This document shows positions 1 through 61,379 of a stretch of 61,379 bases of DNA, in pieces. Each line of letters opens with the position of its first letter. The stretch's first letter is position 1. This DNA comes from an uncultured Saprospiraceae bacterium. GTDB lineage: Bacteria; Bacteroidota; Bacteroidia; Chitinophagales; Saprospiraceae. A model generated the notes under the pieces. It had not been told where the DNA came from and did not search any database. It worked only from the letters and a program-made list of their open reading frames with translations. Location: positions 1 through 61,379 of the forward strand of contig CALJOK010000072.1 in the NCBI GenBank assembly GCA_937981555.1. The letters run 5' to 3'. A program made the position numbers and the translations under genes.

Positions 1-1395
1 ATGGGAAAAAAATCAAGAAGTAAACTCGGTCACCTAATATTGGAAGATGGTTTTAGCCTTCTGATAAATAGCATGGTTGTTCGTTTCTCTGTCATACTAA
101 GGCAACTTGCAAACAATAGAAACGAAGAAATTCGTTTTGGACGTTTTATCAACAATCCAAAAGTAACTCCTACAAAGTTGGTAAATCATAACTGTAGTCT
201 TTCCCCAATAGATGTTACTGATAAAAATATTCTTGTAATAAGCGATACATCAACGATTGTTTTTGAACCAAAATACAAACGTAAAAACTTAGGTTATATA
301 GGTGCAAATACAGAGAAAGCTGGATTTTATACCCACCCAGCAATCCTACTAGATGCAGATAATGGTGCTTGTTATGGCTTAGCAGGCATATCTGCTTTCA
401 AAATAGAAAAAGTCAAAACTGATGAAGAAAAACAGTTAAAAGAACAAAAGATAAAAAATAGGTGGCACACTTTATTTGAAGAAAAAACATCCTATAAATG
501 GTTTGAAGCTCCTGAGCAAGCTATTCGAAATTGCCCTGGTGCAGCAAGTTATACTTTAATAGGGGATCGAGAATCAGACATCTATGAATTAATAGCTCGA
601 ACAATTGAAAATAAGTGGGACTTTGTTTATCGAAGCCAAACTGATCGTAGATTATCTGGAGATGATAAAAAAAAACTATCTGAAGTAATTGAGAAATGGC
701 CAGTAGCAAGTAAATATAATCTTAAAGTTCCAAAAACAAAAAATCGTTCAGAGCATACCGCATCCATGAATTTGAAATTTGGTCAAGTCAATATTCCTCG
801 ATCTAGAACTCCTTCCTGTAGACGATATTCTAAACAAATAACTCTTCGGATTGTGCAAGTAGAAGAATCTTCAGAAACTGTGGTTGGAAATGAAAAACCA
901 ATTAAATGGATTTTGCTAACGTCCCATCTTATTAAATCATCAGAACAAGCAATGCAAATTGTAAAATGGTATACACAACGATGGACGATTGAACAAGTAT
1001 TTCGAACACTCAAAAAGAAAGGATTGAATATTGAAAACTCACCAGTAACGACATATCAAGGATTAATAAATTTAGCAACAATGGCTTTAATAGCTGCCGT
1101 TCAAGTCATGCAATTAATTCAAGCTAGGGATGGAAAAACTTTACAAAAACTAAAAGATGTTTTTTCTAAAAAGGAATGTAAGTGTTTATTAATCTTGAAC
1201 AAAAAACTGGAAGGCAATACTACAAAATTAAAGAATCCTTACAATCCAAATTCATTAGCTTTTGGTTCTTGGATAATCGCTAGATTAGGAGGCTGGTCTG
1301 GATATAAAAAACAACGACCTCCTGGCCCCATTACTATAATGAGAGGATTAACTCGATTTTATAATCTTATGGAAGGGTATTACTTGATTTGTTAG
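1..1395 (+). mobile_element. IS4-family (IS50/Tn5-like) transposase
   Basis: DDE transposase of 464 residues that catalyses cut-and-paste movement of its insertion sequence. The first catalytic Asp is D82 (in ISDTST), the second D189 (in IGDRESDIYE), and the third acidic residue sits in a textbook IS4 Y-R-E-K signature: Y324, R327, E331, K338, with spacing 2-3-6. The stretch around residues 45-64 (FGRFINNPKVTP) resembles the N-terminal DNA-binding domain of Tn5-type enzymes. The ATG is base 1 of the window, so a slightly longer N-terminus and the left inverted repeat may lie outside. The right end must fall somewhere in 1396..1465, but without the left end it cannot be placed. The frame is intact, so the element may still be active. 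Family assignment is secure; subgroup is inferred. Confidence 0.9.
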
Positions 1396-1465
1396 AGGTC
1401 GATCAAAAGTGCCCTTTCGTGTATATACCATAGGTCTAGAGAGTCAGCACTAGCGTACTATAAAC

Positions 1466-2209
1466 TTACTTTTTTTCTCCCCAATAAAACCTTGAAGTAT
1501 AGGTCACTCCATTTGAATTTAACTTCAAAGTATAACTGGCTATTCGATTAATAAAATTTCCTTTGTAAAAATTATACTCTCGATCGGTGATTTCTCCTGT
1601 CGAATTTGTTTTGACCACTTCATACATCACACAATCGTTGAAGGTTCCATAGGGTGTTTTTACCGTACCTTCTCCTCCATATTCTGTAGTCACATGAATG
1701 GTGGATGTGGAAGATTCTGAACTATTAGTGTAAAGTGTAGAGGTATATGTATCATCAAAAGATTCTTCAAAATTAAAAGAAGAAATATTTAAAATTAATG
1801 GATCGCTATATTTATAATGAAAGGTAGAATTAAGATAAACTCCCAATTGCATGAGTGTATCGCTATCCTTCTTATAATAATTTATTTGATCAGAACCATC
1901 GTCCTTCATAGCAATATTGGCATCTGGAAAAAAGTCAGCACCAGGAAGTCCAGTTGGACTAACTATCGATAAATCATCTTGTGGGTTACCTTGTGCATTA
2001 TAAAAATCCCAGGTCATTCCTTCTCCTTTAGAAGGTTCGATTAGGTTATATGCATTAGTTGCGCTAGAGTATTCGAATGATTGTCCTACCGAATAAAACC
2101 AATCGCTAGTAACTTCAGGTTTCAATTCAAGGCTGTCATCTTTACAGGAAGTAAGAAATAAAAGAGATACTAAAATAGTAGTAAGGGATAAAAAATTAAA
2201 AATTTTCAT
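1466..2209 (-). CDS. hypothetical secreted lipoprotein
   Basis: A 247-residue protein with a lipoprotein signal (hydrophobic stretch ending LTSC, lipidated Cys at 22). The mature part is rich in Tyr, Thr and Ser and probably beta-structured (repeated stretches such as YKYSDPLIL and YTSTLYTN). No catalytic motif is recognised. It is a stand-alone gene between the IS4 transposase and the terminator that follows the 3592..4101 operon, so context gives no role. The start is supported by the well-formed signal peptide directly after the ATG. Similar short beta-rich lipoproteins are common in Bacteroidota and are mostly uncharacterised. Confidence 0.7.
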   Translation of the reverse strand: MKIFNFLSLTTILVSLLFLTSCKDDSLELKPEVTSDWFYSVGQSFEYSSATNAYNLIEPSKGEGMTWDFYNAQGNPQDDLSIVSPTGLPGADFFPDANIAMKDDGSDQINYYKKDSDTLMQLGVYLNSTFHYKYSDPLILNISSFNFEESFDDTYTSTLYTNSSESSTSTIHVTTEYGGEGTVKTPYGTFNDCVMYEVVKTNSTGEITDREYNFYKGNFINRIASYTLKLNSNGVTYTSRFYWGEKK

Positions 2210-2356
2210 TGGTGATTTACTTTTTTTGTTATAAAATTAGTTGAAAATAAAGGTTAGTATTGTTTTAACACTTCTTTATTTTCCTATGACTTAAAACATG
2301 AAAAAGTAAATGGGGAAATACTATTTTTTTTTAGAATTAGAATATTCCTATTATTT

Positions 2357-2400
2357 AAAAGGGAAGGTTCTGGATGGTTTTAATTAGAACCTTCCCTTTT
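2357..2400 (-). terminator. intrinsic terminator, probably bidirectional
   Basis: A perfect 15-bp stem (2357..2371 with 2386..2400), GC-rich in its centre (GGGAAGG/CCTTCCC) and flanked by A and T runs, with a 14-nt loop. It lies directly after the stop codon of the gene ending at 2403 and so closes the leftward operon 4101 to 2403. The T-run on the plus strand means it could also stop rightward transcription. Confidence 0.8.
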
Positions 2401-2402
2401 TT

Positions 2403-3590
2403 TTAATTTGGACAGGTAATATTTGTAGGAACTAACTGACCAGTATTACTAATAGTAACTCGCCAACATTGTCCATTTGGAGATTTCATAATTACTCCTT
2501 TATTGATGTCTTCTATATAAACATCACCATCTGTAATTTGCAATTTTGATTTTGGTTCGGTAACTCCAATTCCAACATCTCCATCAGTCGTTACCGTCAT
2601 TCTAATATTAGCGGTTGTCCAGTTTGTTGGAGCATTTTCTGTGGCGAAGTGAATTCCTCCATTTGCGGAAGTGGTATTGGCGATATACAATCCATTATCA
2701 TTTCCATCTTCAAATAAATTTATTCCAATAGAAGAATTAGGATATCCACCATCTTGCAAAAATTCAATTCTTGGGTTACTGTTTTCATTATTATCATTTG
2801 GATCAGCTTCAATGGTTAATGATACATCACCATTGTCTTGATAAATATGAAGGAGCGATTGAGGAGTTACATTGTTACCAATTCCAACATTTCCACCTCC
2901 TTGATTGACAATTAAAGTAGACTGAGAGGTTGCATTAAGATATAATCCTGCATCTTCTTTTGTTTGATCAATTTGGTTAGCATCTATTAATATACTTCTT
3001 CCGTTAGTAGATGGGGAAGTTCCACTTTGAGTTATTTTTAAGGGAGCGATTCCATTTTGAAAATTTGTTCAAGCTGCAATATTATAGTCGTCTCCTTCCG
3101 CTTCGATAGTTACTAAACTAGAAGGAGTACTAGTACCAATTCCTACATGACCATTTTGATAAGCAATGTCATCATTGGTTTTTGTCCAGTAAGCATTGCC
3201 TGCATTTAAAGCATATGGGACACTCATTAATTGACTAGAGCCTATTAGTTGATAGGTGTTTCCTCCAGTCTCATCCATTTCTATTTGGAGAAAATGATTG
3301 TTGTTGCTCCAATTGATATTTGAGAATGTTCCATTGACAATTGTACCTGTTCCAATTTTTAAATTGAAAAGTCCTAAGCTTGTTGTGGTAGTAGTGTGAG
3401 TCTCTTTATAAACTTCGGTACCAGTTGGTGTTTCTTGCAAAATGGCAATTCTTAATCCGATCGTCTGATTTGGAATTGGAGTTCCTGATAAATCTCTTGC
3501 TACGCCTTGATAATTAAAGGCTTGTGGAACTTGAGCAAATAATGTAATTGAGAATAGGGTAGAAAAAATAATGATAATTGCGTGTTTCAT
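2403..3590 (-). pseudogene. tail-fibre-like surface protein interrupted by an in-frame TGA
   Basis: Reads as one frame of about 395 codons, broken by a single TGA at 3069..3071. The N-terminal part (173 residues) has a signal peptide and the QVPQAFNYQGVARD start typical of Bacteroidota secreted proteins with repeated 'VGIGTSTP' segments. After the stop the same frame continues with more of those units (VGIGNNVTPQS, VGIGVTEPKSK) to a stop at 2403. No frame change is needed, so the gene is either a recent nonsense mutant or carries a one-base sequencing error. It is the second gene of an operon with 3592..4101, one base after that gene's stop. The family resembles phage tail-fibre or adhesin-like proteins; the function is unknown. 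Confidence 0.75.
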
Positions 3591-3591
3591 A

Positions 3592-4101
3592 TTAGTTTAT
3601 TTTTTGGATTTTAAATGTTGGTAAAGATTTGCTTCCTTCAATCTGAAAATTTAAGAAGTAATTTCCACTTGGTAAATCACTTATGTTTTTCTGTATGGAA
3701 ATTTGTTGACCTTGAATGTTTTCAGACCAAATAAGTTTTCCTTTCAAATCAAAAAATTGAATTTCAACTTTACTACTTTGTTTTAAATTAAGATTCATTT
3801 CTAACCAATCGGAAGTTGGATTTGGAAAAATTTTTATTTCCCCAATATCCTCTTGGAGTTTTTCTATTCCTGTAATCATGTAATTCGGTTGATGAAAACC
3901 TTGCGTTATTTGTTGGTTGGCATCTTGGATGGTAGTGATGGAAACTTCTCCTAATGTCCAATCTATTTGCATGGTATTTCCTTGAAATGTTTCCCCTGCG
4001 GAGGAAATAATTTCTGGACTCACATTTTGAGCGTTCACCTCACTTATGCAAAATAGAATAAACCCAAAAAGAAATATCTTCACCATTTGTAAAGTTTTCA
4101 T
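3592..4101 (-). CDS. small secreted protein with type A T9SS sorting tail
   Basis: A 169-residue protein: signal peptide (about 1-24, ending VNAQ), a short segment with ISSAGETFQG and a DWTLGEVSI/TQGFHQP motif, then a C-terminal domain of about 75 residues beginning IKIFPNPTSDWLEM and ending FKIQKIN, the standard type A sorting domain (Por secretion tail). Such proteins cross the outer membrane by the type IX system and are attached to the surface. It is the first gene of an operon with the interrupted tail-fibre-like gene just downstream. The short passenger has no visible catalytic domain. Confidence 0.85.
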   Translation of the reverse strand: MKTLQMVKIFLFGFILFCISEVNAQNVSPEIISSAGETFQGNTMQIDWTLGEVSITTIQDANQQITQGFHQPNYMITGIEKLQEDIGEIKIFPNPTSDWLEMNLNLKQSSKVEIQFFDLKGKLIWSENIQGQQISIQKNISDLPSGNYFLNFQIEGSKSLPTFKIQKIN

Positions 4102-4243
4102 AAAGTATTGGTTTTAAAATATTAAATTTTATACTTAGAATTTCTATCTAGATATGTTTCAACTTTCGGTTTAGTAAATAGGAATTTAGATTTTTTTTCA
4201 AATTCAATTTTAAGAGAGAGAGTAACAGAAATTGGTTAGAAAA

Positions 4244-6439
4244 TTATCTCACTTCCAATTCATCCATAAAAATCCATGAAGGCAATCCTGCCCCATGATG
4301 CCAAACGGGAGCAACCAAACTACTTTCTGCTTTAATTTTTATAAATCTTGTAGTCGCACCAATTCCTTGACTCGTAAAATATTGAATATGATTAATCTTA
4401 CTTTTTTTCATCAAAGGAAATTGATTCGGTAGGGTAGCAATGGGTCGGAATTTTTTTCCATCCATAGAAATTTCATAACTTACTTTTTTTGGAAAAAATA
4501 CAATGTGATTAGTTACTTGTAAAAAACCAGCAGAGATTTCATTAACAGTTTTTTCTTCGCCTAAGTCAATGATAGCTTCTAAATGTTCCCCTTCAAATCC
4601 CAACCAATTAGCATAAAAACTGCTGCTTCCAAATGCGCCATCTGTTAGTGTTTGAGGATCTTCGTTAGAATATTTTTTAGGCGACGTTAATAGTTGAACG
4701 GGTTTTTGATATGCTAAATTTTCTTTACTTGCACGCTGCAAAGTAGTTTGGTATAAATTCAAATATTCTTTAACAGTATAGCGCATTTCGTTCATTGCGG
4801 TAATATTATTTTTGGAAGTTGTTTGCTGAAATCTATCCAATCTTTCTAAAATTAATTTTCCTCCATCATCTTTTAACCCATTGTATAAATCTTTCTTTTC
4901 AAATTCCAAGATGGCGTAATCAATACTTAAGCGTGCTTCATTTACTCGATTTAAAATTTCTTGTTTTCCTTTTACTGCGGTAGCTGCGATGTTAAATAAA
5001 CTATCGTAATTCGCTAGATTATTTTTATCCAAAAAACTATTAAATCCTTGTGATGGATCGCCATATAAAAATAAAAAGAACGAACTATCCTTGGCCAATT
5101 CATCATGAACGTCTGTGATATATTCTTGAATAAATGGAGCTGCTGCTTCGTAATAATTTTCTAAAAAATCAGCAATGACTTTATCTTGATCGAGGTTTGG
5201 TTCCCATAATAATTTTGAAGTCAGATAAGAACGCAATTCAAATAATTCGCTCGGCTGATTACTATGTTGTTCAAAAATCCACGTGGCATTATTTCGATTA
5301 AATAATTGGATATTCGGTTGGAGTGTACGAAGATTAGGAAATGGTGCAAGGAAATTCGTAAACTGAGTCGTGTAATCCCAAATTCTAATATTGTCTGTAA
5401 TCGCTCCCCAACTAATTAGATCATTTTTAAAATCCTCACATTTCTTTTCAATCGAAGCACTTCGATCACACTCAATCGAACACAAGGTGATCAAAACATT
5501 TGGCTCAGGTTTGATTTCTTTTGGCGCTTTTCGAGTATACTGATAGGCGAGTGTTGAAATCTGCTTTTCGGGAAATGCCTTAGCAATTCGGTTGACAAAA
5601 TAAATCATTGAACCCGCAGCAGAATCTTCTTTTTTATGAATGGCCTCGCATTGATCGCATTGACAATATTGCGTGTTATCATCTTGACTAACTGAAATTA
5701 CTTCCGCATTCGGGTAACGTAACAGTTGTTGTTGCACAGAGTCTTTGACAATTTGATAAACCGTTTCATTAGTCAAGCAAAGTTGTGTCGGAATTCTTTT
5801 TCCATTTCTTAAAGCATAATATTCGGGATGCGATTTATAAAATTTTTCCTCTGGCATAAAGCGATGGAAGGTATGAACTTTTGCGATAGGAACGTAAGTT
5901 GGAAATGCTTCATTGGTTACTTTCCTTTTATTAGCAAAAGTGGAATCTTCATAAAATAAACGCGAGTGAACTGTACGAGTGTGAATGTCTGGAGTGTAAG
6001 TATAGCTTAGGTTTTCGGGTAGATTAATGATTTTCTGTGTTGGAATTATTTCTACTTTTGGACTGTAAAATTTACAACCTAATTCTCTTTCTAAAAATTC
6101 ATAAACGGCGTACAAAGTACTTTTCCCATTTCCTCCTTGAATTAAAAAGTCAGTATTTTTAAAACCATAATGAATGGTATGAGCATCTAAATTTTTAGAT
6201 TTCCCAATGATGATCTTAGGAGTATCTTCGTTATTTTTTTCAAAGGAAAAATCAACACCACTAATTTGAGTGAAATATTTTTTTAATTCTTCGGCAGCTA
6301 ATGTTTCATACTCATCGGCGTTTTCTAACAATGCTATTACAAAATTTGCATTTTGATTATTGTTTAGTGAAATGGTAGAATTATCTTTACAACCATAAAT
6401 TGAAATAATAAAAAGGAAGAAGTAAATATGGTTTTTCAT
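4244..6439 (-). CDS. DUF4838 lipoprotein with C-terminal discoidin-like module
   Basis: A 731-residue lipoprotein (signal ending IYGC, Cys17). Residues about 30-135 resemble the alpha/beta domain found before GH20 and GH84/GH67-type barrels (AAEELKKYFTQISG, ... YAVYEFLERELGCKFYSP). The middle is DUF4838, a family commonly found in polysaccharide loci and thought to be barrel-like, with a conserved-looking CQCDQCEAIH cysteine cluster. The last ~155 residues are the discoidin-like module shared with seven other proteins here (LTDGAFGSSS, WLGFEGEHLEAIIDLG, final SWIFMDELEVR). No chitobiase-type YTLDG domain is seen. It is the last gene of a leftward series after the acetylesterase. A glycoside-hydrolase-like role is plausible; the reaction is unknown. 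Confidence 0.85.
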   Translation of the reverse strand: MKNHIYFFLFIISIYGCKDNSTISLNNNQNANFVIALLENADEYETLAAEELKKYFTQISGVDFSFEKNNEDTPKIIIGKSKNLDAHTIHYGFKNTDFLIQGGNGKSTLYAVYEFLERELGCKFYSPKVEIIPTQKIINLPENLSYTYTPDIHTRTVHSRLFYEDSTFANKRKVTNEAFPTYVPIAKVHTFHRFMPEEKFYKSHPEYYALRNGKRIPTQLCLTNETVYQIVKDSVQQQLLRYPNAEVISVSQDDNTQYCQCDQCEAIHKKEDSAAGSMIYFVNRIAKAFPEKQISTLAYQYTRKAPKEIKPEPNVLITLCSIECDRSASIEKKCEDFKNDLISWGAITDNIRIWDYTTQFTNFLAPFPNLRTLQPNIQLFNRNNATWIFEQHSNQPSELFELRSYLTSKLLWEPNLDQDKVIADFLENYYEAAAPFIQEYITDVHDELAKDSSFFLFLYGDPSQGFNSFLDKNNLANYDSLFNIAATAVKGKQEILNRVNEARLSIDYAILEFEKKDLYNGLKDDGGKLILERLDRFQQTTSKNNITAMNEMRYTVKEYLNLYQTTLQRASKENLAYQKPVQLLTSPKKYSNEDPQTLTDGAFGSSSFYANWLGFEGEHLEAIIDLGEEKTVNEISAGFLQVTNHIVFFPKKVSYEISMDGKKFRPIATLPNQFPLMKKSKINHIQYFTSQGIGATTRFIKIKAESSLVAPVWHHGAGLPSWIFMDELEVR

Positions 6440-6484
6440 AGTTGATGTTTTGTTTTTTTAATTTCTATTTCTACGATTTTTTTT

Positions 6485-6544
6485 ACCACATAGGCACATA
6501 GATTACACAGCTTTTTTCCTATGTTTTCTATGTGCCTATGTGGT
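6485..6544. repeat. palindromic intergenic element (18-bp perfect arms)
   Basis: Arms 6485..6502 and 6527..6544 are perfect inverted complements (ACCACATAGGCACATAGA), separated by 24 nt. It lies between the acetylesterase stop and the DUF4838 start. T runs precede and A runs follow on both strands, so it does not look like an intrinsic terminator. It resembles REP-type palindromes; no second copy was seen in the window. Confidence 0.75.
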
Positions 6545-6565
6545 GAAAAAATTTGGCCGTCATCA

Positions 6566-9196
6566 TTATTCTGTTGTAAAAGAAGACGCGGGTAATCCTT
6601 CTTTATTAAATAAACTTGCTTCACTTGTATCTCGCCAAGCGTATCTTACAAATTTTGGTTTTGAAATACCTTCGGCACAAACTTTAATTTTATCACCAAC
6701 AAACTTTGCATCAGCTGGAACAAATATTTTGTCAGCACCTGCTATTTCAAAACCCGAGAGTTGAGAATTTTTTGCCATTAATCCAGCACCTATAAAATCA
6801 AATGCTAGAAAAATATTTTTCCGTTTTATCGTATGACTTTTATAGGAAGGACCAGAGGCTGTAATATTTTTCCCATAATCATTTGCCAAAGCCAATCCTG
6901 CTAATCTTTCACCAACATCTTGTTTGTTGCTAGGATGAATATTTTTATTGTTTCCGACATCTAAGGTTACCACCATTCCAGTTTTTTCTAAGGACAAAGT
7001 CTTCCGTTGCGCATCTCTTAATTTTTGTGATTTGTCCAAATTGGAATCTTTGCTGCTATTGTATTTATAAGGTGCAATTTGAACAAAGTAGAATGGAAAA
7101 TTAGCGTTCCATTGAGTTCGCCAATCTTTGATCATGGTTGGAAAAAGTCGTTGGTATTGTTCAGCTCTTCCTACATTAGATTCTCCTTGATACCAAATTG
7201 CACCTTTAATATTAAAAGGTACTAATGGATGAATCATAGCATTGTAAAGACAGGAGGGAGTTGAATACGGACTCGGCGCTAGAATGTTTGGACGCTCTTC
7301 CAAGTTCACTTTTTTCAAATCATATTGATAAATTTGATCTTGAAATATTTCAGCAGTAATGATATAATCCCATTTACCGACCAACGAAATATCTTTATTT
7401 TTTTTATTCGTTAATTTTATTTCATCGCTAATACTTCCAGGACCACCTGTATCAATAATGCGAATAGCAATAGTATTTTTTCCTTTTTTTAGTAAAGATT
7501 TTGAAATGGGATAATTTCTAGAATTAGTAAAATCAAAGGCAGTTGAACCGATTTTTTTTCCATTAAAATATACGACATCAGTATCATCCGAAATGCCCAT
7601 TTCAAAAGAGTAATCAGTAGAAATATCTTCTAGTTCAATTGTTTTTCTAAACCAAAAAACGCCATCTACATCTCTTTCTTTGTACAAATCAATTCTACCT
7701 GGTAATTGCATAGTTGACCAGTTTTTCATTAAATATTCAGGTTGGGCGAGATGCTGATCGTTTAATTCAAAGTGATCCCAGTCTGCCACTTCCGTAGGGA
7801 TAGTTTTATTTTCCCAGCGGTCAAACCACTCTTTTGATATTCGTTCTCTATCAGGATTTTCTATTGCTTTAATCATTTCATCAAAATCTCCTAGCTCTTT
7901 TATTTTCATTTTGCTGGTCCATGCTTCGGCAGGTGTTCCTCCCCAACTCGAATGAATGATGCCAATTGGAATATTTAATTCTTGATGCAATCTTCGAGCA
8001 AAAAAATAAGCAGTTGCACTAAAGTCAACAGCATTTGGGGGATTGCACACATCCCATTTCCCTTCAAAAGAATCTTCCTCTTCCAACGAAAATTTATTGG
8101 CCACTTTAAACAATCGAATATTTGGATATTGGGCATTTGAAATTTCTTCTTCCGAATTTTTAATTGGATCATTTGGAAGCCAACCTTTAAGTGGCATGTA
8201 CATATTGGATTGTCCTGAAGCTAACCAAACTTCTCCGATCATCACATCATTAACTTGAATACTTTTTTTTGTAGATGTAATGTTAAGTTCGTAAGGGCCT
8301 CCTGCTTTTGGAGTATTTATGTTGAGTTTCCAATTGCCAGATGCATCAGTTGTAGTCATTTCTTTTTCACCCCAACTTCCATTTACAACCACTTGACTTC
8401 CTGCAGATGCTTTTCCCCAAACGGCAACTTTTTCTTTTTGCTGCAAAACCATATGGTCTGTAAAAAAAGGGTTGACAGAAAAAGTAGCAGCAGCCAATGC
8501 TTCTTTAATTGCGGGCTGAACTAATTTTTCCATTACTATATATCCTGCTGTATTTGGATGAACTAAATCGTCTGCGGTGGTAAACTCAGGTACTCTCAAT
8601 CCATTCTTTTCATCTTTCATTGCCGTGTGATAATCCACATAAAGTAGATTATTTTCTGCTGCATATTTTTTAAGTATAGAGTTTAGTTCAATGACTTTAT
8701 CGGCAGGTTCAAAACCAGGACTCCATGGGAAATCGAAAGCTGGTAAGACGGAACAAATCACGACTTCAATATTATTGTACTTTGCCAATTCAATCATGGA
8801 GATAATATTTTCAGCCATCATTTCAATTGGAGTGAAACCAGTATTTTGAGCAATATCATTTATCCCGGCAAGGATAACTACAACTTTAGGATTAAGGTTA
8901 ATGACATCTTTTCTAAATCTCAACAACATTTGAGGAGTAGTTTGTCCACTAATTCCTCTCCCGATATAGTTTGATTTTTCAAAAAAATCAGGTCTTTTTA
9001 ATGGCCATACTTCGGTGATAGAATTCCCCATAAAGACAACTCGATTTTCATCAGAATTGGGGGATGATAATTTTTCATTATCTGCTTTAAATCTTTCAAA
9101 ATTAGTATGGTTATAAAACTGCCATACATCTTGCGCATTGGCTTGATTTATAAAAATAAATAAAGTTAAGATAGTGAAGGATATGATTTTTCTCAT
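6566..9196 (-). CDS. double-headed sialate O-acetylesterase (GDSL + SASA domains)
   Basis: An 876-residue secreted protein (signal peptide to about residue 21) with two complete SGNH-type esterase domains. Domain 1 (about 30-235) has the nucleophile block FMGNSI (S59), the GRGISG oxyanion block, AGIND (N113) and the D210-x-x-H213 pair (DDLVHP). Domain 2 (about 240-865) is the sialic-acid-specific acetylesterase family: ASGQSNM (S330), WYQGESN near 668 and an IHPSNKQD His block near 753, with a jelly-roll-like insert (FNGKKIGS) between. Such enzymes remove O-acetyl groups from sialic acid or other sugars, letting sialidase act; the GH33 sialidase at 18094..20067 fits. This protein lacks the discoidin-like tail. 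Family call is firm; exact acetyl position is not known. Confidence 0.9.
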   Translation of the reverse strand: MRKIISFTILTLFIFINQANAQDVWQFYNHTNFERFKADNEKLSSPNSDENRVVFMGNSITEVWPLKRPDFFEKSNYIGRGISGQTTPQMLLRFRKDVINLNPKVVVILAGINDIAQNTGFTPIEMMAENIISMIELAKYNNIEVVICSVLPAFDFPWSPGFEPADKVIELNSILKKYAAENNLLYVDYHTAMKDEKNGLRVPEFTTADDLVHPNTAGYIVMEKLVQPAIKEALAAATFSVNPFFTDHMVLQQKEKVAVWGKASAGSQVVVNGSWGEKEMTTTDASGNWKLNINTPKAGGPYELNITSTKKSIQVNDVMIGEVWLASGQSNMYMPLKGWLPNDPIKNSEEEISNAQYPNIRLFKVANKFSLEEEDSFEGKWDVCNPPNAVDFSATAYFFARRLHQELNIPIGIIHSSWGGTPAEAWTSKMKIKELGDFDEMIKAIENPDRERISKEWFDRWENKTIPTEVADWDHFELNDQHLAQPEYLMKNWSTMQLPGRIDLYKERDVDGVFWFRKTIELEDISTDYSFEMGISDDTDVVYFNGKKIGSTAFDFTNSRNYPISKSLLKKGKNTIAIRIIDTGGPGSISDEIKLTNKKNKDISLVGKWDYIITAEIFQDQIYQYDLKKVNLEERPNILAPSPYSTPSCLYNAMIHPLVPFNIKGAIWYQGESNVGRAEQYQRLFPTMIKDWRTQWNANFPFYFVQIAPYKYNSSKDSNLDKSQKLRDAQRKTLSLEKTGMVVTLDVGNNKNIHPSNKQDVGERLAGLALANDYGKNITASGPSYKSHTIKRKNIFLAFDFIGAGLMAKNSQLSGFEIAGADKIFVPADAKFVGDKIKVCAEGISKPKFVRYAWRDTSEASLFNKEGLPASSFTTE

Positions 9197-9273
9197 GTTT
9201 TTTTTATTTTAAATTCATTGAAATAGTCTATTAATAATTCAAGTTACGCACCATGATTTAATTTCTTGCTTCC

Positions 9274-9305
9274 CTACTTTTTTTTCATCAAGGAAAAAAA
9301 AGTAG
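9274..9305. repeat. A/T hairpin after a recurring lead sequence
   Basis: Perfect 13-bp arms (9274..9286 and 9293..9305, CTAC plus T8 and its complement) in the 158-bp gap between the cytochrome gene and the acetylesterase gene. The lead sequence CTTGCTTCCCTA just before it recurs near 23976, and shorter T-run/A-run hairpins occur at 20153 and 28307. Not a classical terminator for the leftward genes because the downstream side on that strand is not a T-run. Confidence 0.5.
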
Positions 9306-9354
9306 AACAAAGGGAGCTACCTAACGTGGGTAACTTCAGTTAATAATTTAAAAA

Positions 9355-11424
9355 TTACTCCACCATAATCTCATCCACAAAGACCCAACAATCTGCTCCT
9401 GGCGCAGCATGCCAACTCGGATTCACCAAATTACTTTTTACCTCAACTTTGATGTAACGAGCATTTTGAGTTTTGAAAGGTAAAGTGAAATTTTTAATCA
9501 AAGCAGGTTCGGGTCCCGCGGTAGTGGGGATTGGTTTTTCAGCCACTTTTTGAAATGTTTTCCCATCTATAGAAACCAATACATTAATATGTTTTGGAAA
9601 AAATATGTACGAGCCAGTTGACTCCAAAGCACTTACCGAAACATTAGACACCTCCAAATTTTTCCCCATATCCAAAGTTGCAGTCATGCCAGATTTTTCA
9701 TAACCCAACCATTCTCCCTCGGTAAAATTGATCGTTCCTTTTTTGAAATTCACAAGAGAAAGTGCGCCCTCTGCTTTGTAGCGATCATTGGGTTTTTTAT
9801 TGAGTACGACATTGGTTGCTTGGTATTTTGCACGGACCACAGTTTTCTGGGCAGGAGGACTAACACCCCAACCATCTTTTTTTGCAATGACTTGAATATC
9901 AGAAGTTTGAGTCAACTTCAAAGGTTCTGAATATTTTAGCGAAGTAGAATCGGGAAGTGTTCCATCCAAAGTATAAAACAAATCGACACCTCTAAAATTA
10001 ATTTTAAATTCGACCAAAACGGAGTCAGTAAAAATATCTTTATCAACCATAATAAGTGGTGCCTTTAATTCGGCACTTCCAAAAATATCGTCATCTATTC
10101 CTGTATTGACTTTTAATCGAGGACGAGTATTTTTTAGTTCTTTGATTGCTTTTGGACTGACATTGGTTTGCCATAAAAAAACATTTTGCAAGCCTGCTAA
10201 TTTTGCAATCGGTTCAAGTGCATCATCTTCCAATGGCGTTCCATAGAGATTTAAATATTCTAAATATTCCAAATCATTTAGCACGTCTAAATTCTTTCCT
10301 GTCACCTGAGTTTTTTGTAAAAATAATTTTTGTAAATGAGGAAACTCACCAAGATAGGAGAGGAGATCATCATTCATATTGGTATCACTCAAATCTAATT
10401 CAATGAGTTGTTCTGAGAGTTTTTGGAGTTGTTTAAAAATACCTTTATCAAGGTCTTTTCTTCCCCGTAAAGATGCTGTTACAAAAGGTTTTTCCACAGA
10501 AACAATTTCTACAGGAATTCCAGACTGTCTTAGTTTTTGAATCGCACTTGCTTTTGCAGGTTCAATGTTAAGTGCAAAAACACTTTTATCGACTTCAGTA
10601 TATTTGGCTAAAATGGTTTTAATTTCTTCAGGTTGTTTAAGCTCTGCTACTTTCTTATCAAAATCACCGCCTTCTTTGATCCACCATTCTAACAAAGTAA
10701 TTTCATCTTTGGTCAGTTGCTTTTTCCCTTTCGGCGGCATGTGTTCTTTTTCTTCCAATGGCAAATGTGCTCGTTGTAAAAACAAACTTTTCTCAGGATT
10801 ACCTGCAACGAAAAAAGCACCCGTTTCCCCACCGTCCTTAATTCCTTCGATGGTGGTCATTAATAATTCTCCTTTTATTTTTGATTCATTATGACAGCTG
10901 ACACATTTTTGTTTAAAAATCGGTTGGACTAAATCTTGAAAAACCATTGCACTATCCATGTTGGAAATTGCGACTGTTTCATTCTTTTTTTTCCCAGAAA
11001 ATGGTTCCGTTAAAAAATCACTTCCATGTGTCAATGAACCTCCTAAGTGTCCAGTTACCCCAATTAATAACATTAAAATTCCGAAAATAGGAAAGAAGAA
11101 CCTTTTGCCTATGCGACTATTTTTTCCTTGGTGTAAGAAATAAACGATCATCGAAATCGCAGCGGTTCCTATGCCCAACCATTTATGTCTCCACAGCATT
11201 ATTTCATTATAACCACCTTCCCACGACAATAAATATCCTGAGATTGCTGCTAAGATGGCACTCCACATTCCCAGTTGAATTGCAAACCCGACAGCAGGAA
11301 GTAAGTAAGCATATTTCTCTTTTCTTCCCATCCATTCCATGATAAAAGCTACTGCCAAAATACCAATTGGTAAATGCAAAATGATCGGATGTAATCTGCC
11401 GAAAAATTGAATTAATATTTCCAT
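9355..11424 (-). CDS. membrane c-type cytochrome with LRR, chitobiase-like and discoidin-like domains
   Basis: A 689-residue fusion. Residues 1-145 are a DUF2231-like membrane domain with about four helices (HPIILHLPIGILAV, AILAAISGYLLSW, FGILMLLIGVTGHLGG). Residues about 160-255 are a planctomycete-type cytochrome domain with one haem motif (CVSCHNES) and an MPPKGK loop that may supply the distal Met. Leucine-rich repeats follow (about 330-440: LIELDLSDTNMNDDLLSYLG, LEYLNLYGTPL). Next comes a chitobiase-C-terminal/Fn3-associated-like domain (FYTLDGTLPDS near 490) and the discoidin-like tail ending CWVFVDEIMVE. It is upstream of the acetylesterase on the same strand. It likely sits in the inner membrane with the rest outside the cytoplasm. 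A redox role on or near glycans is inference; no enzyme domain other than haem binding is visible. Confidence 0.85.
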   Translation of the reverse strand: MEILIQFFGRLHPIILHLPIGILAVAFIMEWMGRKEKYAYLLPAVGFAIQLGMWSAILAAISGYLLSWEGGYNEIMLWRHKWLGIGTAAISMIVYFLHQGKNSRIGKRFFFPIFGILMLLIGVTGHLGGSLTHGSDFLTEPFSGKKKNETVAISNMDSAMVFQDLVQPIFKQKCVSCHNESKIKGELLMTTIEGIKDGGETGAFFVAGNPEKSLFLQRAHLPLEEKEHMPPKGKKQLTKDEITLLEWWIKEGGDFDKKVAELKQPEEIKTILAKYTEVDKSVFALNIEPAKASAIQKLRQSGIPVEIVSVEKPFVTASLRGRKDLDKGIFKQLQKLSEQLIELDLSDTNMNDDLLSYLGEFPHLQKLFLQKTQVTGKNLDVLNDLEYLEYLNLYGTPLEDDALEPIAKLAGLQNVFLWQTNVSPKAIKELKNTRPRLKVNTGIDDDIFGSAELKAPLIMVDKDIFTDSVLVEFKINFRGVDLFYTLDGTLPDSTSLKYSEPLKLTQTSDIQVIAKKDGWGVSPPAQKTVVRAKYQATNVVLNKKPNDRYKAEGALSLVNFKKGTINFTEGEWLGYEKSGMTATLDMGKNLEVSNVSVSALESTGSYIFFPKHINVLVSIDGKTFQKVAEKPIPTTAGPEPALIKNFTLPFKTQNARYIKVEVKSNLVNPSWHAAPGADCWVFVDEIMVE

Positions 11425-11522
11425 TGTTTTCTTTTTATTCGTTGAATTTATTCAGCTAGAATTCTTAGAATGTTATAAATTGTTGTTTCATCATTTCTAA
11501 AAGGAAAAGGTTTCTTATTTAC

Positions 11523-11551
11523 CCGTGACACGGTTTGAAACCGTGCCACGG
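11523..11551. repeat. short nested palindrome
   Basis: Sequence CCGTG-a-CACGGTTTGAAACCGTG-c-CACGG folds on itself over nearly its full length. It lies in the 356-bp gap 11425..11780, just before the larger palindromic element at 11581..11773. No gene is seen in this gap. Confidence 0.6.
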
Positions 11552-11580
11552 ATACCGTTCTTTTAATATTTAATTGTAAG

Positions 11581-11773
11581 TATTCAGCAGGGAGCATCGC
11601 TATGCGCTGCAAGATGATCAAATTAATATTTACTACCAATGGGAATGGCGCTATGCGCCGTAGGCTATCTTAAAACCTTGTTATTTTATGGTACTCGGCG
11701 CATAGCGCCATTCCCATTGGTAGCAAAAAATAATAAAACAATGGCAGCGCATAGCGATGCTTCCTGCTGAATA
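11581..11773. repeat. nested palindromic element, copy 1
   Basis: Outer arms 11581..11610 and 11744..11773 match as inverted complements at 29 of 30 positions; inner arms 11633..11660 and 11696..11723 match perfectly over 28 bp. The core GCTATGCGC / GCGCATAGC occurs four times. A second copy of about 192 bp is at 24035..24226. The outermost ten bases (TATTCAGCAG and its complement) differ completely from those of copy 2, yet pair within this copy. No open reading frame of note inside. It fills most of the gene-free stretch 11425..11780. Best described as a MITE- or REP/BIME-like element or a structured RNA locus. Confidence 0.85.
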
Positions 11774-11780
11774 ATTAAAT

Positions 11781-13886
11781 TTAATTTATATAAAGTTCAT
11801 CTAAAAACATCCAAGCTTTTCCACCTTTGCCAGGATGCCAATCAGGACATTGTCCTTGATTTTCAATTTCAAATTTTATAAATCTAGTTTGTTTATTTTT
11901 CATGGCATAATTGAATTGAATTATTTCAAATCCTTTATTTGTAGGAGTATTGTTATAATCCATTTGTGCAATTTCTTTATAGGTTTTTCCATCATCTGAA
12001 AAGGATACTTTAATATTTTTTGGAGAAAAAATCAATGAGCCAGGATGACTTAAAAAACGAACACCAACATTCTCAATAGACTGATTTTCTTTTAATTGAA
12101 CCACAGCAGTTACATTATCACCTTCATATCCTAACCAATTTCCACTATGAAAATCATCACTCCCGTTTGCTCCATCCAAAAGTGTTTTTGAACCTTTACC
12201 TGCATACTTGGGAGAGGGGAGAGGCGACAAAACAAAATCTTTTATTTGAGATGAAATTTTAGCTTCAGCAGAATATGTTTTCCCAATTTTTTTTTGGTCT
12301 AAGAATAGAACAGCGAGAATTGGTTGGCTCTCTTTTAGCGTAAATGGTTTTTGAAAAAGATCGCTTTCCAAAGTAGGTTCGCTTCCATCCAATGTATATC
12401 TAATCTCCGTATTTGAAAAAGAGCTCGACATGGAAACTTTTACTGGTTGATCAAAATGTTGTTGTTCCAATTGGATATGCGCTTGGATAAAATCATCATT
12501 GTTATTTCGAATATTTTGTGCGAGTAAAGCTTCTAATTCTTTTTTCTTTTTTGAAAAATTAGGATCAGTAGCGAGGTTCGTCGTTTCCCATTCATCTTTG
12601 TTTAAATCAAATAATTGTTCGCTCTCTTTTCCTTTGACAAAATACTTAATCAGTTTCCAATTATCATCAGTACGGACCGCTCTCATTTCTTTAGCATGTG
12701 CCAAAAACAAATGATCCCGATGTTCCGTTTTTTTATTTTTTAAAATAGGAAATAAACTTTCTCCTTCCACACTCGACGGAATTTCCAGATCCAACAAATC
12801 ACAAATCGTTGGGAAAACATCATACAAATAACAGAGTGCTTCCGTCTTCTGACGACCTTCAATATTCGGTGCAGCAATGACTAAAGGTACTCGAACACTA
12901 TGATCGTACACACTTTGTTTTCCCAACAAACCATGTTGTCCAACGGCTAAACCATTGTCTCCTGCAAAAACGATAACAGTATTTTCCATCAAGTTTTTTT
13001 CCTCCAAAATATCCAACACTCGACCTATTTGAGCATCTACTTCTGACACCATAGCGTAGTAAGCTACAAGTTCTTTTTTTATCATTTCTTCCGTTCGTGG
13101 AAAGGCAGCTAGATTCTCATCACGAGTGCGCAAATGCCCGTTATCAAAGGAATGTTCGGGCTGAAAGTTTGACGGAAGAGTAATGTTATTAGAGTCATAC
13201 ATCTTTGCAAATTCTTCAGGAGCTTCCCTTGGATCATGTGGCGAAGAGTAGGCAACGTAGAGGCAAAATGGATCTTTGGAATCTTGTTTTTCAATAAAGT
13301 CAATCGCCGCATCACTAAACATTTCACTTGAAAATTTCTCTGCTTTCCATTTATTTTTTTTGTCAAAAACTGCGGTAGAATCAAAATGCCAGAGTTGTGG
13401 TTGACGATGTCCTCCATCTTTTGGCCAATGCATTCCACCTATAAAAATATTATCTCCATCTGTAAATCCTTCTCGAATCTTGGAAGTATTATTATGCCAT
13501 TTTCCAGTAAAAAAAGTATCATAACCTTGTTCTCTCAACAACTCAGGAAAAGTCACAAAATCAAAATGAGTATCAGGAGTCGTCACGCCCATATCAATAT
13601 ATGCTCGTGGAATATTCATATAAGGTTTTCCTGAAAGTAACATCGCTCGGCTTGGAGCACAGACTCCGCCATGATGCGAACCCATGACATATGCATGAGT
13701 AAAACTTACACCCATTTCGACCAGTTTATCCATATTTGGCGTATGAATTTCTTCGTTTCCCCAAGCGTGAATAGTATTGAATCGTTGGTCGTCGGTAAAA
13801 AGGACGACTACGTTCATTGGTGATTTTTCTTTTCCGCAGGAGAAAAAGAAAGTTAGTAAAAAGAGATAAATTAATTTTTTAGCCAT
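11781..13886 (-). CDS. sulfatase (S1 family) with chitobiase-like and discoidin-like C-terminus
   Basis: A 701-residue lipoprotein (signal ending FFSC, Cys17). It hydrolyses a sulfate ester using a formylglycine made from Cys76 in the motif C76-A-P-S-R80. Metal ligands include the TDD pair at 31-33 and the later FAGDNGLAVGQHG segment; TGKWH supplies the usual Lys and His. The sulfatase part ends near 460. Residues about 490-545 are a chitobiase-C-terminal-like domain (RYTLDGSEPTLES), and 560-701 the discoidin-like module (WLGYEGDNVTAVVQL, final AWMFLDELYIN). The exact S1 subfamily and substrate cannot be read from the sequence. It is preceded on the same strand by the CBM9-like gene with a palindromic element between them. 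An anaerobic or aerobic sulfatase-maturing enzyme must exist elsewhere; none is seen here. Confidence 0.92.
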   Translation of the reverse strand: MAKKLIYLFLLTFFFSCGKEKSPMNVVVLFTDDQRFNTIHAWGNEEIHTPNMDKLVEMGVSFTHAYVMGSHHGGVCAPSRAMLLSGKPYMNIPRAYIDMGVTTPDTHFDFVTFPELLREQGYDTFFTGKWHNNTSKIREGFTDGDNIFIGGMHWPKDGGHRQPQLWHFDSTAVFDKKNKWKAEKFSSEMFSDAAIDFIEKQDSKDPFCLYVAYSSPHDPREAPEEFAKMYDSNNITLPSNFQPEHSFDNGHLRTRDENLAAFPRTEEMIKKELVAYYAMVSEVDAQIGRVLDILEEKNLMENTVIVFAGDNGLAVGQHGLLGKQSVYDHSVRVPLVIAAPNIEGRQKTEALCYLYDVFPTICDLLDLEIPSSVEGESLFPILKNKKTEHRDHLFLAHAKEMRAVRTDDNWKLIKYFVKGKESEQLFDLNKDEWETTNLATDPNFSKKKKELEALLAQNIRNNNDDFIQAHIQLEQQHFDQPVKVSMSSSFSNTEIRYTLDGSEPTLESDLFQKPFTLKESQPILAVLFLDQKKIGKTYSAEAKISSQIKDFVLSPLPSPKYAGKGSKTLLDGANGSDDFHSGNWLGYEGDNVTAVVQLKENQSIENVGVRFLSHPGSLIFSPKNIKVSFSDDGKTYKEIAQMDYNNTPTNKGFEIIQFNYAMKNKQTRFIKFEIENQGQCPDWHPGKGGKAWMFLDELYIN

Positions 13887-13903
13887 TAGTTATTATTTTA
13901 CAC

Positions 13904-14016
13904 CTATTCAACATGTGAGTAAAGTATGGGCGAATTCATTCGCCTAATAAATTCTATAGTTTAAACTAATAGTGGTGGGCGAATGAATTCGCCTGTACTT
14001 TATCCATGTTGAATAG
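13904..14016. repeat. palindromic element family C, copy 1
   Basis: Arms 13904..13944 and 13978..14016 are imperfect inverted complements (outermost CTATTCAACATG, inner GGCGAATTCATTCGCC, which is itself nearly palindromic). A second copy is at 51567..51668, with a similar centre (AATTCTATAGTT versus AATCCTATAGTT). In both copies the right edge abuts the TAA stop codon of the leftward gene upstream. Confidence 0.8.
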
Positions 14017-15171
14017 TTACATTATTTTTATAAAATCAATTTTTCCATCTTGACGAATACTCCAATTTCCATCTCGCTCACAGGACTTTACAACAATCTC
14101 AAATAAATGAGGAGTAGCATAAATTTTAGGTTGAAAATCACAATCCGAATTTTCTAAGACAGGAATGGTAAATAGATTTAAATCATCCGTGTATATATTG
14201 TTTTTTTGGAAAAGATTAATTTGTTGAAAATATAAATTCCACAATGCCATTTTGATTTCTTCATCTTTATATTCGATAAAATCGCTTGTCCCTTTCCCTG
14301 CTATCTTTTCAGAAAATTGAACAAAGCCCCATTGCTCAGGCATATGCATATTGATAAAACCTGTTGGCGACCACACCCAATTATCTGCAGGGAATGGTTT
14401 ACTCGTTTTTGGGTCAATCGCTTTTTGGTAATTTCCATTTTTGGTATCCATCGTCCAATCTACTCTTGAAAAATTTACGCGCCATTGATCGCCATCTTTT
14501 GGCAATTTTGGTGGAGAAGCAAATTCTATGAGTGCACTCCAAGGGATAGCCATTTCTACGGCCCAATATTGATCTTCGTCTTTTGAATTATTCAAAGTGC
14601 CTTCAATATGAATGGCGGATTTGATATTGGGAATATTCCAATTATTTAAAACTTTATGCTTGCCATCTGCTCGGTAGGGACGAAGCAAAATCAACTCCCA
14701 CAAAGTATTAAGAGCATTCACTTCCAACTCATAATAATCATGACTATCACCATCAGGATCAATAAAAATTTCAAAATCATCATCGAAAAAAATAATGGTA
14801 TCTCGCTGTTTTAATTTTGCCCAAATATGAGGTTCCACCATTTTTGCATAAAAATAAAAGTAGTCTTTATCCCAAAGCATTTTCACTTTTGTATCGTGTG
14901 CTGGTTTAGGTTTTAAATCGCCTTCGATGTCTACAAATGACTTAGTCCAAGGAGATTTTTGCCAATCGTTTTCATCGGCTTTTCCATTAATAATTAATGG
15001 AGCCGAATTTCGATAACAAATATAATTTTTAGGCGCAAAAGGAATGGGAGGCTGCAAAGGAGATTTCTCCTCCACAGTAGTCTTGACAGTAGGTCCAGCC
15101 TCAATAGTTGGTTCTTTTGGACTGCAAGAAAAGCATAAAATTATTGATAGAAGGAGTAAAAAATATCTCAT
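14017..15171 (-). CDS. CBM9-like carbohydrate-binding lipoprotein
   Basis: A 384-residue lipoprotein (signal ending CFSC, Cys16) with a Pro/Glu-rich linker and a family-9-type carbohydrate-binding domain (about 50-285): ICYRNSAPLIINGKADENDW, a KMLWDKDYFYFYAKMVEP strand pair, an acidic FFDDDFEIFIDPDGD segment that usually binds Ca2+ and sugar ends, and EMAIPWSAL. The last ~95 residues carry no known domain. Such proteins bind reducing ends or single sugar units on the cell surface and often sit beside sulfatases. It shares a 41-bp divergent intergenic space with the PHP-type gene, so the two may be co-controlled. The start is supported by the signal peptide. Confidence 0.85.
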   Translation of the reverse strand: MRYFLLLLSIILCFSCSPKEPTIEAGPTVKTTVEEKSPLQPPIPFAPKNYICYRNSAPLIINGKADENDWQKSPWTKSFVDIEGDLKPKPAHDTKVKMLWDKDYFYFYAKMVEPHIWAKLKQRDTIIFFDDDFEIFIDPDGDSHDYYELEVNALNTLWELILLRPYRADGKHKVLNNWNIPNIKSAIHIEGTLNNSKDEDQYWAVEMAIPWSALIEFASPPKLPKDGDQWRVNFSRVDWTMDTKNGNYQKAIDPKTSKPFPADNWVWSPTGFINMHMPEQWGFVQFSEKIAGKGTSDFIEYKDEEIKMALWNLYFQQINLFQKNNIYTDDLNLFTIPVLENSDCDFQPKIYATPHLFEIVVKSCERDGNWSIRQDGKIDFIKIM

Positions 15172-15212
15172 AATAAAAGTTTATTTTGATACCTTTAAAC
15201 TAAACTTTTATT

Positions 15213-17975
15213 ATGAATTTTATGCCAACCAACTCTATCAATTTTTCATTTTTTTGCAAAAAAAATGCTTTTGTTATTTTCTTGCTATTTGCACTAAATA
15301 ATTTTGCTTTTACTCAAAATGGGTTGGTGAAATTTCAGATTGTCGATGCCACAAATGGGCGATTGACTCCTGCTAGATTGACGGTGCTCAAAGAGGGATT
15401 GCCTTTTAATGTTGAGGTAAAATCTCAACTGCAAATTGCAAGTCGGGCAAATACAATTTACACCGCAAGCGGAACAGGTGAGTTAAGACTTCCTGATGGG
15501 AAATATGAATTTTGGTTTGGAAAAGGAATGGAGTATTCGGTTGATGTTAGACAAATAGAAATTCAGACTGACTCTACGATTTTTATTTCTGCTACTTTGG
15601 AAAAAGAAATAAATACCGATGGATTTGTTGGTGGTGATATGCATTTGCATACCCTTACGAATTCGGGACATGGAGATGCTAACCTAGTTGAACGAATCAT
15701 TTCTTGTGCGGCGGAAGGATTAGATTGGGCGGTAGCAACTGATCATAATTTTCTCACAGATTATGAATCTTACATGAGAGAAGCTGGAATATTGGGATTG
15801 ATGAAAACTACGATTGGAAATGAAGTAACTACTCCAATCGGACATTTTAATACGTTTCCACTAGATACTAAAATCGAGCCTGTAGAAAGTAAAATTAAAA
15901 ATGGAAATGTCTTGTTTGAAAATATTCGTGCGGCAGCAAAGGAGGATGTGGTAATTCAAATCAATCATCCACGTTGGGTAGCTGCTGATTATTTTAATAC
16001 CAAAGGTTTGGATATTTATTTTGGAAATGTTGTGAAGAAGGAAGAGTGGAGTTGGGATTTTGATACTTATGAAGTGTTGAATGAAAATCATCAATTGGGA
16101 TGGAGAACTGCGCCTGATAATTTGCAATCTGTAAAACGAGATTGGTTTAATATGATGAACAGAGGTATTCGAAAAACTGGGATTGGAAATTCGGATAGTC
16201 ATACAGTAGTGAGTGCGATAGCAGGAGTTCCTCGAAGTTATATTTTGAGTTCTACTGATGTACCAAACGATATTGATGAGAAGGAAATAACTAAGAATAT
16301 TAAAGCTCAACGAGTTACAGTAGCTTCTGGAATATTTCCTCAAATTATGGTCGAAGGGAAAAATGCCATTGGAGAAACTTATTCTAGTAAAAATAAAACA
16401 ATACAATTACAACTTAAAGTTCAAGCAGCATCTTGGGTCAGTTGTTCCAAAGCTGAGCTGGTGAAAAATGGGGTAGTGGTTCAAGAATTTGATTTAAAGC
16501 GAAATGGAAATGCAGTTTGCTTGGACACGTTGGTTTCTGTTCAACCTGAGAAAGACAGTTGGTATATTTTGATTGCACATGGTGACAAACCGATGTTTCC
16601 GATGGTTGGAGAAATCGAAGATCCTGCAATACCACTAGGCTTTACGAATGCAACTTGGATAGATGCGGATGGAAATGGTAAAATAGTAAGTGTTTTTGAT
16701 TACGCTAAAAGGGTGGTGGATAAAAACGAAAACAATATAAAAGCATTAACTCAAGCACTTGTAAAAGAATCAGAAATTGTTCCATATGCATTTTTTCATT
16801 TGTTTTCCGAAAAGAACAAAAATGCAGTTTCGATTGCTAAAGCTTTTTTGAAAAGTGCTGACACAGAACAAAGAAGAATGCTGTTCAGAGAGTTGACAAA
16901 GACAGATATGGAGGGTGCGCAAAAAGTGTTAGAAGATTTTCAGAAAGAAATTTTGACACCATTGGAAGAAGTTGTCTTGGTTTCGTTCGTTCATTTTCCA
17001 TTGCGAAAAAATGGAGTTGCGAATTTTAAAAAAAGAAAAAATACCAAGTTGGATGACCATATGAATTATTTAGAGACTAAATTTTCCTATATCAATTCAG
17101 GAGCTATCAAACATCAGGCTTTAGTAGGATGGAATAATAGCAATACACTTCCGCATGCGTGGGAAAAGATAACAGCAGATAAAAATGCACATTTTAATTT
17201 TTCAAAAAAATCGAAAGGTTCTTATTTCCTAAAAAGTAATTGGAAAATGCGAAAGGATTCCACGCTGTATTTTTATCTCCAAACTAATGAAAAGGTGAGC
17301 TATTGGTTGAATGGAAAAATGATATATTCGATTGATCCAAATTGGAATGCTTATATTTCTAAAAAGGTAATTCCATTTAATTTGAAAAAAGGAAGTAATC
17401 AATTGATTCTTCAACTGCCTTCTTCTAAGGAAAGCAAAATTTGTTTTCATCAAGCAAGTGAAGATATGCTCCTTGACCCGCTGATGAAAATCGAAGAAGT
17501 CAACCATTTAGCTAGAAATAAATCGGTAGAATATTTAACGGAATATAGTTTTAAATATCATGGATTTGGAGAGGCTTTGACTGATGGGTATCGTGGGACG
17601 ATAGATTATAAAGGTCAACTCTGGCAAGGTTGGGAGGGAAGTGATGCGGAGTTTGTTTTGGATTTGGGAAAAGAACAAATGGTAAAAGAAATTGAAGTGG
17701 GTGTTTTGGTGAATCAAGGTGCTTGGATATTTTCCCCTCAACGTGTTGAAGTTTTAGTATCAAAGGATGGGAAGAATTTTACTTCTGTTTTTGTTGAAGA
17801 ATTAGATGCACTTATTTCGAGTTCGTCGCGAGTTGAAACGATAGGTGGAGAATTTTTATCACAAAAAATTAAGTATGTAAAAGTGATTGCGAAAAAAATT
17901 GATGGTCTTCCTGAATGGCATTCTGGTAGGGGGAAAAATGCGTGGATTTTTTTGGATGAGGTGATTGTGAAATAA
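15213..17975 (+). CDS. CehA/McbA-type PHP metallohydrolase with discoidin-like tail
   Basis: A 920-residue secreted protein with a signal peptide (hydrophobic AFVIFLLFALNNFAF). Residues about 40-135 are beta-rich; from about 140 a PHP-like metal centre is visible: GGDMHLHTLTNSGHGD, VATDHNFL, INHPRW and a GNSDSHTV motif near 325. These are the metal-binding His/Asp blocks of the CehA/McbA group, which hydrolyses ester or phosphoester-type bonds. A later section (about 650-770) resembles a beta-sandwich domain (YFYLQTNEKVSYWLNGK). The C-terminal ~155 residues are the shared discoidin-like module (LTDGYRGT, WQGWEGSDAEFVLDLG, AWIFLDEVIVK). It is the only plus-strand gene in the left half. Met4 at 15222 is an alternative start. 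Substrate unknown. Confidence 0.85.
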   Translation: MNFMPTNSINFSFFCKKNAFVIFLLFALNNFAFTQNGLVKFQIVDATNGRLTPARLTVLKEGLPFNVEVKSQLQIASRANTIYTASGTGELRLPDGKYEFWFGKGMEYSVDVRQIEIQTDSTIFISATLEKEINTDGFVGGDMHLHTLTNSGHGDANLVERIISCAAEGLDWAVATDHNFLTDYESYMREAGILGLMKTTIGNEVTTPIGHFNTFPLDTKIEPVESKIKNGNVLFENIRAAAKEDVVIQINHPRWVAADYFNTKGLDIYFGNVVKKEEWSWDFDTYEVLNENHQLGWRTAPDNLQSVKRDWFNMMNRGIRKTGIGNSDSHTVVSAIAGVPRSYILSSTDVPNDIDEKEITKNIKAQRVTVASGIFPQIMVEGKNAIGETYSSKNKTIQLQLKVQAASWVSCSKAELVKNGVVVQEFDLKRNGNAVCLDTLVSVQPEKDSWYILIAHGDKPMFPMVGEIEDPAIPLGFTNATWIDADGNGKIVSVFDYAKRVVDKNENNIKALTQALVKESEIVPYAFFHLFSEKNKNAVSIAKAFLKSADTEQRRMLFRELTKTDMEGAQKVLEDFQKEILTPLEEVVLVSFVHFPLRKNGVANFKKRKNTKLDDHMNYLETKFSYINSGAIKHQALVGWNNSNTLPHAWEKITADKNAHFNFSKKSKGSYFLKSNWKMRKDSTLYFYLQTNEKVSYWLNGKMIYSIDPNWNAYISKKVIPFNLKKGSNQLILQLPSSKESKICFHQASEDMLLDPLMKIEEVNHLARNKSVEYLTEYSFKYHGFGEALTDGYRGTIDYKGQLWQGWEGSDAEFVLDLGKEQMVKEIEVGVLVNQGAWIFSPQRVEVLVSKDGKNFTSVFVEELDALISSSSRVETIGGEFLSQKIKYVKVIAKKIDGLPEWHSGRGKNAWIFLDEVIVK

Positions 17976-17991
17976 ATAAATCCCCCAAATT

Positions 17992-18086
17992 GTAGGGGCA
18001 ATCCCTTGTGGTTGCCCAATTTCATTGTGGTTTCCAATATTGAAAAATCAATATGGCACAGGGCAACCACAAGGGATTGCCCCTAC
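17992..18086. repeat. 26-bp perfect inverted repeat between convergent genes
   Basis: Arms 17992..18017 and 18061..18086 (GTAGGGGCAATCCCTTGTGG... and complement) match perfectly over 26 bp. A second smaller stem (18034..18042 with 18049..18056) lies inside, so nearly the whole 95 bp can fold. It separates the converging PHP-type and sialidase genes. It could act as a bidirectional transcription barrier, although there is no T-run; it also resembles dispersed genomic palindromes. Confidence 0.8.
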
Positions 18087-18093
18087 GTAAAAA

Positions 18094-20067
18094 TTATTCA
18101 ATTAAAATTTCATCAATAAATAACCAGGGTGGAGTTCCTTTTCCATCATGCCAATCTGGGATGCTGGAAATGTTTTTCAACACCACTTTTATAAATTTTG
18201 CCTTATCTTTTGGAAAAGTAACTTCTTCAAAATGAAGTCCGATAGGTTCTCCCTCTTTGGTAGGTTTTATTTTTTTAGTATTCAATAATTTGAAATCCTT
18301 TCCATCTTTAGAACAGTAAACTTCGATAGATTCTGGCATAAAAATCCACGAGCCTTGATCGGACAAAAGACTAGCGGTTACTTTTTGAAAATTGGTTTTT
18401 TTCTCCAACTCAATCACCGCTTCCAAATCTCCTCCTGCAAAACCCATCCAATGAGAAGTTCGAAAATTAGTCGTTCCTTTTTTTCGATCGACTAAACCTT
18501 TTGCTCCTGTGCCTGGATAATTTTTATGTGGTGTTTGGTTGATCGTAATTTTTTTGATGGGAAGTGATTTTCCTAATTTTATAAATCGAGAAGAAACAGT
18601 ATTACTAGGAAGACATTGTGGGTGAAATGCTTTTACTTTTAAAACAGCAGAATTGGTTAGCATAATTTTTTCTGAGAAAAGTGGAGACTGCTCTGTCGGT
18701 GTCGTACCATCTAAAGTGTAATGAATCCTTGCACCTTTAAGTCCTAACAATAGTTTTACATTATTTTTTTCTTCAAAAAAGATAGACTCACTTTCGATCA
18801 TCGGTGGAGCAAGTGCAAAATCAAATTCCTTTGCATAAGGATCATTTTTGTTGATTACTTTTTTGACAAATTGATTGTCGGTTTGATTTTTTCCATTGAT
18901 AAGCCACTCGTAATTAAAGTTGGCAAAATGAATTCCATCATCATTTCCATGTTCGTATAACAATCCAATTGCATTATTATTTTGAATTACTAAATCAGAG
19001 TAAGCACTTTCGCCTGCTCTAACAGTCCGACTCAATAACCAAGTTTGTCCATCATCGTAACTGACTCGGACGGTCATGTTTTCTCTTCGAACTTTGCTAT
19101 TAGGATTGGAAAATAAAAGTACTCGATCTTTATCTGGAGTGATGTATTCGATAATACTTGCTTGGCAAACAGGGGAGGGCAATTGTGCATCGAAATAAGT
19201 GCTGTCCCAAGTTGCTCCGCCATTGCTACTGATAGCGACCAATCGTTCTCGTTGACTACCATTTTGATGACGAATATTTTGCATCACTCGACCATCTGAT
19301 AATTCTACGGCATGAGATTCATTGCTACTTGGAACATCGACTGTTTCGCTTAACTGCCAAGTTTCGCCATGATCGTCACTATAAAATGCATGTGCTTTGT
19401 AGTCATTAAAATTATTGTCGGGCGGACCTTCTGAATGATTGGCTGGAACAAAAATTCGACCTTTGTGTTTATCTTGTTTTAATTGAATTGCATGACCTGG
19501 GGTATTTGCATAGGATCGCCAATCTTCTTTAAAATTATATTTTGGATTTATTGTAGGAGCATTTGGTCGATGTACGGAAGTTGTAATATTGGTAGGTGTG
19601 GACCAAGTGTCGCCATTGTCGGTACTCGTGATGTACCAAACTTCCCGTAGTCCATTTCCTTTTCGAATCTCTCCTTCGTGATTATTTCCAGTATTATAAA
19701 AAAGAAAAATCCGACCTTCTGGATATTTTGGATCGAGCATGTCTACAACAGGTGCAGCGTTGCCTGCTTGAAATTTTCCATTGTCAGCTACAATAGAAAT
19801 TTCTTTCCATGTAATTCCATTTGCATCTGCTTTTCGTAACAATATATCTACATTTCCAAAATCATTACATCCATTTACTCTTCCTTCTGCGAATGCTAGT
19901 AATTCTCCGTTGGGTGCTTTTATGATAGCAGGGATTCGGTAGCAGGCGTAACCGTTTTTTCCATTTTGGAAAACTGGGAGTTCGCTGAAATTTTGACGAG
20001 ATTGCGCTAAACTGAATGTAGCGGTCGTCATCAAAAAAACGAAAAGTAAGAGAGTGATTCTAATCAT
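18094..20067 (-). CDS. GH33 exo-alpha-sialidase with chitobiase-like and discoidin-like C-terminus
   Basis: A 657-residue secreted enzyme (signal peptide to about residue 21) that removes terminal sialic acid. It has the YRIP motif (R44, first of the Arg triad), FAEGR with Glu61, a GCNDFGNVD segment with the likely acid/base Asp, four Asp boxes (STDNGDTW 148-155, YSDDHGETW about 230-237, SSNGGATW 280-287, SYDDGQTW about 336-343), later Arg residues (R266 and the R327/R328 pair), and Tyr356 in GESAYSDL as the nucleophile. The catalytic part ends near 420. A chitobiase-type domain (HYTLDGTTPTEQS near 450) and the discoidin-like module (WMGFAGGDLEAVIEL, final WLFIDEILIE) follow. Works with the acetylesterase at 6566..9196. 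Very secure call; linkage preference unknown. Confidence 0.95.
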   Translation of the reverse strand: MIRITLLLFVFLMTTATFSLAQSRQNFSELPVFQNGKNGYACYRIPAIIKAPNGELLAFAEGRVNGCNDFGNVDILLRKADANGITWKEISIVADNGKFQAGNAAPVVDMLDPKYPEGRIFLFYNTGNNHEGEIRKGNGLREVWYITSTDNGDTWSTPTNITTSVHRPNAPTINPKYNFKEDWRSYANTPGHAIQLKQDKHKGRIFVPANHSEGPPDNNFNDYKAHAFYSDDHGETWQLSETVDVPSSNESHAVELSDGRVMQNIRHQNGSQRERLVAISSNGGATWDSTYFDAQLPSPVCQASIIEYITPDKDRVLLFSNPNSKVRRENMTVRVSYDDGQTWLLSRTVRAGESAYSDLVIQNNNAIGLLYEHGNDDGIHFANFNYEWLINGKNQTDNQFVKKVINKNDPYAKEFDFALAPPMIESESIFFEEKNNVKLLLGLKGARIHYTLDGTTPTEQSPLFSEKIMLTNSAVLKVKAFHPQCLPSNTVSSRFIKLGKSLPIKKITINQTPHKNYPGTGAKGLVDRKKGTTNFRTSHWMGFAGGDLEAVIELEKKTNFQKVTASLLSDQGSWIFMPESIEVYCSKDGKDFKLLNTKKIKPTKEGEPIGLHFEEVTFPKDKAKFIKVVLKNISSIPDWHDGKGTPPWLFIDEILIE

Positions 20068-20152
20068 TAATTTTATTTTTAGTTCTTACCTTTTTAGTAA
20101 GTTAAAATTTGACATTATTTTAAAATTTAAAGAAAGTGGAAAAAGGGAAGTT

Positions 20153-20186
20153 GGTTCTTTTTTTCATTGAAAAAAAAAACCAAAAA
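20153..20186. repeat. T-run/A-run hairpin, copy 1
   Basis: GGTTCTTTTTTTCATTG followed by A10-CC-A5 forms a hairpin. A near-identical stretch is at 28307..28340, also just upstream of a leftward gene. Role unknown. Confidence 0.5.
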
Positions 20187-20202
20187 CTTACTATGTTAAG
20201 GT

Positions 20203-20470
20203 GTAAACAGCAAGGAGCAGGTCGTAACGTGGATTTGGCTTTAGCCGAATGCAGCAAGCATGAACAAAACCAAAATCTAATTGACAAAGAACAAATTTAA
20301 ATTTTTACATCCTGCTAAATAACATTTTATGAACCTGTCATCCGATTGTACCAATCAAACAGAGTTTCTTGTTTCGTGTGTTACCTAGGTTTGGTTTTAC
20401 TCAAAAAAAACTTTCTTGCTGTATTCGGCTAAAGCCAAATCCACGTTATAATCTTCTCCTTCCTGTTTAT
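20203..20470. repeat. MITE-like element with long terminal inverted repeats
   Basis: Inner arms 20225..20258 and 20415..20448 match as inverted complements at 33 of 34 positions (TAACGTGGATTTGGCTTTAG...). The similarity continues outward with mismatches (GTAAACAGCAAGGAGCAG against ATAAACAGGAAGGAGAAG), giving arms of about 55 bp around a 156-bp centre without a coding frame. It fills most of the 426-bp gap 20068..20493 between the GH20 and sialidase genes. A degenerate half copy is at 31215..31252. Length, arms and lack of coding capacity suggest a non-autonomous mobile element. Confidence 0.75.
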
Positions 20471-20493
20471 ATTACTTTGTTTAAAAGTTACTT

Positions 20494-22830
20494 TTATTCG
20501 ACAATAATTTCATCAACAAATAACCATGCTTCATGACCTCCGCCTTGCAAGCCATCTGGTATTTTTCCAAAACGTTCTACTAGAACTTTAATATACTTTC
20601 CTTTCGAATTTACTTCTACAGTTGGATTAGCAATTTTAGATTCCGTAGCAATGTCAGTTGACTCGGCTGCCAATGTATATTTCTCTCCATCGTTAGAAAC
20701 AAAGACACTTACTTTTTTCGGTAAATAAATCCATTGTCCTTCTCCTTTGAAAAATCGAAAACTTACTTTTCTAATTTCAGTTTCTTCTTTCATATCAATC
20801 ACCGCTTCCATATTTTTTCCTTCAAAACCTAACCACTCTTTATCTCCATATCGTTCATCACTTCCATTAATTCCATTGATGATCGCACCAATGCCTCCTG
20901 CGGAATAACGAGGTTCAGGTTGTTCTTTTATGGAAATAGTTTTACCGGTAGCTTTGTGAAAATTAATATCTTTTTCAAATGATCGACCTCTTTGCTTGTC
21001 ATTTATAAATCCAACTGCACGCAATTGACTTGACGCATTAATTGTGAATGTATTGTTATAAATATTAGATTGGAGCGTCGGAGTAGAACCATCTAAAGTG
21101 TAAGTAATCGTCGAGTTCGCTACATTTGATTTTAAGGTAGTCATTAATTGACCATCTTGAGAAGTAAGATCGCCATCAATGTCAAATACATTCATCGCAG
21201 TATTTACGCCATAAGCTTCAAGTCGTAGCAAATGAGTATTTAATCTCTTTACAAAATCTGGAAAATCTCGATTGCTTTTAGCTGTCCACGCAACTTCGGC
21301 AAGTGCGCAGGCACGAGGGTAAGTCATATAATCTAGTTTTCTTGCGGTAGGAATATACTCTGTCCAAAGGTTACATTGCACTCCTTTGATATGATGAACT
21401 TTATCCGCTGGAACTTCATCAGGAATCGGCTGATAACTATACACTTTTTCGATCGGTAAATATCCACCGATTGCCAATGGTTCATCTTTATGTTGAGATT
21501 GGTAATAATCAAAATAACAATGGGAAGTTGGAGACATGATAACATCGTGTCCTTGAGTCGCAGCATCTATTCCACCTTGAACACCTCGCCATGACATAAC
21601 CGAAGCATTGGGTGCGAGTCCTCCTTCTAAAATTTCATCCCAACCAATGATTTGTTTTCCTTTCGAATTAAGAAATTTTTCTATCCTTCCGATAAAATAA
21701 CTTTGCAATTCCATTTCATCTTTTAATCCATTTTCTTTCATTAGCTTTTGACAAAAAGCACTTTCCTTCCAATGTGTTTTTGGGCATTCATCTCCTCCGA
21801 TGTGAATATATTCTGATGGAAAAAGTTCAATGACTTCTAAGAGTACATTTTCTAAAAAAGTAAAAGTTTCTTCCGTTGGACAAAACACATTATTGGAAAC
21901 TCCCCACTTAGTCATTACTTCTAATTGATTATCCGTACAACCTAATTCAGGATAAGCAGTAATTGCAGCTTGTGCATGACCGGGCAATTCGATTTCAGGT
22001 ATGACTGTGATAAATCTTTCAGAAGCATATTTCACCACCTCTTTAATTTGTTCTTGCGTGTAAAATCCGCCATAACGTTTTCCATCAAATTGATGAGGTT
22101 GATCGTTATAATGACCTACCAAAGTTTCATTTCTAAATCCTCCAATTTCGGTGAGTTTAGGATATTTCTTGATTTCGATTCTCCAACCTTGGTCTTCCGT
22201 TAAATGCCAATGAAAAGTATTGTACTTATGCATCGCCATTAAATCAATATATCGTTTGACATCATCCACCGAAAAAAAATGACGAGCAACATCTAAATGC
22301 ATACCTCGATATGAAAATCTTGGCGCATCATTTATTTCAACTTGAGGAATATTAAATCTAAAGTTGGTGGTTTTATTTTTTGAATAAATTTCGGAAGGCA
22401 TTAGTTGTAACAAGGTCTGCACGCCAAGAAATGCGCCGTTTGCCGTTTTTGCTTTTACTACAATTTCGTAAGCATTGATATTGAGTTGGTAGCCTTCTTT
22501 TTGAGTAACGTCATCACTTTGGATGATTCGGATAATATCTTTTTCAAGATTTCCAGAGGTGATTATTTTTAATCGTTTTGAAGTGGAGTCGAATATTTTA
22601 TCGTTAAGATAATTAGCAACTAGTTGCCATTCTGCATTTTCATTGGGCAAAGAAATTTGCACATTTTCATCGAGCAAGAAATTGCCTTCTTTTTTTGAAA
22701 ATTTTAAAGGAGCAGGAATGATGTCGGCAACTCCTTGAAGTGCAGGAGTGACTGGTTCAGTTTCGCAAGAGGTGATCATAAAAATTATTAAAAAGAAAAT
22801 TGGAAATATGATGCGACTAGAGTTTTTCAT
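20494..22830 (-). CDS. GH20 beta-N-acetylhexosaminidase with chitobiase-like and discoidin-like C-terminus
   Basis: A 778-residue lipoprotein (signal ending ITSC, Cys22) that releases terminal beta-linked GlcNAc or GalNAc by substrate-assisted catalysis. An N-terminal GH20b-like domain (about 30-165) precedes the barrel, which starts PRFSYRGMHLDVARHFF and holds the catalytic pair D347-E348 in HIGGDECPKTHW. WHLTEDQGWRIEI, PEIELPGHAQA and WGWDEILEGG-like segments are also typical. Near 575-625 there is a chitobiase-C-terminal domain (TYTLDGSTPTLQS), then the discoidin-like module (WLGFEGKNMEAVIDM, final AWLFVDEIIVE). It follows the NHL gene by 54 bp, so the two may be cotranscribed. Very secure call. 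Confidence 0.95.
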   Translation of the reverse strand: MKNSSRIIFPIFFLIIFMITSCETEPVTPALQGVADIIPAPLKFSKKEGNFLLDENVQISLPNENAEWQLVANYLNDKIFDSTSKRLKIITSGNLEKDIIRIIQSDDVTQKEGYQLNINAYEIVVKAKTANGAFLGVQTLLQLMPSEIYSKNKTTNFRFNIPQVEINDAPRFSYRGMHLDVARHFFSVDDVKRYIDLMAMHKYNTFHWHLTEDQGWRIEIKKYPKLTEIGGFRNETLVGHYNDQPHQFDGKRYGGFYTQEQIKEVVKYASERFITVIPEIELPGHAQAAITAYPELGCTDNQLEVMTKWGVSNNVFCPTEETFTFLENVLLEVIELFPSEYIHIGGDECPKTHWKESAFCQKLMKENGLKDEMELQSYFIGRIEKFLNSKGKQIIGWDEILEGGLAPNASVMSWRGVQGGIDAATQGHDVIMSPTSHCYFDYYQSQHKDEPLAIGGYLPIEKVYSYQPIPDEVPADKVHHIKGVQCNLWTEYIPTARKLDYMTYPRACALAEVAWTAKSNRDFPDFVKRLNTHLLRLEAYGVNTAMNVFDIDGDLTSQDGQLMTTLKSNVANSTITYTLDGSTPTLQSNIYNNTFTINASSQLRAVGFINDKQRGRSFEKDINFHKATGKTISIKEQPEPRYSAGGIGAIINGINGSDERYGDKEWLGFEGKNMEAVIDMKEETEIRKVSFRFFKGEGQWIYLPKKVSVFVSNDGEKYTLAAESTDIATESKIANPTVEVNSKGKYIKVLVERFGKIPDGLQGGGHEAWLFVDEIIVE

Positions 22831-22884
22831 TAGTGATTGTTTGTTTTGAAAAATAATAAATGACTTTTTTATTTGATTGATGAA

Positions 22885-23943
22885 TCAACTCGAAGTTCTC
22901 ATCAATTTGATCGGATATGTTTTCCCTGAATTCCATTGGGCGATATATAAATTTTCATCATCGTCCACACATACATCATGCGGGTGTTTAAATATTTGAA
23001 TCGCTTGGTGCATGGGCTGCAATTTTCCATTTTTATAAATTGGTGCACTTCCTCCTGGTGCAGAAATCAATTCATTTTTTTTATTTAAAATAGAAATAAA
23101 ACCTGTGTTCGCACTTCCTGTTCCTGACCAAATGGTAGCCAAGTAAACATGCTCGCCATGAATCACCGGACGACAAATAAATGCACCGGGCAAAGGAATC
23201 ACTTCCAATAATTTTCCATCTAAAGAAAATCGTTTTAACTCATTGCGCTGGCGAGCCGTAATTAATAAACAAGGATTTGCTTTATCCCGATCATCATAAC
23301 AAATGCCATGAGCATTATCGAAAAATTCATCTCCATCGCCTCGCCCTCCAAAGATATTTTTTAATTCACCGTTTGAATTATAATGTAAAATATGTTGCGC
23401 ACCATAACCATCTGCTACATAAATATCTCCATTAGGAGTGATGGCAGTTTCGGTTGGAATATATTGTTCTAGTTTTTGGTATTGCTCTGTTTCTTTTGGA
23501 TAGGGCAGTACGAGCACTACTTTTCCGTCGATGGTAGTTTTGATGACTTCGTGTCGTTCATTATCTGAAATGTACAGGAAGTCTTCGCCATTTTCTACAT
23601 TCAAAGTTAAACCATGTGCGCCTGGGAAATCTGTTCCCCAGACTTCAATTAACTTTCCAGATTTATCATAAATTATAACATTGTTTTTCGTGTGGTTGGT
23701 CAAAAGAATAATTCGGCCTTTGGAATCTTGCACCATTTCATGACAATCATTGACTGGATGGAAATCGGAATTTAATGCGCCCCAGTTTAAATCAATTTTA
23801 TATTGGTGAGAATTATGGCCGATGATTAAATCTTTGAATTTTTCTTCTTTATTTAGAAATGTAGGAGTATTGTTAGAGTTTGCAAAAAGAGACGTTCCTC
23901 CTAGTGTTATTAATGATGCTCCTATGAATTTTCTCCTTTTCAT
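22885..23943 (-). CDS. NHL-repeat beta-propeller protein
   Basis: A 352-residue protein with a twin-arginine-like N-terminus (KRRKFIGASLITLGG) followed by NHL-type repeats: HEMVQDSKGRIILL, HGLTLNVENGEDFLYISDN, ITPNGDIYVADGYGAQHIL, HGICYDDRDK, HPHDVCVDDDENLYIAQW. Each gives one blade, so a six-bladed propeller is likely. The fold is shared with peptidyl-hydroxyglycine lyases and with binding proteins; no catalytic set can be assigned with confidence. It sits just upstream of GH20 and downstream of the DUF1501 gene, separated from the latter by a large palindromic element. Probably an exported sugar- or protein-binding partner. Confidence 0.75.
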   Translation of the reverse strand: MKRRKFIGASLITLGGTSLFANSNNTPTFLNKEEKFKDLIIGHNSHQYKIDLNWGALNSDFHPVNDCHEMVQDSKGRIILLTNHTKNNVIIYDKSGKLIEVWGTDFPGAHGLTLNVENGEDFLYISDNERHEVIKTTIDGKVVLVLPYPKETEQYQKLEQYIPTETAITPNGDIYVADGYGAQHILHYNSNGELKNIFGGRGDGDEFFDNAHGICYDDRDKANPCLLITARQRNELKRFSLDGKLLEVIPLPGAFICRPVIHGEHVYLATIWSGTGSANTGFISILNKKNELISAPGGSAPIYKNGKLQPMHQAIQIFKHPHDVCVDDDENLYIAQWNSGKTYPIKLMRTSS

Positions 23944-24034
23944 TTTTTATAAAAATAATTCAACATGATGTAATCTCTTGCTTCCCTATTTTATTGATTA
24001 AGCAAAAAGGTAGGGGAAAATCAAGACTTTATAA

Positions 24035-24226
24035 TAACTAATCATCAAGGAGCATCGCTATGCGCTGCAATGTTTTAAATTTAATATTTACTACCAATGG
24101 CCATGGCGCTATGCGCCGTAAACTTTTAGTTTTATTGTAATCGGCGCATAGCGCCAATCCATTGGTAGAAAAAAATAACAGGAATAACGATGGCAGCGCA
24201 TAGCGATGCTCCCTGATGATTAGTTA
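24035..24226. repeat. nested palindromic element, copy 2
   Basis: Outer arms 24035..24068 and 24193..24226 match as inverted complements at 33 of 34 positions; inner arms 24091..24118 and 24142..24168 match with one small gap. Core motifs (GGAGCATCGCTATGCGCTGC, CTACCAATGG, CGGCGCATAGCGCC) are the same as in 11581..11773. The outer 13 bases (TAACTAATCATCA and complement) are unrelated to those of copy 1. It fills most of the 408-bp gap 23944..24351, in which no gene is seen. Confidence 0.85.
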
Positions 24227-24310
24227 CACTTAATAAAAGTGTCAAATTGAATTGCCACATTTTCCTTTTAAATTAAAGAAAGGCGGTGATCTTTCCTTTG
24301 ACTTTATTTT

Positions 24311-24344
24311 TATTCATTATTCATTATTCATTATTCATTATTCA
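24311..24344. repeat. heptamer tandem repeat (TATTCAT)x4.9
   Basis: Nearly five perfect copies of TATTCAT, ending 7 bp before the stop codon of the DUF1501 gene on the opposite strand. A simple-sequence repeat of this kind can vary in copy number by slippage; it lies outside coding sequence, so no phase effect is expected. Confidence 0.85.
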
Positions 24345-24351
24345 AAAAAAT

Positions 24352-25833
24352 CTAAGCAATCAAATCCTTCATCACTTTTCCATGTACATCCGTCAAACGA
24401 AATCTTCGACCTTGATATTTATAAGTCATTTTTTCATGGTCGATTCCTAACTGATGTAACATCGTAGCTTGGAAATCATGCACATGAACGGGGTCTTTGA
24501 CAATGTTATATCCTAATTCGTCCGTCTCACCATATACCATTCCCGGTTTCACTCCGCCGCCTGCCATAAAAATAGTAAAGGATCGTGGATGATGATCTCT
24601 TCCATAATTGGTATCTGTCAAAGTTCCTTGGGAGTAATTTGTTCTTCCAAATTCTCCACCCCAAATTACCAAAGTATCATCCAACATTCCTCTTTGTTTT
24701 AAATCCAAAATTAATGCTGCAGTTGCTTGGTCAACATCTTTGGCTTGAGCTGCAATTTGAGTTGGCAAATTTTCATGTTGATCCCAACCCATGTGATATA
24801 GTTGGATAAAACGAACATCTTGCTCCGCGAGCCTTCTTGCCAATAAACAATTGGCAGCAAAGGTTCCTGGCTGCATAGAGTCTGGTCCATACATTTGATA
24901 AATATGATCTGGCTCTTTGGAAATGTCCACAACATCTGGAACGGAAGTTTGCATTTTATAGGCCATTTCATATTGAGCAATTCGGCTACTGATTTCAGGA
25001 TCGCCAAATTCTTCGAGTTGTTTAGAATTTAATTCTGCGATGTGGTCGAGCATTTTTCTACGACTTGTTCGGTCAATTCCGTCAGGATCTTTAAGATATA
25101 AAACTGGATCTTTTCCCGACCGAAATTGAACCCCTTGGTGGAGGGAATGTAAAAATCCATTTCCCCACAATCGAGAATAAAGTGGTTGCCCAAATTTTCT
25201 ACCAGTACCTCTTGATAACAAAACGGTGAACGTTGGTAAGTTATCATTCATACTTCCCATCCCGTAACTTAACCAAGAACCCATGCATGGTCTTCCGGGT
25301 TGTTGTGAGCCTGTTTGGAAAAAAGTAATCGCTGGATCGTGGTTGATCGCTTCGGTGTGCATGGATTTGATGATGCATAAATCATCCACTATTTTGGAAG
25401 TGTAGGGCATCAAGTCTGACATGTAAGTTCCGTTTTCGCCATGTTGGGAAAACCCAAATTGAGAACCTACCATAGGAAATGAATCTTGTCCAGAAGTCAT
25501 TCCTGTTAAACGTTGACCATTGCGGATAGAGGCGGGGAGTTCTTCTCCTCGTCTTTTATTGAGCATTGGTTTGTAATCAAAAAGTTCTAGTTGTGATGGG
25601 CCGCCACTTTGAAAAAGATAAATAACTCGTTTTGCTTTTGGGGCAAAATGTGGCGCATCTAGAATTCCTTGAAGGTTAATTTTTTGAGTTAAAATTCCGT
25701 TTTCGGATTTATCAAATAAATTGCATCCTCCGAGCATACTAGAAAGTGCTGCTACTCCAATTCCGGTTGCGGATTTGGAGAAGAACGCTCGGCGATTCAT
25801 TTGATGTTCTCTTTCTTTTATTATTTTACTCAT
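24352..25833 (-). CDS. DUF1501 secreted protein (sulfatase/phosphatase-superfamily-like)
   Basis: About 493 residues from the chosen start; an ATG 9 codons upstream (25860) is also possible, as is one at 25800 just before the signal. A Tat-like signal (NRRAFFSKSATGIGVAALSSMLGGC) marks export. DUF1501 features are clear: AKRVIYLFQSGGPSQLELFDYKP, HTEAINHDPAITFFQTG, RPCMGSWLSYGMGS, WDQHENLPTQI, VIWGGEFGRTNYSQG, GRDHHPRSFTIFMAGGG. The family is alkaline-phosphatase-like in fold and is almost always encoded next to PSCyt1/DUF1549/DUF1553 proteins in planctomycetes and some Bacteroidota. Here it follows that partner by 44 bp in one operon. The molecular function of the pair is not known. Confidence 0.88.
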   Translation of the reverse strand: MSKIIKEREHQMNRRAFFSKSATGIGVAALSSMLGGCNLFDKSENGILTQKINLQGILDAPHFAPKAKRVIYLFQSGGPSQLELFDYKPMLNKRRGEELPASIRNGQRLTGMTSGQDSFPMVGSQFGFSQHGENGTYMSDLMPYTSKIVDDLCIIKSMHTEAINHDPAITFFQTGSQQPGRPCMGSWLSYGMGSMNDNLPTFTVLLSRGTGRKFGQPLYSRLWGNGFLHSLHQGVQFRSGKDPVLYLKDPDGIDRTSRRKMLDHIAELNSKQLEEFGDPEISSRIAQYEMAYKMQTSVPDVVDISKEPDHIYQMYGPDSMQPGTFAANCLLARRLAEQDVRFIQLYHMGWDQHENLPTQIAAQAKDVDQATAALILDLKQRGMLDDTLVIWGGEFGRTNYSQGTLTDTNYGRDHHPRSFTIFMAGGGVKPGMVYGETDELGYNIVKDPVHVHDFQATMLHQLGIDHEKMTYKYQGRRFRLTDVHGKVMKDLIA

Positions 25834-25877
25834 GGTAGATTTTTTTTTAAAACCAGTCAAATAAATTCGACCGCTAC

Positions 25878-28217
25878 TTATCCCTTGGTAATCGTCTCAT
25901 CCAAATTAAAAATGACATTTGCTATAATTGTATAGGCTGCCATTTCTGTATCGTCTATTAAATCTCTCTGAGGATATTCTCCAATTTTTAACAATGCTTT
26001 TGCATCTTTTGGAGATTTTTCGAATTTACTTTTTTCTTCTTTAAAAAATGTCAACAAATTATTGAGTTCATCAGAGGTGATTTCTCTTGAAGTAGCTAAT
26101 CTAAACATCATCCCAATTCTTTTTTCAACATCCTTTTCCTTTTCAATACTTTGATAAGCCAATACTCTTGAGGCTTCTACTATTTGTGGATCATTGAGCA
26201 TGACCAATGCTTGAAGCGGTGTACTGGTAGTCGACCTCCTTACAGCACATACGTCTCTCGTTGACGCATCAAAGGTCATCATACTTGGAGGTGGAACTGT
26301 TCTTTTCCAAAACGTATAAATACTTCGCCGGTAAATTTTGGAACCTTTGTCTTGAATATATTTTGCGAGACTTCCTCCGCCTCCGCCAATAGTTTCTGCC
26401 CAAAGTCCATCAGGTTGGTAAGGTTTGACACTTGGGCCACCAATAGTTCTGTCTAACAATCCACTTGTAGCCAGAGCATGATCTCGAATCATTTCTGCTG
26501 AAAGTCGTTGACGAGAAGCTCGTGCTAATAAATTATTCTCAGGATCAAGTTCCAATAATTCTTCGGTTACTTTTGAAGACTGTTGGTAGGTGGCTGACAT
26601 CACTATCGTTTTTAGGGAAGCTTTTAAGTCCCATTTATTATCCATTAACTCAGTTGCCAACCAATCTAATAATTCAGGATGAGTAGGTAACGAACCTTGA
26701 TTTCCAAAATCGTCAGGCGTGGCAACTATTCCTTTTCCAAAACATTGTTGCCATAATCGGTTAACCGTCACTCTCGCGGTGAGTGGATTTTTTTTGGAAA
26801 AAAGCCAGTTAGAAAGTCCCAATCTATCTTTAGAAAATTTATCATCAAATGCTAAAATTGATGTAGGCATTTCGGAATCGACTGGAGTGGTTGGTTTATC
26901 ATATGCACCTCGATTTAGAATATAGGCTTGCCTTTTTTTAGGCATTTCTTCCATCACCATTAATGGAATCTCTTTAAGTGTATCAAGGTTATTGATGAAG
27001 GTTAAGGTTTCCTCGATTTCTTTTTGACTGATTTTGATATATGGTTTTGGAATTGCGCCATAAGGTTCTATCAATCCTTGTTCTGGAACATTATTAAAAA
27101 AACTAAAAAGACTGAAATAATCTTTTTGTTGGATCGCATCATATTTATGGTCATGGCATTTTGCACATTCAAAAGTTAAACCTAAGAAAGCTGTTCCAAA
27201 TGTTTGCGTTCTATCGGAAACATATTCGACTCGATATTCTTCTGGAATGACACCACCTTCTTGAGTGATTTTATGATTACGATTAAATGCCGTAGCGATA
27301 ATTTGTTCTCGTGTAGGATTAGGTAAAAGATCTCCCGCCAATTGCCAAGTGACAAATTGATCGTAAGGCATATTTTTTTTAAAGGCATGAATCACCCAAT
27401 CTCTCCAAGGAAACATGATGCGTTCTAAATCATCTTGGTATCCATGAGAGTCTGCGTAGCGAGCAATGTCCAACCAATTGGTAGTCATCATTTCTGCATA
27501 AGCATCAGTTTGTAACAATCTATCTACAACTTTTTCATAAGCGTCAGGATTGTCGTCTTTTTCAAAATTATCAATCTCTTCCAGGGTAGGAGGTAGGCCT
27601 GTCAAATCAAAAGTAACTCTTCGAATGAGTTGTGCTTTGGTTGCCACGCCCATTGATTTTAAGTTTTGGGCATTTAGTTTTGCCAAAACAAAATTATCAA
27701 TTGGGTTATTTATATTTCCATCAGAAACGGCTGGAACCTCAGCATCTTTTATGGGTAAAAATGACCAATGCTCTTTCCACTCTGCTCCTTGCTCAATCCA
27801 TTTTTTTAGAATCTCTTTTTCATAATTAGTCAAAGTCAAATTGGATTCAGGCGTTGGCATCATTTCCTCAGGATCTTCTGAAAAAATTCTATTGACCAAA
27901 GTACTATTCTCCACATCGTTAGGAATAATGGCATAGTGATCTTTGTTTTTTCCTAAAGCTGCAAAAGCACCTTCCTTTGTATCAAATCGTAAATTTTCTT
28001 TGCGGGCATTTTCATCTGGCCCGTGGCAAGTAAAACAACGATCAGATAAAATGGGTTTGACATGAAAATTAAAATCAATCTTATCAGGAATTGCATTAGT
28101 GATAGAAGGGGAAGAGATTACTTGATCGGTTTTGCAACTACTTGGGAATAACAATATAATTACAAAAGCAATTGTCAAAAACAATAGGGATAGTATGGTT
28201 GATTTTTTTGTATTCAT
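25878..28217 (-). CDS. planctomycete-type cytochrome (PSCyt1-DUF1549-DUF1553) protein
   Basis: A 779-residue exported protein with one N-terminal membrane anchor or lipoprotein signal (LFPSSC, Cys28). Residues about 45-145 form a PSCyt1 domain with the haem motif CFTCHGPDE and an MMPTPES loop. DUF1549 follows (about 165-375: NPIDNFVLAKL, LIRRVTFDLTGLPPTLEEI, NWLDIARYADSHGYQDD) and contains a second CxxCH (CAKCHDHKYD near 353). DUF1553 makes up the rest (LGLSNWLFSKKNPLTARVTVNRLWQQ, RRSIYTFWKRTVPPPSMMTFDA, STTSTPLQALVMLNDP). First gene of an operon with DUF1501. Such pairs are abundant in sulfatase-rich planctomycetes; a role in glycan redox chemistry is a hypothesis only. Confidence 0.9.
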   Translation of the reverse strand: MNTKKSTILSLLFLTIAFVIILLFPSSCKTDQVISSPSITNAIPDKIDFNFHVKPILSDRCFTCHGPDENARKENLRFDTKEGAFAALGKNKDHYAIIPNDVENSTLVNRIFSEDPEEMMPTPESNLTLTNYEKEILKKWIEQGAEWKEHWSFLPIKDAEVPAVSDGNINNPIDNFVLAKLNAQNLKSMGVATKAQLIRRVTFDLTGLPPTLEEIDNFEKDDNPDAYEKVVDRLLQTDAYAEMMTTNWLDIARYADSHGYQDDLERIMFPWRDWVIHAFKKNMPYDQFVTWQLAGDLLPNPTREQIIATAFNRNHKITQEGGVIPEEYRVEYVSDRTQTFGTAFLGLTFECAKCHDHKYDAIQQKDYFSLFSFFNNVPEQGLIEPYGAIPKPYIKISQKEIEETLTFINNLDTLKEIPLMVMEEMPKKRQAYILNRGAYDKPTTPVDSEMPTSILAFDDKFSKDRLGLSNWLFSKKNPLTARVTVNRLWQQCFGKGIVATPDDFGNQGSLPTHPELLDWLATELMDNKWDLKASLKTIVMSATYQQSSKVTEELLELDPENNLLARASRQRLSAEMIRDHALATSGLLDRTIGGPSVKPYQPDGLWAETIGGGGGSLAKYIQDKGSKIYRRSIYTFWKRTVPPPSMMTFDASTRDVCAVRRSTTSTPLQALVMLNDPQIVEASRVLAYQSIEKEKDVEKRIGMMFRLATSREITSDELNNLLTFFKEEKSKFEKSPKDAKALLKIGEYPQRDLIDDTEMAAYTIIANVIFNLDETITKG

Positions 28218-28306
28218 AATCTATGGTTAAAGATTACTAACTTCTGTTACGCAAAATGATTTAGATAATTTTGTTTTACAATTTAAGTTTGTGCTTCAAT
28301 GGGCAT

Positions 28307-28340
28307 TGTTCTTTTTTTCATTGAAAAAAAAACCAAAAAA
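28307..28340. repeat. T-run/A-run hairpin, copy 2
   Basis: TTGTTCTTTTTTTCATTG followed by A9-CC-A6, nearly the same as 20153..20186. The rest of the gap 28218..28492 holds no gene; a loose GGTGAAAAA / TTTTTCACC inverted pair lies near 28346..28395. Confidence 0.5.
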
Positions 28341-28492
28341 TTCTAGGTGAAAAAATAGCTTAACACAGGCAGGCTCCCGTACCCTCATTTTTCACCGACC
28401 CTCACCCGCTCCTTGCTTCTCATGGTTTTCCTTTCGAGTATAATTTTCCTTATTGGTAAAGCAATACCTAATTTTGATGTGTAACACCATAA

Positions 28493-29698
28493 CTACTCTT
28501 GATTCATGAAAATTTTATTTCGATTGATCAAGTCAATTCTTTGTTGGACACAATCATAAGTATTTCCTGCATCTTCGGGAGTATTCAGAATATAGTCCAC
28601 CAGTTTTGAAAGCGTGGTGGTCACGACATGCATTCTAGTATCTGATGAACCATAATAAATTAATACTTCTCCATTTTCGCGAAGTACCCAGCCATTACTA
28701 AAAAGAACATTGGAAACATCTCCAACTCTTTCAATTCCCTTTGGTGCAAGGAAATGTCGATTGGGTTGTCGAATCACTTTCCATGGTTCATTTAGATCGC
28801 AAAGGAAAAGATACAGAACATAGCGCAGCCCAGCTGCCGTTCTTCTGACACCATGGGCAGAATGTAACCATCCAACTTCTGTTTTTAAAGGTGCTGGTCC
28901 CAATCCATTCTTAACCTCTTTGATCGTATGATATTTTTTATGTTCAATAATTATTTCATCTTCTAATTTTGGAAAATTAATATCTTCACAAGTTCCCCAA
29001 CCTATACCACCACCACCTCCTGTTTCAATAAATCCATCCATAGGACGAGTGTAGAAAGCATATTTTCCATTGACAAATTCGGGATGCAAAACGCAATTTC
29101 TTTGTTGTGGAGAACTGGTCATAATATCAGGAAGCCGTTCCCAATTGATTAAGTCTTTGGTTCTTGCCAATCCATTTTTTGCAATGGCTGCGGAAGAATC
29201 ATATGGTTTATTTTTGTCCTTTCGTTCTGCACAAAATAATCCGTAAATCCATCCATCTTCATGTCGGACTATGCGGATATCATAAACATTCATTTCAGGA
29301 TCTTCCGTTTGGGGCATAACGATAGGGTAGTCCCAAAATTTGAAATTATCAATCCCATTGCTACTTTCTGCTACGCCAAAAAAAGATTTTACATCATTGC
29401 TTTCTATACGAGGAACTAATACTACTTTCCCATTCCACTCGATAGCGCCTGCATTGAAAACTGAATTAATTTCCAACCGTTCCATGAAGTATGGATTGGT
29501 TTCAAAATTTAAATCGTACCGCCAAAATATTGGAGTATGTAGCGGTGTAAGTACAGGATACTTATGACGATAGAAAATACCATTATAGTTTTTTTCAATC
29601 TTAGGATTGTAGCGGACTATCAATTCTAGATGTTCTTTTTCAACCAGGTGTTTTCTTTTTTTAAAATCTGTCTTGTTAGTTTTATTAGTCCCAATCAT
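28493..29698 (-). CDS. GH130 beta-mannoside phosphorylase (GH130_1-like)
   Basis: A 401-residue protein without a signal peptide, so probably cytoplasmic. GH130 enzymes cleave beta-1,4-mannosides with phosphate, giving mannose 1-phosphate. The likely proton-donor Asp is D140 in EMNVYDIRI; the [52 protein letters not shown] and SSDTRMHV blocks match the GH130_1 group, typified by 4-O-beta-mannosyl-glucose phosphorylase. The GH130_2 group, which takes Man-GlcNAc from N-glycan cores, looks different. It is followed downstream by no close gene and preceded by GH47. Family is secure; the aglycone (Glc or GlcNAc) is uncertain, see findings. Confidence 0.92.
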
Positions 29699-29766
29699 TA
29701 CTAATTAGTTTTTATCAAAAAATAAGGGATGTCTGTCATGTAGTTTTGATTCATTCAAAACTACTT

Positions 29767-31167
29767 TTACCATGTTTTTTGCATTGGGTGTGCTTCGGTA
29801 TTGAAGATAGTATTTTTAAAATCTAATTTCTTTTGATCACTAAAAAGCAAGTAAGCATATTTCATTGTTTCTGCTAAGAAAAAACTTTGCATGTCATCTT
29901 GTTTTTCCATGGTTCGGACATCTTTTATTTCAGCATAGGCTTCATCTGTTTTACAATGTTTGATTATACTCTCAAACATTGTTTTTCCCATTTCAAAATA
30001 TTTCTTATCGCCGGTGTGATGATAAAGGTAGGCTGCAGATTCAATATTTTCTGGTCTTAAAACATAAAACCCATTGAGAATTTCTCCTGTCGAATAATCA
30101 TATTGTTCCGGTTCGATACCATGATCTGTCCATAATTTATAACAAGACTCTTGCACCTTTTCTGCAGTTTCCAAATCTCCACCTAGTGCCAGCATCGCAG
30201 GCATAAAAGCATCTAGTGCTCCAAACTGAGTTCGGACTCTTTCACCTGTATCCATGTTGACATGACTGTACCACCATCCATTTTCAGTTTTATCTAAACA
30301 GTATTTATTAACCGCAGCTATGCTCGTGTTGTACATATTTGTGTACTCTTCATCTTCGAAAAGGATTCCCATTTTTAGTAAATATTCATAGTACGAATCG
30401 ATCATTCCACTAATGTGGCTATCCTTATTATACCATGTTCCTTTGTTGACATCGATGACCATTCCTACTAAATCTGTCTTTGAAGATCTCTTGTCAAAAA
30501 GATATTTCATTGCGGCATCTGCTTTTTCTTTATAGATTGGATTGCCTGTTAATTTACTTAGCATGGCAAATTCTAATTGGAGTGTACCTACCTCGGCAGG
30601 GTTATTTAAGTAGTCACTCGTTTTACCTGTTTTTAGATTTACCATTCGATAAGGAATTCCAGTAGGAGAGTTAAATGCAGGTAATAATTTATCACCTAGC
30701 TGAGTAGCTAAATCTAAAAACCTTTTATCACCATCCAGTTGGTAAGCACTAATCAATCCTCCTAACAATCTAATTACAATTTCGAAAACTTGAACTTCCA
30801 TATCGTGTTCGAAAGACAATTTTTCAAAAATCAATTTTTTACACTCTTCTGCTTCTTTGTCCAAGTCCATTAATACCATGGTGTCAAATGCATCTATCGG
30901 AGTCATCACCATAGAGTGAGCGTACCAATTTGCTCCTTTTTTAGAAAGAGGTTTGAGAGAGTCATAGCCCCAAGCAAATTTTTTGTAACCTGTCCATGCG
31001 TGAAGAAATTCGGCTTTGACTTTTTCAGCCATTACTTTTTTTTCTATGGCAAAAGTGTCTACAGTTGTTGTGGTAGGAGTGGTGGTGGAAGTAGTTTCTG
31101 AATTATTTTCACAACTCAAAAATGAAAAGATAATCAATAGGAAAAAAGCTAGAAATGTTCTTGTCAT
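29767..31167 (-). CDS. GH47 alpha-1,2-mannosidase (class I) lipoprotein
   Basis: About 466 residues when begun at the ATG at 31167, which gives a clean lipoprotein signal (TRTFLAFFLLIIFSFLSC, lipid Cys19); an upstream ATG at 31212 would add 15 polar residues and is less likely. A Thr-rich linker follows. GH47 hallmarks are present in order: FLHAWTGYKKFAWGYDSLKP, PIDAFDTMVLM, VFEIVIRLLGGLISAYQLDG (catalytic-acid-type Glu129), NPAEVGTLQLEF, LRPENIESAAYLY, DDMQSFFLAETMKYAYLLF and FNTEAHPM at the C-terminus, where the Thr is the Ca2+ ligand in known enzymes. It trims alpha-1,2-mannose from high-mannose glycans. GH47 is common in eukaryotes and rare in bacteria. It lies between GH92 and GH130 on the same strand. 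Confidence 0.9.
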   Translation of the reverse strand: MTRTFLAFFLLIIFSFLSCENNSETTSTTTPTTTTVDTFAIEKKVMAEKVKAEFLHAWTGYKKFAWGYDSLKPLSKKGANWYAHSMVMTPIDAFDTMVLMDLDKEAEECKKLIFEKLSFEHDMEVQVFEIVIRLLGGLISAYQLDGDKRFLDLATQLGDKLLPAFNSPTGIPYRMVNLKTGKTSDYLNNPAEVGTLQLEFAMLSKLTGNPIYKEKADAAMKYLFDKRSSKTDLVGMVIDVNKGTWYNKDSHISGMIDSYYEYLLKMGILFEDEEYTNMYNTSIAAVNKYCLDKTENGWWYSHVNMDTGERVRTQFGALDAFMPAMLALGGDLETAEKVQESCYKLWTDHGIEPEQYDYSTGEILNGFYVLRPENIESAAYLYHHTGDKKYFEMGKTMFESIIKHCKTDEAYAEIKDVRTMEKQDDMQSFFLAETMKYAYLLFSDQKKLDFKNTIFNTEAHPMQKTW

Positions 31168-31214
31168 AACAATATTATTATTTATGGATTTTCGACAAAC
31201 TTTGTTGATCATAA

Positions 31215-31252
31215 TTGCTGTCTTCGGCTAAAGCTACGTTACTGTCTGCTCC
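31215..31252. repeat. degenerate half copy of the 20203..20470 element
   Basis: TTGCTGTCTTCGGCTAAAGC followed by TACGTTACTGTCTGCTCC resembles the right arm of the MITE-like element at 20415..20460, with a small internal deletion. It sits between the GH92 stop and the GH47 start. No second arm is nearby. Confidence 0.5.
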
Positions 31253-31280
31253 AAACTTTAGGAGAAATAGGTAGTGTGTG

Positions 31281-33515
31281 TTATTTGTTTGGTTCATTGA
31301 CCATTTCCATTTCTAAAGTTCCTCCACTCATTAAATCTTCATGTGTCAAGTAGAATTTATCATAATCTTTTCCATTCCATTCGATTGAATTGATGAATTT
31401 ATTTTCAGCAGAAACATTATTTGCAATTAATGTAAATGTCTTGTTATTTTTTACTGGGATTTCTACTTTTTCAAATAGAGGACTCCCGAATACATATTTC
31501 CCATCAGCTGGATTAAATGGATAAAAACCCATTGCGCTAAATACATACCATGCTGACATCTGTCCACAATCTTCATTTCCACAAAGTCCAATTGGGCCTG
31601 AATTATATTGAGTAGCTAAAGTTTTTCTGACGATTTCTTGCGTCTTGTGGGGTTGTCCTGCGAAATTATAAAAGTAGGCGATATGGTGACTCGGCTCATT
31701 TCCATGGGCATACTGACCAATCAATCCTGAAATATCTGGGGACGAATTCTCTCCTTCAATAGTAGAGTCTACTACAAAAAGTGAATCTAATTTTTTTACA
31801 AAATTATCATTTCCGCCATGCAACTGAATCAATTCATTTGGAGCATGTGGTGTAAACCAAGAGTGTTGCCAAGCATTACCTTCGGTATATTCTGCTACCG
31901 CAAAATTGTGATCAGAGAACTGTGGATCAAAAGGTATTTTCCATTTTCCATTAGCATATTTTGCTCTCATAAATCCTGTTGATGCATCAAACATCGCTTC
32001 GTAACTTTTAGCCCTTTTGGAAAATTCTTGGTAATCTTTTTCTTTTCCAAGTGCTTTTGCCATTTGAGCGATGCACCAATCATCATAAGCATATTCTAAA
32101 GTTCGAGTAACCGATTGGCCTGCTTTGTCATAAGGGATATAACCATATTCTCGATAAAAATTAGTTCCTCGAATATCTTGGCCAGCACTTTTTTTCATAG
32201 CTTCAAATGCTTGCTCTGCATCGAAACCTCGAAAGCCTTTTTGGTAAGCATCAACAATAACGGGGATCGCGTGATACCCCGTCATTGTATTAGTTTCATT
32301 TCCCAATAAAGACCAAACGGGTAATAACCCATATTCTTCATAGTGTGATAACAATGACTTTACAAAATCATTGACTTTGTCTTTTTGGGTAATGGTGTAC
32401 AAAGGATTGGCAGCACGGAAAGTATCCCAAAGGGAAAAGATTCCATATTTAGTGTATCCTTTGGCTGCGTGGATTTTATTATCTACTCCTTTATAATTTC
32501 CATTTGTATCGGACATCTTTACGGGAGCGAGGCAAGTGCGATATAAAGAAGTGTAGAATATTTTTTTCAAATCTTCATCAGGCGTTTGAATTACAATTTT
32601 TGATAATTCTTTTTCCCATAAATCATTGGCGGCTTTTTTTGTTTGGCCAAAATCCCAATTTGGAATTTCTTTTAGCGAAGCGATGGCACCAGCTTCGTTG
32701 GCAGTTGACAAGCCAACTTTTATTTTTAAGTTTTCAATAGCACCAAACTCTAATTGAGTTCGTAAATATTTTCCTTGATAGTTTTCAGCTTTGGATAGGG
32801 TAGAAGTGCTGTCTGCAATTTTATAATTTTCAATAGGATGTGAAAATTCAGCAGCAAAAAAGACTTGTTGATTTTTGGCCCATCCTGTTGAAAATCGATA
32901 GCCAGTTATTCGTTTTTTTTCTTTATCAAAATTTAAATAAGTTTCCGTTGGGCTATCCCAATTCATGGCAAAACTTAAATCGAGTAGGAGTGTGGCATTT
33001 TTTCCTTTCGGAAAATTGTAACTATGAAATCCTACTCTTTCGGAAGCAGTTAGATTGACTTCAATTCCATTATCTAATTTTACTTGGTAAAAACCTGGTG
33101 AGGCATTTTCATTTTCGTGAGAAAATTTAGCAGCGTACACATTTTTTTTAGGATCCATTTTTTTTGAAAAATCAATATCTTCTTGTGTCGGCATCATAGA
33201 AATATCATACAAATCTCCAATCCCCGTTCCACTCAAATGGGTATGACTAAATCCTACAATGGTATCAGATATCCAATTGTAACCTGAACACCAATCCCAC
33301 CCTTGCGTTCCATTGTCAGGACTCAATTGTACCATTCCAAATGGAACCGTAGCTCCAGGGTAAACATGACCGTGATTAGCAGTCCCCATAAAAGGATTTA
33401 CATATGCCGTTAGTGAAGTGGTGAAATTTTCCTTGTTACTATTTTCATCTTTTCCACAACTAATGAAAGTTAGGAGTATTAAAAAAAATAGAAAATTGGA
33501 GTTAATGTTAAACAT
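31281..33515 (-). CDS. GH92 alpha-mannosidase lipoprotein (copy 1)
   Basis: A 744-residue lipoprotein (signal ending TFISC, Cys20). GH92 enzymes are Ca2+-dependent inverting exo-alpha-mannosidases that act on N-glycans or mannans. Signatures: VNPFMGTANHGHVYPGATVPFGMVQLSP, GFSHTHLSGTGIGDLYD, KYGIFSLWDTFRAANPLYT, YTEGNAWQHSWFTPHA (holding the likely general-acid Glu), and GNEDCGQMSAWYVFSAMGFYP (base Asp region). Length is normal for the family. It lies directly downstream of SusD, with an intrinsic terminator between them, and upstream of GH47 and GH130. The GNEDCGQ form differs from GNDDTGT in the second GH92 (53508..55754), suggesting a different linkage preference; which linkage is not readable. 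Confidence 0.95.
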   Translation of the reverse strand: MFNINSNFLFFLILLTFISCGKDENSNKENFTTSLTAYVNPFMGTANHGHVYPGATVPFGMVQLSPDNGTQGWDWCSGYNWISDTIVGFSHTHLSGTGIGDLYDISMMPTQEDIDFSKKMDPKKNVYAAKFSHENENASPGFYQVKLDNGIEVNLTASERVGFHSYNFPKGKNATLLLDLSFAMNWDSPTETYLNFDKEKKRITGYRFSTGWAKNQQVFFAAEFSHPIENYKIADSTSTLSKAENYQGKYLRTQLEFGAIENLKIKVGLSTANEAGAIASLKEIPNWDFGQTKKAANDLWEKELSKIVIQTPDEDLKKIFYTSLYRTCLAPVKMSDTNGNYKGVDNKIHAAKGYTKYGIFSLWDTFRAANPLYTITQKDKVNDFVKSLLSHYEEYGLLPVWSLLGNETNTMTGYHAIPVIVDAYQKGFRGFDAEQAFEAMKKSAGQDIRGTNFYREYGYIPYDKAGQSVTRTLEYAYDDWCIAQMAKALGKEKDYQEFSKRAKSYEAMFDASTGFMRAKYANGKWKIPFDPQFSDHNFAVAEYTEGNAWQHSWFTPHAPNELIQLHGGNDNFVKKLDSLFVVDSTIEGENSSPDISGLIGQYAHGNEPSHHIAYFYNFAGQPHKTQEIVRKTLATQYNSGPIGLCGNEDCGQMSAWYVFSAMGFYPFNPADGKYVFGSPLFEKVEIPVKNNKTFTLIANNVSAENKFINSIEWNGKDYDKFYLTHEDLMSGGTLEMEMVNEPNK

Positions 33516-33531
33516 CGGAAATTTTAAAAAA

Positions 33532-33561
33532 ACACAGATGAGTATTTATACTCATCTGTGT
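33532..33561 (-). terminator. intrinsic terminator between susD and GH92
   Basis: A perfect 13-bp stem (ACACAGATGAGTA 33532..33544 with 33549..33561), 4-nt loop. On the minus strand it is followed by a run of seven T, the classic intrinsic-terminator layout. It lies 46 bp after the SusD stop and 17 bp before the GH92 start, so transcription of GH92 from the susCD promoter would need read-through, or GH92 has its own promoter. Confidence 0.85.
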
Positions 33562-33606
33562 GGTTAAAACTGTATGAAAATTTTAGAAACTATTTATTAA
33601 TCAAAA

Positions 33607-35109
33607 CTATTTGTCCCACCAAACTGGAACAGTCATCATATTAACAAAATCAGTAGTCATCCCTTGACGAGCTAGTGCTTCATCCAAATTTGGATTTAAT
33701 CCAATTTCACCTCCACCATACAACATACGCACAGGAATTGTTCCACCAGTTGCATTTCCTGGATAATTCACAGGAGTAAGTGTAGGCGTTCCTGTTCTTC
33801 TCCAGTTAGCATAAGACTCATATTCATTTAAGAAAGTAGCGGCCCAATATTGCCATCCGATTTGCTCAAAAGTATCATCATAAGGATTAGCGGCTAGGTA
33901 AGTATCTACTGTAGCATCATCTACTGCTAATGAAGCATCATAGATTTCCCATTGTTGCATTCCCCCTCTAACTCCATTATTATAATGGTCTTCCGCACTT
34001 CCAGTTGCCCATCCTCTTTTAATTGCTTCAGCAATCAAAAGTTGAGTTTCAGCATAAGTTTGGAAAACCATTGGCGAAGAAACTTTTACTAGTAGTGGGT
34101 TAAAAGAACTAAAATCGTCTTTTGTTGTACCACTTGGATTAGCTTGAATAGTTGTTTCATCCAAACCATTTGGCATACCATTATGTGCGCCACCATTTAC
34201 AGGTGTAACTCCAAAGATATCTAAACGACCATCTCCAGTACTAGTCATCCAATCTACTAATGTATTACTCAATCGTGGGCAATCATCTCCAAATCCAGCA
34301 GCTGCATCCAATACTTGACCAATTCCATTTTGATTGATTCCTTCAGGGCCTGAGGTATGTTGGATAAATGCATTGTCGGCATTGCTTTCCATTACACCAC
34401 CTGCGATTGCTTTAGCAGTCCAAGCTTGAGCTGTTGAAGCATCTGCTTCAGAAAGTCGCATAGCCAAACGTAACATTAAAGAATAACCAAATTTTTTCCA
34501 TTGGTTGGTATCTCCACCATAGATTAAATCTCCACTTCCAAAACCACCTGAAGCTCCCAAAAGATTAATTCCACTTTCTAACTCATTAAGCATATCTGCA
34601 TAGATAGCATCCTGAGCATCATATTTTGGATTATCAATGCCTTCAATAAATCCTTTACCAGCTTCAGAATATGGAACATCTCCATATAAATCAGTTAACC
34701 TATGGAATATAACTACTCGCCAAATTTTAGCCATTCCCAACATCGTAGGGTCACTAGCTTCAGCAGTCTCCAAAGTATTGATTAAGTCTTGCATATCTTT
34801 GACTTGCTCTAGATATGCTCTATCAAATAATGAAGAGGAATACCCTCCATTCCAAGTATACTTATCTCCAGTCCAATATCCACAAGTAGAAGCAAAGTGC
34901 TGCATCATCATAGAAGAATAGATTAAGCCTGCTCGCCAATTCTCGTATCTACCTCCTGAGGTACGTAGTTGTACCCAAGTGAATTGAAACTGAGGATTAA
35001 TTTCGGGAGAGGACGTTGGATTGACATTTAGCTCGTCAAATCCATCATCACACGATGTCTGAAACATCATCAATGCGACGATTAATAAAATATATTTTGA
35101 AAATTTCAT
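33607..35109 (-). CDS. SusD-like outer-membrane glycan-binding lipoprotein
   Basis: A 500-residue lipoprotein (signal ending QTSC, Cys20, then DDGFDELNVNPTS). It belongs to the SusD/RagB group with the SusD-like_2 pattern (NPQFQFTWVQLRTSG, AKIWRVVIFHRLTDLYGDVPYSEAG, WKKFGYSLMLRLAMRLSEADA, TYAETQLLIAEAIKRG, FLNEYESYANWRRTGTP). It forms the lid over SusC and captures oligosaccharide for TonB-dependent import. It is the second gene of the susCD operon, 56 bp after susC, and is followed by a strong terminator. Secure. Confidence 0.95.
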   Translation of the reverse strand: MKFSKYILLIVALMMFQTSCDDGFDELNVNPTSSPEINPQFQFTWVQLRTSGGRYENWRAGLIYSSMMMQHFASTCGYWTGDKYTWNGGYSSSLFDRAYLEQVKDMQDLINTLETAEASDPTMLGMAKIWRVVIFHRLTDLYGDVPYSEAGKGFIEGIDNPKYDAQDAIYADMLNELESGINLLGASGGFGSGDLIYGGDTNQWKKFGYSLMLRLAMRLSEADASTAQAWTAKAIAGGVMESNADNAFIQHTSGPEGINQNGIGQVLDAAAGFGDDCPRLSNTLVDWMTSTGDGRLDIFGVTPVNGGAHNGMPNGLDETTIQANPSGTTKDDFSSFNPLLVKVSSPMVFQTYAETQLLIAEAIKRGWATGSAEDHYNNGVRGGMQQWEIYDASLAVDDATVDTYLAANPYDDTFEQIGWQYWAATFLNEYESYANWRRTGTPTLTPVNYPGNATGGTIPVRMLYGGGEIGLNPNLDEALARQGMTTDFVNMMTVPVWWDK

Positions 35110-35165
35110 ATTTCATTTATTTTTTATCAGTAGTAAAAAATACTTACTGGTTTTATCAAAAAAAA

Positions 35166-38100
35166 TTAAAACTTAATACCAAGATTGAATTGAAGTGCTC
35201 TAGTTTGAGGTACTCCAAACATTTCCAAACCTTGTCCATTACCAGAAGTATAAGTTGACTCTGGATCAATATTATCTACACTACTTGAAATCAACCAAAG
35301 ATTTCTACCTGCGATACCAATGTTAACTGATTCGAAAGGAAGGTTTCCTAATTTTGATTTTGGTAAGTTGTAAGAGAATACTAATTCTCTTAATTTGATA
35401 AAGTCTGCTTTCTCAACAAATTGCTCAGAAATACTAAAACCAATTGCTTGGTAGTAGTCTTCTACGTTTTCAGCAGCTACAGCACCAATACCAGTTTCTC
35501 TTCCTTCCAAAGTATTTTTATGCAATCCCCAGTGGTAAGCATAAGCATTTGTTGCTGAATAAATATAACCTCCTGACTTAGAGTCTATCAAAAAGCTAAG
35601 AGACATATTTTTGTAAGAAAAGGTATTACTGATTCCAATAGAAGTAGGATGAACTCCTGTTCCCATAGGAACTAAATCTCCTCTTGTTGGTAATCCGTTA
35701 TCATCCAAGATCATCTCTCCATTATCATCTCTAGCATATTCAAAACCCATAATTTGACTATATGGTAATCCTTCAACTACTTCGATATAAGCACTTCGAG
35801 TTCTACTTTCTTCTAATCGAATAGTTTCTCTATTAGCTCCTTCTTCGATTTCATCCGTCAATAAACGAAGTACTTTATTATTGTTTTTTGCATAGTTGAA
35901 AGATACATCCCAACGGAAATCCTTATTCTTCACAGGTGAACCATAAAGCATTAATTCTACTCCTTTATTTTCAATACTTCCAACATTTACAGTCTTGCTT
36001 CCAAATCCTGAAGTAGGAGATACTCCAGCAGCTATAATATCATTAAGTGTTTTTTTATTATAAACAGAGAAATCTACTCCTAATCTATTTTGTAAAAATC
36101 TAAGATCTAAACCAAACTCTAGCTCTTGAGAAGTTAATGGCACTAAACCAATAGGAGGAATACTTCCACTTGCAACACCTCCAAGTGGATTACCATTATG
36201 TCCTTGACCAAACACACCATAATTAAGTGATAATAGGTAAGGATCTGCTGCACCACCACCTACTTCTGCATAAGTAAATCTTACTTTTGCAAAATCAATT
36301 TGAGAAGGTAATTCAACTAAATCAGAAACGACTGCACTAATTCCAGCAGAATAGTAAAGCTCACTATTGTCAGCAGTATTATCTGCATCAGTTAAAGTAG
36401 AAAACCAATCATTTCTTGCTGTAGCTGTTACATATATTGCTTTTTTGATAGCAATTTCTGCCGAACCAAAAATAGAGTTTATTCCTAATTCTCGAATATT
36501 GTAGATAGTAGAACGATTACCTGCATTGCCTAAAGTGTGTAAGAATGGAACAGCAAAAGTATTACCACTGCCTCCTACCGTTTCAAAAGTATTTGTCATA
36601 GTATTACCTCCAACAAAAACACTCAAACCAATAGTCTCGTTTAAATCTTTATCATATCCAAGTATCAACTCTGAATTAAGTTCTTGGAAATTATTAGATC
36701 GCTCATCTATATTTCCGAAAGGTTGAAAACCAGTTCCATAAGGTAATAAATCGGTTCTTCTTCTATCATACCGATCCATAGATATTCTTCCTCTAGCATA
36801 TAATCCATCATAGATATCGTAACGTAATTGGATATTTCCAATCATTCTGTTTTTTACCGATTTATTATAAACCTGGTGAGCAGTCCAATACGGATTGGTA
36901 ATAAAAACGTTACTATTATATAGAAGCTCCGTTCCATCTTCAATAGCTCCAAGTTTATCAGTAGTACCTTTCAATGTTTCTACATTGATAGATGCTGGTA
37001 GAGTTTGTACTCCATAATTAGAATTTGCTGGTGCATCAGAAGAATTTGCCCGATTATTTACCGTTTCATTAATATAATTAACACCAACTGTTCCTGAAAA
37101 TTTTTCGCTAAATTTTGCACCAACTTTTACCGTAAAATTATACCGATCCAAACCAGAATTTGGTACAACATCTTCATTATTTAATGCTGATCCAGAAAGA
37201 CGGAAATTGTATTTTTCGTCTCCTCCTGTAAGTGTCAAAGTATTGGAAAAGGTAGTTCCTGTTCGATAAAACCTATCAACATTACTTCCTACTGCCGAAT
37301 AAGGCCGAGCCACTCCATCAAACTGCATCACGCTACTTCCATCTAATTTTCCTCCCCAAGAAACTAATCCCTGCTCCATTGCTTCCGCTTGAGTAGTAGG
37401 TTTTGCTCCATTAAGTCCATGGCCATAATCTTGTTGAAAGTCTAACCGGTCAATTACAGTTTCTGTTCTTACTTGGCTATTAAATTCCACTCCGATTCCT
37501 TTTCTGTTCGTACCAGATTTTGTAGTAATTAAAATAACACCATTGGATGCTCTAGAACCATAAAGTGCAGCTGCAGAGTTTCCTTTCAAGATCGTGTATG
37601 TTTCAATATCATCAGGATTCAAACTAGAAATTCCATCTCCCCAATCTTTACCACCCCACATTCCTGCAGAACCTAAATTAGTATTATCCATCGGTACACC
37701 ATCCACTACATAAAGTGGTTGATTGTTTCCACCGATAGAACTATTTCCTCGAATGACCACTCGAGTAGATCCTCCTGCACCGGTCGCAGTACTTGAGACA
37801 TTAACCCCTGCTACTTTTCCAGAAAGTGATTGAATCACATTCATTGATCGAGCTGCAGAGAAATTCTCGCCACCTACTTCCGTTACAGAATAAGTTAATG
37901 CTTTTTTGTTTTTTTCAATTCCTAAGGCAGTTACGACAACTTCATCAAGGGCCACACCTTCTTGTAATACTACATTCAATGTAGTTTCATCTCCTACGAC
38001 TACTGACTGACTAGCAAAGCCAGTATAAGAGAAATTAAGCGTTGCACCATCCGAAACATCTAAGGCATAATTACCATCGATATCTGAGGAGGTACCATTG

Positions 38101-38240
38101 TCTGTTCCTGCTTCTAAAATTGCGACCCCAATTAATGGGAAACCGTCAGAACCAGTAACATTTCCTGTGACTCTTTTCTGAGCCAAAGCTGTCATTGATC
38201 CTAGTAGTAGGAACAAAAAACACAGTAAATGATTTTTCAT
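35166..38240 (-). CDS. SusC/RagA-type TonB-dependent transporter
   Basis: A 1024-residue outer-membrane receptor with signal peptide (to about 20, ending ALAQ), a carboxypeptidase-regulatory-like domain (about 22-105, VTGNVTGSDGFPLIGVAI), a TonB box-like DEVVVTALG, a plug (NIQ...SGKVAGVNV, YVVDGVPMDN, GNSAAALYGSRASNGVILITT) and a long barrel ending ALQFNLGIKF. It imports oligosaccharide with the SusD partner. Its promoter region (38241..38496) is divergent from lacI and contains the operator at 38371..38386, so control by the adjacent LacI-type protein is likely. Full length and intact. Confidence 0.96.
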   Translation of the reverse strand: MKNHLLCFLFLLLGSMTALAQKRVTGNVTGSDGFPLIGVAILEAGTDNGTSSDIDGNYALDVSDGATLNFSYTGFASQSVVVGDETTLNVVLQEGVALDEVVVTALGIEKNKKALTYSVTEVGGENFSAARSMNVIQSLSGKVAGVNVSSTATGAGGSTRVVIRGNSSIGGNNQPLYVVDGVPMDNTNLGSAGMWGGKDWGDGISSLNPDDIETYTILKGNSAAALYGSRASNGVILITTKSGTNRKGIGVEFNSQVRTETVIDRLDFQQDYGHGLNGAKPTTQAEAMEQGLVSWGGKLDGSSVMQFDGVARPYSAVGSNVDRFYRTGTTFSNTLTLTGGDEKYNFRLSGSALNNEDVVPNSGLDRYNFTVKVGAKFSEKFSGTVGVNYINETVNNRANSSDAPANSNYGVQTLPASINVETLKGTTDKLGAIEDGTELLYNSNVFITNPYWTAHQVYNKSVKNRMIGNIQLRYDIYDGLYARGRISMDRYDRRRTDLLPYGTGFQPFGNIDERSNNFQELNSELILGYDKDLNETIGLSVFVGGNTMTNTFETVGGSGNTFAVPFLHTLGNAGNRSTIYNIRELGINSIFGSAEIAIKKAIYVTATARNDWFSTLTDADNTADNSELYYSAGISAVVSDLVELPSQIDFAKVRFTYAEVGGGAADPYLLSLNYGVFGQGHNGNPLGGVASGSIPPIGLVPLTSQELEFGLDLRFLQNRLGVDFSVYNKKTLNDIIAAGVSPTSGFGSKTVNVGSIENKGVELMLYGSPVKNKDFRWDVSFNYAKNNNKVLRLLTDEIEEGANRETIRLEESRTRSAYIEVVEGLPYSQIMGFEYARDDNGEMILDDNGLPTRGDLVPMGTGVHPTSIGISNTFSYKNMSLSFLIDSKSGGYIYSATNAYAYHWGLHKNTLEGRETGIGAVAAENVEDYYQAIGFSISEQFVEKADFIKLRELVFSYNLPKSKLGNLPFESVNIGIAGRNLWLISSSVDNIDPESTYTSGNGQGLEMFGVPQTRALQFNLGIKF

Positions 38241-38370
38241 AATTAAAAGTTTTGTTTTAACTAAAATGATTGAGAATAATTGAAATCACACTTGGAAAAG
38301 ATCAAAAAAACAGTTATGATTTTTTTAAGATGTGATTAGTTTAAAGTAAAAGTAAAAAAATATTCTAATA

Positions 38371-38386
38371 CTGTGCACGCACACAG
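38371..38386. promoter_or_regulatory. putative LacI-type operator 1 (susC/lacI)
   Basis: CTGTGCACGCACACAG: a near-palindrome with the central CG typical of LacI-family operators, in the 256-bp divergent region between susC and the regulator gene. The second copy at 57847..57862 is identical in the outer five bases on each side and in the centre, and both are preceded by TA and followed by CCAA and a T-rich tract. On the susC side a TActTTTA stretch lies just downstream, so the operator would overlap the -33 region. Confidence 0.8.
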
Positions 38387-38496
38387 CCAATTTTTTATAT
38401 TTTTTTTTATTACTAAAAAAGTGTTTAATTTGGTGCTTTTAATTGCTGAAATTTAAGCTAACTTAAAGTTTATCTAATTATTATCATATTTGAACC

Positions 38497-39588
38497 ATGA
38501 ACGAGAGAATAGGAATAAAAGATATTGCTAAAAAAGCAGGTGTATCAAAAGGTACTGTAGATAGAGTATTGCACAATAGAGGAAATGTTTCTCCTATTGC
38601 ACGTGAGAAGGTAAACGCTGCCATGAAAGAATTGGATTATGTACCCAATGTAATCGCGAGTGCTTTAGCTTCCAAAAAATCATGGAAAATCGCTGTCCTG
38701 ATGCCTGATTCTAAAAATGATCCTTTTTGGAATCAACCCAAAGCAGGTATTTTAAGAGCAAAAAAAGCACTTCGAGATTATAAAGTAATGATTGATTTTT
38801 ATCCATTTAGAGATGCTGACCCTGATCACTTCAACTCGTGTGCTGATGAAATTCTTTCTAAAGAATATCATGCATTACTTATTTCCGCAAGTTTTTTAAA
38901 AGAGGGGCAAAAGGTTTTAAAAAAATGTGAAGCGAAAGAATTACCGTATATCCAAATCAATACTTTCTTAGAACGAAAGAGTGAATGCTTCCTATCCTAC
39001 ATCGGTCAGGATTCTTATGCAAGTGGAATGCTTGCTGCAAAATTATTAAACTTTGGTGTAGAGGAAGGGGCGTCGGCTATGATTCTACATTTGGAAAAAG
39101 GAACCAATAATGCAAAGCATTTGGTGGATAAAGAAAAGGGGTTTATTAATTTCTTTTCAAAAAATAAAAAGAGGAAAATCAATATTGTAAAAGGTAGTTT
39201 TGGAGATGTCTTTGATAAAAAAGAATTACATCAATACTTGAAAGAAATGTTGGAAAAAACGCCTAATGTGCAAGGGGTTTTTGTCACCACTTCTAAACTA
39301 TTTCACATTGTTCCTATCTTAAAAAAATTAGGACGCACCGATATAAAATTAGTTGGATTTGACTTAATAGATAACAATCTCAAATATCTATACAATGACA
39401 AAATACATTTCCTCATTAATCAAAATCCTAAGAAACAAGGATTTATGGGAATCATGAATTTGTTCAATCATTTAGTTTTGAAGAAAGAAATTAATGCCTT
39501 GCAATTGCTTCCACTTGATGTAGTGATGAAAGAAAATGTACAATATTATTTAGAAGACAAAGAGGAAGAAATACATTTGGTATTTTGA
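38497..39588 (+). CDS. LacI-family transcriptional regulator
   Basis: A 363-residue regulator: N-terminal LacI helix-turn-helix (residues 5-55, IKDIAKKAGVSKGTVDRVLH, with the hinge helix PNVIASALAS) and a periplasmic-binding-like sugar-sensing domain (about 65-350; KIAVLMPDSKNDPFW). The sensing domain has the simple-sugar-binding arrangement rather than a short TrpR/GalR one. It is transcribed away from susC, from the region containing an operator-like site. LacI-type regulators of glycan loci are less common in Bacteroidota than HTCS or ECF-sigma systems, so a soluble inducer (free sugar or phosphosugar) is implied. Inducer unknown. Confidence 0.92.
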   Translation: MNERIGIKDIAKKAGVSKGTVDRVLHNRGNVSPIAREKVNAAMKELDYVPNVIASALASKKSWKIAVLMPDSKNDPFWNQPKAGILRAKKALRDYKVMIDFYPFRDADPDHFNSCADEILSKEYHALLISASFLKEGQKVLKKCEAKELPYIQINTFLERKSECFLSYIGQDSYASGMLAAKLLNFGVEEGASAMILHLEKGTNNAKHLVDKEKGFINFFSKNKKRKINIVKGSFGDVFDKKELHQYLKEMLEKTPNVQGVFVTTSKLFHIVPILKKLGRTDIKLVGFDLIDNNLKYLYNDKIHFLINQNPKKQGFMGIMNLFNHLVLKKEINALQLLPLDVVMKENVQYYLEDKEEEIHLVF

Positions 39589-39658
39589 TAACCTATCTTT
39601 TCGAACATTACGTGATACAAATTTCTGAACACTTCCCAATTAGAATTTAAACAAACAC

Positions 39659-42600
39659 ATGAGAATATTTTTTTGGATTTTAATCTTGACTCTACCTTCT
39701 TGGAGTTCCGCTCAAAGTGACTCTAAACTTTTTACCTTGCTTTCTTTTGAAGCAACTAATGTCCATTTCCAAAATACGATTACCGACGAAAAAGATCACA
39801 ACATTTTAATCTACAGTAATTATTATGGCGGAGCAGGAGTTGGAGTAGGGGACTTTAATAAAGATGGATTACCTGATTTATTTTTTGCAGGAAATTTAGT
39901 GAGTGATGAGATATATTTTAATCTCGGTGATTTAAAATTTCAACAAGCTAATGAAAAATCAGGTATCAAAGACAATGGTGGTTGGTCCTCCGGAGTCGTT
40001 GTGGCGGATGTGAATAATGATGGTTGGGAAGACATTTATGTTACTCGAGAATTGTACGATAATCAACCTGATTTAAGAAAAAATCTACTCTATATTAATA
40101 CTGGAAAAACTTTCGATTTAGGAAATGGAAAAAAGGGGGTGCGCTTTGAAGAGAAAGCTGCGGACTATGGTTTAGATAACTCTGAACGAACTCGTCATGC
40201 AGGATTTTTGGACTATGACAATGATGGTTGGTTGGATCTTTTCCTACTTAATCAACCACCTAATCCAGGAAATTATTCTGATCTTTTAGGGAGCAATTTG
40301 ATGCAAGAAAAATGGTCTCCTCGACTTTTTCATAACAATGGCAAAAATGGAAATACAACTTTTACAGATGTCTCAAAGGAGGCTGGAATTTTACTACCTG
40401 GTTACGCCAATAGTATGGTCGCAAGTGATGTCAATCAAGATGGCTGGGTGGATATTTATTTGACCAACGACTATGAAGCGCCCGACAGATTATTTCTTAA
40501 TAATGGCAATGGAACATTCTCTGATGTATTGCAGAATAAAATGAATCACCTCAGTTTTTATTCAATGGGAGTAGATGCTGCTGACATTAATAATGATGGT
40601 TGGCAAGATTTGATGACTTTGGACATGGTAGCGGAGGACAACTTTCGAATCAAAGCAAATATGAGTGGCATGAATCCAAAATCGTTTTGGAAAGTAGTCG
40701 AAAATGGAGGACATTATCAATATATGTTTAATGCTTTGCAATTGAATAATGAGGGGGAGAATTTTAGTGAAATTTCTCAACTTGCAGGTATGTCAAGTAC
40801 TGATTGGAGTTGGTCCAATTTGATCGCAGATTTAGATAATGATGGCTGGAAAGATGTTTTTGTCACCAATGGATTATTGCGAGATATTCGAAATTCCGAT
40901 GCAGCTAAAACCTTTCCAAAATATGTTCGAGAAGTAATTAATGAATTCGTAGAAAAAAATCCAAATGCTGGAGATGTTGGAATTTTTGACATTTTGGATT
41001 TGGAAGAAGCGCTTGATTTATTGCCAAGTGTTCCTCTGAAGAATTATGTTTTTCAAAATAATGGCGACCTTACTTTTTCTAAAAAAGTAGAAGAGTGGGG
41101 ATTGAATCAAGAGACTTTTTCTAATGGCTCAAGTTATGCAGATTTGGATAATGATGGAGACTTAGATTTAATTGTCAACAATATAAATGCGCCTGCTTTT
41201 ATTTATCGAAATAATTCAAATGATCTAAATAAAAATAATTGGATAAGGCTACAACTAATTGATAATCAATTAAATAAACCTTTTTACGGAACTAATTTTT
41301 CGATTGAATATGATGATGGTAAAACCCAATTTGTGGAATTGACCAATGTTCGAGGGATGTATTCGACGAGTGAAAACGTGACACATTTTGGAGTTGGAAA
41401 AGCAAAAGTTATTGACAAAATTCTCATCACCTTACCAAATGGAAAATCGATTGAAAAAGAAAATATTAAAGCAAATACTTTTCTAAAAATTGATGTTAAC
41501 CAAGAAGATCTTTTTGATAAAAAACCAAATTCTAAAAATGTAAAAACATTGTTGGGGAAAATCGAAAATTCTACGCTCTCCAATTTTATACATCAAGAAA
41601 ATGATTTCGACGATTACGAAAAGCAAATTTTACTTCCTCACAAAATGTCTCAATTCGGACCAGCTTTGACCAAAGGAGATATTAATGGAGATGGTTTAGA
41701 AGATATCTTTATAGGAGGAGCAAAGGGACAAAGTGGGCAGTTTTTTATCCAAAAAAACAACAGCACTTTCGAGTCAATTCCAATGCCTGATGATTTTAAA
41801 AATGATGTAGAATACGAAGATGTAAATGCATTGTTATTTGATTTAGAAAATGATGGGGATTTAGACCTTTATGTGGTAAGCGGAGGTAACTTTTATCCTC
41901 CTCAAAATAAGATGTATCAAGACAGAATCTACCTCAATGAAAATGGAGTCTTTAAAAAAGACCAATCCAAAATTGCAAAATTTCGAGAAAGTGGTGGAAG
42001 TGTTCGAGCAGCAGATTTCGATCAAGATGGTGATTTGGATTTGCTCGTAGGAGGAAGACATTTGCCTTGGACCTATCCTTCGCCAACGGTTTCTAGGTTA
42101 CTAAAAAATGAGAATGGAATATTAAAAGACATCACTAAAAGTAATGCGCCAGATTTAATTCAATTAGGGATGGTTACGGATGCCGTTTGGACAGATTTCG
42201 ATAACGATAATGACTTAGATTTTATCATCGTAGGAGAGTGGATGCCGATCACTTTTTTTGAAAACAAAGATGGCGTTTTTAAGAAAAAAAACAATACAAT
42301 TCCAAATTCTACTGGCTGGTGGTATAGTCTTGAAAAATCAGATATTGACAATGATGGAGATGATGATTACCTCGTTGGAAACTTAGGATTAAATTATAAA
42401 TACAAAGCTACACCGACTGAACCTTTTGAAGTTCATTATGATGATTTTGATGAAAATGGTTCTAAAGATATCGTGTTAAGTTACTATAATTTTGGCGAAA
42501 AATTTCCACTACGAGGACGATCCTGTTCGAGTCAACAAGTGCCTTTGGTGGGTGAGAATTTTCCTACCTATAATATTTTTGCTTCCTCTAATATGAATTC

Positions 42601-43021
42601 TGTTTATGGTGAAGAGAAATTGGAGAATGCATTACATTACTCTGCTGAGACTTTTGCAAGTGTTTATATTGAAAATAAAGGAGCGGGGAAATTTGAAATA
42701 AAGCCTTTACCAAATGAAGCCCAAATATCGAGCATCAATGATTTTATGATAAAAGATTTCGATGGCGATGGAAACAAAGATGTCTTACTTGCTGGAAATT
42801 TATTCACCTCTGAAATTGAGACAACTCGAAATGATGCTGGAAATGGGTTAATTCTAAAAGGCGATGGCCAAGGAAATTGGGAGCCTTTACCTGCTTCCAA
42901 AAGTGGAATTAATATTCCTTTGGACGTTAAAGGAATTCAACCTGTAGAAGTTCTAAATGGCATTTATATTTTATTTGGATGCAATGATTCGAAATTACAA
43001 GTGTATAAATATTTAAGATAA
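39659..43021 (+). CDS. VCBS/FG-GAP repeat protein with ASPIC/UnbV domain
   Basis: A 1120-residue secreted protein (signal peptide to about 19). It contains many FG-GAP/VCBS calcium-binding repeats with D-x-N-x-D-G-x-x-D loops (DFNKDGLPDLFF, DVNNDGWEDIYV, DYDNDGWLDLFLL, DINGDGLEDIFIGG, DFDQDGDLDLLVGG, DNDGDDDYLVGN, DFDGDGNKDVLLAGN), forming one or more beta-propellers. An ASPIC/UnbV segment lies near 540-620 (VELTNVRGMYSTSENVTHFGVG). These proteins are common beside SusCD genes in Bacteroidota; known relatives are extracellular and may bind glycans or proteins. No catalytic residues are assigned. 70 bp after lacI on the same strand, possibly one transcript. Confidence 0.9.
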   Translation: MRIFFWILILTLPSWSSAQSDSKLFTLLSFEATNVHFQNTITDEKDHNILIYSNYYGGAGVGVGDFNKDGLPDLFFAGNLVSDEIYFNLGDLKFQQANEKSGIKDNGGWSSGVVVADVNNDGWEDIYVTRELYDNQPDLRKNLLYINTGKTFDLGNGKKGVRFEEKAADYGLDNSERTRHAGFLDYDNDGWLDLFLLNQPPNPGNYSDLLGSNLMQEKWSPRLFHNNGKNGNTTFTDVSKEAGILLPGYANSMVASDVNQDGWVDIYLTNDYEAPDRLFLNNGNGTFSDVLQNKMNHLSFYSMGVDAADINNDGWQDLMTLDMVAEDNFRIKANMSGMNPKSFWKVVENGGHYQYMFNALQLNNEGENFSEISQLAGMSSTDWSWSNLIADLDNDGWKDVFVTNGLLRDIRNSDAAKTFPKYVREVINEFVEKNPNAGDVGIFDILDLEEALDLLPSVPLKNYVFQNNGDLTFSKKVEEWGLNQETFSNGSSYADLDNDGDLDLIVNNINAPAFIYRNNSNDLNKNNWIRLQLIDNQLNKPFYGTNFSIEYDDGKTQFVELTNVRGMYSTSENVTHFGVGKAKVIDKILITLPNGKSIEKENIKANTFLKIDVNQEDLFDKKPNSKNVKTLLGKIENSTLSNFIHQENDFDDYEKQILLPHKMSQFGPALTKGDINGDGLEDIFIGGAKGQSGQFFIQKNNSTFESIPMPDDFKNDVEYEDVNALLFDLENDGDLDLYVVSGGNFYPPQNKMYQDRIYLNENGVFKKDQSKIAKFRESGGSVRAADFDQDGDLDLLVGGRHLPWTYPSPTVSRLLKNENGILKDITKSNAPDLIQLGMVTDAVWTDFDNDNDLDFIIVGEWMPITFFENKDGVFKKKNNTIPNSTGWWYSLEKSDIDNDGDDDYLVGNLGLNYKYKATPTEPFEVHYDDFDENGSKDIVLSYYNFGEKFPLRGRSCSSQQVPLVGENFPTYNIFASSNMNSVYGEEKLENALHYSAETFASVYIENKGAGKFEIKPLPNEAQISSINDFMIKDFDGDGNKDVLLAGNLFTSEIETTRNDAGNGLILKGDGQGNWEPLPASKSGINIPLDVKGIQPVEVLNGIYILFGCNDSKLQVYKYLR

Positions 43022-43075
43022 TGATAGAGGTATCCAAGCCCTAATTAAAACGCTAATCACGATAAAAAACAAAAC

Positions 43076-44302
43076 ATGACTAAAAAAACAAATTACCAAA
43101 CTGCGTTCCTCCTTCTCGTTTCCCTCTTTTTTATGTGGGCTTTTCTGACCGCGCTAAATGATATATTAGTGCCTTTTGTAAAAGAACTTTTCGACTTTGG
43201 ATATACCGAAGCTGCTTTGGTTCAATTCTGTTTTTTTGGAGCATTTTTTATTATGGGTTATCCTGCTTCATTGATTTTAGACAAATATGGATATAAAACT
43301 GGGATTGTAATTGGACTAGCTTTGATGGGCGTAGGAGCATTGTTATTTTATCCTGCTTCGGTTATGGTTTACTATCCACTTTTCTTGGGAGCCTTATTTG
43401 TTTTAGCAACTGGAGTGACGATGTTGCAAGTAGCCGCCAATCCATATGTGGCAGTTTTGGGTTCGCCAGAGACTGCAGCGAGTCGATTGAATTTAGCTCA
43501 AGGAGTTAACTCTGTGGCAAAAGTAATTGCACCGATTTTTGGTGGTGCGTTAATTTTAAGTGGAATCGAAGGGTTGCCAAAAGAACAACAAGCAGAAGCT
43601 GTCCAGATGCCTTACGTTGGTTTAGCCATCGCATTATTTGTATTAGCTGGAGTTTTTGCATTTATGACTTTACCGAATTTAAGAGATTTAGATTCGGTTA
43701 AGGAGAGCAATAAAATTTCTATAAAAGGTAGAAATTCGATTTTTGATTTTCCTTATTTATTATTGGGAGCTGGAGCGATATTTATGTATGTAGGAGCGGA
43801 AGTTACGATAGCAAGTTTTATGGTAAGTTTTCTCGGAGAGGAAAGTATCGCAGGTTTGGATAGCGAATCAGCGAGTAAATATTTATCATTTTACTGGGGT
43901 GGTTTGATGGTCGGAAGATTTGTAGGAGCCGCTGTTTTGCAAAAAATGAAATCACAAACATTGTTGGCGATCATGTCGGTTGCAGCAATTTTGTTTTTAA
44001 TTACAGGGGTTACCATGTCGGGCTGGGTAGCAGGTTGGGCGATTATTTTAATAGGATTTTGTAATTCGATTATGTGGAGTAATATTTTCACTTTGGCAAT
44101 TGATGGACTTGGAAAATTTACCAGCAAAGGTTCTGGTTTATTAGTGATGGCAATTGTGGGTGGTGCTTTTGTTCCTTTATTACACGGGTATTTGGCTGAT
44201 AAAATAGGGCTACAATCCAGTTATTCTGTTGCGATATTCTGTTATGCATACATCTTGTTTTATGCGGTAAGTGGATATAAGATTGGGAAAGCAAAAGATT
44301 AA
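43076..44302 (+). CDS. MFS sugar transporter (FHS/NagP/FucP-like)
   Basis: A 408-residue inner-membrane protein with about 12 helices. It matches the fucose-galactose-glucose H+ symporter group: WAFLTALNDILVPFVKELFDF, QFCFFGAFFIMGYPASLILD, GVTMLQVAANPYVAVLG, TAASRLNLAQGVNSVAKVIAP, GNAWAGWAIILIGFCNS-like region, and a WGGLMVGRFVGA segment. Members import GlcNAc (NagP), fucose or glucose/galactose. In this locus GlcNAc or a hexose released by GH20/GH92 is the likely cargo, but the residues that set specificity cannot be read. 54 bp after the VCBS gene and 40 bp before the GHL10-type gene. Confidence 0.9.
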   Translation: MTKKTNYQTAFLLLVSLFFMWAFLTALNDILVPFVKELFDFGYTEAALVQFCFFGAFFIMGYPASLILDKYGYKTGIVIGLALMGVGALLFYPASVMVYYPLFLGALFVLATGVTMLQVAANPYVAVLGSPETAASRLNLAQGVNSVAKVIAPIFGGALILSGIEGLPKEQQAEAVQMPYVGLAIALFVLAGVFAFMTLPNLRDLDSVKESNKISIKGRNSIFDFPYLLLGAGAIFMYVGAEVTIASFMVSFLGEESIAGLDSESASKYLSFYWGGLMVGRFVGAAVLQKMKSQTLLAIMSVAAILFLITGVTMSGWVAGWAIILIGFCNSIMWSNIFTLAIDGLGKFTSKGSGLLVMAIVGGAFVPLLHGYLADKIGLQSSYSVAIFCYAYILFYAVSGYKIGKAKD

Positions 44303-44342
44303 ACTAACACTCCTCGATGATAAAAAATAAAAATTGTGAAAA

Positions 44343-45515
44343 ATGAAAAAACGAAAATTTATAAAAACGATTACAACAGGCACTTTAGGAATAGCAACAA
44401 GTAGTTCTTGGTTAGGTTGTAATACGCCTGTAGAAAATTCAAATAGAAACGTTGCTGCAAGGACTTCCTCCAATGCACTTCCAGACAATTGGGTTTGGGT
44501 TCGTCCTGACTTAAAATGGAAAGATGATGATTGGAAAAAAACATTTGACCGACTAAAAAAAGTAGGGATCGAAGCTATCTTACCTCAAGTATATTCTAGC
44601 CGAGATACGCTTTTTGATCATCCTCTTTTACCGGTAAAAGAAAGGTGGTTGGAACGAATTATTCCAATCGCTCATGCCGCAGGTTTGGAGGTACATGCTT
44701 GGATGTGGACCATGCCATTGAATGACAAAACACTTTTAGAAAAACATCCTGACTGGTATTCTGTTAATCGAAATGGTGAACCGGCCAATACACATCCAGC
44801 TTATGTTGATTATTATAAATTCCTCTGTCCTTGTAATCCCGAAGTACAAGAGTTTGTAGCAGGCAATGTTGAGGCACTTGGGAAAATTGAAGATTTAGAT
44901 GGCATTCATTTGGATTATGTGCGGCAACCAGATGTTATTCTCGCGGAAGGTTTACAACCCAAATATAACATCATACAAGACAAAGAATATCCTCAATACG
45001 ATTATCCATATTCTGAAAATTGTCGAAACCTCTTTAAAGAAAAACATGGAATTGATCCCATGGATTTAGGAGATGATGCACCTGCTAATGAAGCATGGCG
45101 ACAATTTCGATATGATGCGATTTCCAATGTCGTGAATAATTTTTGTGTACCGATGGCTCGTAAATATAACAAGTCAATCACGGCTGCCGTTTTTCCTAAT
45201 TGGGAGAGCGTCCGACAGCAATGGCATCGTTGGGATCTGGATGGATTTCTACCGATGTTGTATCAAGGTTTTTATAATAAAGAAATTGAGTGGGTAGGTG
45301 AGGAGGTTCAAAAAGCATTAGCCCGATTGAAAAATGCTGATAATACTAAGCCTGTTTATAGTGGTTTATTTTTACCTCATGTCAAACCTGAAGAGATGGA
45401 AAAAGCGGTAAAGATTTCAACAGATGCGGGAGCAAAAGGGATTTCTTTATTTGCACATAGTAATATATCGGAAGAATATTGGAAGGTGTTGGAGAAGGCT
45501 TTAAAATCGAAATAA
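44343..45515 (+). CDS. GHL10-type glycoside-hydrolase-like lipoprotein
   Basis: A 390-residue exported protein (KKRKFIKTITTGTLG signal with lipobox LGC at about 26). The body is a barrel of the 'glycosyl-hydrolase-like 10' family: DRLKKVGIEAILPQVYSS, PIAHAAGLEVHAWMWTMPL, LCPCNPEVQEFVAGNVEAL, LDGIHLDYVRQPD (Asp cluster likely in the active site), and WRQFRYDAISNVVNNFC. Proteins of this family have been linked to glycan hydrolysis, but activities are scarcely described. The plus-strand run VCBS, MFS, GHL10 suggests one transcription unit. Mechanism and substrate unknown. Confidence 0.85.
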   Translation: MKKRKFIKTITTGTLGIATSSSWLGCNTPVENSNRNVAARTSSNALPDNWVWVRPDLKWKDDDWKKTFDRLKKVGIEAILPQVYSSRDTLFDHPLLPVKERWLERIIPIAHAAGLEVHAWMWTMPLNDKTLLEKHPDWYSVNRNGEPANTHPAYVDYYKFLCPCNPEVQEFVAGNVEALGKIEDLDGIHLDYVRQPDVILAEGLQPKYNIIQDKEYPQYDYPYSENCRNLFKEKHGIDPMDLGDDAPANEAWRQFRYDAISNVVNNFCVPMARKYNKSITAAVFPNWESVRQQWHRWDLDGFLPMLYQGFYNKEIEWVGEEVQKALARLKNADNTKPVYSGLFLPHVKPEEMEKAVKISTDAGAKGISLFAHSNISEEYWKVLEKALKSK

Positions 45516-45547
45516 GCTCTTAATCAAAGATTAAATAAACCTAAATA

Positions 45548-46195
45548 ATGGAGTATCAAAAATTAAGAATAACCTTTCTTTTTCTCTTGGTAACTTTTAG
45601 CATTTCAACATTTGCTCAAAAGCATAGTATTTCCTTAACTCCGCTTAGACCCATATTTCGAAAATTTAATCTCCGCTATGAATATGCTTTCAAAAGCAAT
45701 CTGACCATCGCTTTAGAGTTTGAAGATTGGAATATAAAGGATAGGCCAAAATTTACTTTAAGTGATGAAATACCTGATGAAAGAACACATTTAGGTAATC
45801 AATTTAATATAGGAATCAGAAAATATGATACGTCTAAAGCGAAGAAGAATAGTGCGAATTATTCTTTCATCGGCATCGGAAGTTTTATTGGAAAACATGA
45901 AGTTGGATTGCGTGCTTTCACTACGAAACCATTAGACGATTACACTATCCGATCTGGAAATGTTTCATTAATTACTACTGGTGTCAGAGTGGATGTAGGA
46001 ATAAGAAAGATATTTAAAAAGGGATATTTTTTAGAATTTGGAATATTCGGTGGATATGCATGGAATAATAAAAAACAGAGAAAACTGATGCTATTCGATG
46101 AAGCACAAATCAGCGAACCAGAAAAGAAAAAATTAATAGGGGAGGTACATGGATTATTTTATAGTGCTCTTTTATTGATAGGGTATAAATTTTAA
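45548..46195 (+). CDS. hypothetical small outer-membrane beta-barrel protein
   Basis: A 215-residue protein with a signal peptide (ending STFAQ). The rest alternates polar and apolar residues (HSISLTPLRPIF, NLRYEYAFKSNLTIALEFEDW, HLGNQFNIGIRKYD, GYFLEFGIFGGYAW) and ends in LLIGYKF with a terminal aromatic, typical of barrels inserted by BAM. It resembles DUF3575-like proteins. It converges with the deacetylase gene. A role in the locus is not evident. Confidence 0.7.
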   Translation: MEYQKLRITFLFLLVTFSISTFAQKHSISLTPLRPIFRKFNLRYEYAFKSNLTIALEFEDWNIKDRPKFTLSDEIPDERTHLGNQFNIGIRKYDTSKAKKNSANYSFIGIGSFIGKHEVGLRAFTTKPLDDYTIRSGNVSLITTGVRVDVGIRKIFKKGYFLEFGIFGGYAWNNKKQRKLMLFDEAQISEPEKKKLIGEVHGLFYSALLLIGYKF

Positions 46196-46205
46196 AAGAA
46201 CATCT

Positions 46206-47168
46206 TTACAAACCTAATGAATCCATCTTACTTTCCTCATATCGACTATCTTCTGCTGGGTAGCGAAGTTGATTTTCATACTTCCCACTTTCTTTAGCCT
46301 GTGCCCAAATCAAACTTTCTCCTGCTGGAATATTCTTAGGTAAAGCATTATAAATAGGATCCGCAAATGCTAGATCAGCATTTACTAATTTCCAATTATT
46401 CTCTTTGAAATGATTCATTAAGTCATCTAGAAATAAAGCGGACGTGAGATTATGATGTAATAAAATAGTGTGAGGAATATGTCTTCCATGAATTTCAAAG
46501 GAAAGTTTTTCGTAATACTTTGCTCGATCGAGAAGATGATCTAAGTAGAATTTTTTAAATTTTTCTAAATCCGTTGTTGGATCTTTTTTTAGCATTTTTA
46601 TCATTCGACTATTGACATACCAATCTGAAGCATCAATAGTGACGTAGCCATTTTTATGATTTTGAGTTTTTAGAAATTCTCTAAAGCTTGCGATTTTCAA
46701 GGAATCTTTTCCTTCTTTAAGATAAGGAAACCGGAAAAGGGGAATATGGTTTTCTAAGGAATTGATGATGGAATCTGTTTTTAAAAACTCTTCTTGAAAA
46801 TCATCAATCGAAACATTTTTACTATTATAATTTGGATGTGTAAAAGTATGATTTGCAATTCGATGTCCTGCGTCATTCCAACTATCCAATAAAAATTTTC
46901 CTTTCTCATCTAACTTATTTACACCCGTTACAAAGAAGACCGCCGATAAATTTTCATCCTCTAGCGATTCCAAAATCATTTGATTCCAATCTTTAAAAGA
47001 ATAATTTAAAATACCATAAGTAATCCCATCATCGAAAGTAAAACTAATCGTTGGTTGTGATTCTACTATAATTTCCTTTTCGGAATTGGTCGTTTCGTTA
47101 CAGCTAAATAAAAATATGAGATAGAGGAAAATTATTTTTTTCATAAAATTTTTGATTAAAAAAATCAT
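46206..47168 (-). CDS. polysaccharide deacetylase (NodB-like) lipoprotein
   Basis: A 320-residue lipoprotein. The NodB domain has FTFDDG (metal and base Asp), NHTFTHPN (metal His pair) and FRFPYLKEG, giving a zinc-dependent deacetylase that removes N- or O-acetyl groups from sugars (CE4 family). The long start (47168) overlaps the upstream stop by ATGA; the ATG at 47144 gives a cleaner lipoprotein signal (KKIIFLYLIFLFSC) and may be the true one. It is the second gene after the large type-B-sorted protein. Substrate not readable; GlcNAc-containing glycans are plausible from context. Confidence 0.88.
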   Translation of the reverse strand: MIFLIKNFMKKIIFLYLIFLFSCNETTNSEKEIIVESQPTISFTFDDGITYGILNYSFKDWNQMILESLEDENLSAVFFVTGVNKLDEKGKFLLDSWNDAGHRIANHTFTHPNYNSKNVSIDDFQEEFLKTDSIINSLENHIPLFRFPYLKEGKDSLKIASFREFLKTQNHKNGYVTIDASDWYVNSRMIKMLKKDPTTDLEKFKKFYLDHLLDRAKYYEKLSFEIHGRHIPHTILLHHNLTSALFLDDLMNHFKENNWKLVNADLAFADPIYNALPKNIPAGESLIWAQAKESGKYENQLRYPAEDSRYEESKMDSLGL

Positions 47169-49414
47169 TTTATCAAACTTAGATCACCTGAGAAAATTTG
47201 ATTCCCACCATCCAATAATTCCACTTCTATCACCCAAACAAAAACGCCTGCATTCATCCTTTTTCCTTTAAAGTTTCCATCCCACAAGGTAATACTTGAA
47301 TTTGGAAGTATATTGTTATTTTCAAAAACTAATGCGCCCCAACGGTTAAATACTTTTACATTTTTCAAATTAGTAATAAAATTATCAGGAGCAAAATGGA
47401 TCGTAAAAAAGTCATTCTCCCCATCCTCATTTGGAGAGAAAGCATTAGGAACATAAAATAAATCTTTGATACAATCTGACGTATAATTTTCTGGATTGGG
47501 TAATTCAATCGTTTCTGTCACTAAACAATCATTGGCATCTGTAACACTAATATTATAAATTCCTGCAGCCAGTTCTGTTGGATTAATTTCATCATTGACT
47601 ATTTTATCCCAAAGAATATTGAAAGGAGGAACACCATCAGTAATATTTAAAATAATGGAACCATCATCTACACCAGGACAACTTGAAGGAGAAAAAGTAT
47701 AATTTAGATTCACTCCATTAGAGTTTACATTGCCAAAACCAACTGCAATTCCTTCACAGTAAGCATCTTCAAAATCAATTAATTCATAAACCCCAACTTC
47801 AAAAACTGGAAATGTAAAAGGATTGTTATAAATATCTTGGATAGTGGATTGTTCGAGGCCGTTAACTGTATAAGTAATCGACCAAGGTGGATTACCCTCC
47901 ATTTCAACATTGAGAAAAGCAGTATCACCTTCACAAATTTGTTCTTCACCACTTAGCGTACCCGTAGGTTGATTTTGAATCCCTACACCTGCGATGGCAA
48001 GCGTCGTATCTCCGCAACCATCTGTAATCGTTACGGTAAAATGAGTAGGTTCATCGACTGTTTCAGTTAAGAATTGAGTGGTGGCGGAAGTATTCCAAAT
48101 AAAAGCATATGGCGCTGCACCACCCGTCACCGTTGGGCCAATGGTAAACTCTTGACCTGGACAAACATAAATTTCTTCGAATGTTCCTTCCATTTCCACC
48201 AAATCTTCAATAAACAAATCTGCTTGAGAAGAGGCTAAGCAGTCGCAGTCAAAATCAATTTCCAAACGTAATCGTTCGGGTGTTTCTACCAATAAGTCGG
48301 GGAGTATATTTACTGGAAGTACAAATGAATTTTGATTGGCAGGTATAGTGATGGAAGTTGGCAATGCTTCAAAATCTACATTTTCAATTGCATCCGAAAT
48401 TGGACTAATCGTAAAGTCAACTTGCAACGGTAGACTTATATTCGTATTGACTCCTCGCGTAAAAACAAATTCTCCATTACGACAATTTTCATAAGCAATC
48501 GGTTCGTTACTTCCTTCGGACTTTGCGATCACATTTACCTCTCCACCAAGATCAAAACTTTTTGCTTCCAAAAAAACAGCAGAGTCCAATTTATCATCTC
48601 CCACATCACCAACCACTAATCGGATATGATAAGTCTCACATGGAATGACATCAATAGTTGCTTTAAGAGGAGTTGTAAATCCGTCAAATTCAATTTCATC
48701 TAAATAGTTAGCAGCAAAAGGAGTTCCGCAAAAAGTAGCATCAGCTTCCAGTTCATTTTTTACATAAAAGCTAGAATTCGAAATATGATTAACGTTATTG
48801 ATCGAAACATATTCACCTGAATTGGGAAGGGTAGCGACATTAATTGCATCATTAAAAAAATCTCCATTGATACCTGGACCACTTACAAAAAAACCAAAAT
48901 TGTCATTGAAAATAGTTCCGACAAATTCGCAATATTCTTCTGAGGCAAAAACATATTTGAACGTCACTTGATTGGAAAAAGGAATAAAATCGAACTCAAT
49001 TCCTGTCGCATCAATTACAAAACTTGTAGAAGAAATATCTAAATCCACATCTCCAACAATATTATCAAATGTAGTTGTCGTACCAATATCATCGTTGGGG
49101 CCAACTGCATCTTCGATATTCCCTGTAGATATAATTAGGCCTTTGGATAATCCCAAAATATCTTCTCCATTAGAAAAATACCCGATCCCTAAATCATTTC
49201 CGATGGGTTGAATATTAGAAACATTTTGACAACTACCTTTGACAAAATGGTCTATAATTAATTCTTCAGGAGTGAACGTAAATGCAGTTTCGATACTGTC
49301 CATAGCAGTAGGCATTTTTGTAAAACCAATACTACAAAAACATAAAAGAAGTACGGATATGTATCGAGTGATTTTCAAGTTTGAAGTTTGAATGAATAAT
49401 AAATCCACAGACAA
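47165..49414 (-). CDS. choice-of-anchor L protein with gliding-motility C-terminal domain (type B T9SS)
   Basis: A 749-residue surface protein. After a signal segment (ISVLLLCFCSIGF) comes a choice-of-anchor L domain (about 45-285): GIGYFSNGEDILGLSKGLIISTGN, VTFKYVFASEEYCEFVGTIFND, GFFVSGPGING. Central Calx-beta-like and PKD/SprB-like repeats follow (PVNILPDLLVETPERLRLEI; FIWNTSATTQFLT; NISVTDANDCLV). The C-terminus is the gliding-motility/CHU_C domain (YVPNAFSPNEDGENDFFTI, KVFNRWGALVFE, NAGVFVWVIEVELLDG), a type B signal for the type IX system. An adhesin or glycan-binding role is likely. It is followed with a 4-bp overlap by the deacetylase. Confidence 0.9.
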   Translation of the reverse strand: MSVDLLFIQTSNLKITRYISVLLLCFCSIGFTKMPTAMDSIETAFTFTPEELIIDHFVKGSCQNVSNIQPIGNDLGIGYFSNGEDILGLSKGLIISTGNIEDAVGPNDDIGTTTTFDNIVGDVDLDISSTSFVIDATGIEFDFIPFSNQVTFKYVFASEEYCEFVGTIFNDNFGFFVSGPGINGDFFNDAINVATLPNSGEYVSINNVNHISNSSFYVKNELEADATFCGTPFAANYLDEIEFDGFTTPLKATIDVIPCETYHIRLVVGDVGDDKLDSAVFLEAKSFDLGGEVNVIAKSEGSNEPIAYENCRNGEFVFTRGVNTNISLPLQVDFTISPISDAIENVDFEALPTSITIPANQNSFVLPVNILPDLLVETPERLRLEIDFDCDCLASSQADLFIEDLVEMEGTFEEIYVCPGQEFTIGPTVTGGAAPYAFIWNTSATTQFLTETVDEPTHFTVTITDGCGDTTLAIAGVGIQNQPTGTLSGEEQICEGDTAFLNVEMEGNPPWSITYTVNGLEQSTIQDIYNNPFTFPVFEVGVYELIDFEDAYCEGIAVGFGNVNSNGVNLNYTFSPSSCPGVDDGSIILNITDGVPPFNILWDKIVNDEINPTELAAGIYNISVTDANDCLVTETIELPNPENYTSDCIKDLFYVPNAFSPNEDGENDFFTIHFAPDNFITNLKNVKVFNRWGALVFENNNILPNSSITLWDGNFKGKRMNAGVFVWVIEVELLDGGNQIFSGDLSLIK

Positions 49415-49468
49415 GATTTATCCTGTCCATGAATTTATACGTTTAAACAAAAACTTTTAGGCAAATGT

Positions 49469-51532
49469 TTATTCAACAATTATCTCATCTATAAACAGCC
49501 AAGTATTTTTTCCTTCTCCAGGCATTCCTGCAGGAATTTTATCTTTTCGGTTTACCTTTATTCTTACAAAACGAGCATTGACATTTTCAATTTTTTTATC
49601 AAAAAAGGAAATACCTTCAATGGGTGTTTTTTGAGAAACAGGCAATTCAATTGTACTCGCATTTTTAAAATTCTTTTTGTCATCCGAGAATGAAAATTCA
49701 ATTCCTTCAGGAAAATAAATCCATGAATCAGGATTTTGATAACAATTAATTCCCAAGTTTTGAATCGGCATTTTTTTTCCTAAATCTACAGTCACTTCAC
49801 CATCATTTTCATTAAAACCTGTCCAAGTATCAAACGGCAAAGAAGTGTATTTACTATATTGCCAATGTTGGCCATCTGTCAAATTTGTAAGAGCATTGTT
49901 TTCGTAACGTTTATGGGGCTTTTGTACAAATTCGTAAGTAGTGTTTAGTGCCAAATGTTTTGTAGAAACTCTATTCAAATTAGGCAGAAAATTATCGGGT
50001 GTATCCTGATATTCTTCTTGCATTTGTTGCAGCTCTTTTTTCATCTTTTCAATAATCTCCTTCGAACTTTCTGCTGCAAAAATATTAGTCATTTCCTGTG
50101 GATCATTTTCCAAATCAAATAATTCCCATTCATCGACATCATGATAATAATGAATCAATTTATAGCGATCGGTCCGTATGCCGTAATGTCTTTTCACCGC
50201 ATGCACTCCTGGAAATTCAAAGTAATGATAGTAGGCAGCATCCCGTAATTTTCCTTTGCCAGAAGTAGCAATATTTTGAAAGGATTTTCCTTGCATATCG
50301 ACTGGAATTGGAAGTCCTGCAAAAGTCAACATCGTTGGTGCAAAATCCAAATTCATCAATAAAGCATCTGAAGTAGTTCCAGCTTTTATTTGCTCAGGCA
50401 ACTGCATCAACATTGGCATTCGGTAAGATTCTTCGTACATAAATCGCTTATCATACCAACCATGTTCCCCCAAATAAAACCCTTGGTCCGAAGTGTAAAT
50501 GATTAAGGTATTTTTATCCAAACCTTCTTTTTCCAAATAATCTAACACTCTACCTACATTGTCATCGACCGAGGCGATACATCTTAAATAATCTTTGATG
50601 TAGCGTTGGTATTTCCATTTCACCAATTCTTTGCCTGAAAGATTCGCCTCTATAAAAGCTTGATTTTTTGGTTCATAAGCAGCAAGCCAAGCGATTCGTT
50701 GTTCTTCCGTCATAGATTTTATACGACTAGGCATCCAATCTTTTTGCCAACCTTGATTTGCATTTTTACTCGTGTGAACTTTTAGATCGTAGGACTCATC
50801 CATATGATTTGCAATCGTCATTTCTTGACTACTGGCCGCCGATGTTCTACCTTTATAATCATCAAATAAGGAAGCTGGTTCAGGAATTTCGACATCATCA
50901 TACATCGTCAAATGATCTGGACTGGGCATCCAATTTCGATGAGGCGCTTTGTGTTGCAACATCAAAAAGAACGGTTTTTCTTCATCTCTTTTTCCTAACC
51001 AATCTAAAGCAAAGTCTGTCGTCAAATTAGTAACGTATCCTGTATATTCTTTTCGCTCACCCATCTCTATAAAAATTGGATTATAATATAATCCTTGCCC
51101 TGGCAATACATTCCAATAATCAAAACCTGTCGGATGAGATTTTAAATGCCACTTGCCAATCATGGCAGTTTGGTAACCACCTTCTTTCATTAATTTTGGC
51201 AGCGTCTGTTGTGAGCCATCAAAAGTTTGAGCATTATTGAGCACTCCATTAAAGTGACTGTGCTTGCCTGTGAGGATCACCGCACGACTTGGAGCGCAAA
51301 TGGAATTGGTGCAATAAGTTCTGTCAAAACGAATTCCGTTATTGGCAATTCTGTCAAGATTGGGCGTTTGGTTGATACGACTTCCGTAAGCACTCATGGC
51401 TTGAGTGGCGTGGTCATCGGTCATGATAAAAATTATATTGGGACGTTCTTCCGATTGAGTTACTTTGGTTTCTGAGCAACTATTAAATAGGAATAAAATT
51501 GGAAAATAGGAGAGGAGGAAGATTTTTTTCAT
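49469..51532 (-). CDS. sulfatase (S1_11-like, possible GlcNAc-6-sulfatase) with discoidin-like tail
   Basis: A 687-residue lipoprotein (signal ending LFNSC, Cys19). Formylglycine Cys79 lies in C79-A-P-S-R83, with the TDD pair at 38-40. The context RTYCTNSICAPSRAVILTGK and the following HSHFNGVLNN match the S1_11 group, whose characterised members remove 6-O-sulfate from GlcNAc. IGKWHLKSHP, LLMNLDFAPTMLTFAGLP, and YTSDQGFYLGEHGW agree. The last ~145 residues are the discoidin-like module, ending TWLFIDEIIVE; no chitobiase-type domain. It is the last gene of the leftward operon GH92-sulfatase-sulfatase (137 bp after the previous gene, with a palindromic element between). Family call secure, substrate inferred. 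Confidence 0.92.
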   Translation of the reverse strand: MKKIFLLSYFPILFLFNSCSETKVTQSEERPNIIFIMTDDHATQAMSAYGSRINQTPNLDRIANNGIRFDRTYCTNSICAPSRAVILTGKHSHFNGVLNNAQTFDGSQQTLPKLMKEGGYQTAMIGKWHLKSHPTGFDYWNVLPGQGLYYNPIFIEMGERKEYTGYVTNLTTDFALDWLGKRDEEKPFFLMLQHKAPHRNWMPSPDHLTMYDDVEIPEPASLFDDYKGRTSAASSQEMTIANHMDESYDLKVHTSKNANQGWQKDWMPSRIKSMTEEQRIAWLAAYEPKNQAFIEANLSGKELVKWKYQRYIKDYLRCIASVDDNVGRVLDYLEKEGLDKNTLIIYTSDQGFYLGEHGWYDKRFMYEESYRMPMLMQLPEQIKAGTTSDALLMNLDFAPTMLTFAGLPIPVDMQGKSFQNIATSGKGKLRDAAYYHYFEFPGVHAVKRHYGIRTDRYKLIHYYHDVDEWELFDLENDPQEMTNIFAAESSKEIIEKMKKELQQMQEEYQDTPDNFLPNLNRVSTKHLALNTTYEFVQKPHKRYENNALTNLTDGQHWQYSKYTSLPFDTWTGFNENDGEVTVDLGKKMPIQNLGINCYQNPDSWIYFPEGIEFSFSDDKKNFKNASTIELPVSQKTPIEGISFFDKKIENVNARFVRIKVNRKDKIPAGMPGEGKNTWLFIDEIIVE

Positions 51533-51566
51533 GGTTCTGGTTTTAATTTTTTTTTTATGAATTGTA

Positions 51567-51668
51567 GATCATAAAGTACGGTCGAATTGATTCGCCTTAT
51601 AAATCCTATAGTTGAACCTAATAGTGATGGGCGAATAAATTCGCCTGTACTTTATCCATGCTAAATAG
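51567..51668. repeat. palindromic element family C, copy 2
   Basis: Left arm includes TAAAGTACGGTCGAATTGATTCGCC-like sequence (about 51573..51596) and the right arm GGGCGAATAAATTCGCC...TACTTTATCCATGC (51630..51662). The centre matches copy 1 (13904..14016). The right edge abuts the TAA stop of the sulfatase gene at 51669. Confidence 0.75.
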
Positions 51669-53501
51669 TTAGTTTACAATTATCTCATCAGCAAATATCC
51701 AACAATCTTTTCCTGCTCCATCATGACCTTCTGGACATTTTCCTTGGCTATAAGCAATGACTTTTATGTACCGAGTTTTTCGTTCTACCTTTTCTTTTGT
51801 AGAAAAATAAAATACACTACTCATTTTATCAACAAGGTTGGTATCTATTTCTTGTGTATCTATTTTTTCAAAATCCTTTCCATTCTGAGAGATCAAAAAT
51901 TCAACTTTTTTTGGAAAAAAAATCCAACTGGGTTGATTTTGGAGAAAACCGATTTTTATTTCTTTAATCGTTTTTTCCTCTTCCAAATCAATAATTGCTT
52001 CGAGGTTGTCTCCTTCAAAACCCATCAATGTCCGAAATCGATCTGCCCCTTCTGTAAATCCATCTGTCAATGTATTTGTATTGTTATAATTTGGGTGAGG
52101 AGGACTTTTTAAAGTTACTTTTTTCTCAAAAGCTAAATGTTCTTTTCGACTCGCCAATCTTTCTTTTTGGAAAAAATCAGGTTGTGCATTGATTTCATTT
52201 TTATGATTTTCGATTTCTTGTAACAATTCATTTACAACTTTCGGAAACTTCTCAGCCAAATCATATTTCTCTGAAGGGTCTTCATTGATGTTAAAAAGCA
52301 AAGGAGTTTTTCCTTCAAAGTATTGTCGTTTGGTTTGGCTAGAAGTGTGAATATGAAGTTTCCATTTTCCTTTCCGAATGGCATGTAATTTCTTAGATCC
52401 ATAAAAGAAAAATGGTTCCTCTGCTAATTTTTCAGACTTCTTTCCTAAAAATAAATTAGAAATATCTTTCCCATCATAAACCGTTTCCTTTGGAATTTCT
52501 TGCCCCACCAATTTCAATAAACTAGTGTACAAATCCAAAGAACTGGTAGGTTGGGTATTTAAAATAGCAGGAGCAATTTTCCCTTCCCAATGTGCAATCA
52601 TAGGTACTCGCATTCCTCCTTCCCAAGTACTGCCTTTGCCATCTCGCAATAACCCTGATGAACCACCTTCTTCATTTTTGATAATCCATGGACCATTATC
52701 ACTTACAAAAATGACTAGCGTATTTTTTGATAAGTCATTGACTTCCAATGACTTAAGAATCTTTCCTACACTCCAATCTAACTCTTCTACTACATCGCCA
52801 TAAGTTCCTCTTAATGATTTTCCAGCAAATGCTGCCCCTGGATGCAATGGCAAATGTGGCATGGCATAAGGCACATAAATAAAAAATGGATCACGGGAAT
52901 GTTTTGTTATAAAATCAATCGTTCGTTCGGTGTATTGCTTGGTCAAGGTCTTTTGATCTGGATTAACACTAATCGTATCATTCCCTTCAAGGAGTGGAAT
53001 GTCGTTCCAAAGTGGCGGAATCATATCATTAGAATAAGGCAATCCGAAGTATTCATCAAAACCATTTTGGAGTGGAAGGTATTCTTTTTTGGTTGTTCCT
53101 AAATGCCATTTTCCGAAACAAGCAGTTGCATAACCAGCATCTTTCATTCCTTCTGCCAATGTATATTCATTAGCATGAATTCCTCGAGAAGAATTTGGAT
53201 AAAGCACCCATTGAAAACCTGAACGAATAGGGTAGCGACCCGTTAATAAAGCGTATCTACTTGCCGTACACGCAGGAGAACCAGAATAAAAATTAGTAAA
53301 TTTCATCCCTTGAACTGCCATTGCATCTAGGTTCGGAGTGCGAATCGTAGGATGTCCGTAAACGCCCAAATCGCCATATCCTAAATCATCAGCAAATAAA
53401 ATGATGATATTTGGAGAAGCATTTTCTATTTCATTTGAAGAGCTACAGTTTTGTAACAATACAAATACAAGAAGTAGAAGAATGATAGATTTAAATTTCA
53501 T
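51669..53501 (-). CDS. sulfatase (arylsulfatase/GALNS-like) with discoidin-like tail
   Basis: A 610-residue lipoprotein (signal ending LQNC, Cys19). The formylglycine motif is C78-T-A-S-R82, the less common C-x-A-x-R form. ADDLGYGDLGVYGHPTIRTP, FYSGSPACTASRYALLTGRYPIRSG, CFGKWHLGTT and FVSDNGPW follow the arylsulfatase A/N-acetylgalactosamine-6-sulfatase pattern. The sulfatase core ends near 440; the discoidin-like module follows (FRTLMGFEGDNLEAIIDLE, final CWIFADEIIVN), without a chitobiase-type domain. It starts 6 bp after the GH92 stop and is clearly in that operon. Substrate unknown. Confidence 0.92.
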   Translation of the reverse strand: MKFKSIILLLLVFVLLQNCSSSNEIENASPNIIILFADDLGYGDLGVYGHPTIRTPNLDAMAVQGMKFTNFYSGSPACTASRYALLTGRYPIRSGFQWVLYPNSSRGIHANEYTLAEGMKDAGYATACFGKWHLGTTKKEYLPLQNGFDEYFGLPYSNDMIPPLWNDIPLLEGNDTISVNPDQKTLTKQYTERTIDFITKHSRDPFFIYVPYAMPHLPLHPGAAFAGKSLRGTYGDVVEELDWSVGKILKSLEVNDLSKNTLVIFVSDNGPWIIKNEEGGSSGLLRDGKGSTWEGGMRVPMIAHWEGKIAPAILNTQPTSSLDLYTSLLKLVGQEIPKETVYDGKDISNLFLGKKSEKLAEEPFFFYGSKKLHAIRKGKWKLHIHTSSQTKRQYFEGKTPLLFNINEDPSEKYDLAEKFPKVVNELLQEIENHKNEINAQPDFFQKERLASRKEHLAFEKKVTLKSPPHPNYNNTNTLTDGFTEGADRFRTLMGFEGDNLEAIIDLEEEKTIKEIKIGFLQNQPSWIFFPKKVEFLISQNGKDFEKIDTQEIDTNLVDKMSSVFYFSTKEKVERKTRYIKVIAYSQGKCPEGHDGAGKDCWIFADEIIVN

Positions 53502-53507
53502 TCTGAT

Positions 53508-55754
53508 TTATTTTAGTTGAAATTTTAACTTCCCTCCTTTCACCAGTTCATGATGATTGATAAAATAACTTTTATGTTTTTTCTTATTCCAATTAATCTT
53601 ATCAATCAAATAATTATCGTCTTTCTTATTGGAGGTTTCGATAATTATATTTTCTCCTGGATAATAATCAGGATGTAATTGTATTGTTATCTTTTCAAAA
53701 ATTGGAGACGTTAAAGTGTAATCCATATTTCCAGGACAATCAGGATAAAAACCCATCATGCTGAAAAGCAACCAAGTCGAAAGTGTTCCCGTATCATCAT
53801 TTCCAGGAATCCCGTTGGACGCTTGAAAGTAATATTTTCTAATCAATTCTCGAACTTTTTTCTGAGTTCGCCATTCTTCGCCTTTTACATAATTGAATAA
53901 ATATGGATAGGTGATGTCAGGCTCATTCGCCATATCATAATTATCGGTATCAAAACATCTTCGTAATTCTTCAATGAATATTTTCTCTCCACCTAATAAT
54001 GAAATCAAACCTTTGATATCATGCGGAACATAAAAACGATACTGCCAAGCATTGCCTTCTACAAAACCAATGACCGGTTCAAAGTTTTTCCCAGCCTCAG
54101 GATTAAATGGTTCAAGCCATTTTCCATCATCCATAATTGGGCGCAACATTCCAGTTGATTTATCAAAATATTTTCGATAAGACTTCGAACGTTCTTCAAA
54201 AAATGCAGCATCTTCTTTTTTACCTAACGCTTTGGCAAATTGCGCTAAATTCCAATCTGAAATATTGTATTCCAACGTTGTAGAAACTGTTCCTCCCCAA
54301 ATATCATCTCCTGTACTTTCAGGGATATAACCCATCTTATCATAAAATTGAATACCTGGACGTAGTTTGTTATTTTCAATTTGAGTAGCAGATTTTCTCA
54401 TCGCTTCGTAAGCTAAATCTGTATCAAAATTTTTCAAGCCTCGCAAATAAGTATCGGCAATTACTGGCGTCGCAGGGTCACCCACCATGACCGAAGTTTC
54501 CATTCCAAGCAATTCCCATTTGGGTAGCCAGCCACTTTCTTTGTACATGTCCAGCATAGAATTTACCATGTCCGTTTGTAAGTCAGGATAGACTAAAGAA
54601 AGAAAAGGATGAACATTTCGATAGGTGTCCCAAAGTGAAAAAACAGTATATCTATTTTTCCCATTGGTATTTCCTACACCATAAGATTCCATCGTTGGAT
54701 ATTCGCCATTGACGTCTTGAATAATATTTGGATGAAGTAGAACATGATACAGCGCAGAGTAAAAAATAGTTTTTTCTTCTTGAGTTCCTCCTTCTACTTT
54801 TATTCGTCCAAGTAAATCATTCCATTTCTTAACTGATTGGTTATGAGTAGTTTGTAGGTCAAAACCAGGTTGTTCCGCTTCTAAATTTTTTCGAGCGTTT
54901 TCAATACTTACATAGGAGACACCAACTTTTACTTCTATCGTTTCGCCTTCTTTGGTATCAAATGAAAAGTAAGTTCCGATGTTTTCACCGACCATTTGAT
55001 GGTGGTATTTTTTATAGGGTTTGTATTTATCATTGTATTTTGTCCAAGCACCTTCGACACCTTTATAGGCTTGCATTTTTTTCCATGCGCCATAGTTTTT
55101 GGCAGGTTTGGAAAATTTTGCCACGAAATAAACTGGCCGAACATCTTCTGGATTATAACAAAATGTTCCGATGAGTTTGTAGCCTTCGACTTCGGTATCT
55201 GATTTGATTTGCAACATTGCGCCAGTCTCATTCGTCAATCCCAATCCTAGATTTAGAAAAATATTACTTTGCCCTGTGGGAAATGTGTAACGACTAATTC
55301 CAGTTCGAAGCGTCGCTGACATTTCTGTTTTGATTTTGTATTTATCTAAGGTGTTGGTGTAGTAACCAGGTGATGCTTTTTCATTGGAATAAGTCGTTCC
55401 GTTTTTTTCTGGATCAAATTCTAACTCACCTGTCGTGGGCATCAAAATAATACTTCCCAAGTCAGGACAACCTACACCACTTAAATTAACATGCGTAAAT
55501 CCTGTCAAAAATTTATTTTCAAAAACGTAAGGGCGAGAGTGCCATTCGCTATCTTTTTCAAATTTATTTTCTTCTCCTTTTTTAAAGGCAACGTTGAAAG
55601 GAACGACGGAAACCATTCCTGCTGGCATGACTGCTCCTGGGTTTGTTGCGCCAAAGTTAGAGGTGCCGATGAATGGATCAACAAAATCAACGGGGCTTTG
55701 ACCAATGGAAAATATAGCTTGTAGAAGTATTGTTAGAAGGAGAGTTCTCTTCAT
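53508..55754 (-). CDS. GH92 alpha-mannosidase (copy 2)
   Basis: A 748-residue secreted protein (signal peptide to about 18, ending SIGQ). GH92 signatures: VDPFIGTSNFGATNPGAVMPAGMVSVVP, GFTHVNLSGVGCPDLGSIILMP, YTVFSLWDTYRNVHPFLSL, FVEGNAWQYRFYVPHD and GNDDTGTLSTWLLFSMMGFYP. It is not a lipoprotein, unlike copy 1, and diverges strongly from it. First gene of the operon GH92, sulfatase, sulfatase, so mannose removal and desulfation are coexpressed. The ATNPGAVMPAGM and GNDDTGT variants suggest a different linkage preference from the NHGHVYPGA/GNEDCGQ type. Secure family call. Confidence 0.95.
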   Translation of the reverse strand: MKRTLLLTILLQAIFSIGQSPVDFVDPFIGTSNFGATNPGAVMPAGMVSVVPFNVAFKKGEENKFEKDSEWHSRPYVFENKFLTGFTHVNLSGVGCPDLGSIILMPTTGELEFDPEKNGTTYSNEKASPGYYTNTLDKYKIKTEMSATLRTGISRYTFPTGQSNIFLNLGLGLTNETGAMLQIKSDTEVEGYKLIGTFCYNPEDVRPVYFVAKFSKPAKNYGAWKKMQAYKGVEGAWTKYNDKYKPYKKYHHQMVGENIGTYFSFDTKEGETIEVKVGVSYVSIENARKNLEAEQPGFDLQTTHNQSVKKWNDLLGRIKVEGGTQEEKTIFYSALYHVLLHPNIIQDVNGEYPTMESYGVGNTNGKNRYTVFSLWDTYRNVHPFLSLVYPDLQTDMVNSMLDMYKESGWLPKWELLGMETSVMVGDPATPVIADTYLRGLKNFDTDLAYEAMRKSATQIENNKLRPGIQFYDKMGYIPESTGDDIWGGTVSTTLEYNISDWNLAQFAKALGKKEDAAFFEERSKSYRKYFDKSTGMLRPIMDDGKWLEPFNPEAGKNFEPVIGFVEGNAWQYRFYVPHDIKGLISLLGGEKIFIEELRRCFDTDNYDMANEPDITYPYLFNYVKGEEWRTQKKVRELIRKYYFQASNGIPGNDDTGTLSTWLLFSMMGFYPDCPGNMDYTLTSPIFEKITIQLHPDYYPGENIIIETSNKKDDNYLIDKINWNKKKHKSYFINHHELVKGGKLKFQLK

Positions 55755-55828
55755 AGTCTTGTTTTGATATGGTTATGTTTTGTTTTGATATATCCACTAA
55801 AATATATAAGACGTTTTAAATGAACGAA

Positions 55829-55857
55829 GAATCGGATCCCTAAAAGAGATCCGATTC
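55829..55857 (-). terminator. hairpin terminator after nagB
   Basis: Perfect 10-bp stem (GAATCGGATC 55829..55838 with 55848..55857), 9-nt loop, 26 bp after the nagB stop and before the GH92 operon. The T-run on the minus strand is weak (TTCGTT), so efficiency is uncertain. Confidence 0.55.
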
Positions 55858-55882
55858 CTAATCGTCATATTTTTTTTCCAAA

Positions 55883-57799
55883 CTACTTATACCTTTTAAA
55901 GGCTTCCATCGCCTCATACTCAGGCAAACCTAATTGGTCATAAACCGTTGCCGTATTTCGATTCCGATCTTCCGCCCGTTGCCAAAATTCTCTCGAATCA
56001 TGACCAGGGAAAAGTGGTCGATCTTTTTGCGATTGATGCTTAAAAATGGCTCTTCGTTTTTTCAATAATTCTTCTGGACTAAGTGGCACCGCCATATCAA
56101 TATCTTCGATCGACCATTCTTGCCAAGCACCTCGGTACAACCAAACATAACAATCCTTCATCCATTCTTCATCCTCTAATAATTTGACTGCTTTAAAAAT
56201 CGCATCCAAACAAACTCGATGCGTTCCATGAGGATCAGACAAATCTCCTGCGGCAAATATTTGATGTGGTTTTATTTTTTGTAAAAGGTCGACAATTATT
56301 TTGATGTCTTCCTCTCCAATAGGTTTCTTTTTAACCAAACCTGTTTCATAGAAAGGCATATCCAAAAAGTGCATTTGCTCATCTGGAAGTCCAACATATC
56401 TTGCACCTGCTTTTGCTTCACCTCTTCTGATGAGTCCTTTAATTTTTTGAATCTCAGGAGAATCTACTTCACCAGGTGTCTTCTTTGCGATTTTCTCTTG
56501 GATCGATTGATACAACGTTTCGGTAACTTCTTGTTTCAAATCAAAATCATTATGGAAGTCATTGACGAAATCCGCAAAACGAATTACATCATCGTCAAAG
56601 ACGGCAATGTTACCTGACGTTTGGTACGCTACATGTACCTCATGTCCATGATCGTGCAATCTAATAAATGTTCCTCCCATAGAAATCACATCATCGTCAG
56701 GATGTGGACTAAAAAGTATCGCTCTCTTTTTGGTCGGCAATGGTCGCTCGGGATAGATCGTTGGATCTGAATCTGGTTTTCCTCCGGGCCATCCAGTAAT
56801 GGTTTTTTTAAGGCTTTCAAAAATCTTTAAATTGATATTATAAGCGGTATCAAACTCAGTTACAATATCACCCATCCCATTATCATTATAATCTCGATTA
56901 GTTAATTTTAAAATTGGTTTCCCTGATTTTTGACTCAACCAAATAACCGCTTTTCTAATCGACGGATTATCCCAATTGACAGACCCAACTAACCAAGGTG
57001 TTTTTACTCGCTTTAATTCTGCACTAGAAGCTTGATCTAAAATCACCACCGTATTCGAATGTTCTTGCAAATATGTTGCTGGAACTTTATCCGTTTTTTC
57101 ATCTTCAACCGCAGCTTTGACAATATGTGATTTTCCTTCTCCCCATGCCATCAGAATAATTCGCTCTGCTTGCATAATCGTTCCAACTCCCATCGTAATC
57201 GCTTTTAATGGAACATTTTCTTCTCCAAAAAAATCGGAGGCAGCATCTGTTTTAGTAATATGGTCAAGCGTAATCAATCGAGTGATGGAATCCTTTCCTG
57301 AGCCAGGCTCATTAAATCCAATATGGCCCGTACGACCAATACCTAGAATTTGAATATCAAGCCCACCAAGTTCTTTGATTTTCTTTTCATAGTTTAAGCA
57401 AAAATCTCGAACATCTCCTTTTTCTAATGTCCCATCTGGAATATGAATATTTTCAGGTAAGATATCGATATGATCAAAAAGATGCTCATTCATAAATCGA
57501 ACATAGCTTTGCAAAGCATTGGGTGGTATAGGGTAGTACTCATCCAAATTAAAGGTTACTACGTTTTTAAAGCTCAATCCTTCATTTTCATGCATTCTAA
57601 TCAGTTCGCTATATACTGAAGTCGGAGTCGAACCAGTTGCGAGTCCTAAAACGCAAAGTTCATTACGTTCTGTTTTTTCTCGAATCGCACTTGCTATCTC
57701 TTTTGCGACAGCTTTAGATGCATCAAATGAACTATTGTAAATTTTTGTAGGTATATTCTCGAATCGTGTTAAATACCTTTTTTGTGAACCATCAGTCAT
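55883..57799 (-). CDS. nagB: glucosamine-6-phosphate deaminase fused to a PIG-L/LmbE-type deacetylase domain
   Basis: A 638-residue cytoplasmic protein. Residues 1-265 are a NagB domain (LGLATGSTPTSVYSELI, FNLDEYY with D86-E87, GIGRTGHIGFNEPGS with H159 and E164), converting glucosamine 6-phosphate to fructose 6-phosphate. The Asp that normally precedes the catalytic His by two residues (D141 in E. coli) is Thr157. Residues about 355-600 are a PIG-L/LmbE zinc-deacetylase-like domain (SPHPDDDV 365-371, GDLSDPHGTHR). Fused proteins of this length are known in Bacteroidota; the second domain may deacetylate an amino sugar. The gene has an exact TAAATTTG -7 box and shares a LacI-type operator with the divergent symporter gene. 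Confidence 0.9.
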   Translation of the reverse strand: MTDGSQKRYLTRFENIPTKIYNSSFDASKAVAKEIASAIREKTERNELCVLGLATGSTPTSVYSELIRMHENEGLSFKNVVTFNLDEYYPIPPNALQSYVRFMNEHLFDHIDILPENIHIPDGTLEKGDVRDFCLNYEKKIKELGGLDIQILGIGRTGHIGFNEPGSGKDSITRLITLDHITKTDAASDFFGEENVPLKAITMGVGTIMQAERIILMAWGEGKSHIVKAAVEDEKTDKVPATYLQEHSNTVVILDQASSAELKRVKTPWLVGSVNWDNPSIRKAVIWLSQKSGKPILKLTNRDYNDNGMGDIVTEFDTAYNINLKIFESLKKTITGWPGGKPDSDPTIYPERPLPTKKRAILFSPHPDDDVISMGGTFIRLHDHGHEVHVAYQTSGNIAVFDDDVIRFADFVNDFHNDFDLKQEVTETLYQSIQEKIAKKTPGEVDSPEIQKIKGLIRRGEAKAGARYVGLPDEQMHFLDMPFYETGLVKKKPIGEEDIKIIVDLLQKIKPHQIFAAGDLSDPHGTHRVCLDAIFKAVKLLEDEEWMKDCYVWLYRGAWQEWSIEDIDMAVPLSPEELLKKRRAIFKHQSQKDRPLFPGHDSREFWQRAEDRNRNTATVYDQLGLPEYEAMEAFKRYK

Positions 57800-57826
57800 T
57801 GATCAATTTTTTAGTGAAATAAAGCA

Positions 57827-57834
57827 CAAATTTA
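57827..57834 (-). promoter_or_regulatory. Bacteroidota -7 promoter box for nagB
   Basis: TAAATTTG on the minus strand matches the TAnnTTTG consensus exactly, 27 bp before the nagB start. The operator at 57847..57862 lies about 12 bp upstream, over the expected -33 element, a repressing position. Confidence 0.65.
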
Positions 57835-57846
57835 CATAAAATTTTT

Positions 57847-57862
57847 ACTGTGTGCGCGCACA
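57847..57862. promoter_or_regulatory. putative LacI-type operator 2 (nagB/symporter)
   Basis: CTGTGTGCGCGCACAG, a near-palindrome with central CG, in the divergent region between nagB and the symporter gene. Agrees with operator 1 (38371..38386) at 13 of 16 positions, all differences being transitions, and shares flanking TA- and -CCAA plus a T-tract. Likely bound by the regulator encoded at 38497..39588. Confidence 0.8.
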
Positions 57863-57924
57863 GCCAAATTTTTTTTTTTAAATTGTGTTATTTTATTGAT
57901 AATCTTTCGCAAACGAAAAACTGT

Positions 57925-59757
57925 ATGAATCTCCATCCTATTGATATTTCTATCGTTCTGATCTATTTAGTGGCAACAGTATTGATTGGTTTTTGGATTT
58001 CCAAAAAAGCCTCACGAGGATTGAATTCGTATTTTTTGGGAGATAATAAAATCAAATGGTACTATCTCGGTTTGTCTAACGCCTCTGGAATGTTTGACAT
58101 TTCTGGAACGATGTGGGCGGTGACGCTTTTATTTATTTATGGATTAAAGAGTGCTTGGATCCCTTGGTTATGGCCTGTTTGGAATCAGGTTTTTATTATG
58201 ATCTTTCTAGCGATTTGGTTGCGACGGTCCAATGTGATGACTGGAGCGCAATGGATTACCACTCGATTTGGTGATGAACTGGGTGGAAGACTTTCACATA
58301 TAATAGTTACTGTTTTTGCTGTCATAAGTGTATTTGGATTTATCGCCTACTTCTTTGTGGGGATTGGAAAATTTGCCACGATATTTTTTCCTTGGGATTT
58401 ATCATTTATGATAGGAAGTATTGCGATTACTTCTGAGCAAGGATATGCTTTGACGATTATTGGAATTACTACACTCTATGCGATCAAAGGAGGAATGTAT
58501 AGTGTAGTCATAACAGAAGTTTTACAATTTGTCATTATGAGTATTTCATGTTTGGTGATTGGTTATATCGCTTTTACCAATGTGAGTGCGGAACAAATTA
58601 CTAATGCCGTTCCAGAAGGCTGGGGGGATTTATTTTTTGGTTGGGAACTAGGATTGGATTGGACGGATTATTTGATTAGTGTCAATGAAAAAATTGATTC
58701 GGATGGCTTTCAATTAATTGGTTACCTAGTAATGATGATGATCTTCAAGGGAATATTTGCAAGTCTTGCTGGGCCCGTTCCTAGTTACGATATGCAAAGA
58801 GTACTCTCCACTAGATCTCCTGCCGAGGCTGCAAAAATGAGTGGGTTGACTATTTTAGTTTTGTTCTTTCCGAGGTATTTAATGATTGCAGGATTTGCCG
58901 TTTTATCTTTGGTTTATTTGATTCCTGAATTTGAAGCAATGGGATCAAATGTAGATTTTGAATTAGTCTTGCCCTTAGCAATAGAACGATTTGTACCTGT
59001 CGGATTTAAAGGACTTTTACTAGCAGGTTTGCTAGCCGCTTTTATGGGAACCTTCGCCGCATTTATTAATGCAGCTCCTGCCTATCTCGTGAATGACTTA
59101 TATAAAAAGTATATCAACCCAACTGCTACAGAGAAAAAATATATTCAAATGAGTTATTTGTCCTCCATCATTTTAGTTACGATTGGAGTGTTCGGTGGCT
59201 TCTTTGCCGAGTCGATAAATTCTTTGACACTTTGGATTACCTCGGCACTCTATGGAGGCTATGCTGCCGCAAATGTTTTGAAATGGATTTGGTGGAGATT
59301 CAATGGGTTTGGATATTTCTTTGGTATGTTTGGAGGATTAGTCGCTTCTACATTTGTCCCTGGTTTATTTCCAGAAACCTCAGCGATATATATTTTTCCA
59401 ATCATCTTAGCGGTGTCTTTTCTTGGTTGTATTTTAGGTACTCTTTTGACACCACCTGACAATGAAGAAGTACTAAAAAAGTTTTATCACGATACTCGTC
59501 CGTGGGGTTTTTGGAATCCAATTATTGAAAAAATAAAAATTGATGAGCCTGACTTTAAAGAAAACAAAAATTTTAAAATCGATATGCTCAATGTCTTAAT
59601 TGGGATTGTTTGGCAAATGACTTTAGTAGTGATGCCCGTGTATATAATCATCAAGTCAACTCAAAATTTTGCAATTGCTTTTGTATTATTTTTAATCACC
59701 AGCTTCTTATTGAAAAAATTATGGTACGATAAATTAGATGGAGAATGCTACCCATAA
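57925..59757 (+). CDS. SSS-family sodium:sugar symporter
   Basis: A 610-residue inner-membrane protein of the sodium:solute symporter family. The start at 57925 (MNLHPIDISIVLIYL) is chosen because an upstream GTG at 57850 lies inside the operator. Typical segments: VATVLIGFWISKKASRGLNSYFLG, SNASGMFDISGTMW, WITTRFGDELGGRLSH, TLYAIKGGMYSVVITEVLQF, GPVPSYDMQRVLSTRSPAEAAKMS, LLLAGLLAAFMGTFAAFINAAPAYLVNDLY. Around 13 helices are expected. It probably imports a monosaccharide or amino sugar released outside; divergent nagB suggests an amino sugar, and the neighbouring epimerase relic suggests N-acetylmannosamine or similar. The DUF4434 gene overlaps its end by 13 bp. Confidence 0.92.
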   Translation: MNLHPIDISIVLIYLVATVLIGFWISKKASRGLNSYFLGDNKIKWYYLGLSNASGMFDISGTMWAVTLLFIYGLKSAWIPWLWPVWNQVFIMIFLAIWLRRSNVMTGAQWITTRFGDELGGRLSHIIVTVFAVISVFGFIAYFFVGIGKFATIFFPWDLSFMIGSIAITSEQGYALTIIGITTLYAIKGGMYSVVITEVLQFVIMSISCLVIGYIAFTNVSAEQITNAVPEGWGDLFFGWELGLDWTDYLISVNEKIDSDGFQLIGYLVMMMIFKGIFASLAGPVPSYDMQRVLSTRSPAEAAKMSGLTILVLFFPRYLMIAGFAVLSLVYLIPEFEAMGSNVDFELVLPLAIERFVPVGFKGLLLAGLLAAFMGTFAAFINAAPAYLVNDLYKKYINPTATEKKYIQMSYLSSIILVTIGVFGGFFAESINSLTLWITSALYGGYAAANVLKWIWWRFNGFGYFFGMFGGLVASTFVPGLFPETSAIYIFPIILAVSFLGCILGTLLTPPDNEEVLKKFYHDTRPWGFWNPIIEKIKIDEPDFKENKNFKIDMLNVLIGIVWQMTLVVMPVYIIIKSTQNFAIAFVLFLITSFLLKKLWYDKLDGECYP

Positions 59758-60686
59758 CAGCTACTTTTTTGGATGAAATTTCTCATGATATTCCTCATCA
59801 AAATTGGGGAGCAAAAGAATGGGATGCTGATTTTTCTCACATGAAAAAAATGGGAATTGATACCGTCATTCTAATTCGATGTGGACATAAAAAATGGATG
59901 ACTTATCCTTCTGATTTTTTAGAGAAAACAGAAAATGTTTATCGTCCTTCTATAGATTTAGTTGCGCTCTTTTTGTCTCTTGCGGAAAAATATAAAATGC
60001 AATTTTATTTTGGATTATATGATTCTGGAAAATATTGGTGGGAGCAAGGCGACTACAAAAAGGAAGTGGAAATTAATCTAAAAGTGATTGATGAAGTTTG
60101 GGAAAAATACGGAGAGAGTCCTGCTTTTAAAGGTTGGTATTTATCGCAAGAAGTAAGTCGAAAGACTGGAAATATCATGTCATTGTACCATCGCTTAGGA
60201 AAACATTGTAAAGCGATTTCCAATAATTTGCCTACTTTAATCTCACCTTATATTGATGGAAAAAAAGCCATCCTCTCCAACCAATCTTCTTTGACCAAAA
60301 CAGAAAGTATATCGATTCAACAACATGAAAAAGATTGGAATGAAATTTTAGATAGTATCAAAAATGCAGTTGATATTTTGGCTTTTCAAGATGGGCATGT
60401 AGAGTATCATGAGTTGACTCAGTACTTTTCTATCAATAAAAAATTAGCTCAAAAATATAGCATGAAATGTTGGACCAATGCTGAATCTTTTGATCGTGAT
60501 ATGCCTATCAAATTTCTCCCAATCAAATGGGAAAAGTTATTATTGAAGTTAGAAGCAGCACAAAAAGCAGGTTTGGAAAAAGCGATTACTTTTGAGTTTT
60601 CTCACTTTATGAGTCCACAGTCAAGTTATGTGCAGGCGCATCATTTGTATAATCGGTATATGGAAAAATTGATCTCTATAGGGTAG
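59745..60686 (+). CDS. DUF4434 glycoside-hydrolase-like cytoplasmic protein
   Basis: A 313-residue protein with no signal peptide. The DUF4434 pattern is clear: ITATFLDEISHDIPHQNWGAKEWDADFSHMKKMGIDTVILIRCG, FYFGLYDSGKYWW, KGWYLSQEVSR, ISPYIDGKK, DILAFQDGHVEYHEL, CWTNAESFD. These form a TIM-barrel with Glu and Asp residues at positions expected of a retaining hydrolase (QEVS, NAESF). It starts inside the last codons of the symporter gene (overlap 13 bp), so the two are translationally coupled and the protein likely processes what the symporter imports. Activity of the family is not described to my knowledge. Confidence 0.85.
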   Translation: MLPITATFLDEISHDIPHQNWGAKEWDADFSHMKKMGIDTVILIRCGHKKWMTYPSDFLEKTENVYRPSIDLVALFLSLAEKYKMQFYFGLYDSGKYWWEQGDYKKEVEINLKVIDEVWEKYGESPAFKGWYLSQEVSRKTGNIMSLYHRLGKHCKAISNNLPTLISPYIDGKKAILSNQSSLTKTESISIQQHEKDWNEILDSIKNAVDILAFQDGHVEYHELTQYFSINKKLAQKYSMKCWTNAESFDRDMPIKFLPIKWEKLLLKLEAAQKAGLEKAITFEFSHFMSPQSSYVQAHHLYNRYMEKLISIG

Positions 60687-60749
60687 GGGAGAAACGACTT
60701 TAATTAATTGATAATCAATGATTTAAGCAAAATTATTATAGCCGGATTT

Positions 60750-61058
60750 TCTCTTCAATATAAAAATGAATTCCTCGAAAATGTACTTCCCTTTTGACTT
60801 AAACATTCCAAAGATGATATTCACGGCGGTTATTTCATTTGTCTTTTGGTGAATAAAAAAATCTTCGATGCAGATAAATTTATTTGACTGCAAGCTCATC
60901 AAGTTTAGACATTTTCAATGCTGTATAATCGATTGGAGCAAAAAAAAGAATGGTTAGATTTTGCTTTGCATGGTGTGGGTTTTTTAGAGAAAAATGGAAG
61001 AAACGAAAATGGGAATTGGTATTTTTCTGTAAATCAAAAATGCGAGCCATTGTATTAA
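60750..61058 (+). pseudogene. decayed N-acylglucosamine 2-epimerase (AGE) N-terminal fragment
   Basis: Frame starting near 60750 reads FSLQYKNEFLENVLPF-stop-LKHSKDDIHGGYFICLLVN, IFDADKFI-stop-LQAHQV-stop-TFSMLYNRLEQ, EWLDFALHGVGFLEKNGRNE, GNWYFSVNQ. The pattern follows the N-terminal part of AGE/renin-binding-type epimerases (GGYF..., KFIWLQ.RQVWTFS). The three internal stops (TGA at 60795, TGA at 60885, TAG at 60906) each stand where the family has Trp, so each is one G-to-A change from TGG. No continuation of the barrel was found after 61058. It follows DUF4434 by about 60 bp. The intact enzyme would have interconverted GlcNAc and ManNAc. Confidence 0.8.
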
Positions 61059-61240
61059 CGTGTATACATGAAGTAATGAAAAAAATTATCATCCAGATTC
61101 CAGATTGATTTTAGAGCAAACAGTTTCCTGCTGCCAGCTTTTCATTTTTATAAAAAAGATGAAATTTAAAAGCGGTTTTCATGGGCAAAAAAATTTACAA
61201 AACATTTTTTATTTAACATAACGATAATTATCGGATTAAT

Positions 61241-61379
61241 TGTATCGTCCTAAAATAGGTTGACACTCAACTTATAAATCAATGATAGTCAAACAGTTAC
61301 GTTTACCCTCGGAAAATTCTAAAAATCCATTAATCAATCCGAAATCTAAAAAAAAGTACTCTAAAAATTTTAAAAAACG
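61241..61379 (+). mobile_element. left end of an insertion sequence (IS3-like), cut by the window edge
   Basis: TGTATCGTCCTAAAATAGGT at 61241 has the TG start and layout of an IS3-type terminal repeat and is followed after 41 bp by an ATG (61282) opening a basic frame. The right end is outside the window. The rest of 61059..61240 holds no recognisable gene; it may be remains of the epimerase gene. Confidence 0.5.
61282..61379 (+). CDS. partial transposase OrfA-like protein
   Basis: Open frame of 32 codons running off the window (MIVKQLRLPSENSKN..., ending KKKYSKNFKK). The KKKYSKNFKK stretch resembles the start of the helix-turn-helix in IS3-family OrfA proteins (K-R-x-Y-S-x-E-F-K). Too short for a firm call. 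Confidence 0.45.
   Translation, partial: MIVKQLRLPSENSKNPLINPKSKKKYSKNFKK

Follow-up and report, generated by a model that had tools for sequence, protein, structure and literature searches.

The window (the whole stretch of DNA analysed, 61,379 nucleotides from an uncultured Saprospiraceae bacterium) contains a SusC/SusD pair together with GH92, GH47, GH130, GH20 and sulfatase genes, a combination that identifies a PUL. With a sialidase-like gene, this set would serve the utilisation of sialylated, sulfated N-glycans. A conserved redox operon (PSCyt2-DUF1501-NHL-Fn3/module-cytochrome) is interleaved with the N-glycan-type PUL. Among 33 window proteins examined, eight end in W-[ILMV]-F-x-D-E-[ILV]-x-[VI]-x-stop and none of the other 25 do. 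These tails and the associated features are as follows. Bit scores are against A1, the alignment of the eight tails, and counts of loci refer to 80 named cytochrome loci, a sample biased by being the best 80 of 584.

4247..4699, minus strand: module of the DUF4838 protein (gene 4244-6439; DUF4838 E-value: 6.8e-107); 185 bits in the A1 search of its own genome; P-x-W-H loop present
9358..9810, minus strand: module of the DUF2231/PSCyt1/LRR cytochrome (gene 9355-11424; Pfam domains); 198.3 bits
9859..10029, minus strand: Fn3_assoc/chitobiase-like domain preceding the cytochrome's module (PF13287 9.4e-11, PF13290 6.3e-10)
11784..12230, minus strand: module of a sulfatase (gene 11781-13886; Sulfatase 6e-50); 204.6 bits
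12270..12458, minus strand: Fn3_assoc/chitobiase-like domain of the same sulfatase (PF13290 2.6e-11, PF13287 1.6e-10)
17526..17972, plus strand: module of the CehA/McbA-type PHP protein (gene 15213-17975; NF038032 1.5e-35); 190.9 bits
18097..18549, minus strand: module of the sialidase-like protein (gene 18094-20067; BNR_2 4e-34); 202.4 bits
18097..18846, minus strand: C-terminal 250-residue stretch of the sialidase-like protein, an end-to-end homologue of the operon's stand-alone Fn3/module protein
20497..20937, minus strand: module of the GH20 (gene 20494-22830; GH20 7.9e-128); 188.8 bits; G at the loop's Trp position
20971..21144, minus strand: Fn3_assoc/chitobiase-like domain of the GH20 (PF13287 1.6e-11)
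22885..23943, minus strand: NHL-repeat protein of the redox operon (NHL 8.9e-13); in 47 of 80 named loci (best 80 of 584)
24352..25860, minus strand: DUF1501 protein of the redox operon (PF07394 2.4e-158); in 73 of 80 named loci (best 80 of 584)
25878..28217, minus strand: PSCyt1-PSCyt2(DUF1549)-PSD1(DUF1553) protein of the redox operon (profile matches); in 70 of 80 named loci (best 80 of 584)
33607..38240, minus strand: SusD-like/SusC-like (TonB plug) gene pair, located upstream of the redox operon (SusD-like_2 6.5e-87, TonB plug 7.1e-18)
49472..49939, minus strand: module of a sulfatase (gene 49469-51532; Sulfatase 2.1e-57); 200.2 bits
51672..52118, minus strand: module of a sulfatase (gene 51669-53501; Sulfatase 1.1e-61); 199.9 bits

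The eight tails form one coherent, genuine module, as the first-pass annotation had claimed for these otherwise unlike proteins, and it is of F5/8 type (CBM32-like). The eight rows of A1 have a mean column identity of 46%, and leave-one-out HMMs recovered each omitted tail at 118-149 bits. In the same test the sole scorer among 23 F5/8 loci elsewhere in the genome was a GH20 tail on contig C61, which at only 47-53 bits is a distant relative. A housekeeping tail was rejected on the basis of the A1 search of the genome. The PF00754 profile has 36 matches genome-wide at E<=0.1, including the eight window modules; all eight match at an E-value of 1.8e-4 or better, four of them above the Pfam gathering score. 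Among the signature segments proposed earlier, the W-x-F-x-D-E tail holds, but SWIF.P and W[LIMT]GxxG are loose, being exact in 2/8 and 4/8 tails, respectively.

Pfam places the chitobiase-like (Fn3_assoc) domain on exactly the four proteins previously named (the cytochrome, the sulfatase at 11781, the sialidase-like protein and the GH20), where the module follows it at the C-terminus; the other four modules have no accompanying Fn3_assoc match. The cytochrome is composed of DUF2231, PSCyt1, LRR-like, Fn3_assoc and module regions (DUF2231 and LRR below the Pfam cut-off), and we infer that it is of inner-membrane type with its heme c necessarily periplasmic. For the protein encoded at 15213, the match is to metallohydrolases of the CehA/McbA type. 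The protein originally called GH33 is named sialidase-like here because that call rests on BNR_2/BNR_3 matches. The N-termini of the eight carriers are mixed (lipobox, plain signal-peptide and membrane types, by a simple hydrophobicity and lipobox heuristic). The conserved Trp-His loop reads W-H in five of the modules and G-x in three. Dockerin and cohesin domains had no match in 32 scanned proteins of the 34 listed window ORFs (1466-2209 and 15861-16406 lying outside the scan).

An AlphaFold model of one window module protein's tail (pLDDT 95.5, pTM 0.88) predicts a discoidin beta-sandwich for this one of the eight. Its top Foldseek match, over both domains, is BT0459 (PDB 6q63; E-value: 1.3e-20), a GH20 N-glycan hexosaminidase of Bacteroides thetaiotaomicron, and lower matches include discoidin structures and CBM32s complexed with galactose and LacNAc. 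A two-domain profile matched residues 562-774 of 6q63 among PDB sequences (E-value: 1.2e-54); the next PDB match is at 1.1e-05, and the BT0459 C-terminus is the only close solved relative. BT0459 scores 120 bits against A1 and 189 bits against the two-domain profile. Superposition of the two domains gives a TM of 0.61 and an rmsd of 7.2 over the pair, so domain orientation may differ. Like the window unit, BT0459 has Fn3_assoc-like and discoidin domains at its exact C-terminus (562-774). Whereas BT0459 represents a single enzyme type, the window's two-domain unit is also found at the end of a sulfatase, the sialidase-like protein and the cytochrome; two other sulfatases, the PHP protein and the DUF4838 protein end in the module by itself. 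The accessible part of PMC10154615 describes BT0459 as acting on antenna GlcNAc of N-glycans. The module shares the discoidin beta-sandwich with CBM32 (e.g. CpGH84C CBM32, PDB 2j1a and 2j1e), but identity is 11-19% (Foldseek rows titled CBM32 or CBM family 32), and the module is always C-terminal with its own signature, P-x-W-H-x-G-x-G...W-x-F-x-D-E.

Beyond this genome the module is widespread in Bacteroidota, with profile searches matching 101/150 family genomes and 103/395 sampled phylum genomes. It forms the protein's end in all 249 carriers read (105/105 and 144/144; 237 distinct), none of which has two modules. As a control, one of 21 generic F5/8 matches elsewhere in the genome (12 contigs, several per protein) lies 13 residues from the stop and 20 lie at least 103 away. 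Carrier types are GH20, GH92, GH29, sialidase-like, GH2, GH38, sulfatase, DUF4838, PHP, cytochrome and Fn3-only, and the loci read support a predominance of glycoprotein-glycan-type enzymes. The earlier statement that mannosidases lack the module is correct within the window but fails in relatives, where GH92 and GH38 mannosidases carry it.

A quick tree of the modules (78/164 inner branches with support below 80) has 31 changes of carrier label against a shuffled mean of 107.7, so modules group by carrier enzyme, not by genome. Rows with X or shorter than 125 aa were left out, and named cytochrome and Fn3-only modules came just from loci numbered in multiples of four. The W-H pair is found in 133/167 rows but in 8/25 GH20 rows; near-invariant residues across carrier types include W-x-G and W-x-F-x-D-E. 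Six window modules (DUF4838, cytochrome, PHP, GH20 and the sulfatases at 11781 and 49469) have the same carrier in other genera, the module of the sulfatase at 51669 groups with the same-genus genome G078 alone, and the sialidase-like module groups with Fn3-only proteins. A locus-specific tag from recent duplication was rejected, since window modules cluster with those of the corresponding enzymes elsewhere. G078 supplies the nearest relative of seven of the eight, which alone would leave an older duplication possible. Locus-specific targeting is not supported, given the grouping by carrier type and the module's spread through the phylum.

In the redox operon the module is fixed on the DUF2231/cytochrome c protein and on a partner free of catalytic domains. 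The cytochrome carries the same tail in 78 of 80 named relatives (best 80 of 584). The Fn3/module gene directly precedes it (its stop lies -8 to +11 nt from the cytochrome's start in 28/33 pairs) and its product exists as a stand-alone secreted protein. Tail-less cytochromes are common (42/66 matches, hand count by reading-frame length), so the cytochrome would fold without needing the tail. PSCyt2 proteins beside tailed cytochromes had a CBM in 0/37 scanned (the window protein plus 36 out of 57 distinct sequences 700-900 aa long); those beside tail-less cytochromes are longer, with a CBM6 or Laminin_G_3 stretch in 4/6 scanned and no named insert in 2/6. The PSCyt2 tree has two changes, which suggests that this CBM swap was one or two independent events. 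Two long PSCyt2 proteins beside tailed cytochromes lie outside the scan, L232 (881 aa) and L247 (1068 aa), and their excess length resembles a misread start or a frame across masked bases. An AlphaFold model of the window's PSCyt1-PSCyt2-PSD1 protein has a pTM of 0.84, and a structure search with this model gave no solved fold at E<=0.001. A defence system was rejected, four operon proteins having no PADLOC match.

Planctomycete-type cytochrome operons (PSCyt1/PSCyt2/PSD1 with DUF1501) have the same domain set, but here the DUF2231 cytochrome and a gene of its own for the Fn3/module protein bear a putative binding module, and genes of an N-glycan-type PUL are interspersed with the operon. In the accessible part of PMC5615132, PSCyt-type operons with PSD domains are described as frequent and of no known function, the function of CBM-bearing PSCyt proteins of Verrucomicrobia is likewise given as not known, and F5_F8 in PSCyt proteins is classed as protein-protein interaction. 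In the open-licence literature, two papers name at least two of five operon families, and none combines three of a set of five that includes DUF2231 and chitobiase. The first-pass annotation did not mention the tail's place in this operon. A SusD/SusC-like pair also lies directly before PSCyt2 in G078. The window SusC matched in 6/80 and SusD in 0/80 named cytochrome loci (best 80 of 584; diverged SusC/SusD would escape), so a neighbouring PUL of this type is not a general feature of the operon.

Over its final 250 residues, the sialidase-like protein is 56% identical to residues 30-279 of L087, a 279-residue stand-alone Fn3/module protein of the operon, and 31% identical to the best other window carrier. 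Judged from this homology, the protein is a fusion to the operon's Fn3/module partner. It lies between the NHL and cytochrome genes, and no free Fn3/module copy was found in the genome.

The account that we slightly favour is that the tail is a Bacteroidota-wide discoidin subfamily (F5/8 type C, CBM32-like), commonly preceded by Fn3_assoc in the manner of BT0459, which would act as a CBM on N-glycan-type enzymes and on a redox complex whose operon is woven into the N-glycan locus, where a sialidase domain has become joined to the Fn3/module protein that belongs to the operon. The proteins ending in it would act on glycoprotein-type glycans. Most likely it binds carbohydrate and serves enzymes of the periplasm and outer membrane, which it would hold on N-glycan-derived oligosaccharides. 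The redox complex may be held there likewise. Since it also ends the operon's membrane cytochrome, the tail would connect redox proteins with the degradation of glycans instead of being the mark of a single scaffold at the cell surface. The carriers probably differ somewhat in ligand, as some modules do not retain the Trp-His loop. The CBM swap in the redox operon speaks for the CBM account, though with one or two independent events behind it. Against the account, PHP and DUF7133/plastocyanin carriers have no known glycan link, the W-H pair occurs in 8/25 GH20 rows and 5/8 window modules, the invariant aromatics may serve folding, and the operon mostly lacks a PUL of this type next to it in the named cytochrome loci.

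The Fn3/module unit could instead be a protein-protein docking piece, although this is clearly less probable; the stand-alone protein, the cytochrome tail and the enzyme tails would bind each other or a common partner, bringing the enzymes to the membrane redox complex. The strictly C-terminal position, the tight spacing of the catalytic-domain-free gene before a cytochrome ending in the same unit, the site of the sialidase-like fusion and the F5_F8 classification in the accessible part of PMC5615132 are consistent with docking. However, related PSCyt2 proteins bear a CBM6 or Laminin_G_3 stretch instead (4/6 scanned), no carrier has two modules, and genomes such as G156, G161, G170, G174, G178, G182, G262 and G398 have the module yet no cytochrome match at E<=1e-40 (lists matched by eye). 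It is rather improbable that the module serves chiefly as a structural end-cap or an aid to folding that each enzyme has inherited along with its other domains, with little role in binding. Modules do track their carrier in the tree, and the loop Trp-His is missing in 17/25 GH20 rows; moreover, aromatic mutations in another discoidin domain hit stability more than binding, according to the accessible part of PMC2789033, so the module's invariant aromatics may serve folding. The stand-alone secreted form and the tail-less cytochromes argue against an end-cap.

Lower still is the probability of the original proposal, a common tag that brings all eight proteins together on a single ligand at the surface, like a cellulosome that has no scaffold. 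The carriers do share one PUL-like cluster and the tail's near-invariant residues, but the inner-membrane-type cytochrome and the mixed signal types (heuristic) speak against surface tethering for all eight, and the division of the loop between W-H (5/8) and G-x (3/8) speaks against one identical ligand. The modules are also carrier-specific, and the ten modules of genome G091 are spread over seven contigs. What survives of the common-targeting reading is a genuine, non-housekeeping CBM32-like tail on unlike chemistries, and the eight may still share a common targeting. A C-terminal secretion signal comparable to type IX sorting domains is very improbable. The module is always C-terminal, and apparent T9SS tails (by eye) close several of the genome's generic F5/8 proteins, but the discoidin fold and the carriers with lipoboxes or membrane helices point elsewhere, and Por_Secre_tail/CHU_C profiles match none of the eight module proteins, although they do match two other window genes, 3592-4101 and 47165-49414. 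BT0459 also carries the module, and Bacteroides is not known to have a T9SS.

More speculatively, the module may physically link a periplasmic c-type cytochrome machine (PSCyt2-DUF1501-NHL-Fn3/module-DUF2231 cytochrome) with exo-acting glycoprotein-glycan enzymes, both binding the same oligosaccharides or each other, with glycans oxidised, or electrons drawn from them, during trimming. If this is true, the fusion of a sialidase-like domain with the operon's Fn3/module protein, of which no free copy was found in the genome, would be a direct trace of the coupling. The module common to the PSCyt-operon cytochrome and the N-glycan-type enzymes offers a testable handle on the operon's substrate. 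It also represents a CBM-like subfamily that can be recognised from sequence at the C-terminus of glycoprotein-glycan-type enzymes throughout Bacteroidota, and would thereby be useful for PUL substrate prediction. Sus-type N-glycan PULs of Bacteroides (in part after PMC10154615) have SusCD, GH92, GH20, sialidase-like and GH130 genes as in the window, whose cluster additionally contains GH47 and the PSCyt operon and has the common C-terminal module on eight genes.

The C-terminal motif reported by the first-pass annotation is borne out: all eight named proteins (a DUF4838 protein, a cytochrome, three sulfatases, a PHP protein, a sialidase-like protein and a GH20 protein) carry it, and it is absent from the 25 other window proteins examined. 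The eight tails can be aligned over ~150 residues. HMMs built from seven tails recover the left-out eighth at 118-149 bits in all eight combinations (searched against 33 window proteins and 23 F5/8 loci of the genome), and the sole further sequence reported, at 47-53 bits, is the tail of a GH20 protein encoded on contig C61. In a search of the own genome (7.25 Mb), the eight window tails score 185-205 bits, the C61 tail 54.7 bits and one more sequence 12.4 bits; the genome has 36 F5/8 matches, compared with the few found by the tail profile. By these searches the tails are better aligned than generic discoidin domains, and the genome search does not place them on many unrelated housekeeping proteins.

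Pfam assigns the module to F5/8 type C in all eight proteins (curated cut-off exceeded in four) and also finds the Fn3_assoc/chitobiase-like domain described ahead of it in four carriers. The AlphaFold model of this two-domain unit from the sialidase-like protein (pLDDT 95.5, pTM 0.88) has as its top solved match BT0459, a GH20 N-glycan hexosaminidase of Bacteroides thetaiotaomicron, over both domains (TM 0.61, rmsd 7.2). Because of this rmsd, the mutual orientation of the two domains may differ between the modelled unit and BT0459. BT0459 is also the only strong PDB match by sequence; it reportedly acts on the antenna GlcNAc of N-glycans (PMC10154615). Ranked below BT0459 in the structural comparison are structures of fucosidases, sialidases and CBM32s, a few of which contain galactose or LacNAc. 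Positions that hardly vary from one carrier type to another are Y, W-x-G, I-F-x-P, P-x-W-H-x-G-x-G and W-x-F-x-D-E. The W-H pair is present in every cytochrome (48/48), Fn3-only (23/23; Fn3_assoc plus module without a catalytic domain) and DUF4838 (11/11) row and in only 8/25 GH20 and 8/13 sulfatase rows; in the window the loop Trp is missing from GH20 and from two of the sulfatases (49469 and 51669). The module is a putative carbohydrate-binding module whose core is shared and whose specificity would vary with the carrier. Already known are the fold and the two-domain unit, including its occurrence in a GH20; no account was found, in the open-licence literature searched, of this C-terminal module being shared by sulfatases, a PHP protein and the cytochrome of a PSCyt operon.

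At E<=1e-6, the module is matched in 101 of 150 sampled genomes of the family and in 103 of 395 sampled phylum genomes, where part of each genome's candidates was scored. In 80 regions around family matches (taken from the upper part of the match list, one lying in the own genome), all 105 modules end at most 6 residues from the stop. For a further 144 modules (29 from twenty phylum regions and 115 from 80 named loci), this distance is at most 7 residues in 141 and 22 in three (Phaeodactylibacter-type). With repeats dropped, 237 modules are distinct, among which those of cytochromes and Fn3-only proteins are over-represented because the named loci were picked via the cytochrome. As a control, the distance to the stop was taken for generic F5/8 matches of the own genome outside the window: of 21 such matches (12 contigs, several matches per protein; the 22nd locus is the C61 GH20, and six weaker matches were left out), 20 are at least 103 residues away and one is 13 residues away.

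The carriers in the family set (window counted in, two short pieces out) are cytochrome (27), GH92 (18), GH20 (17), Fn3-only (15), sulfatase (13) and DUF4838 (7), with PHP (4), GH29 (4), sialidase-like (3), GH2 (2) and a DUF7133/HEAT/plastocyanin protein (1) being rarer. The phylum loci add GH38, a GH42-like carrier and a weak GH78-like match. The earlier claim that the module is absent from mannosidases holds for the window but fails elsewhere, as relatives have GH92 and GH38 carriers. Unlike carriers adjoin in several genomes, for example GH29, DUF4838, GH20 and GH92 inside 22 kb (G168) and GH29, GH20 and GH92 inside 14 kb (G333). The DUF7133/HEAT/plastocyanin-type protein (L135:5059-8484), with the module at its end, is a second redox-type carrier.

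Neighbour clustering gives a recurrent gene order of PSCyt1/PSCyt2/PSD1, DUF1501, NHL, Fn3-only and cytochrome. Among the 80 named loci, which are the best 80 of 584 cytochrome relatives and are biased to full-length ones, DUF1501 is found in 73, PSCyt2 in 70, NHL in 47, Fn3-only in 34 and a tailed cytochrome in 78. Where the Fn3-only and cytochrome genes are adjacent (33 pairs), the stop of the former and the start of the latter are -8 to +11 nt apart in 28. The window order, with window positions, is as follows.

25878, PSCyt2 protein
24352, DUF1501 protein
22885, NHL protein
20494, GH20 protein
18094, sialidase-like protein
15213, PHP protein (opposite strand)
14017-15171, CBM9-like protein
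11781, sulfatase
9355, cytochrome

In G078, a genome of the same genus, SusC, SusD, PSCyt2, DUF1501, NHL, GH20 and sialidase-like genes are contiguous, followed by PHP, sulfatase and cytochrome. GH92, GH47 and GH130 stand between SusD and PSCyt2 in the window and are missing from that position in G078. In G091, the cytochrome directly follows DUF1501, and the sialidase-like gene is on a separate contig. Together these gene orders indicate that the redox operon was opened, and polysaccharide utilisation genes inserted, in the window's genus. The window SusC is matched in 6 and SusD in none of the 80 named loci (diverged pairs would escape), so that outside the genus the operon stands mostly without matches to either.

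Several operon components have features of their own. The PSCyt1/PSCyt2/PSD1 protein (25878-28217) has two CxxCH motifs, and its AlphaFold model (pTM 0.84, mean pLDDT 82) has no solved structural match at E<=0.001. The DUF2231 part of the cytochrome (9355-11424) has five histidines invariant in 15 aligned sequences (H12, H17, H80, H126, H133), possibly heme b or quinone ligands. The CBM9-like protein has relatives in the neighbourhood of the operon at L085, L087 and L117, and of a GH20 with the module at L142. A MAG labelled Calditrichia (L214) has both the redox operon and a module-bearing GH20, through either transfer or mis-binning.

The cytochrome minus its tail has 66 matches, spread over 37 of 296 genomes. 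Judged by the length of their reading frames, 16 seem tailed and 42 tail-less, with 8 of a different kind. Of 19 tail-less loci examined, 15 have both PSCyt2 and DUF1501. PSCyt2 beside tail-less cytochromes is 888-1164 aa in 14 of 16 cases (the others being 283 and 479 aa); beside tailed cytochromes its length does not exceed 792 aa in 62 of 64, and the two exceptions resemble frame artefacts. Of six long PSCyt2 proteins scanned, one has a CBM6, three a Laminin_G_3 and two no named insert; none of 37 short ones scanned has a CBM. In these operons, then, some member usually bears a module of carbohydrate type, and this recurrence speaks for binding as the role of the tail. The PSCyt2 tree allows CBM placement to reflect one or two events only. 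In Verrucomicrobia, PSCyt proteins reportedly bear CBMs, and the same source describes their function as wholly unknown (PMC5615132).

In a quick tree built from 167 modules, 31 changes of carrier label suffice, compared with 107.7 for shuffled labels. The nearest relative is the G078 copy for seven window modules and G091 for the DUF4838 module. The cytochrome, DUF4838, PHP, GH20 and two of the three sulfatase modules group with other-genus copies on the same carrier; in this tree the 51669 sulfatase module groups with the G078 copy only. Because window modules group by carrier beyond the genus, the cluster seems to have been assembled from enzymes already bearing the module. An informative exception is the sialidase-like tail, which groups with Fn3-only proteins (a starred set of six rows, four Fn3-only and two sialidase-like). 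Its last 250 residues align end-to-end with an Fn3-only protein at 56% identity; among the other window carriers, the best value is 31%. The tail of a third sialidase-like carrier (L095, in G091) is 50% identical to that of the window, and its module is placed elsewhere in the tree, beside another Fn3-only protein (support 87). Genomes G000, G078 and G091 all encode this sialidase-like protein and have no Fn3-only-sized match.

Heme attachment to CxxCH occurs in the periplasm, and the cytochrome tail is for this reason assigned there. Other carriers have lipoboxes or plain signal peptides, as judged by a simple heuristic. With a presumably periplasmic cytochrome tail and such mixed N-termini, the proposal that all eight carriers gather at the cell surface is not upheld. 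T9SS-type tails occur in the window at 47165-49414 (CHU_C with SprB repeat) and 3592-4101 (Por_Secre_tail). A DDE transposase-like ORF (1-1395) lies at the contig edge. At 55883-59757, a glucosamine-6-phosphate isomerase-like domain is fused to a PIG-L deacetylase, adjoining a gene for a sodium:solute symporter. At four loci (L108, L129, L131, L133), GH20 genes with the module are flanked by relatives of both the fusion and the symporter.
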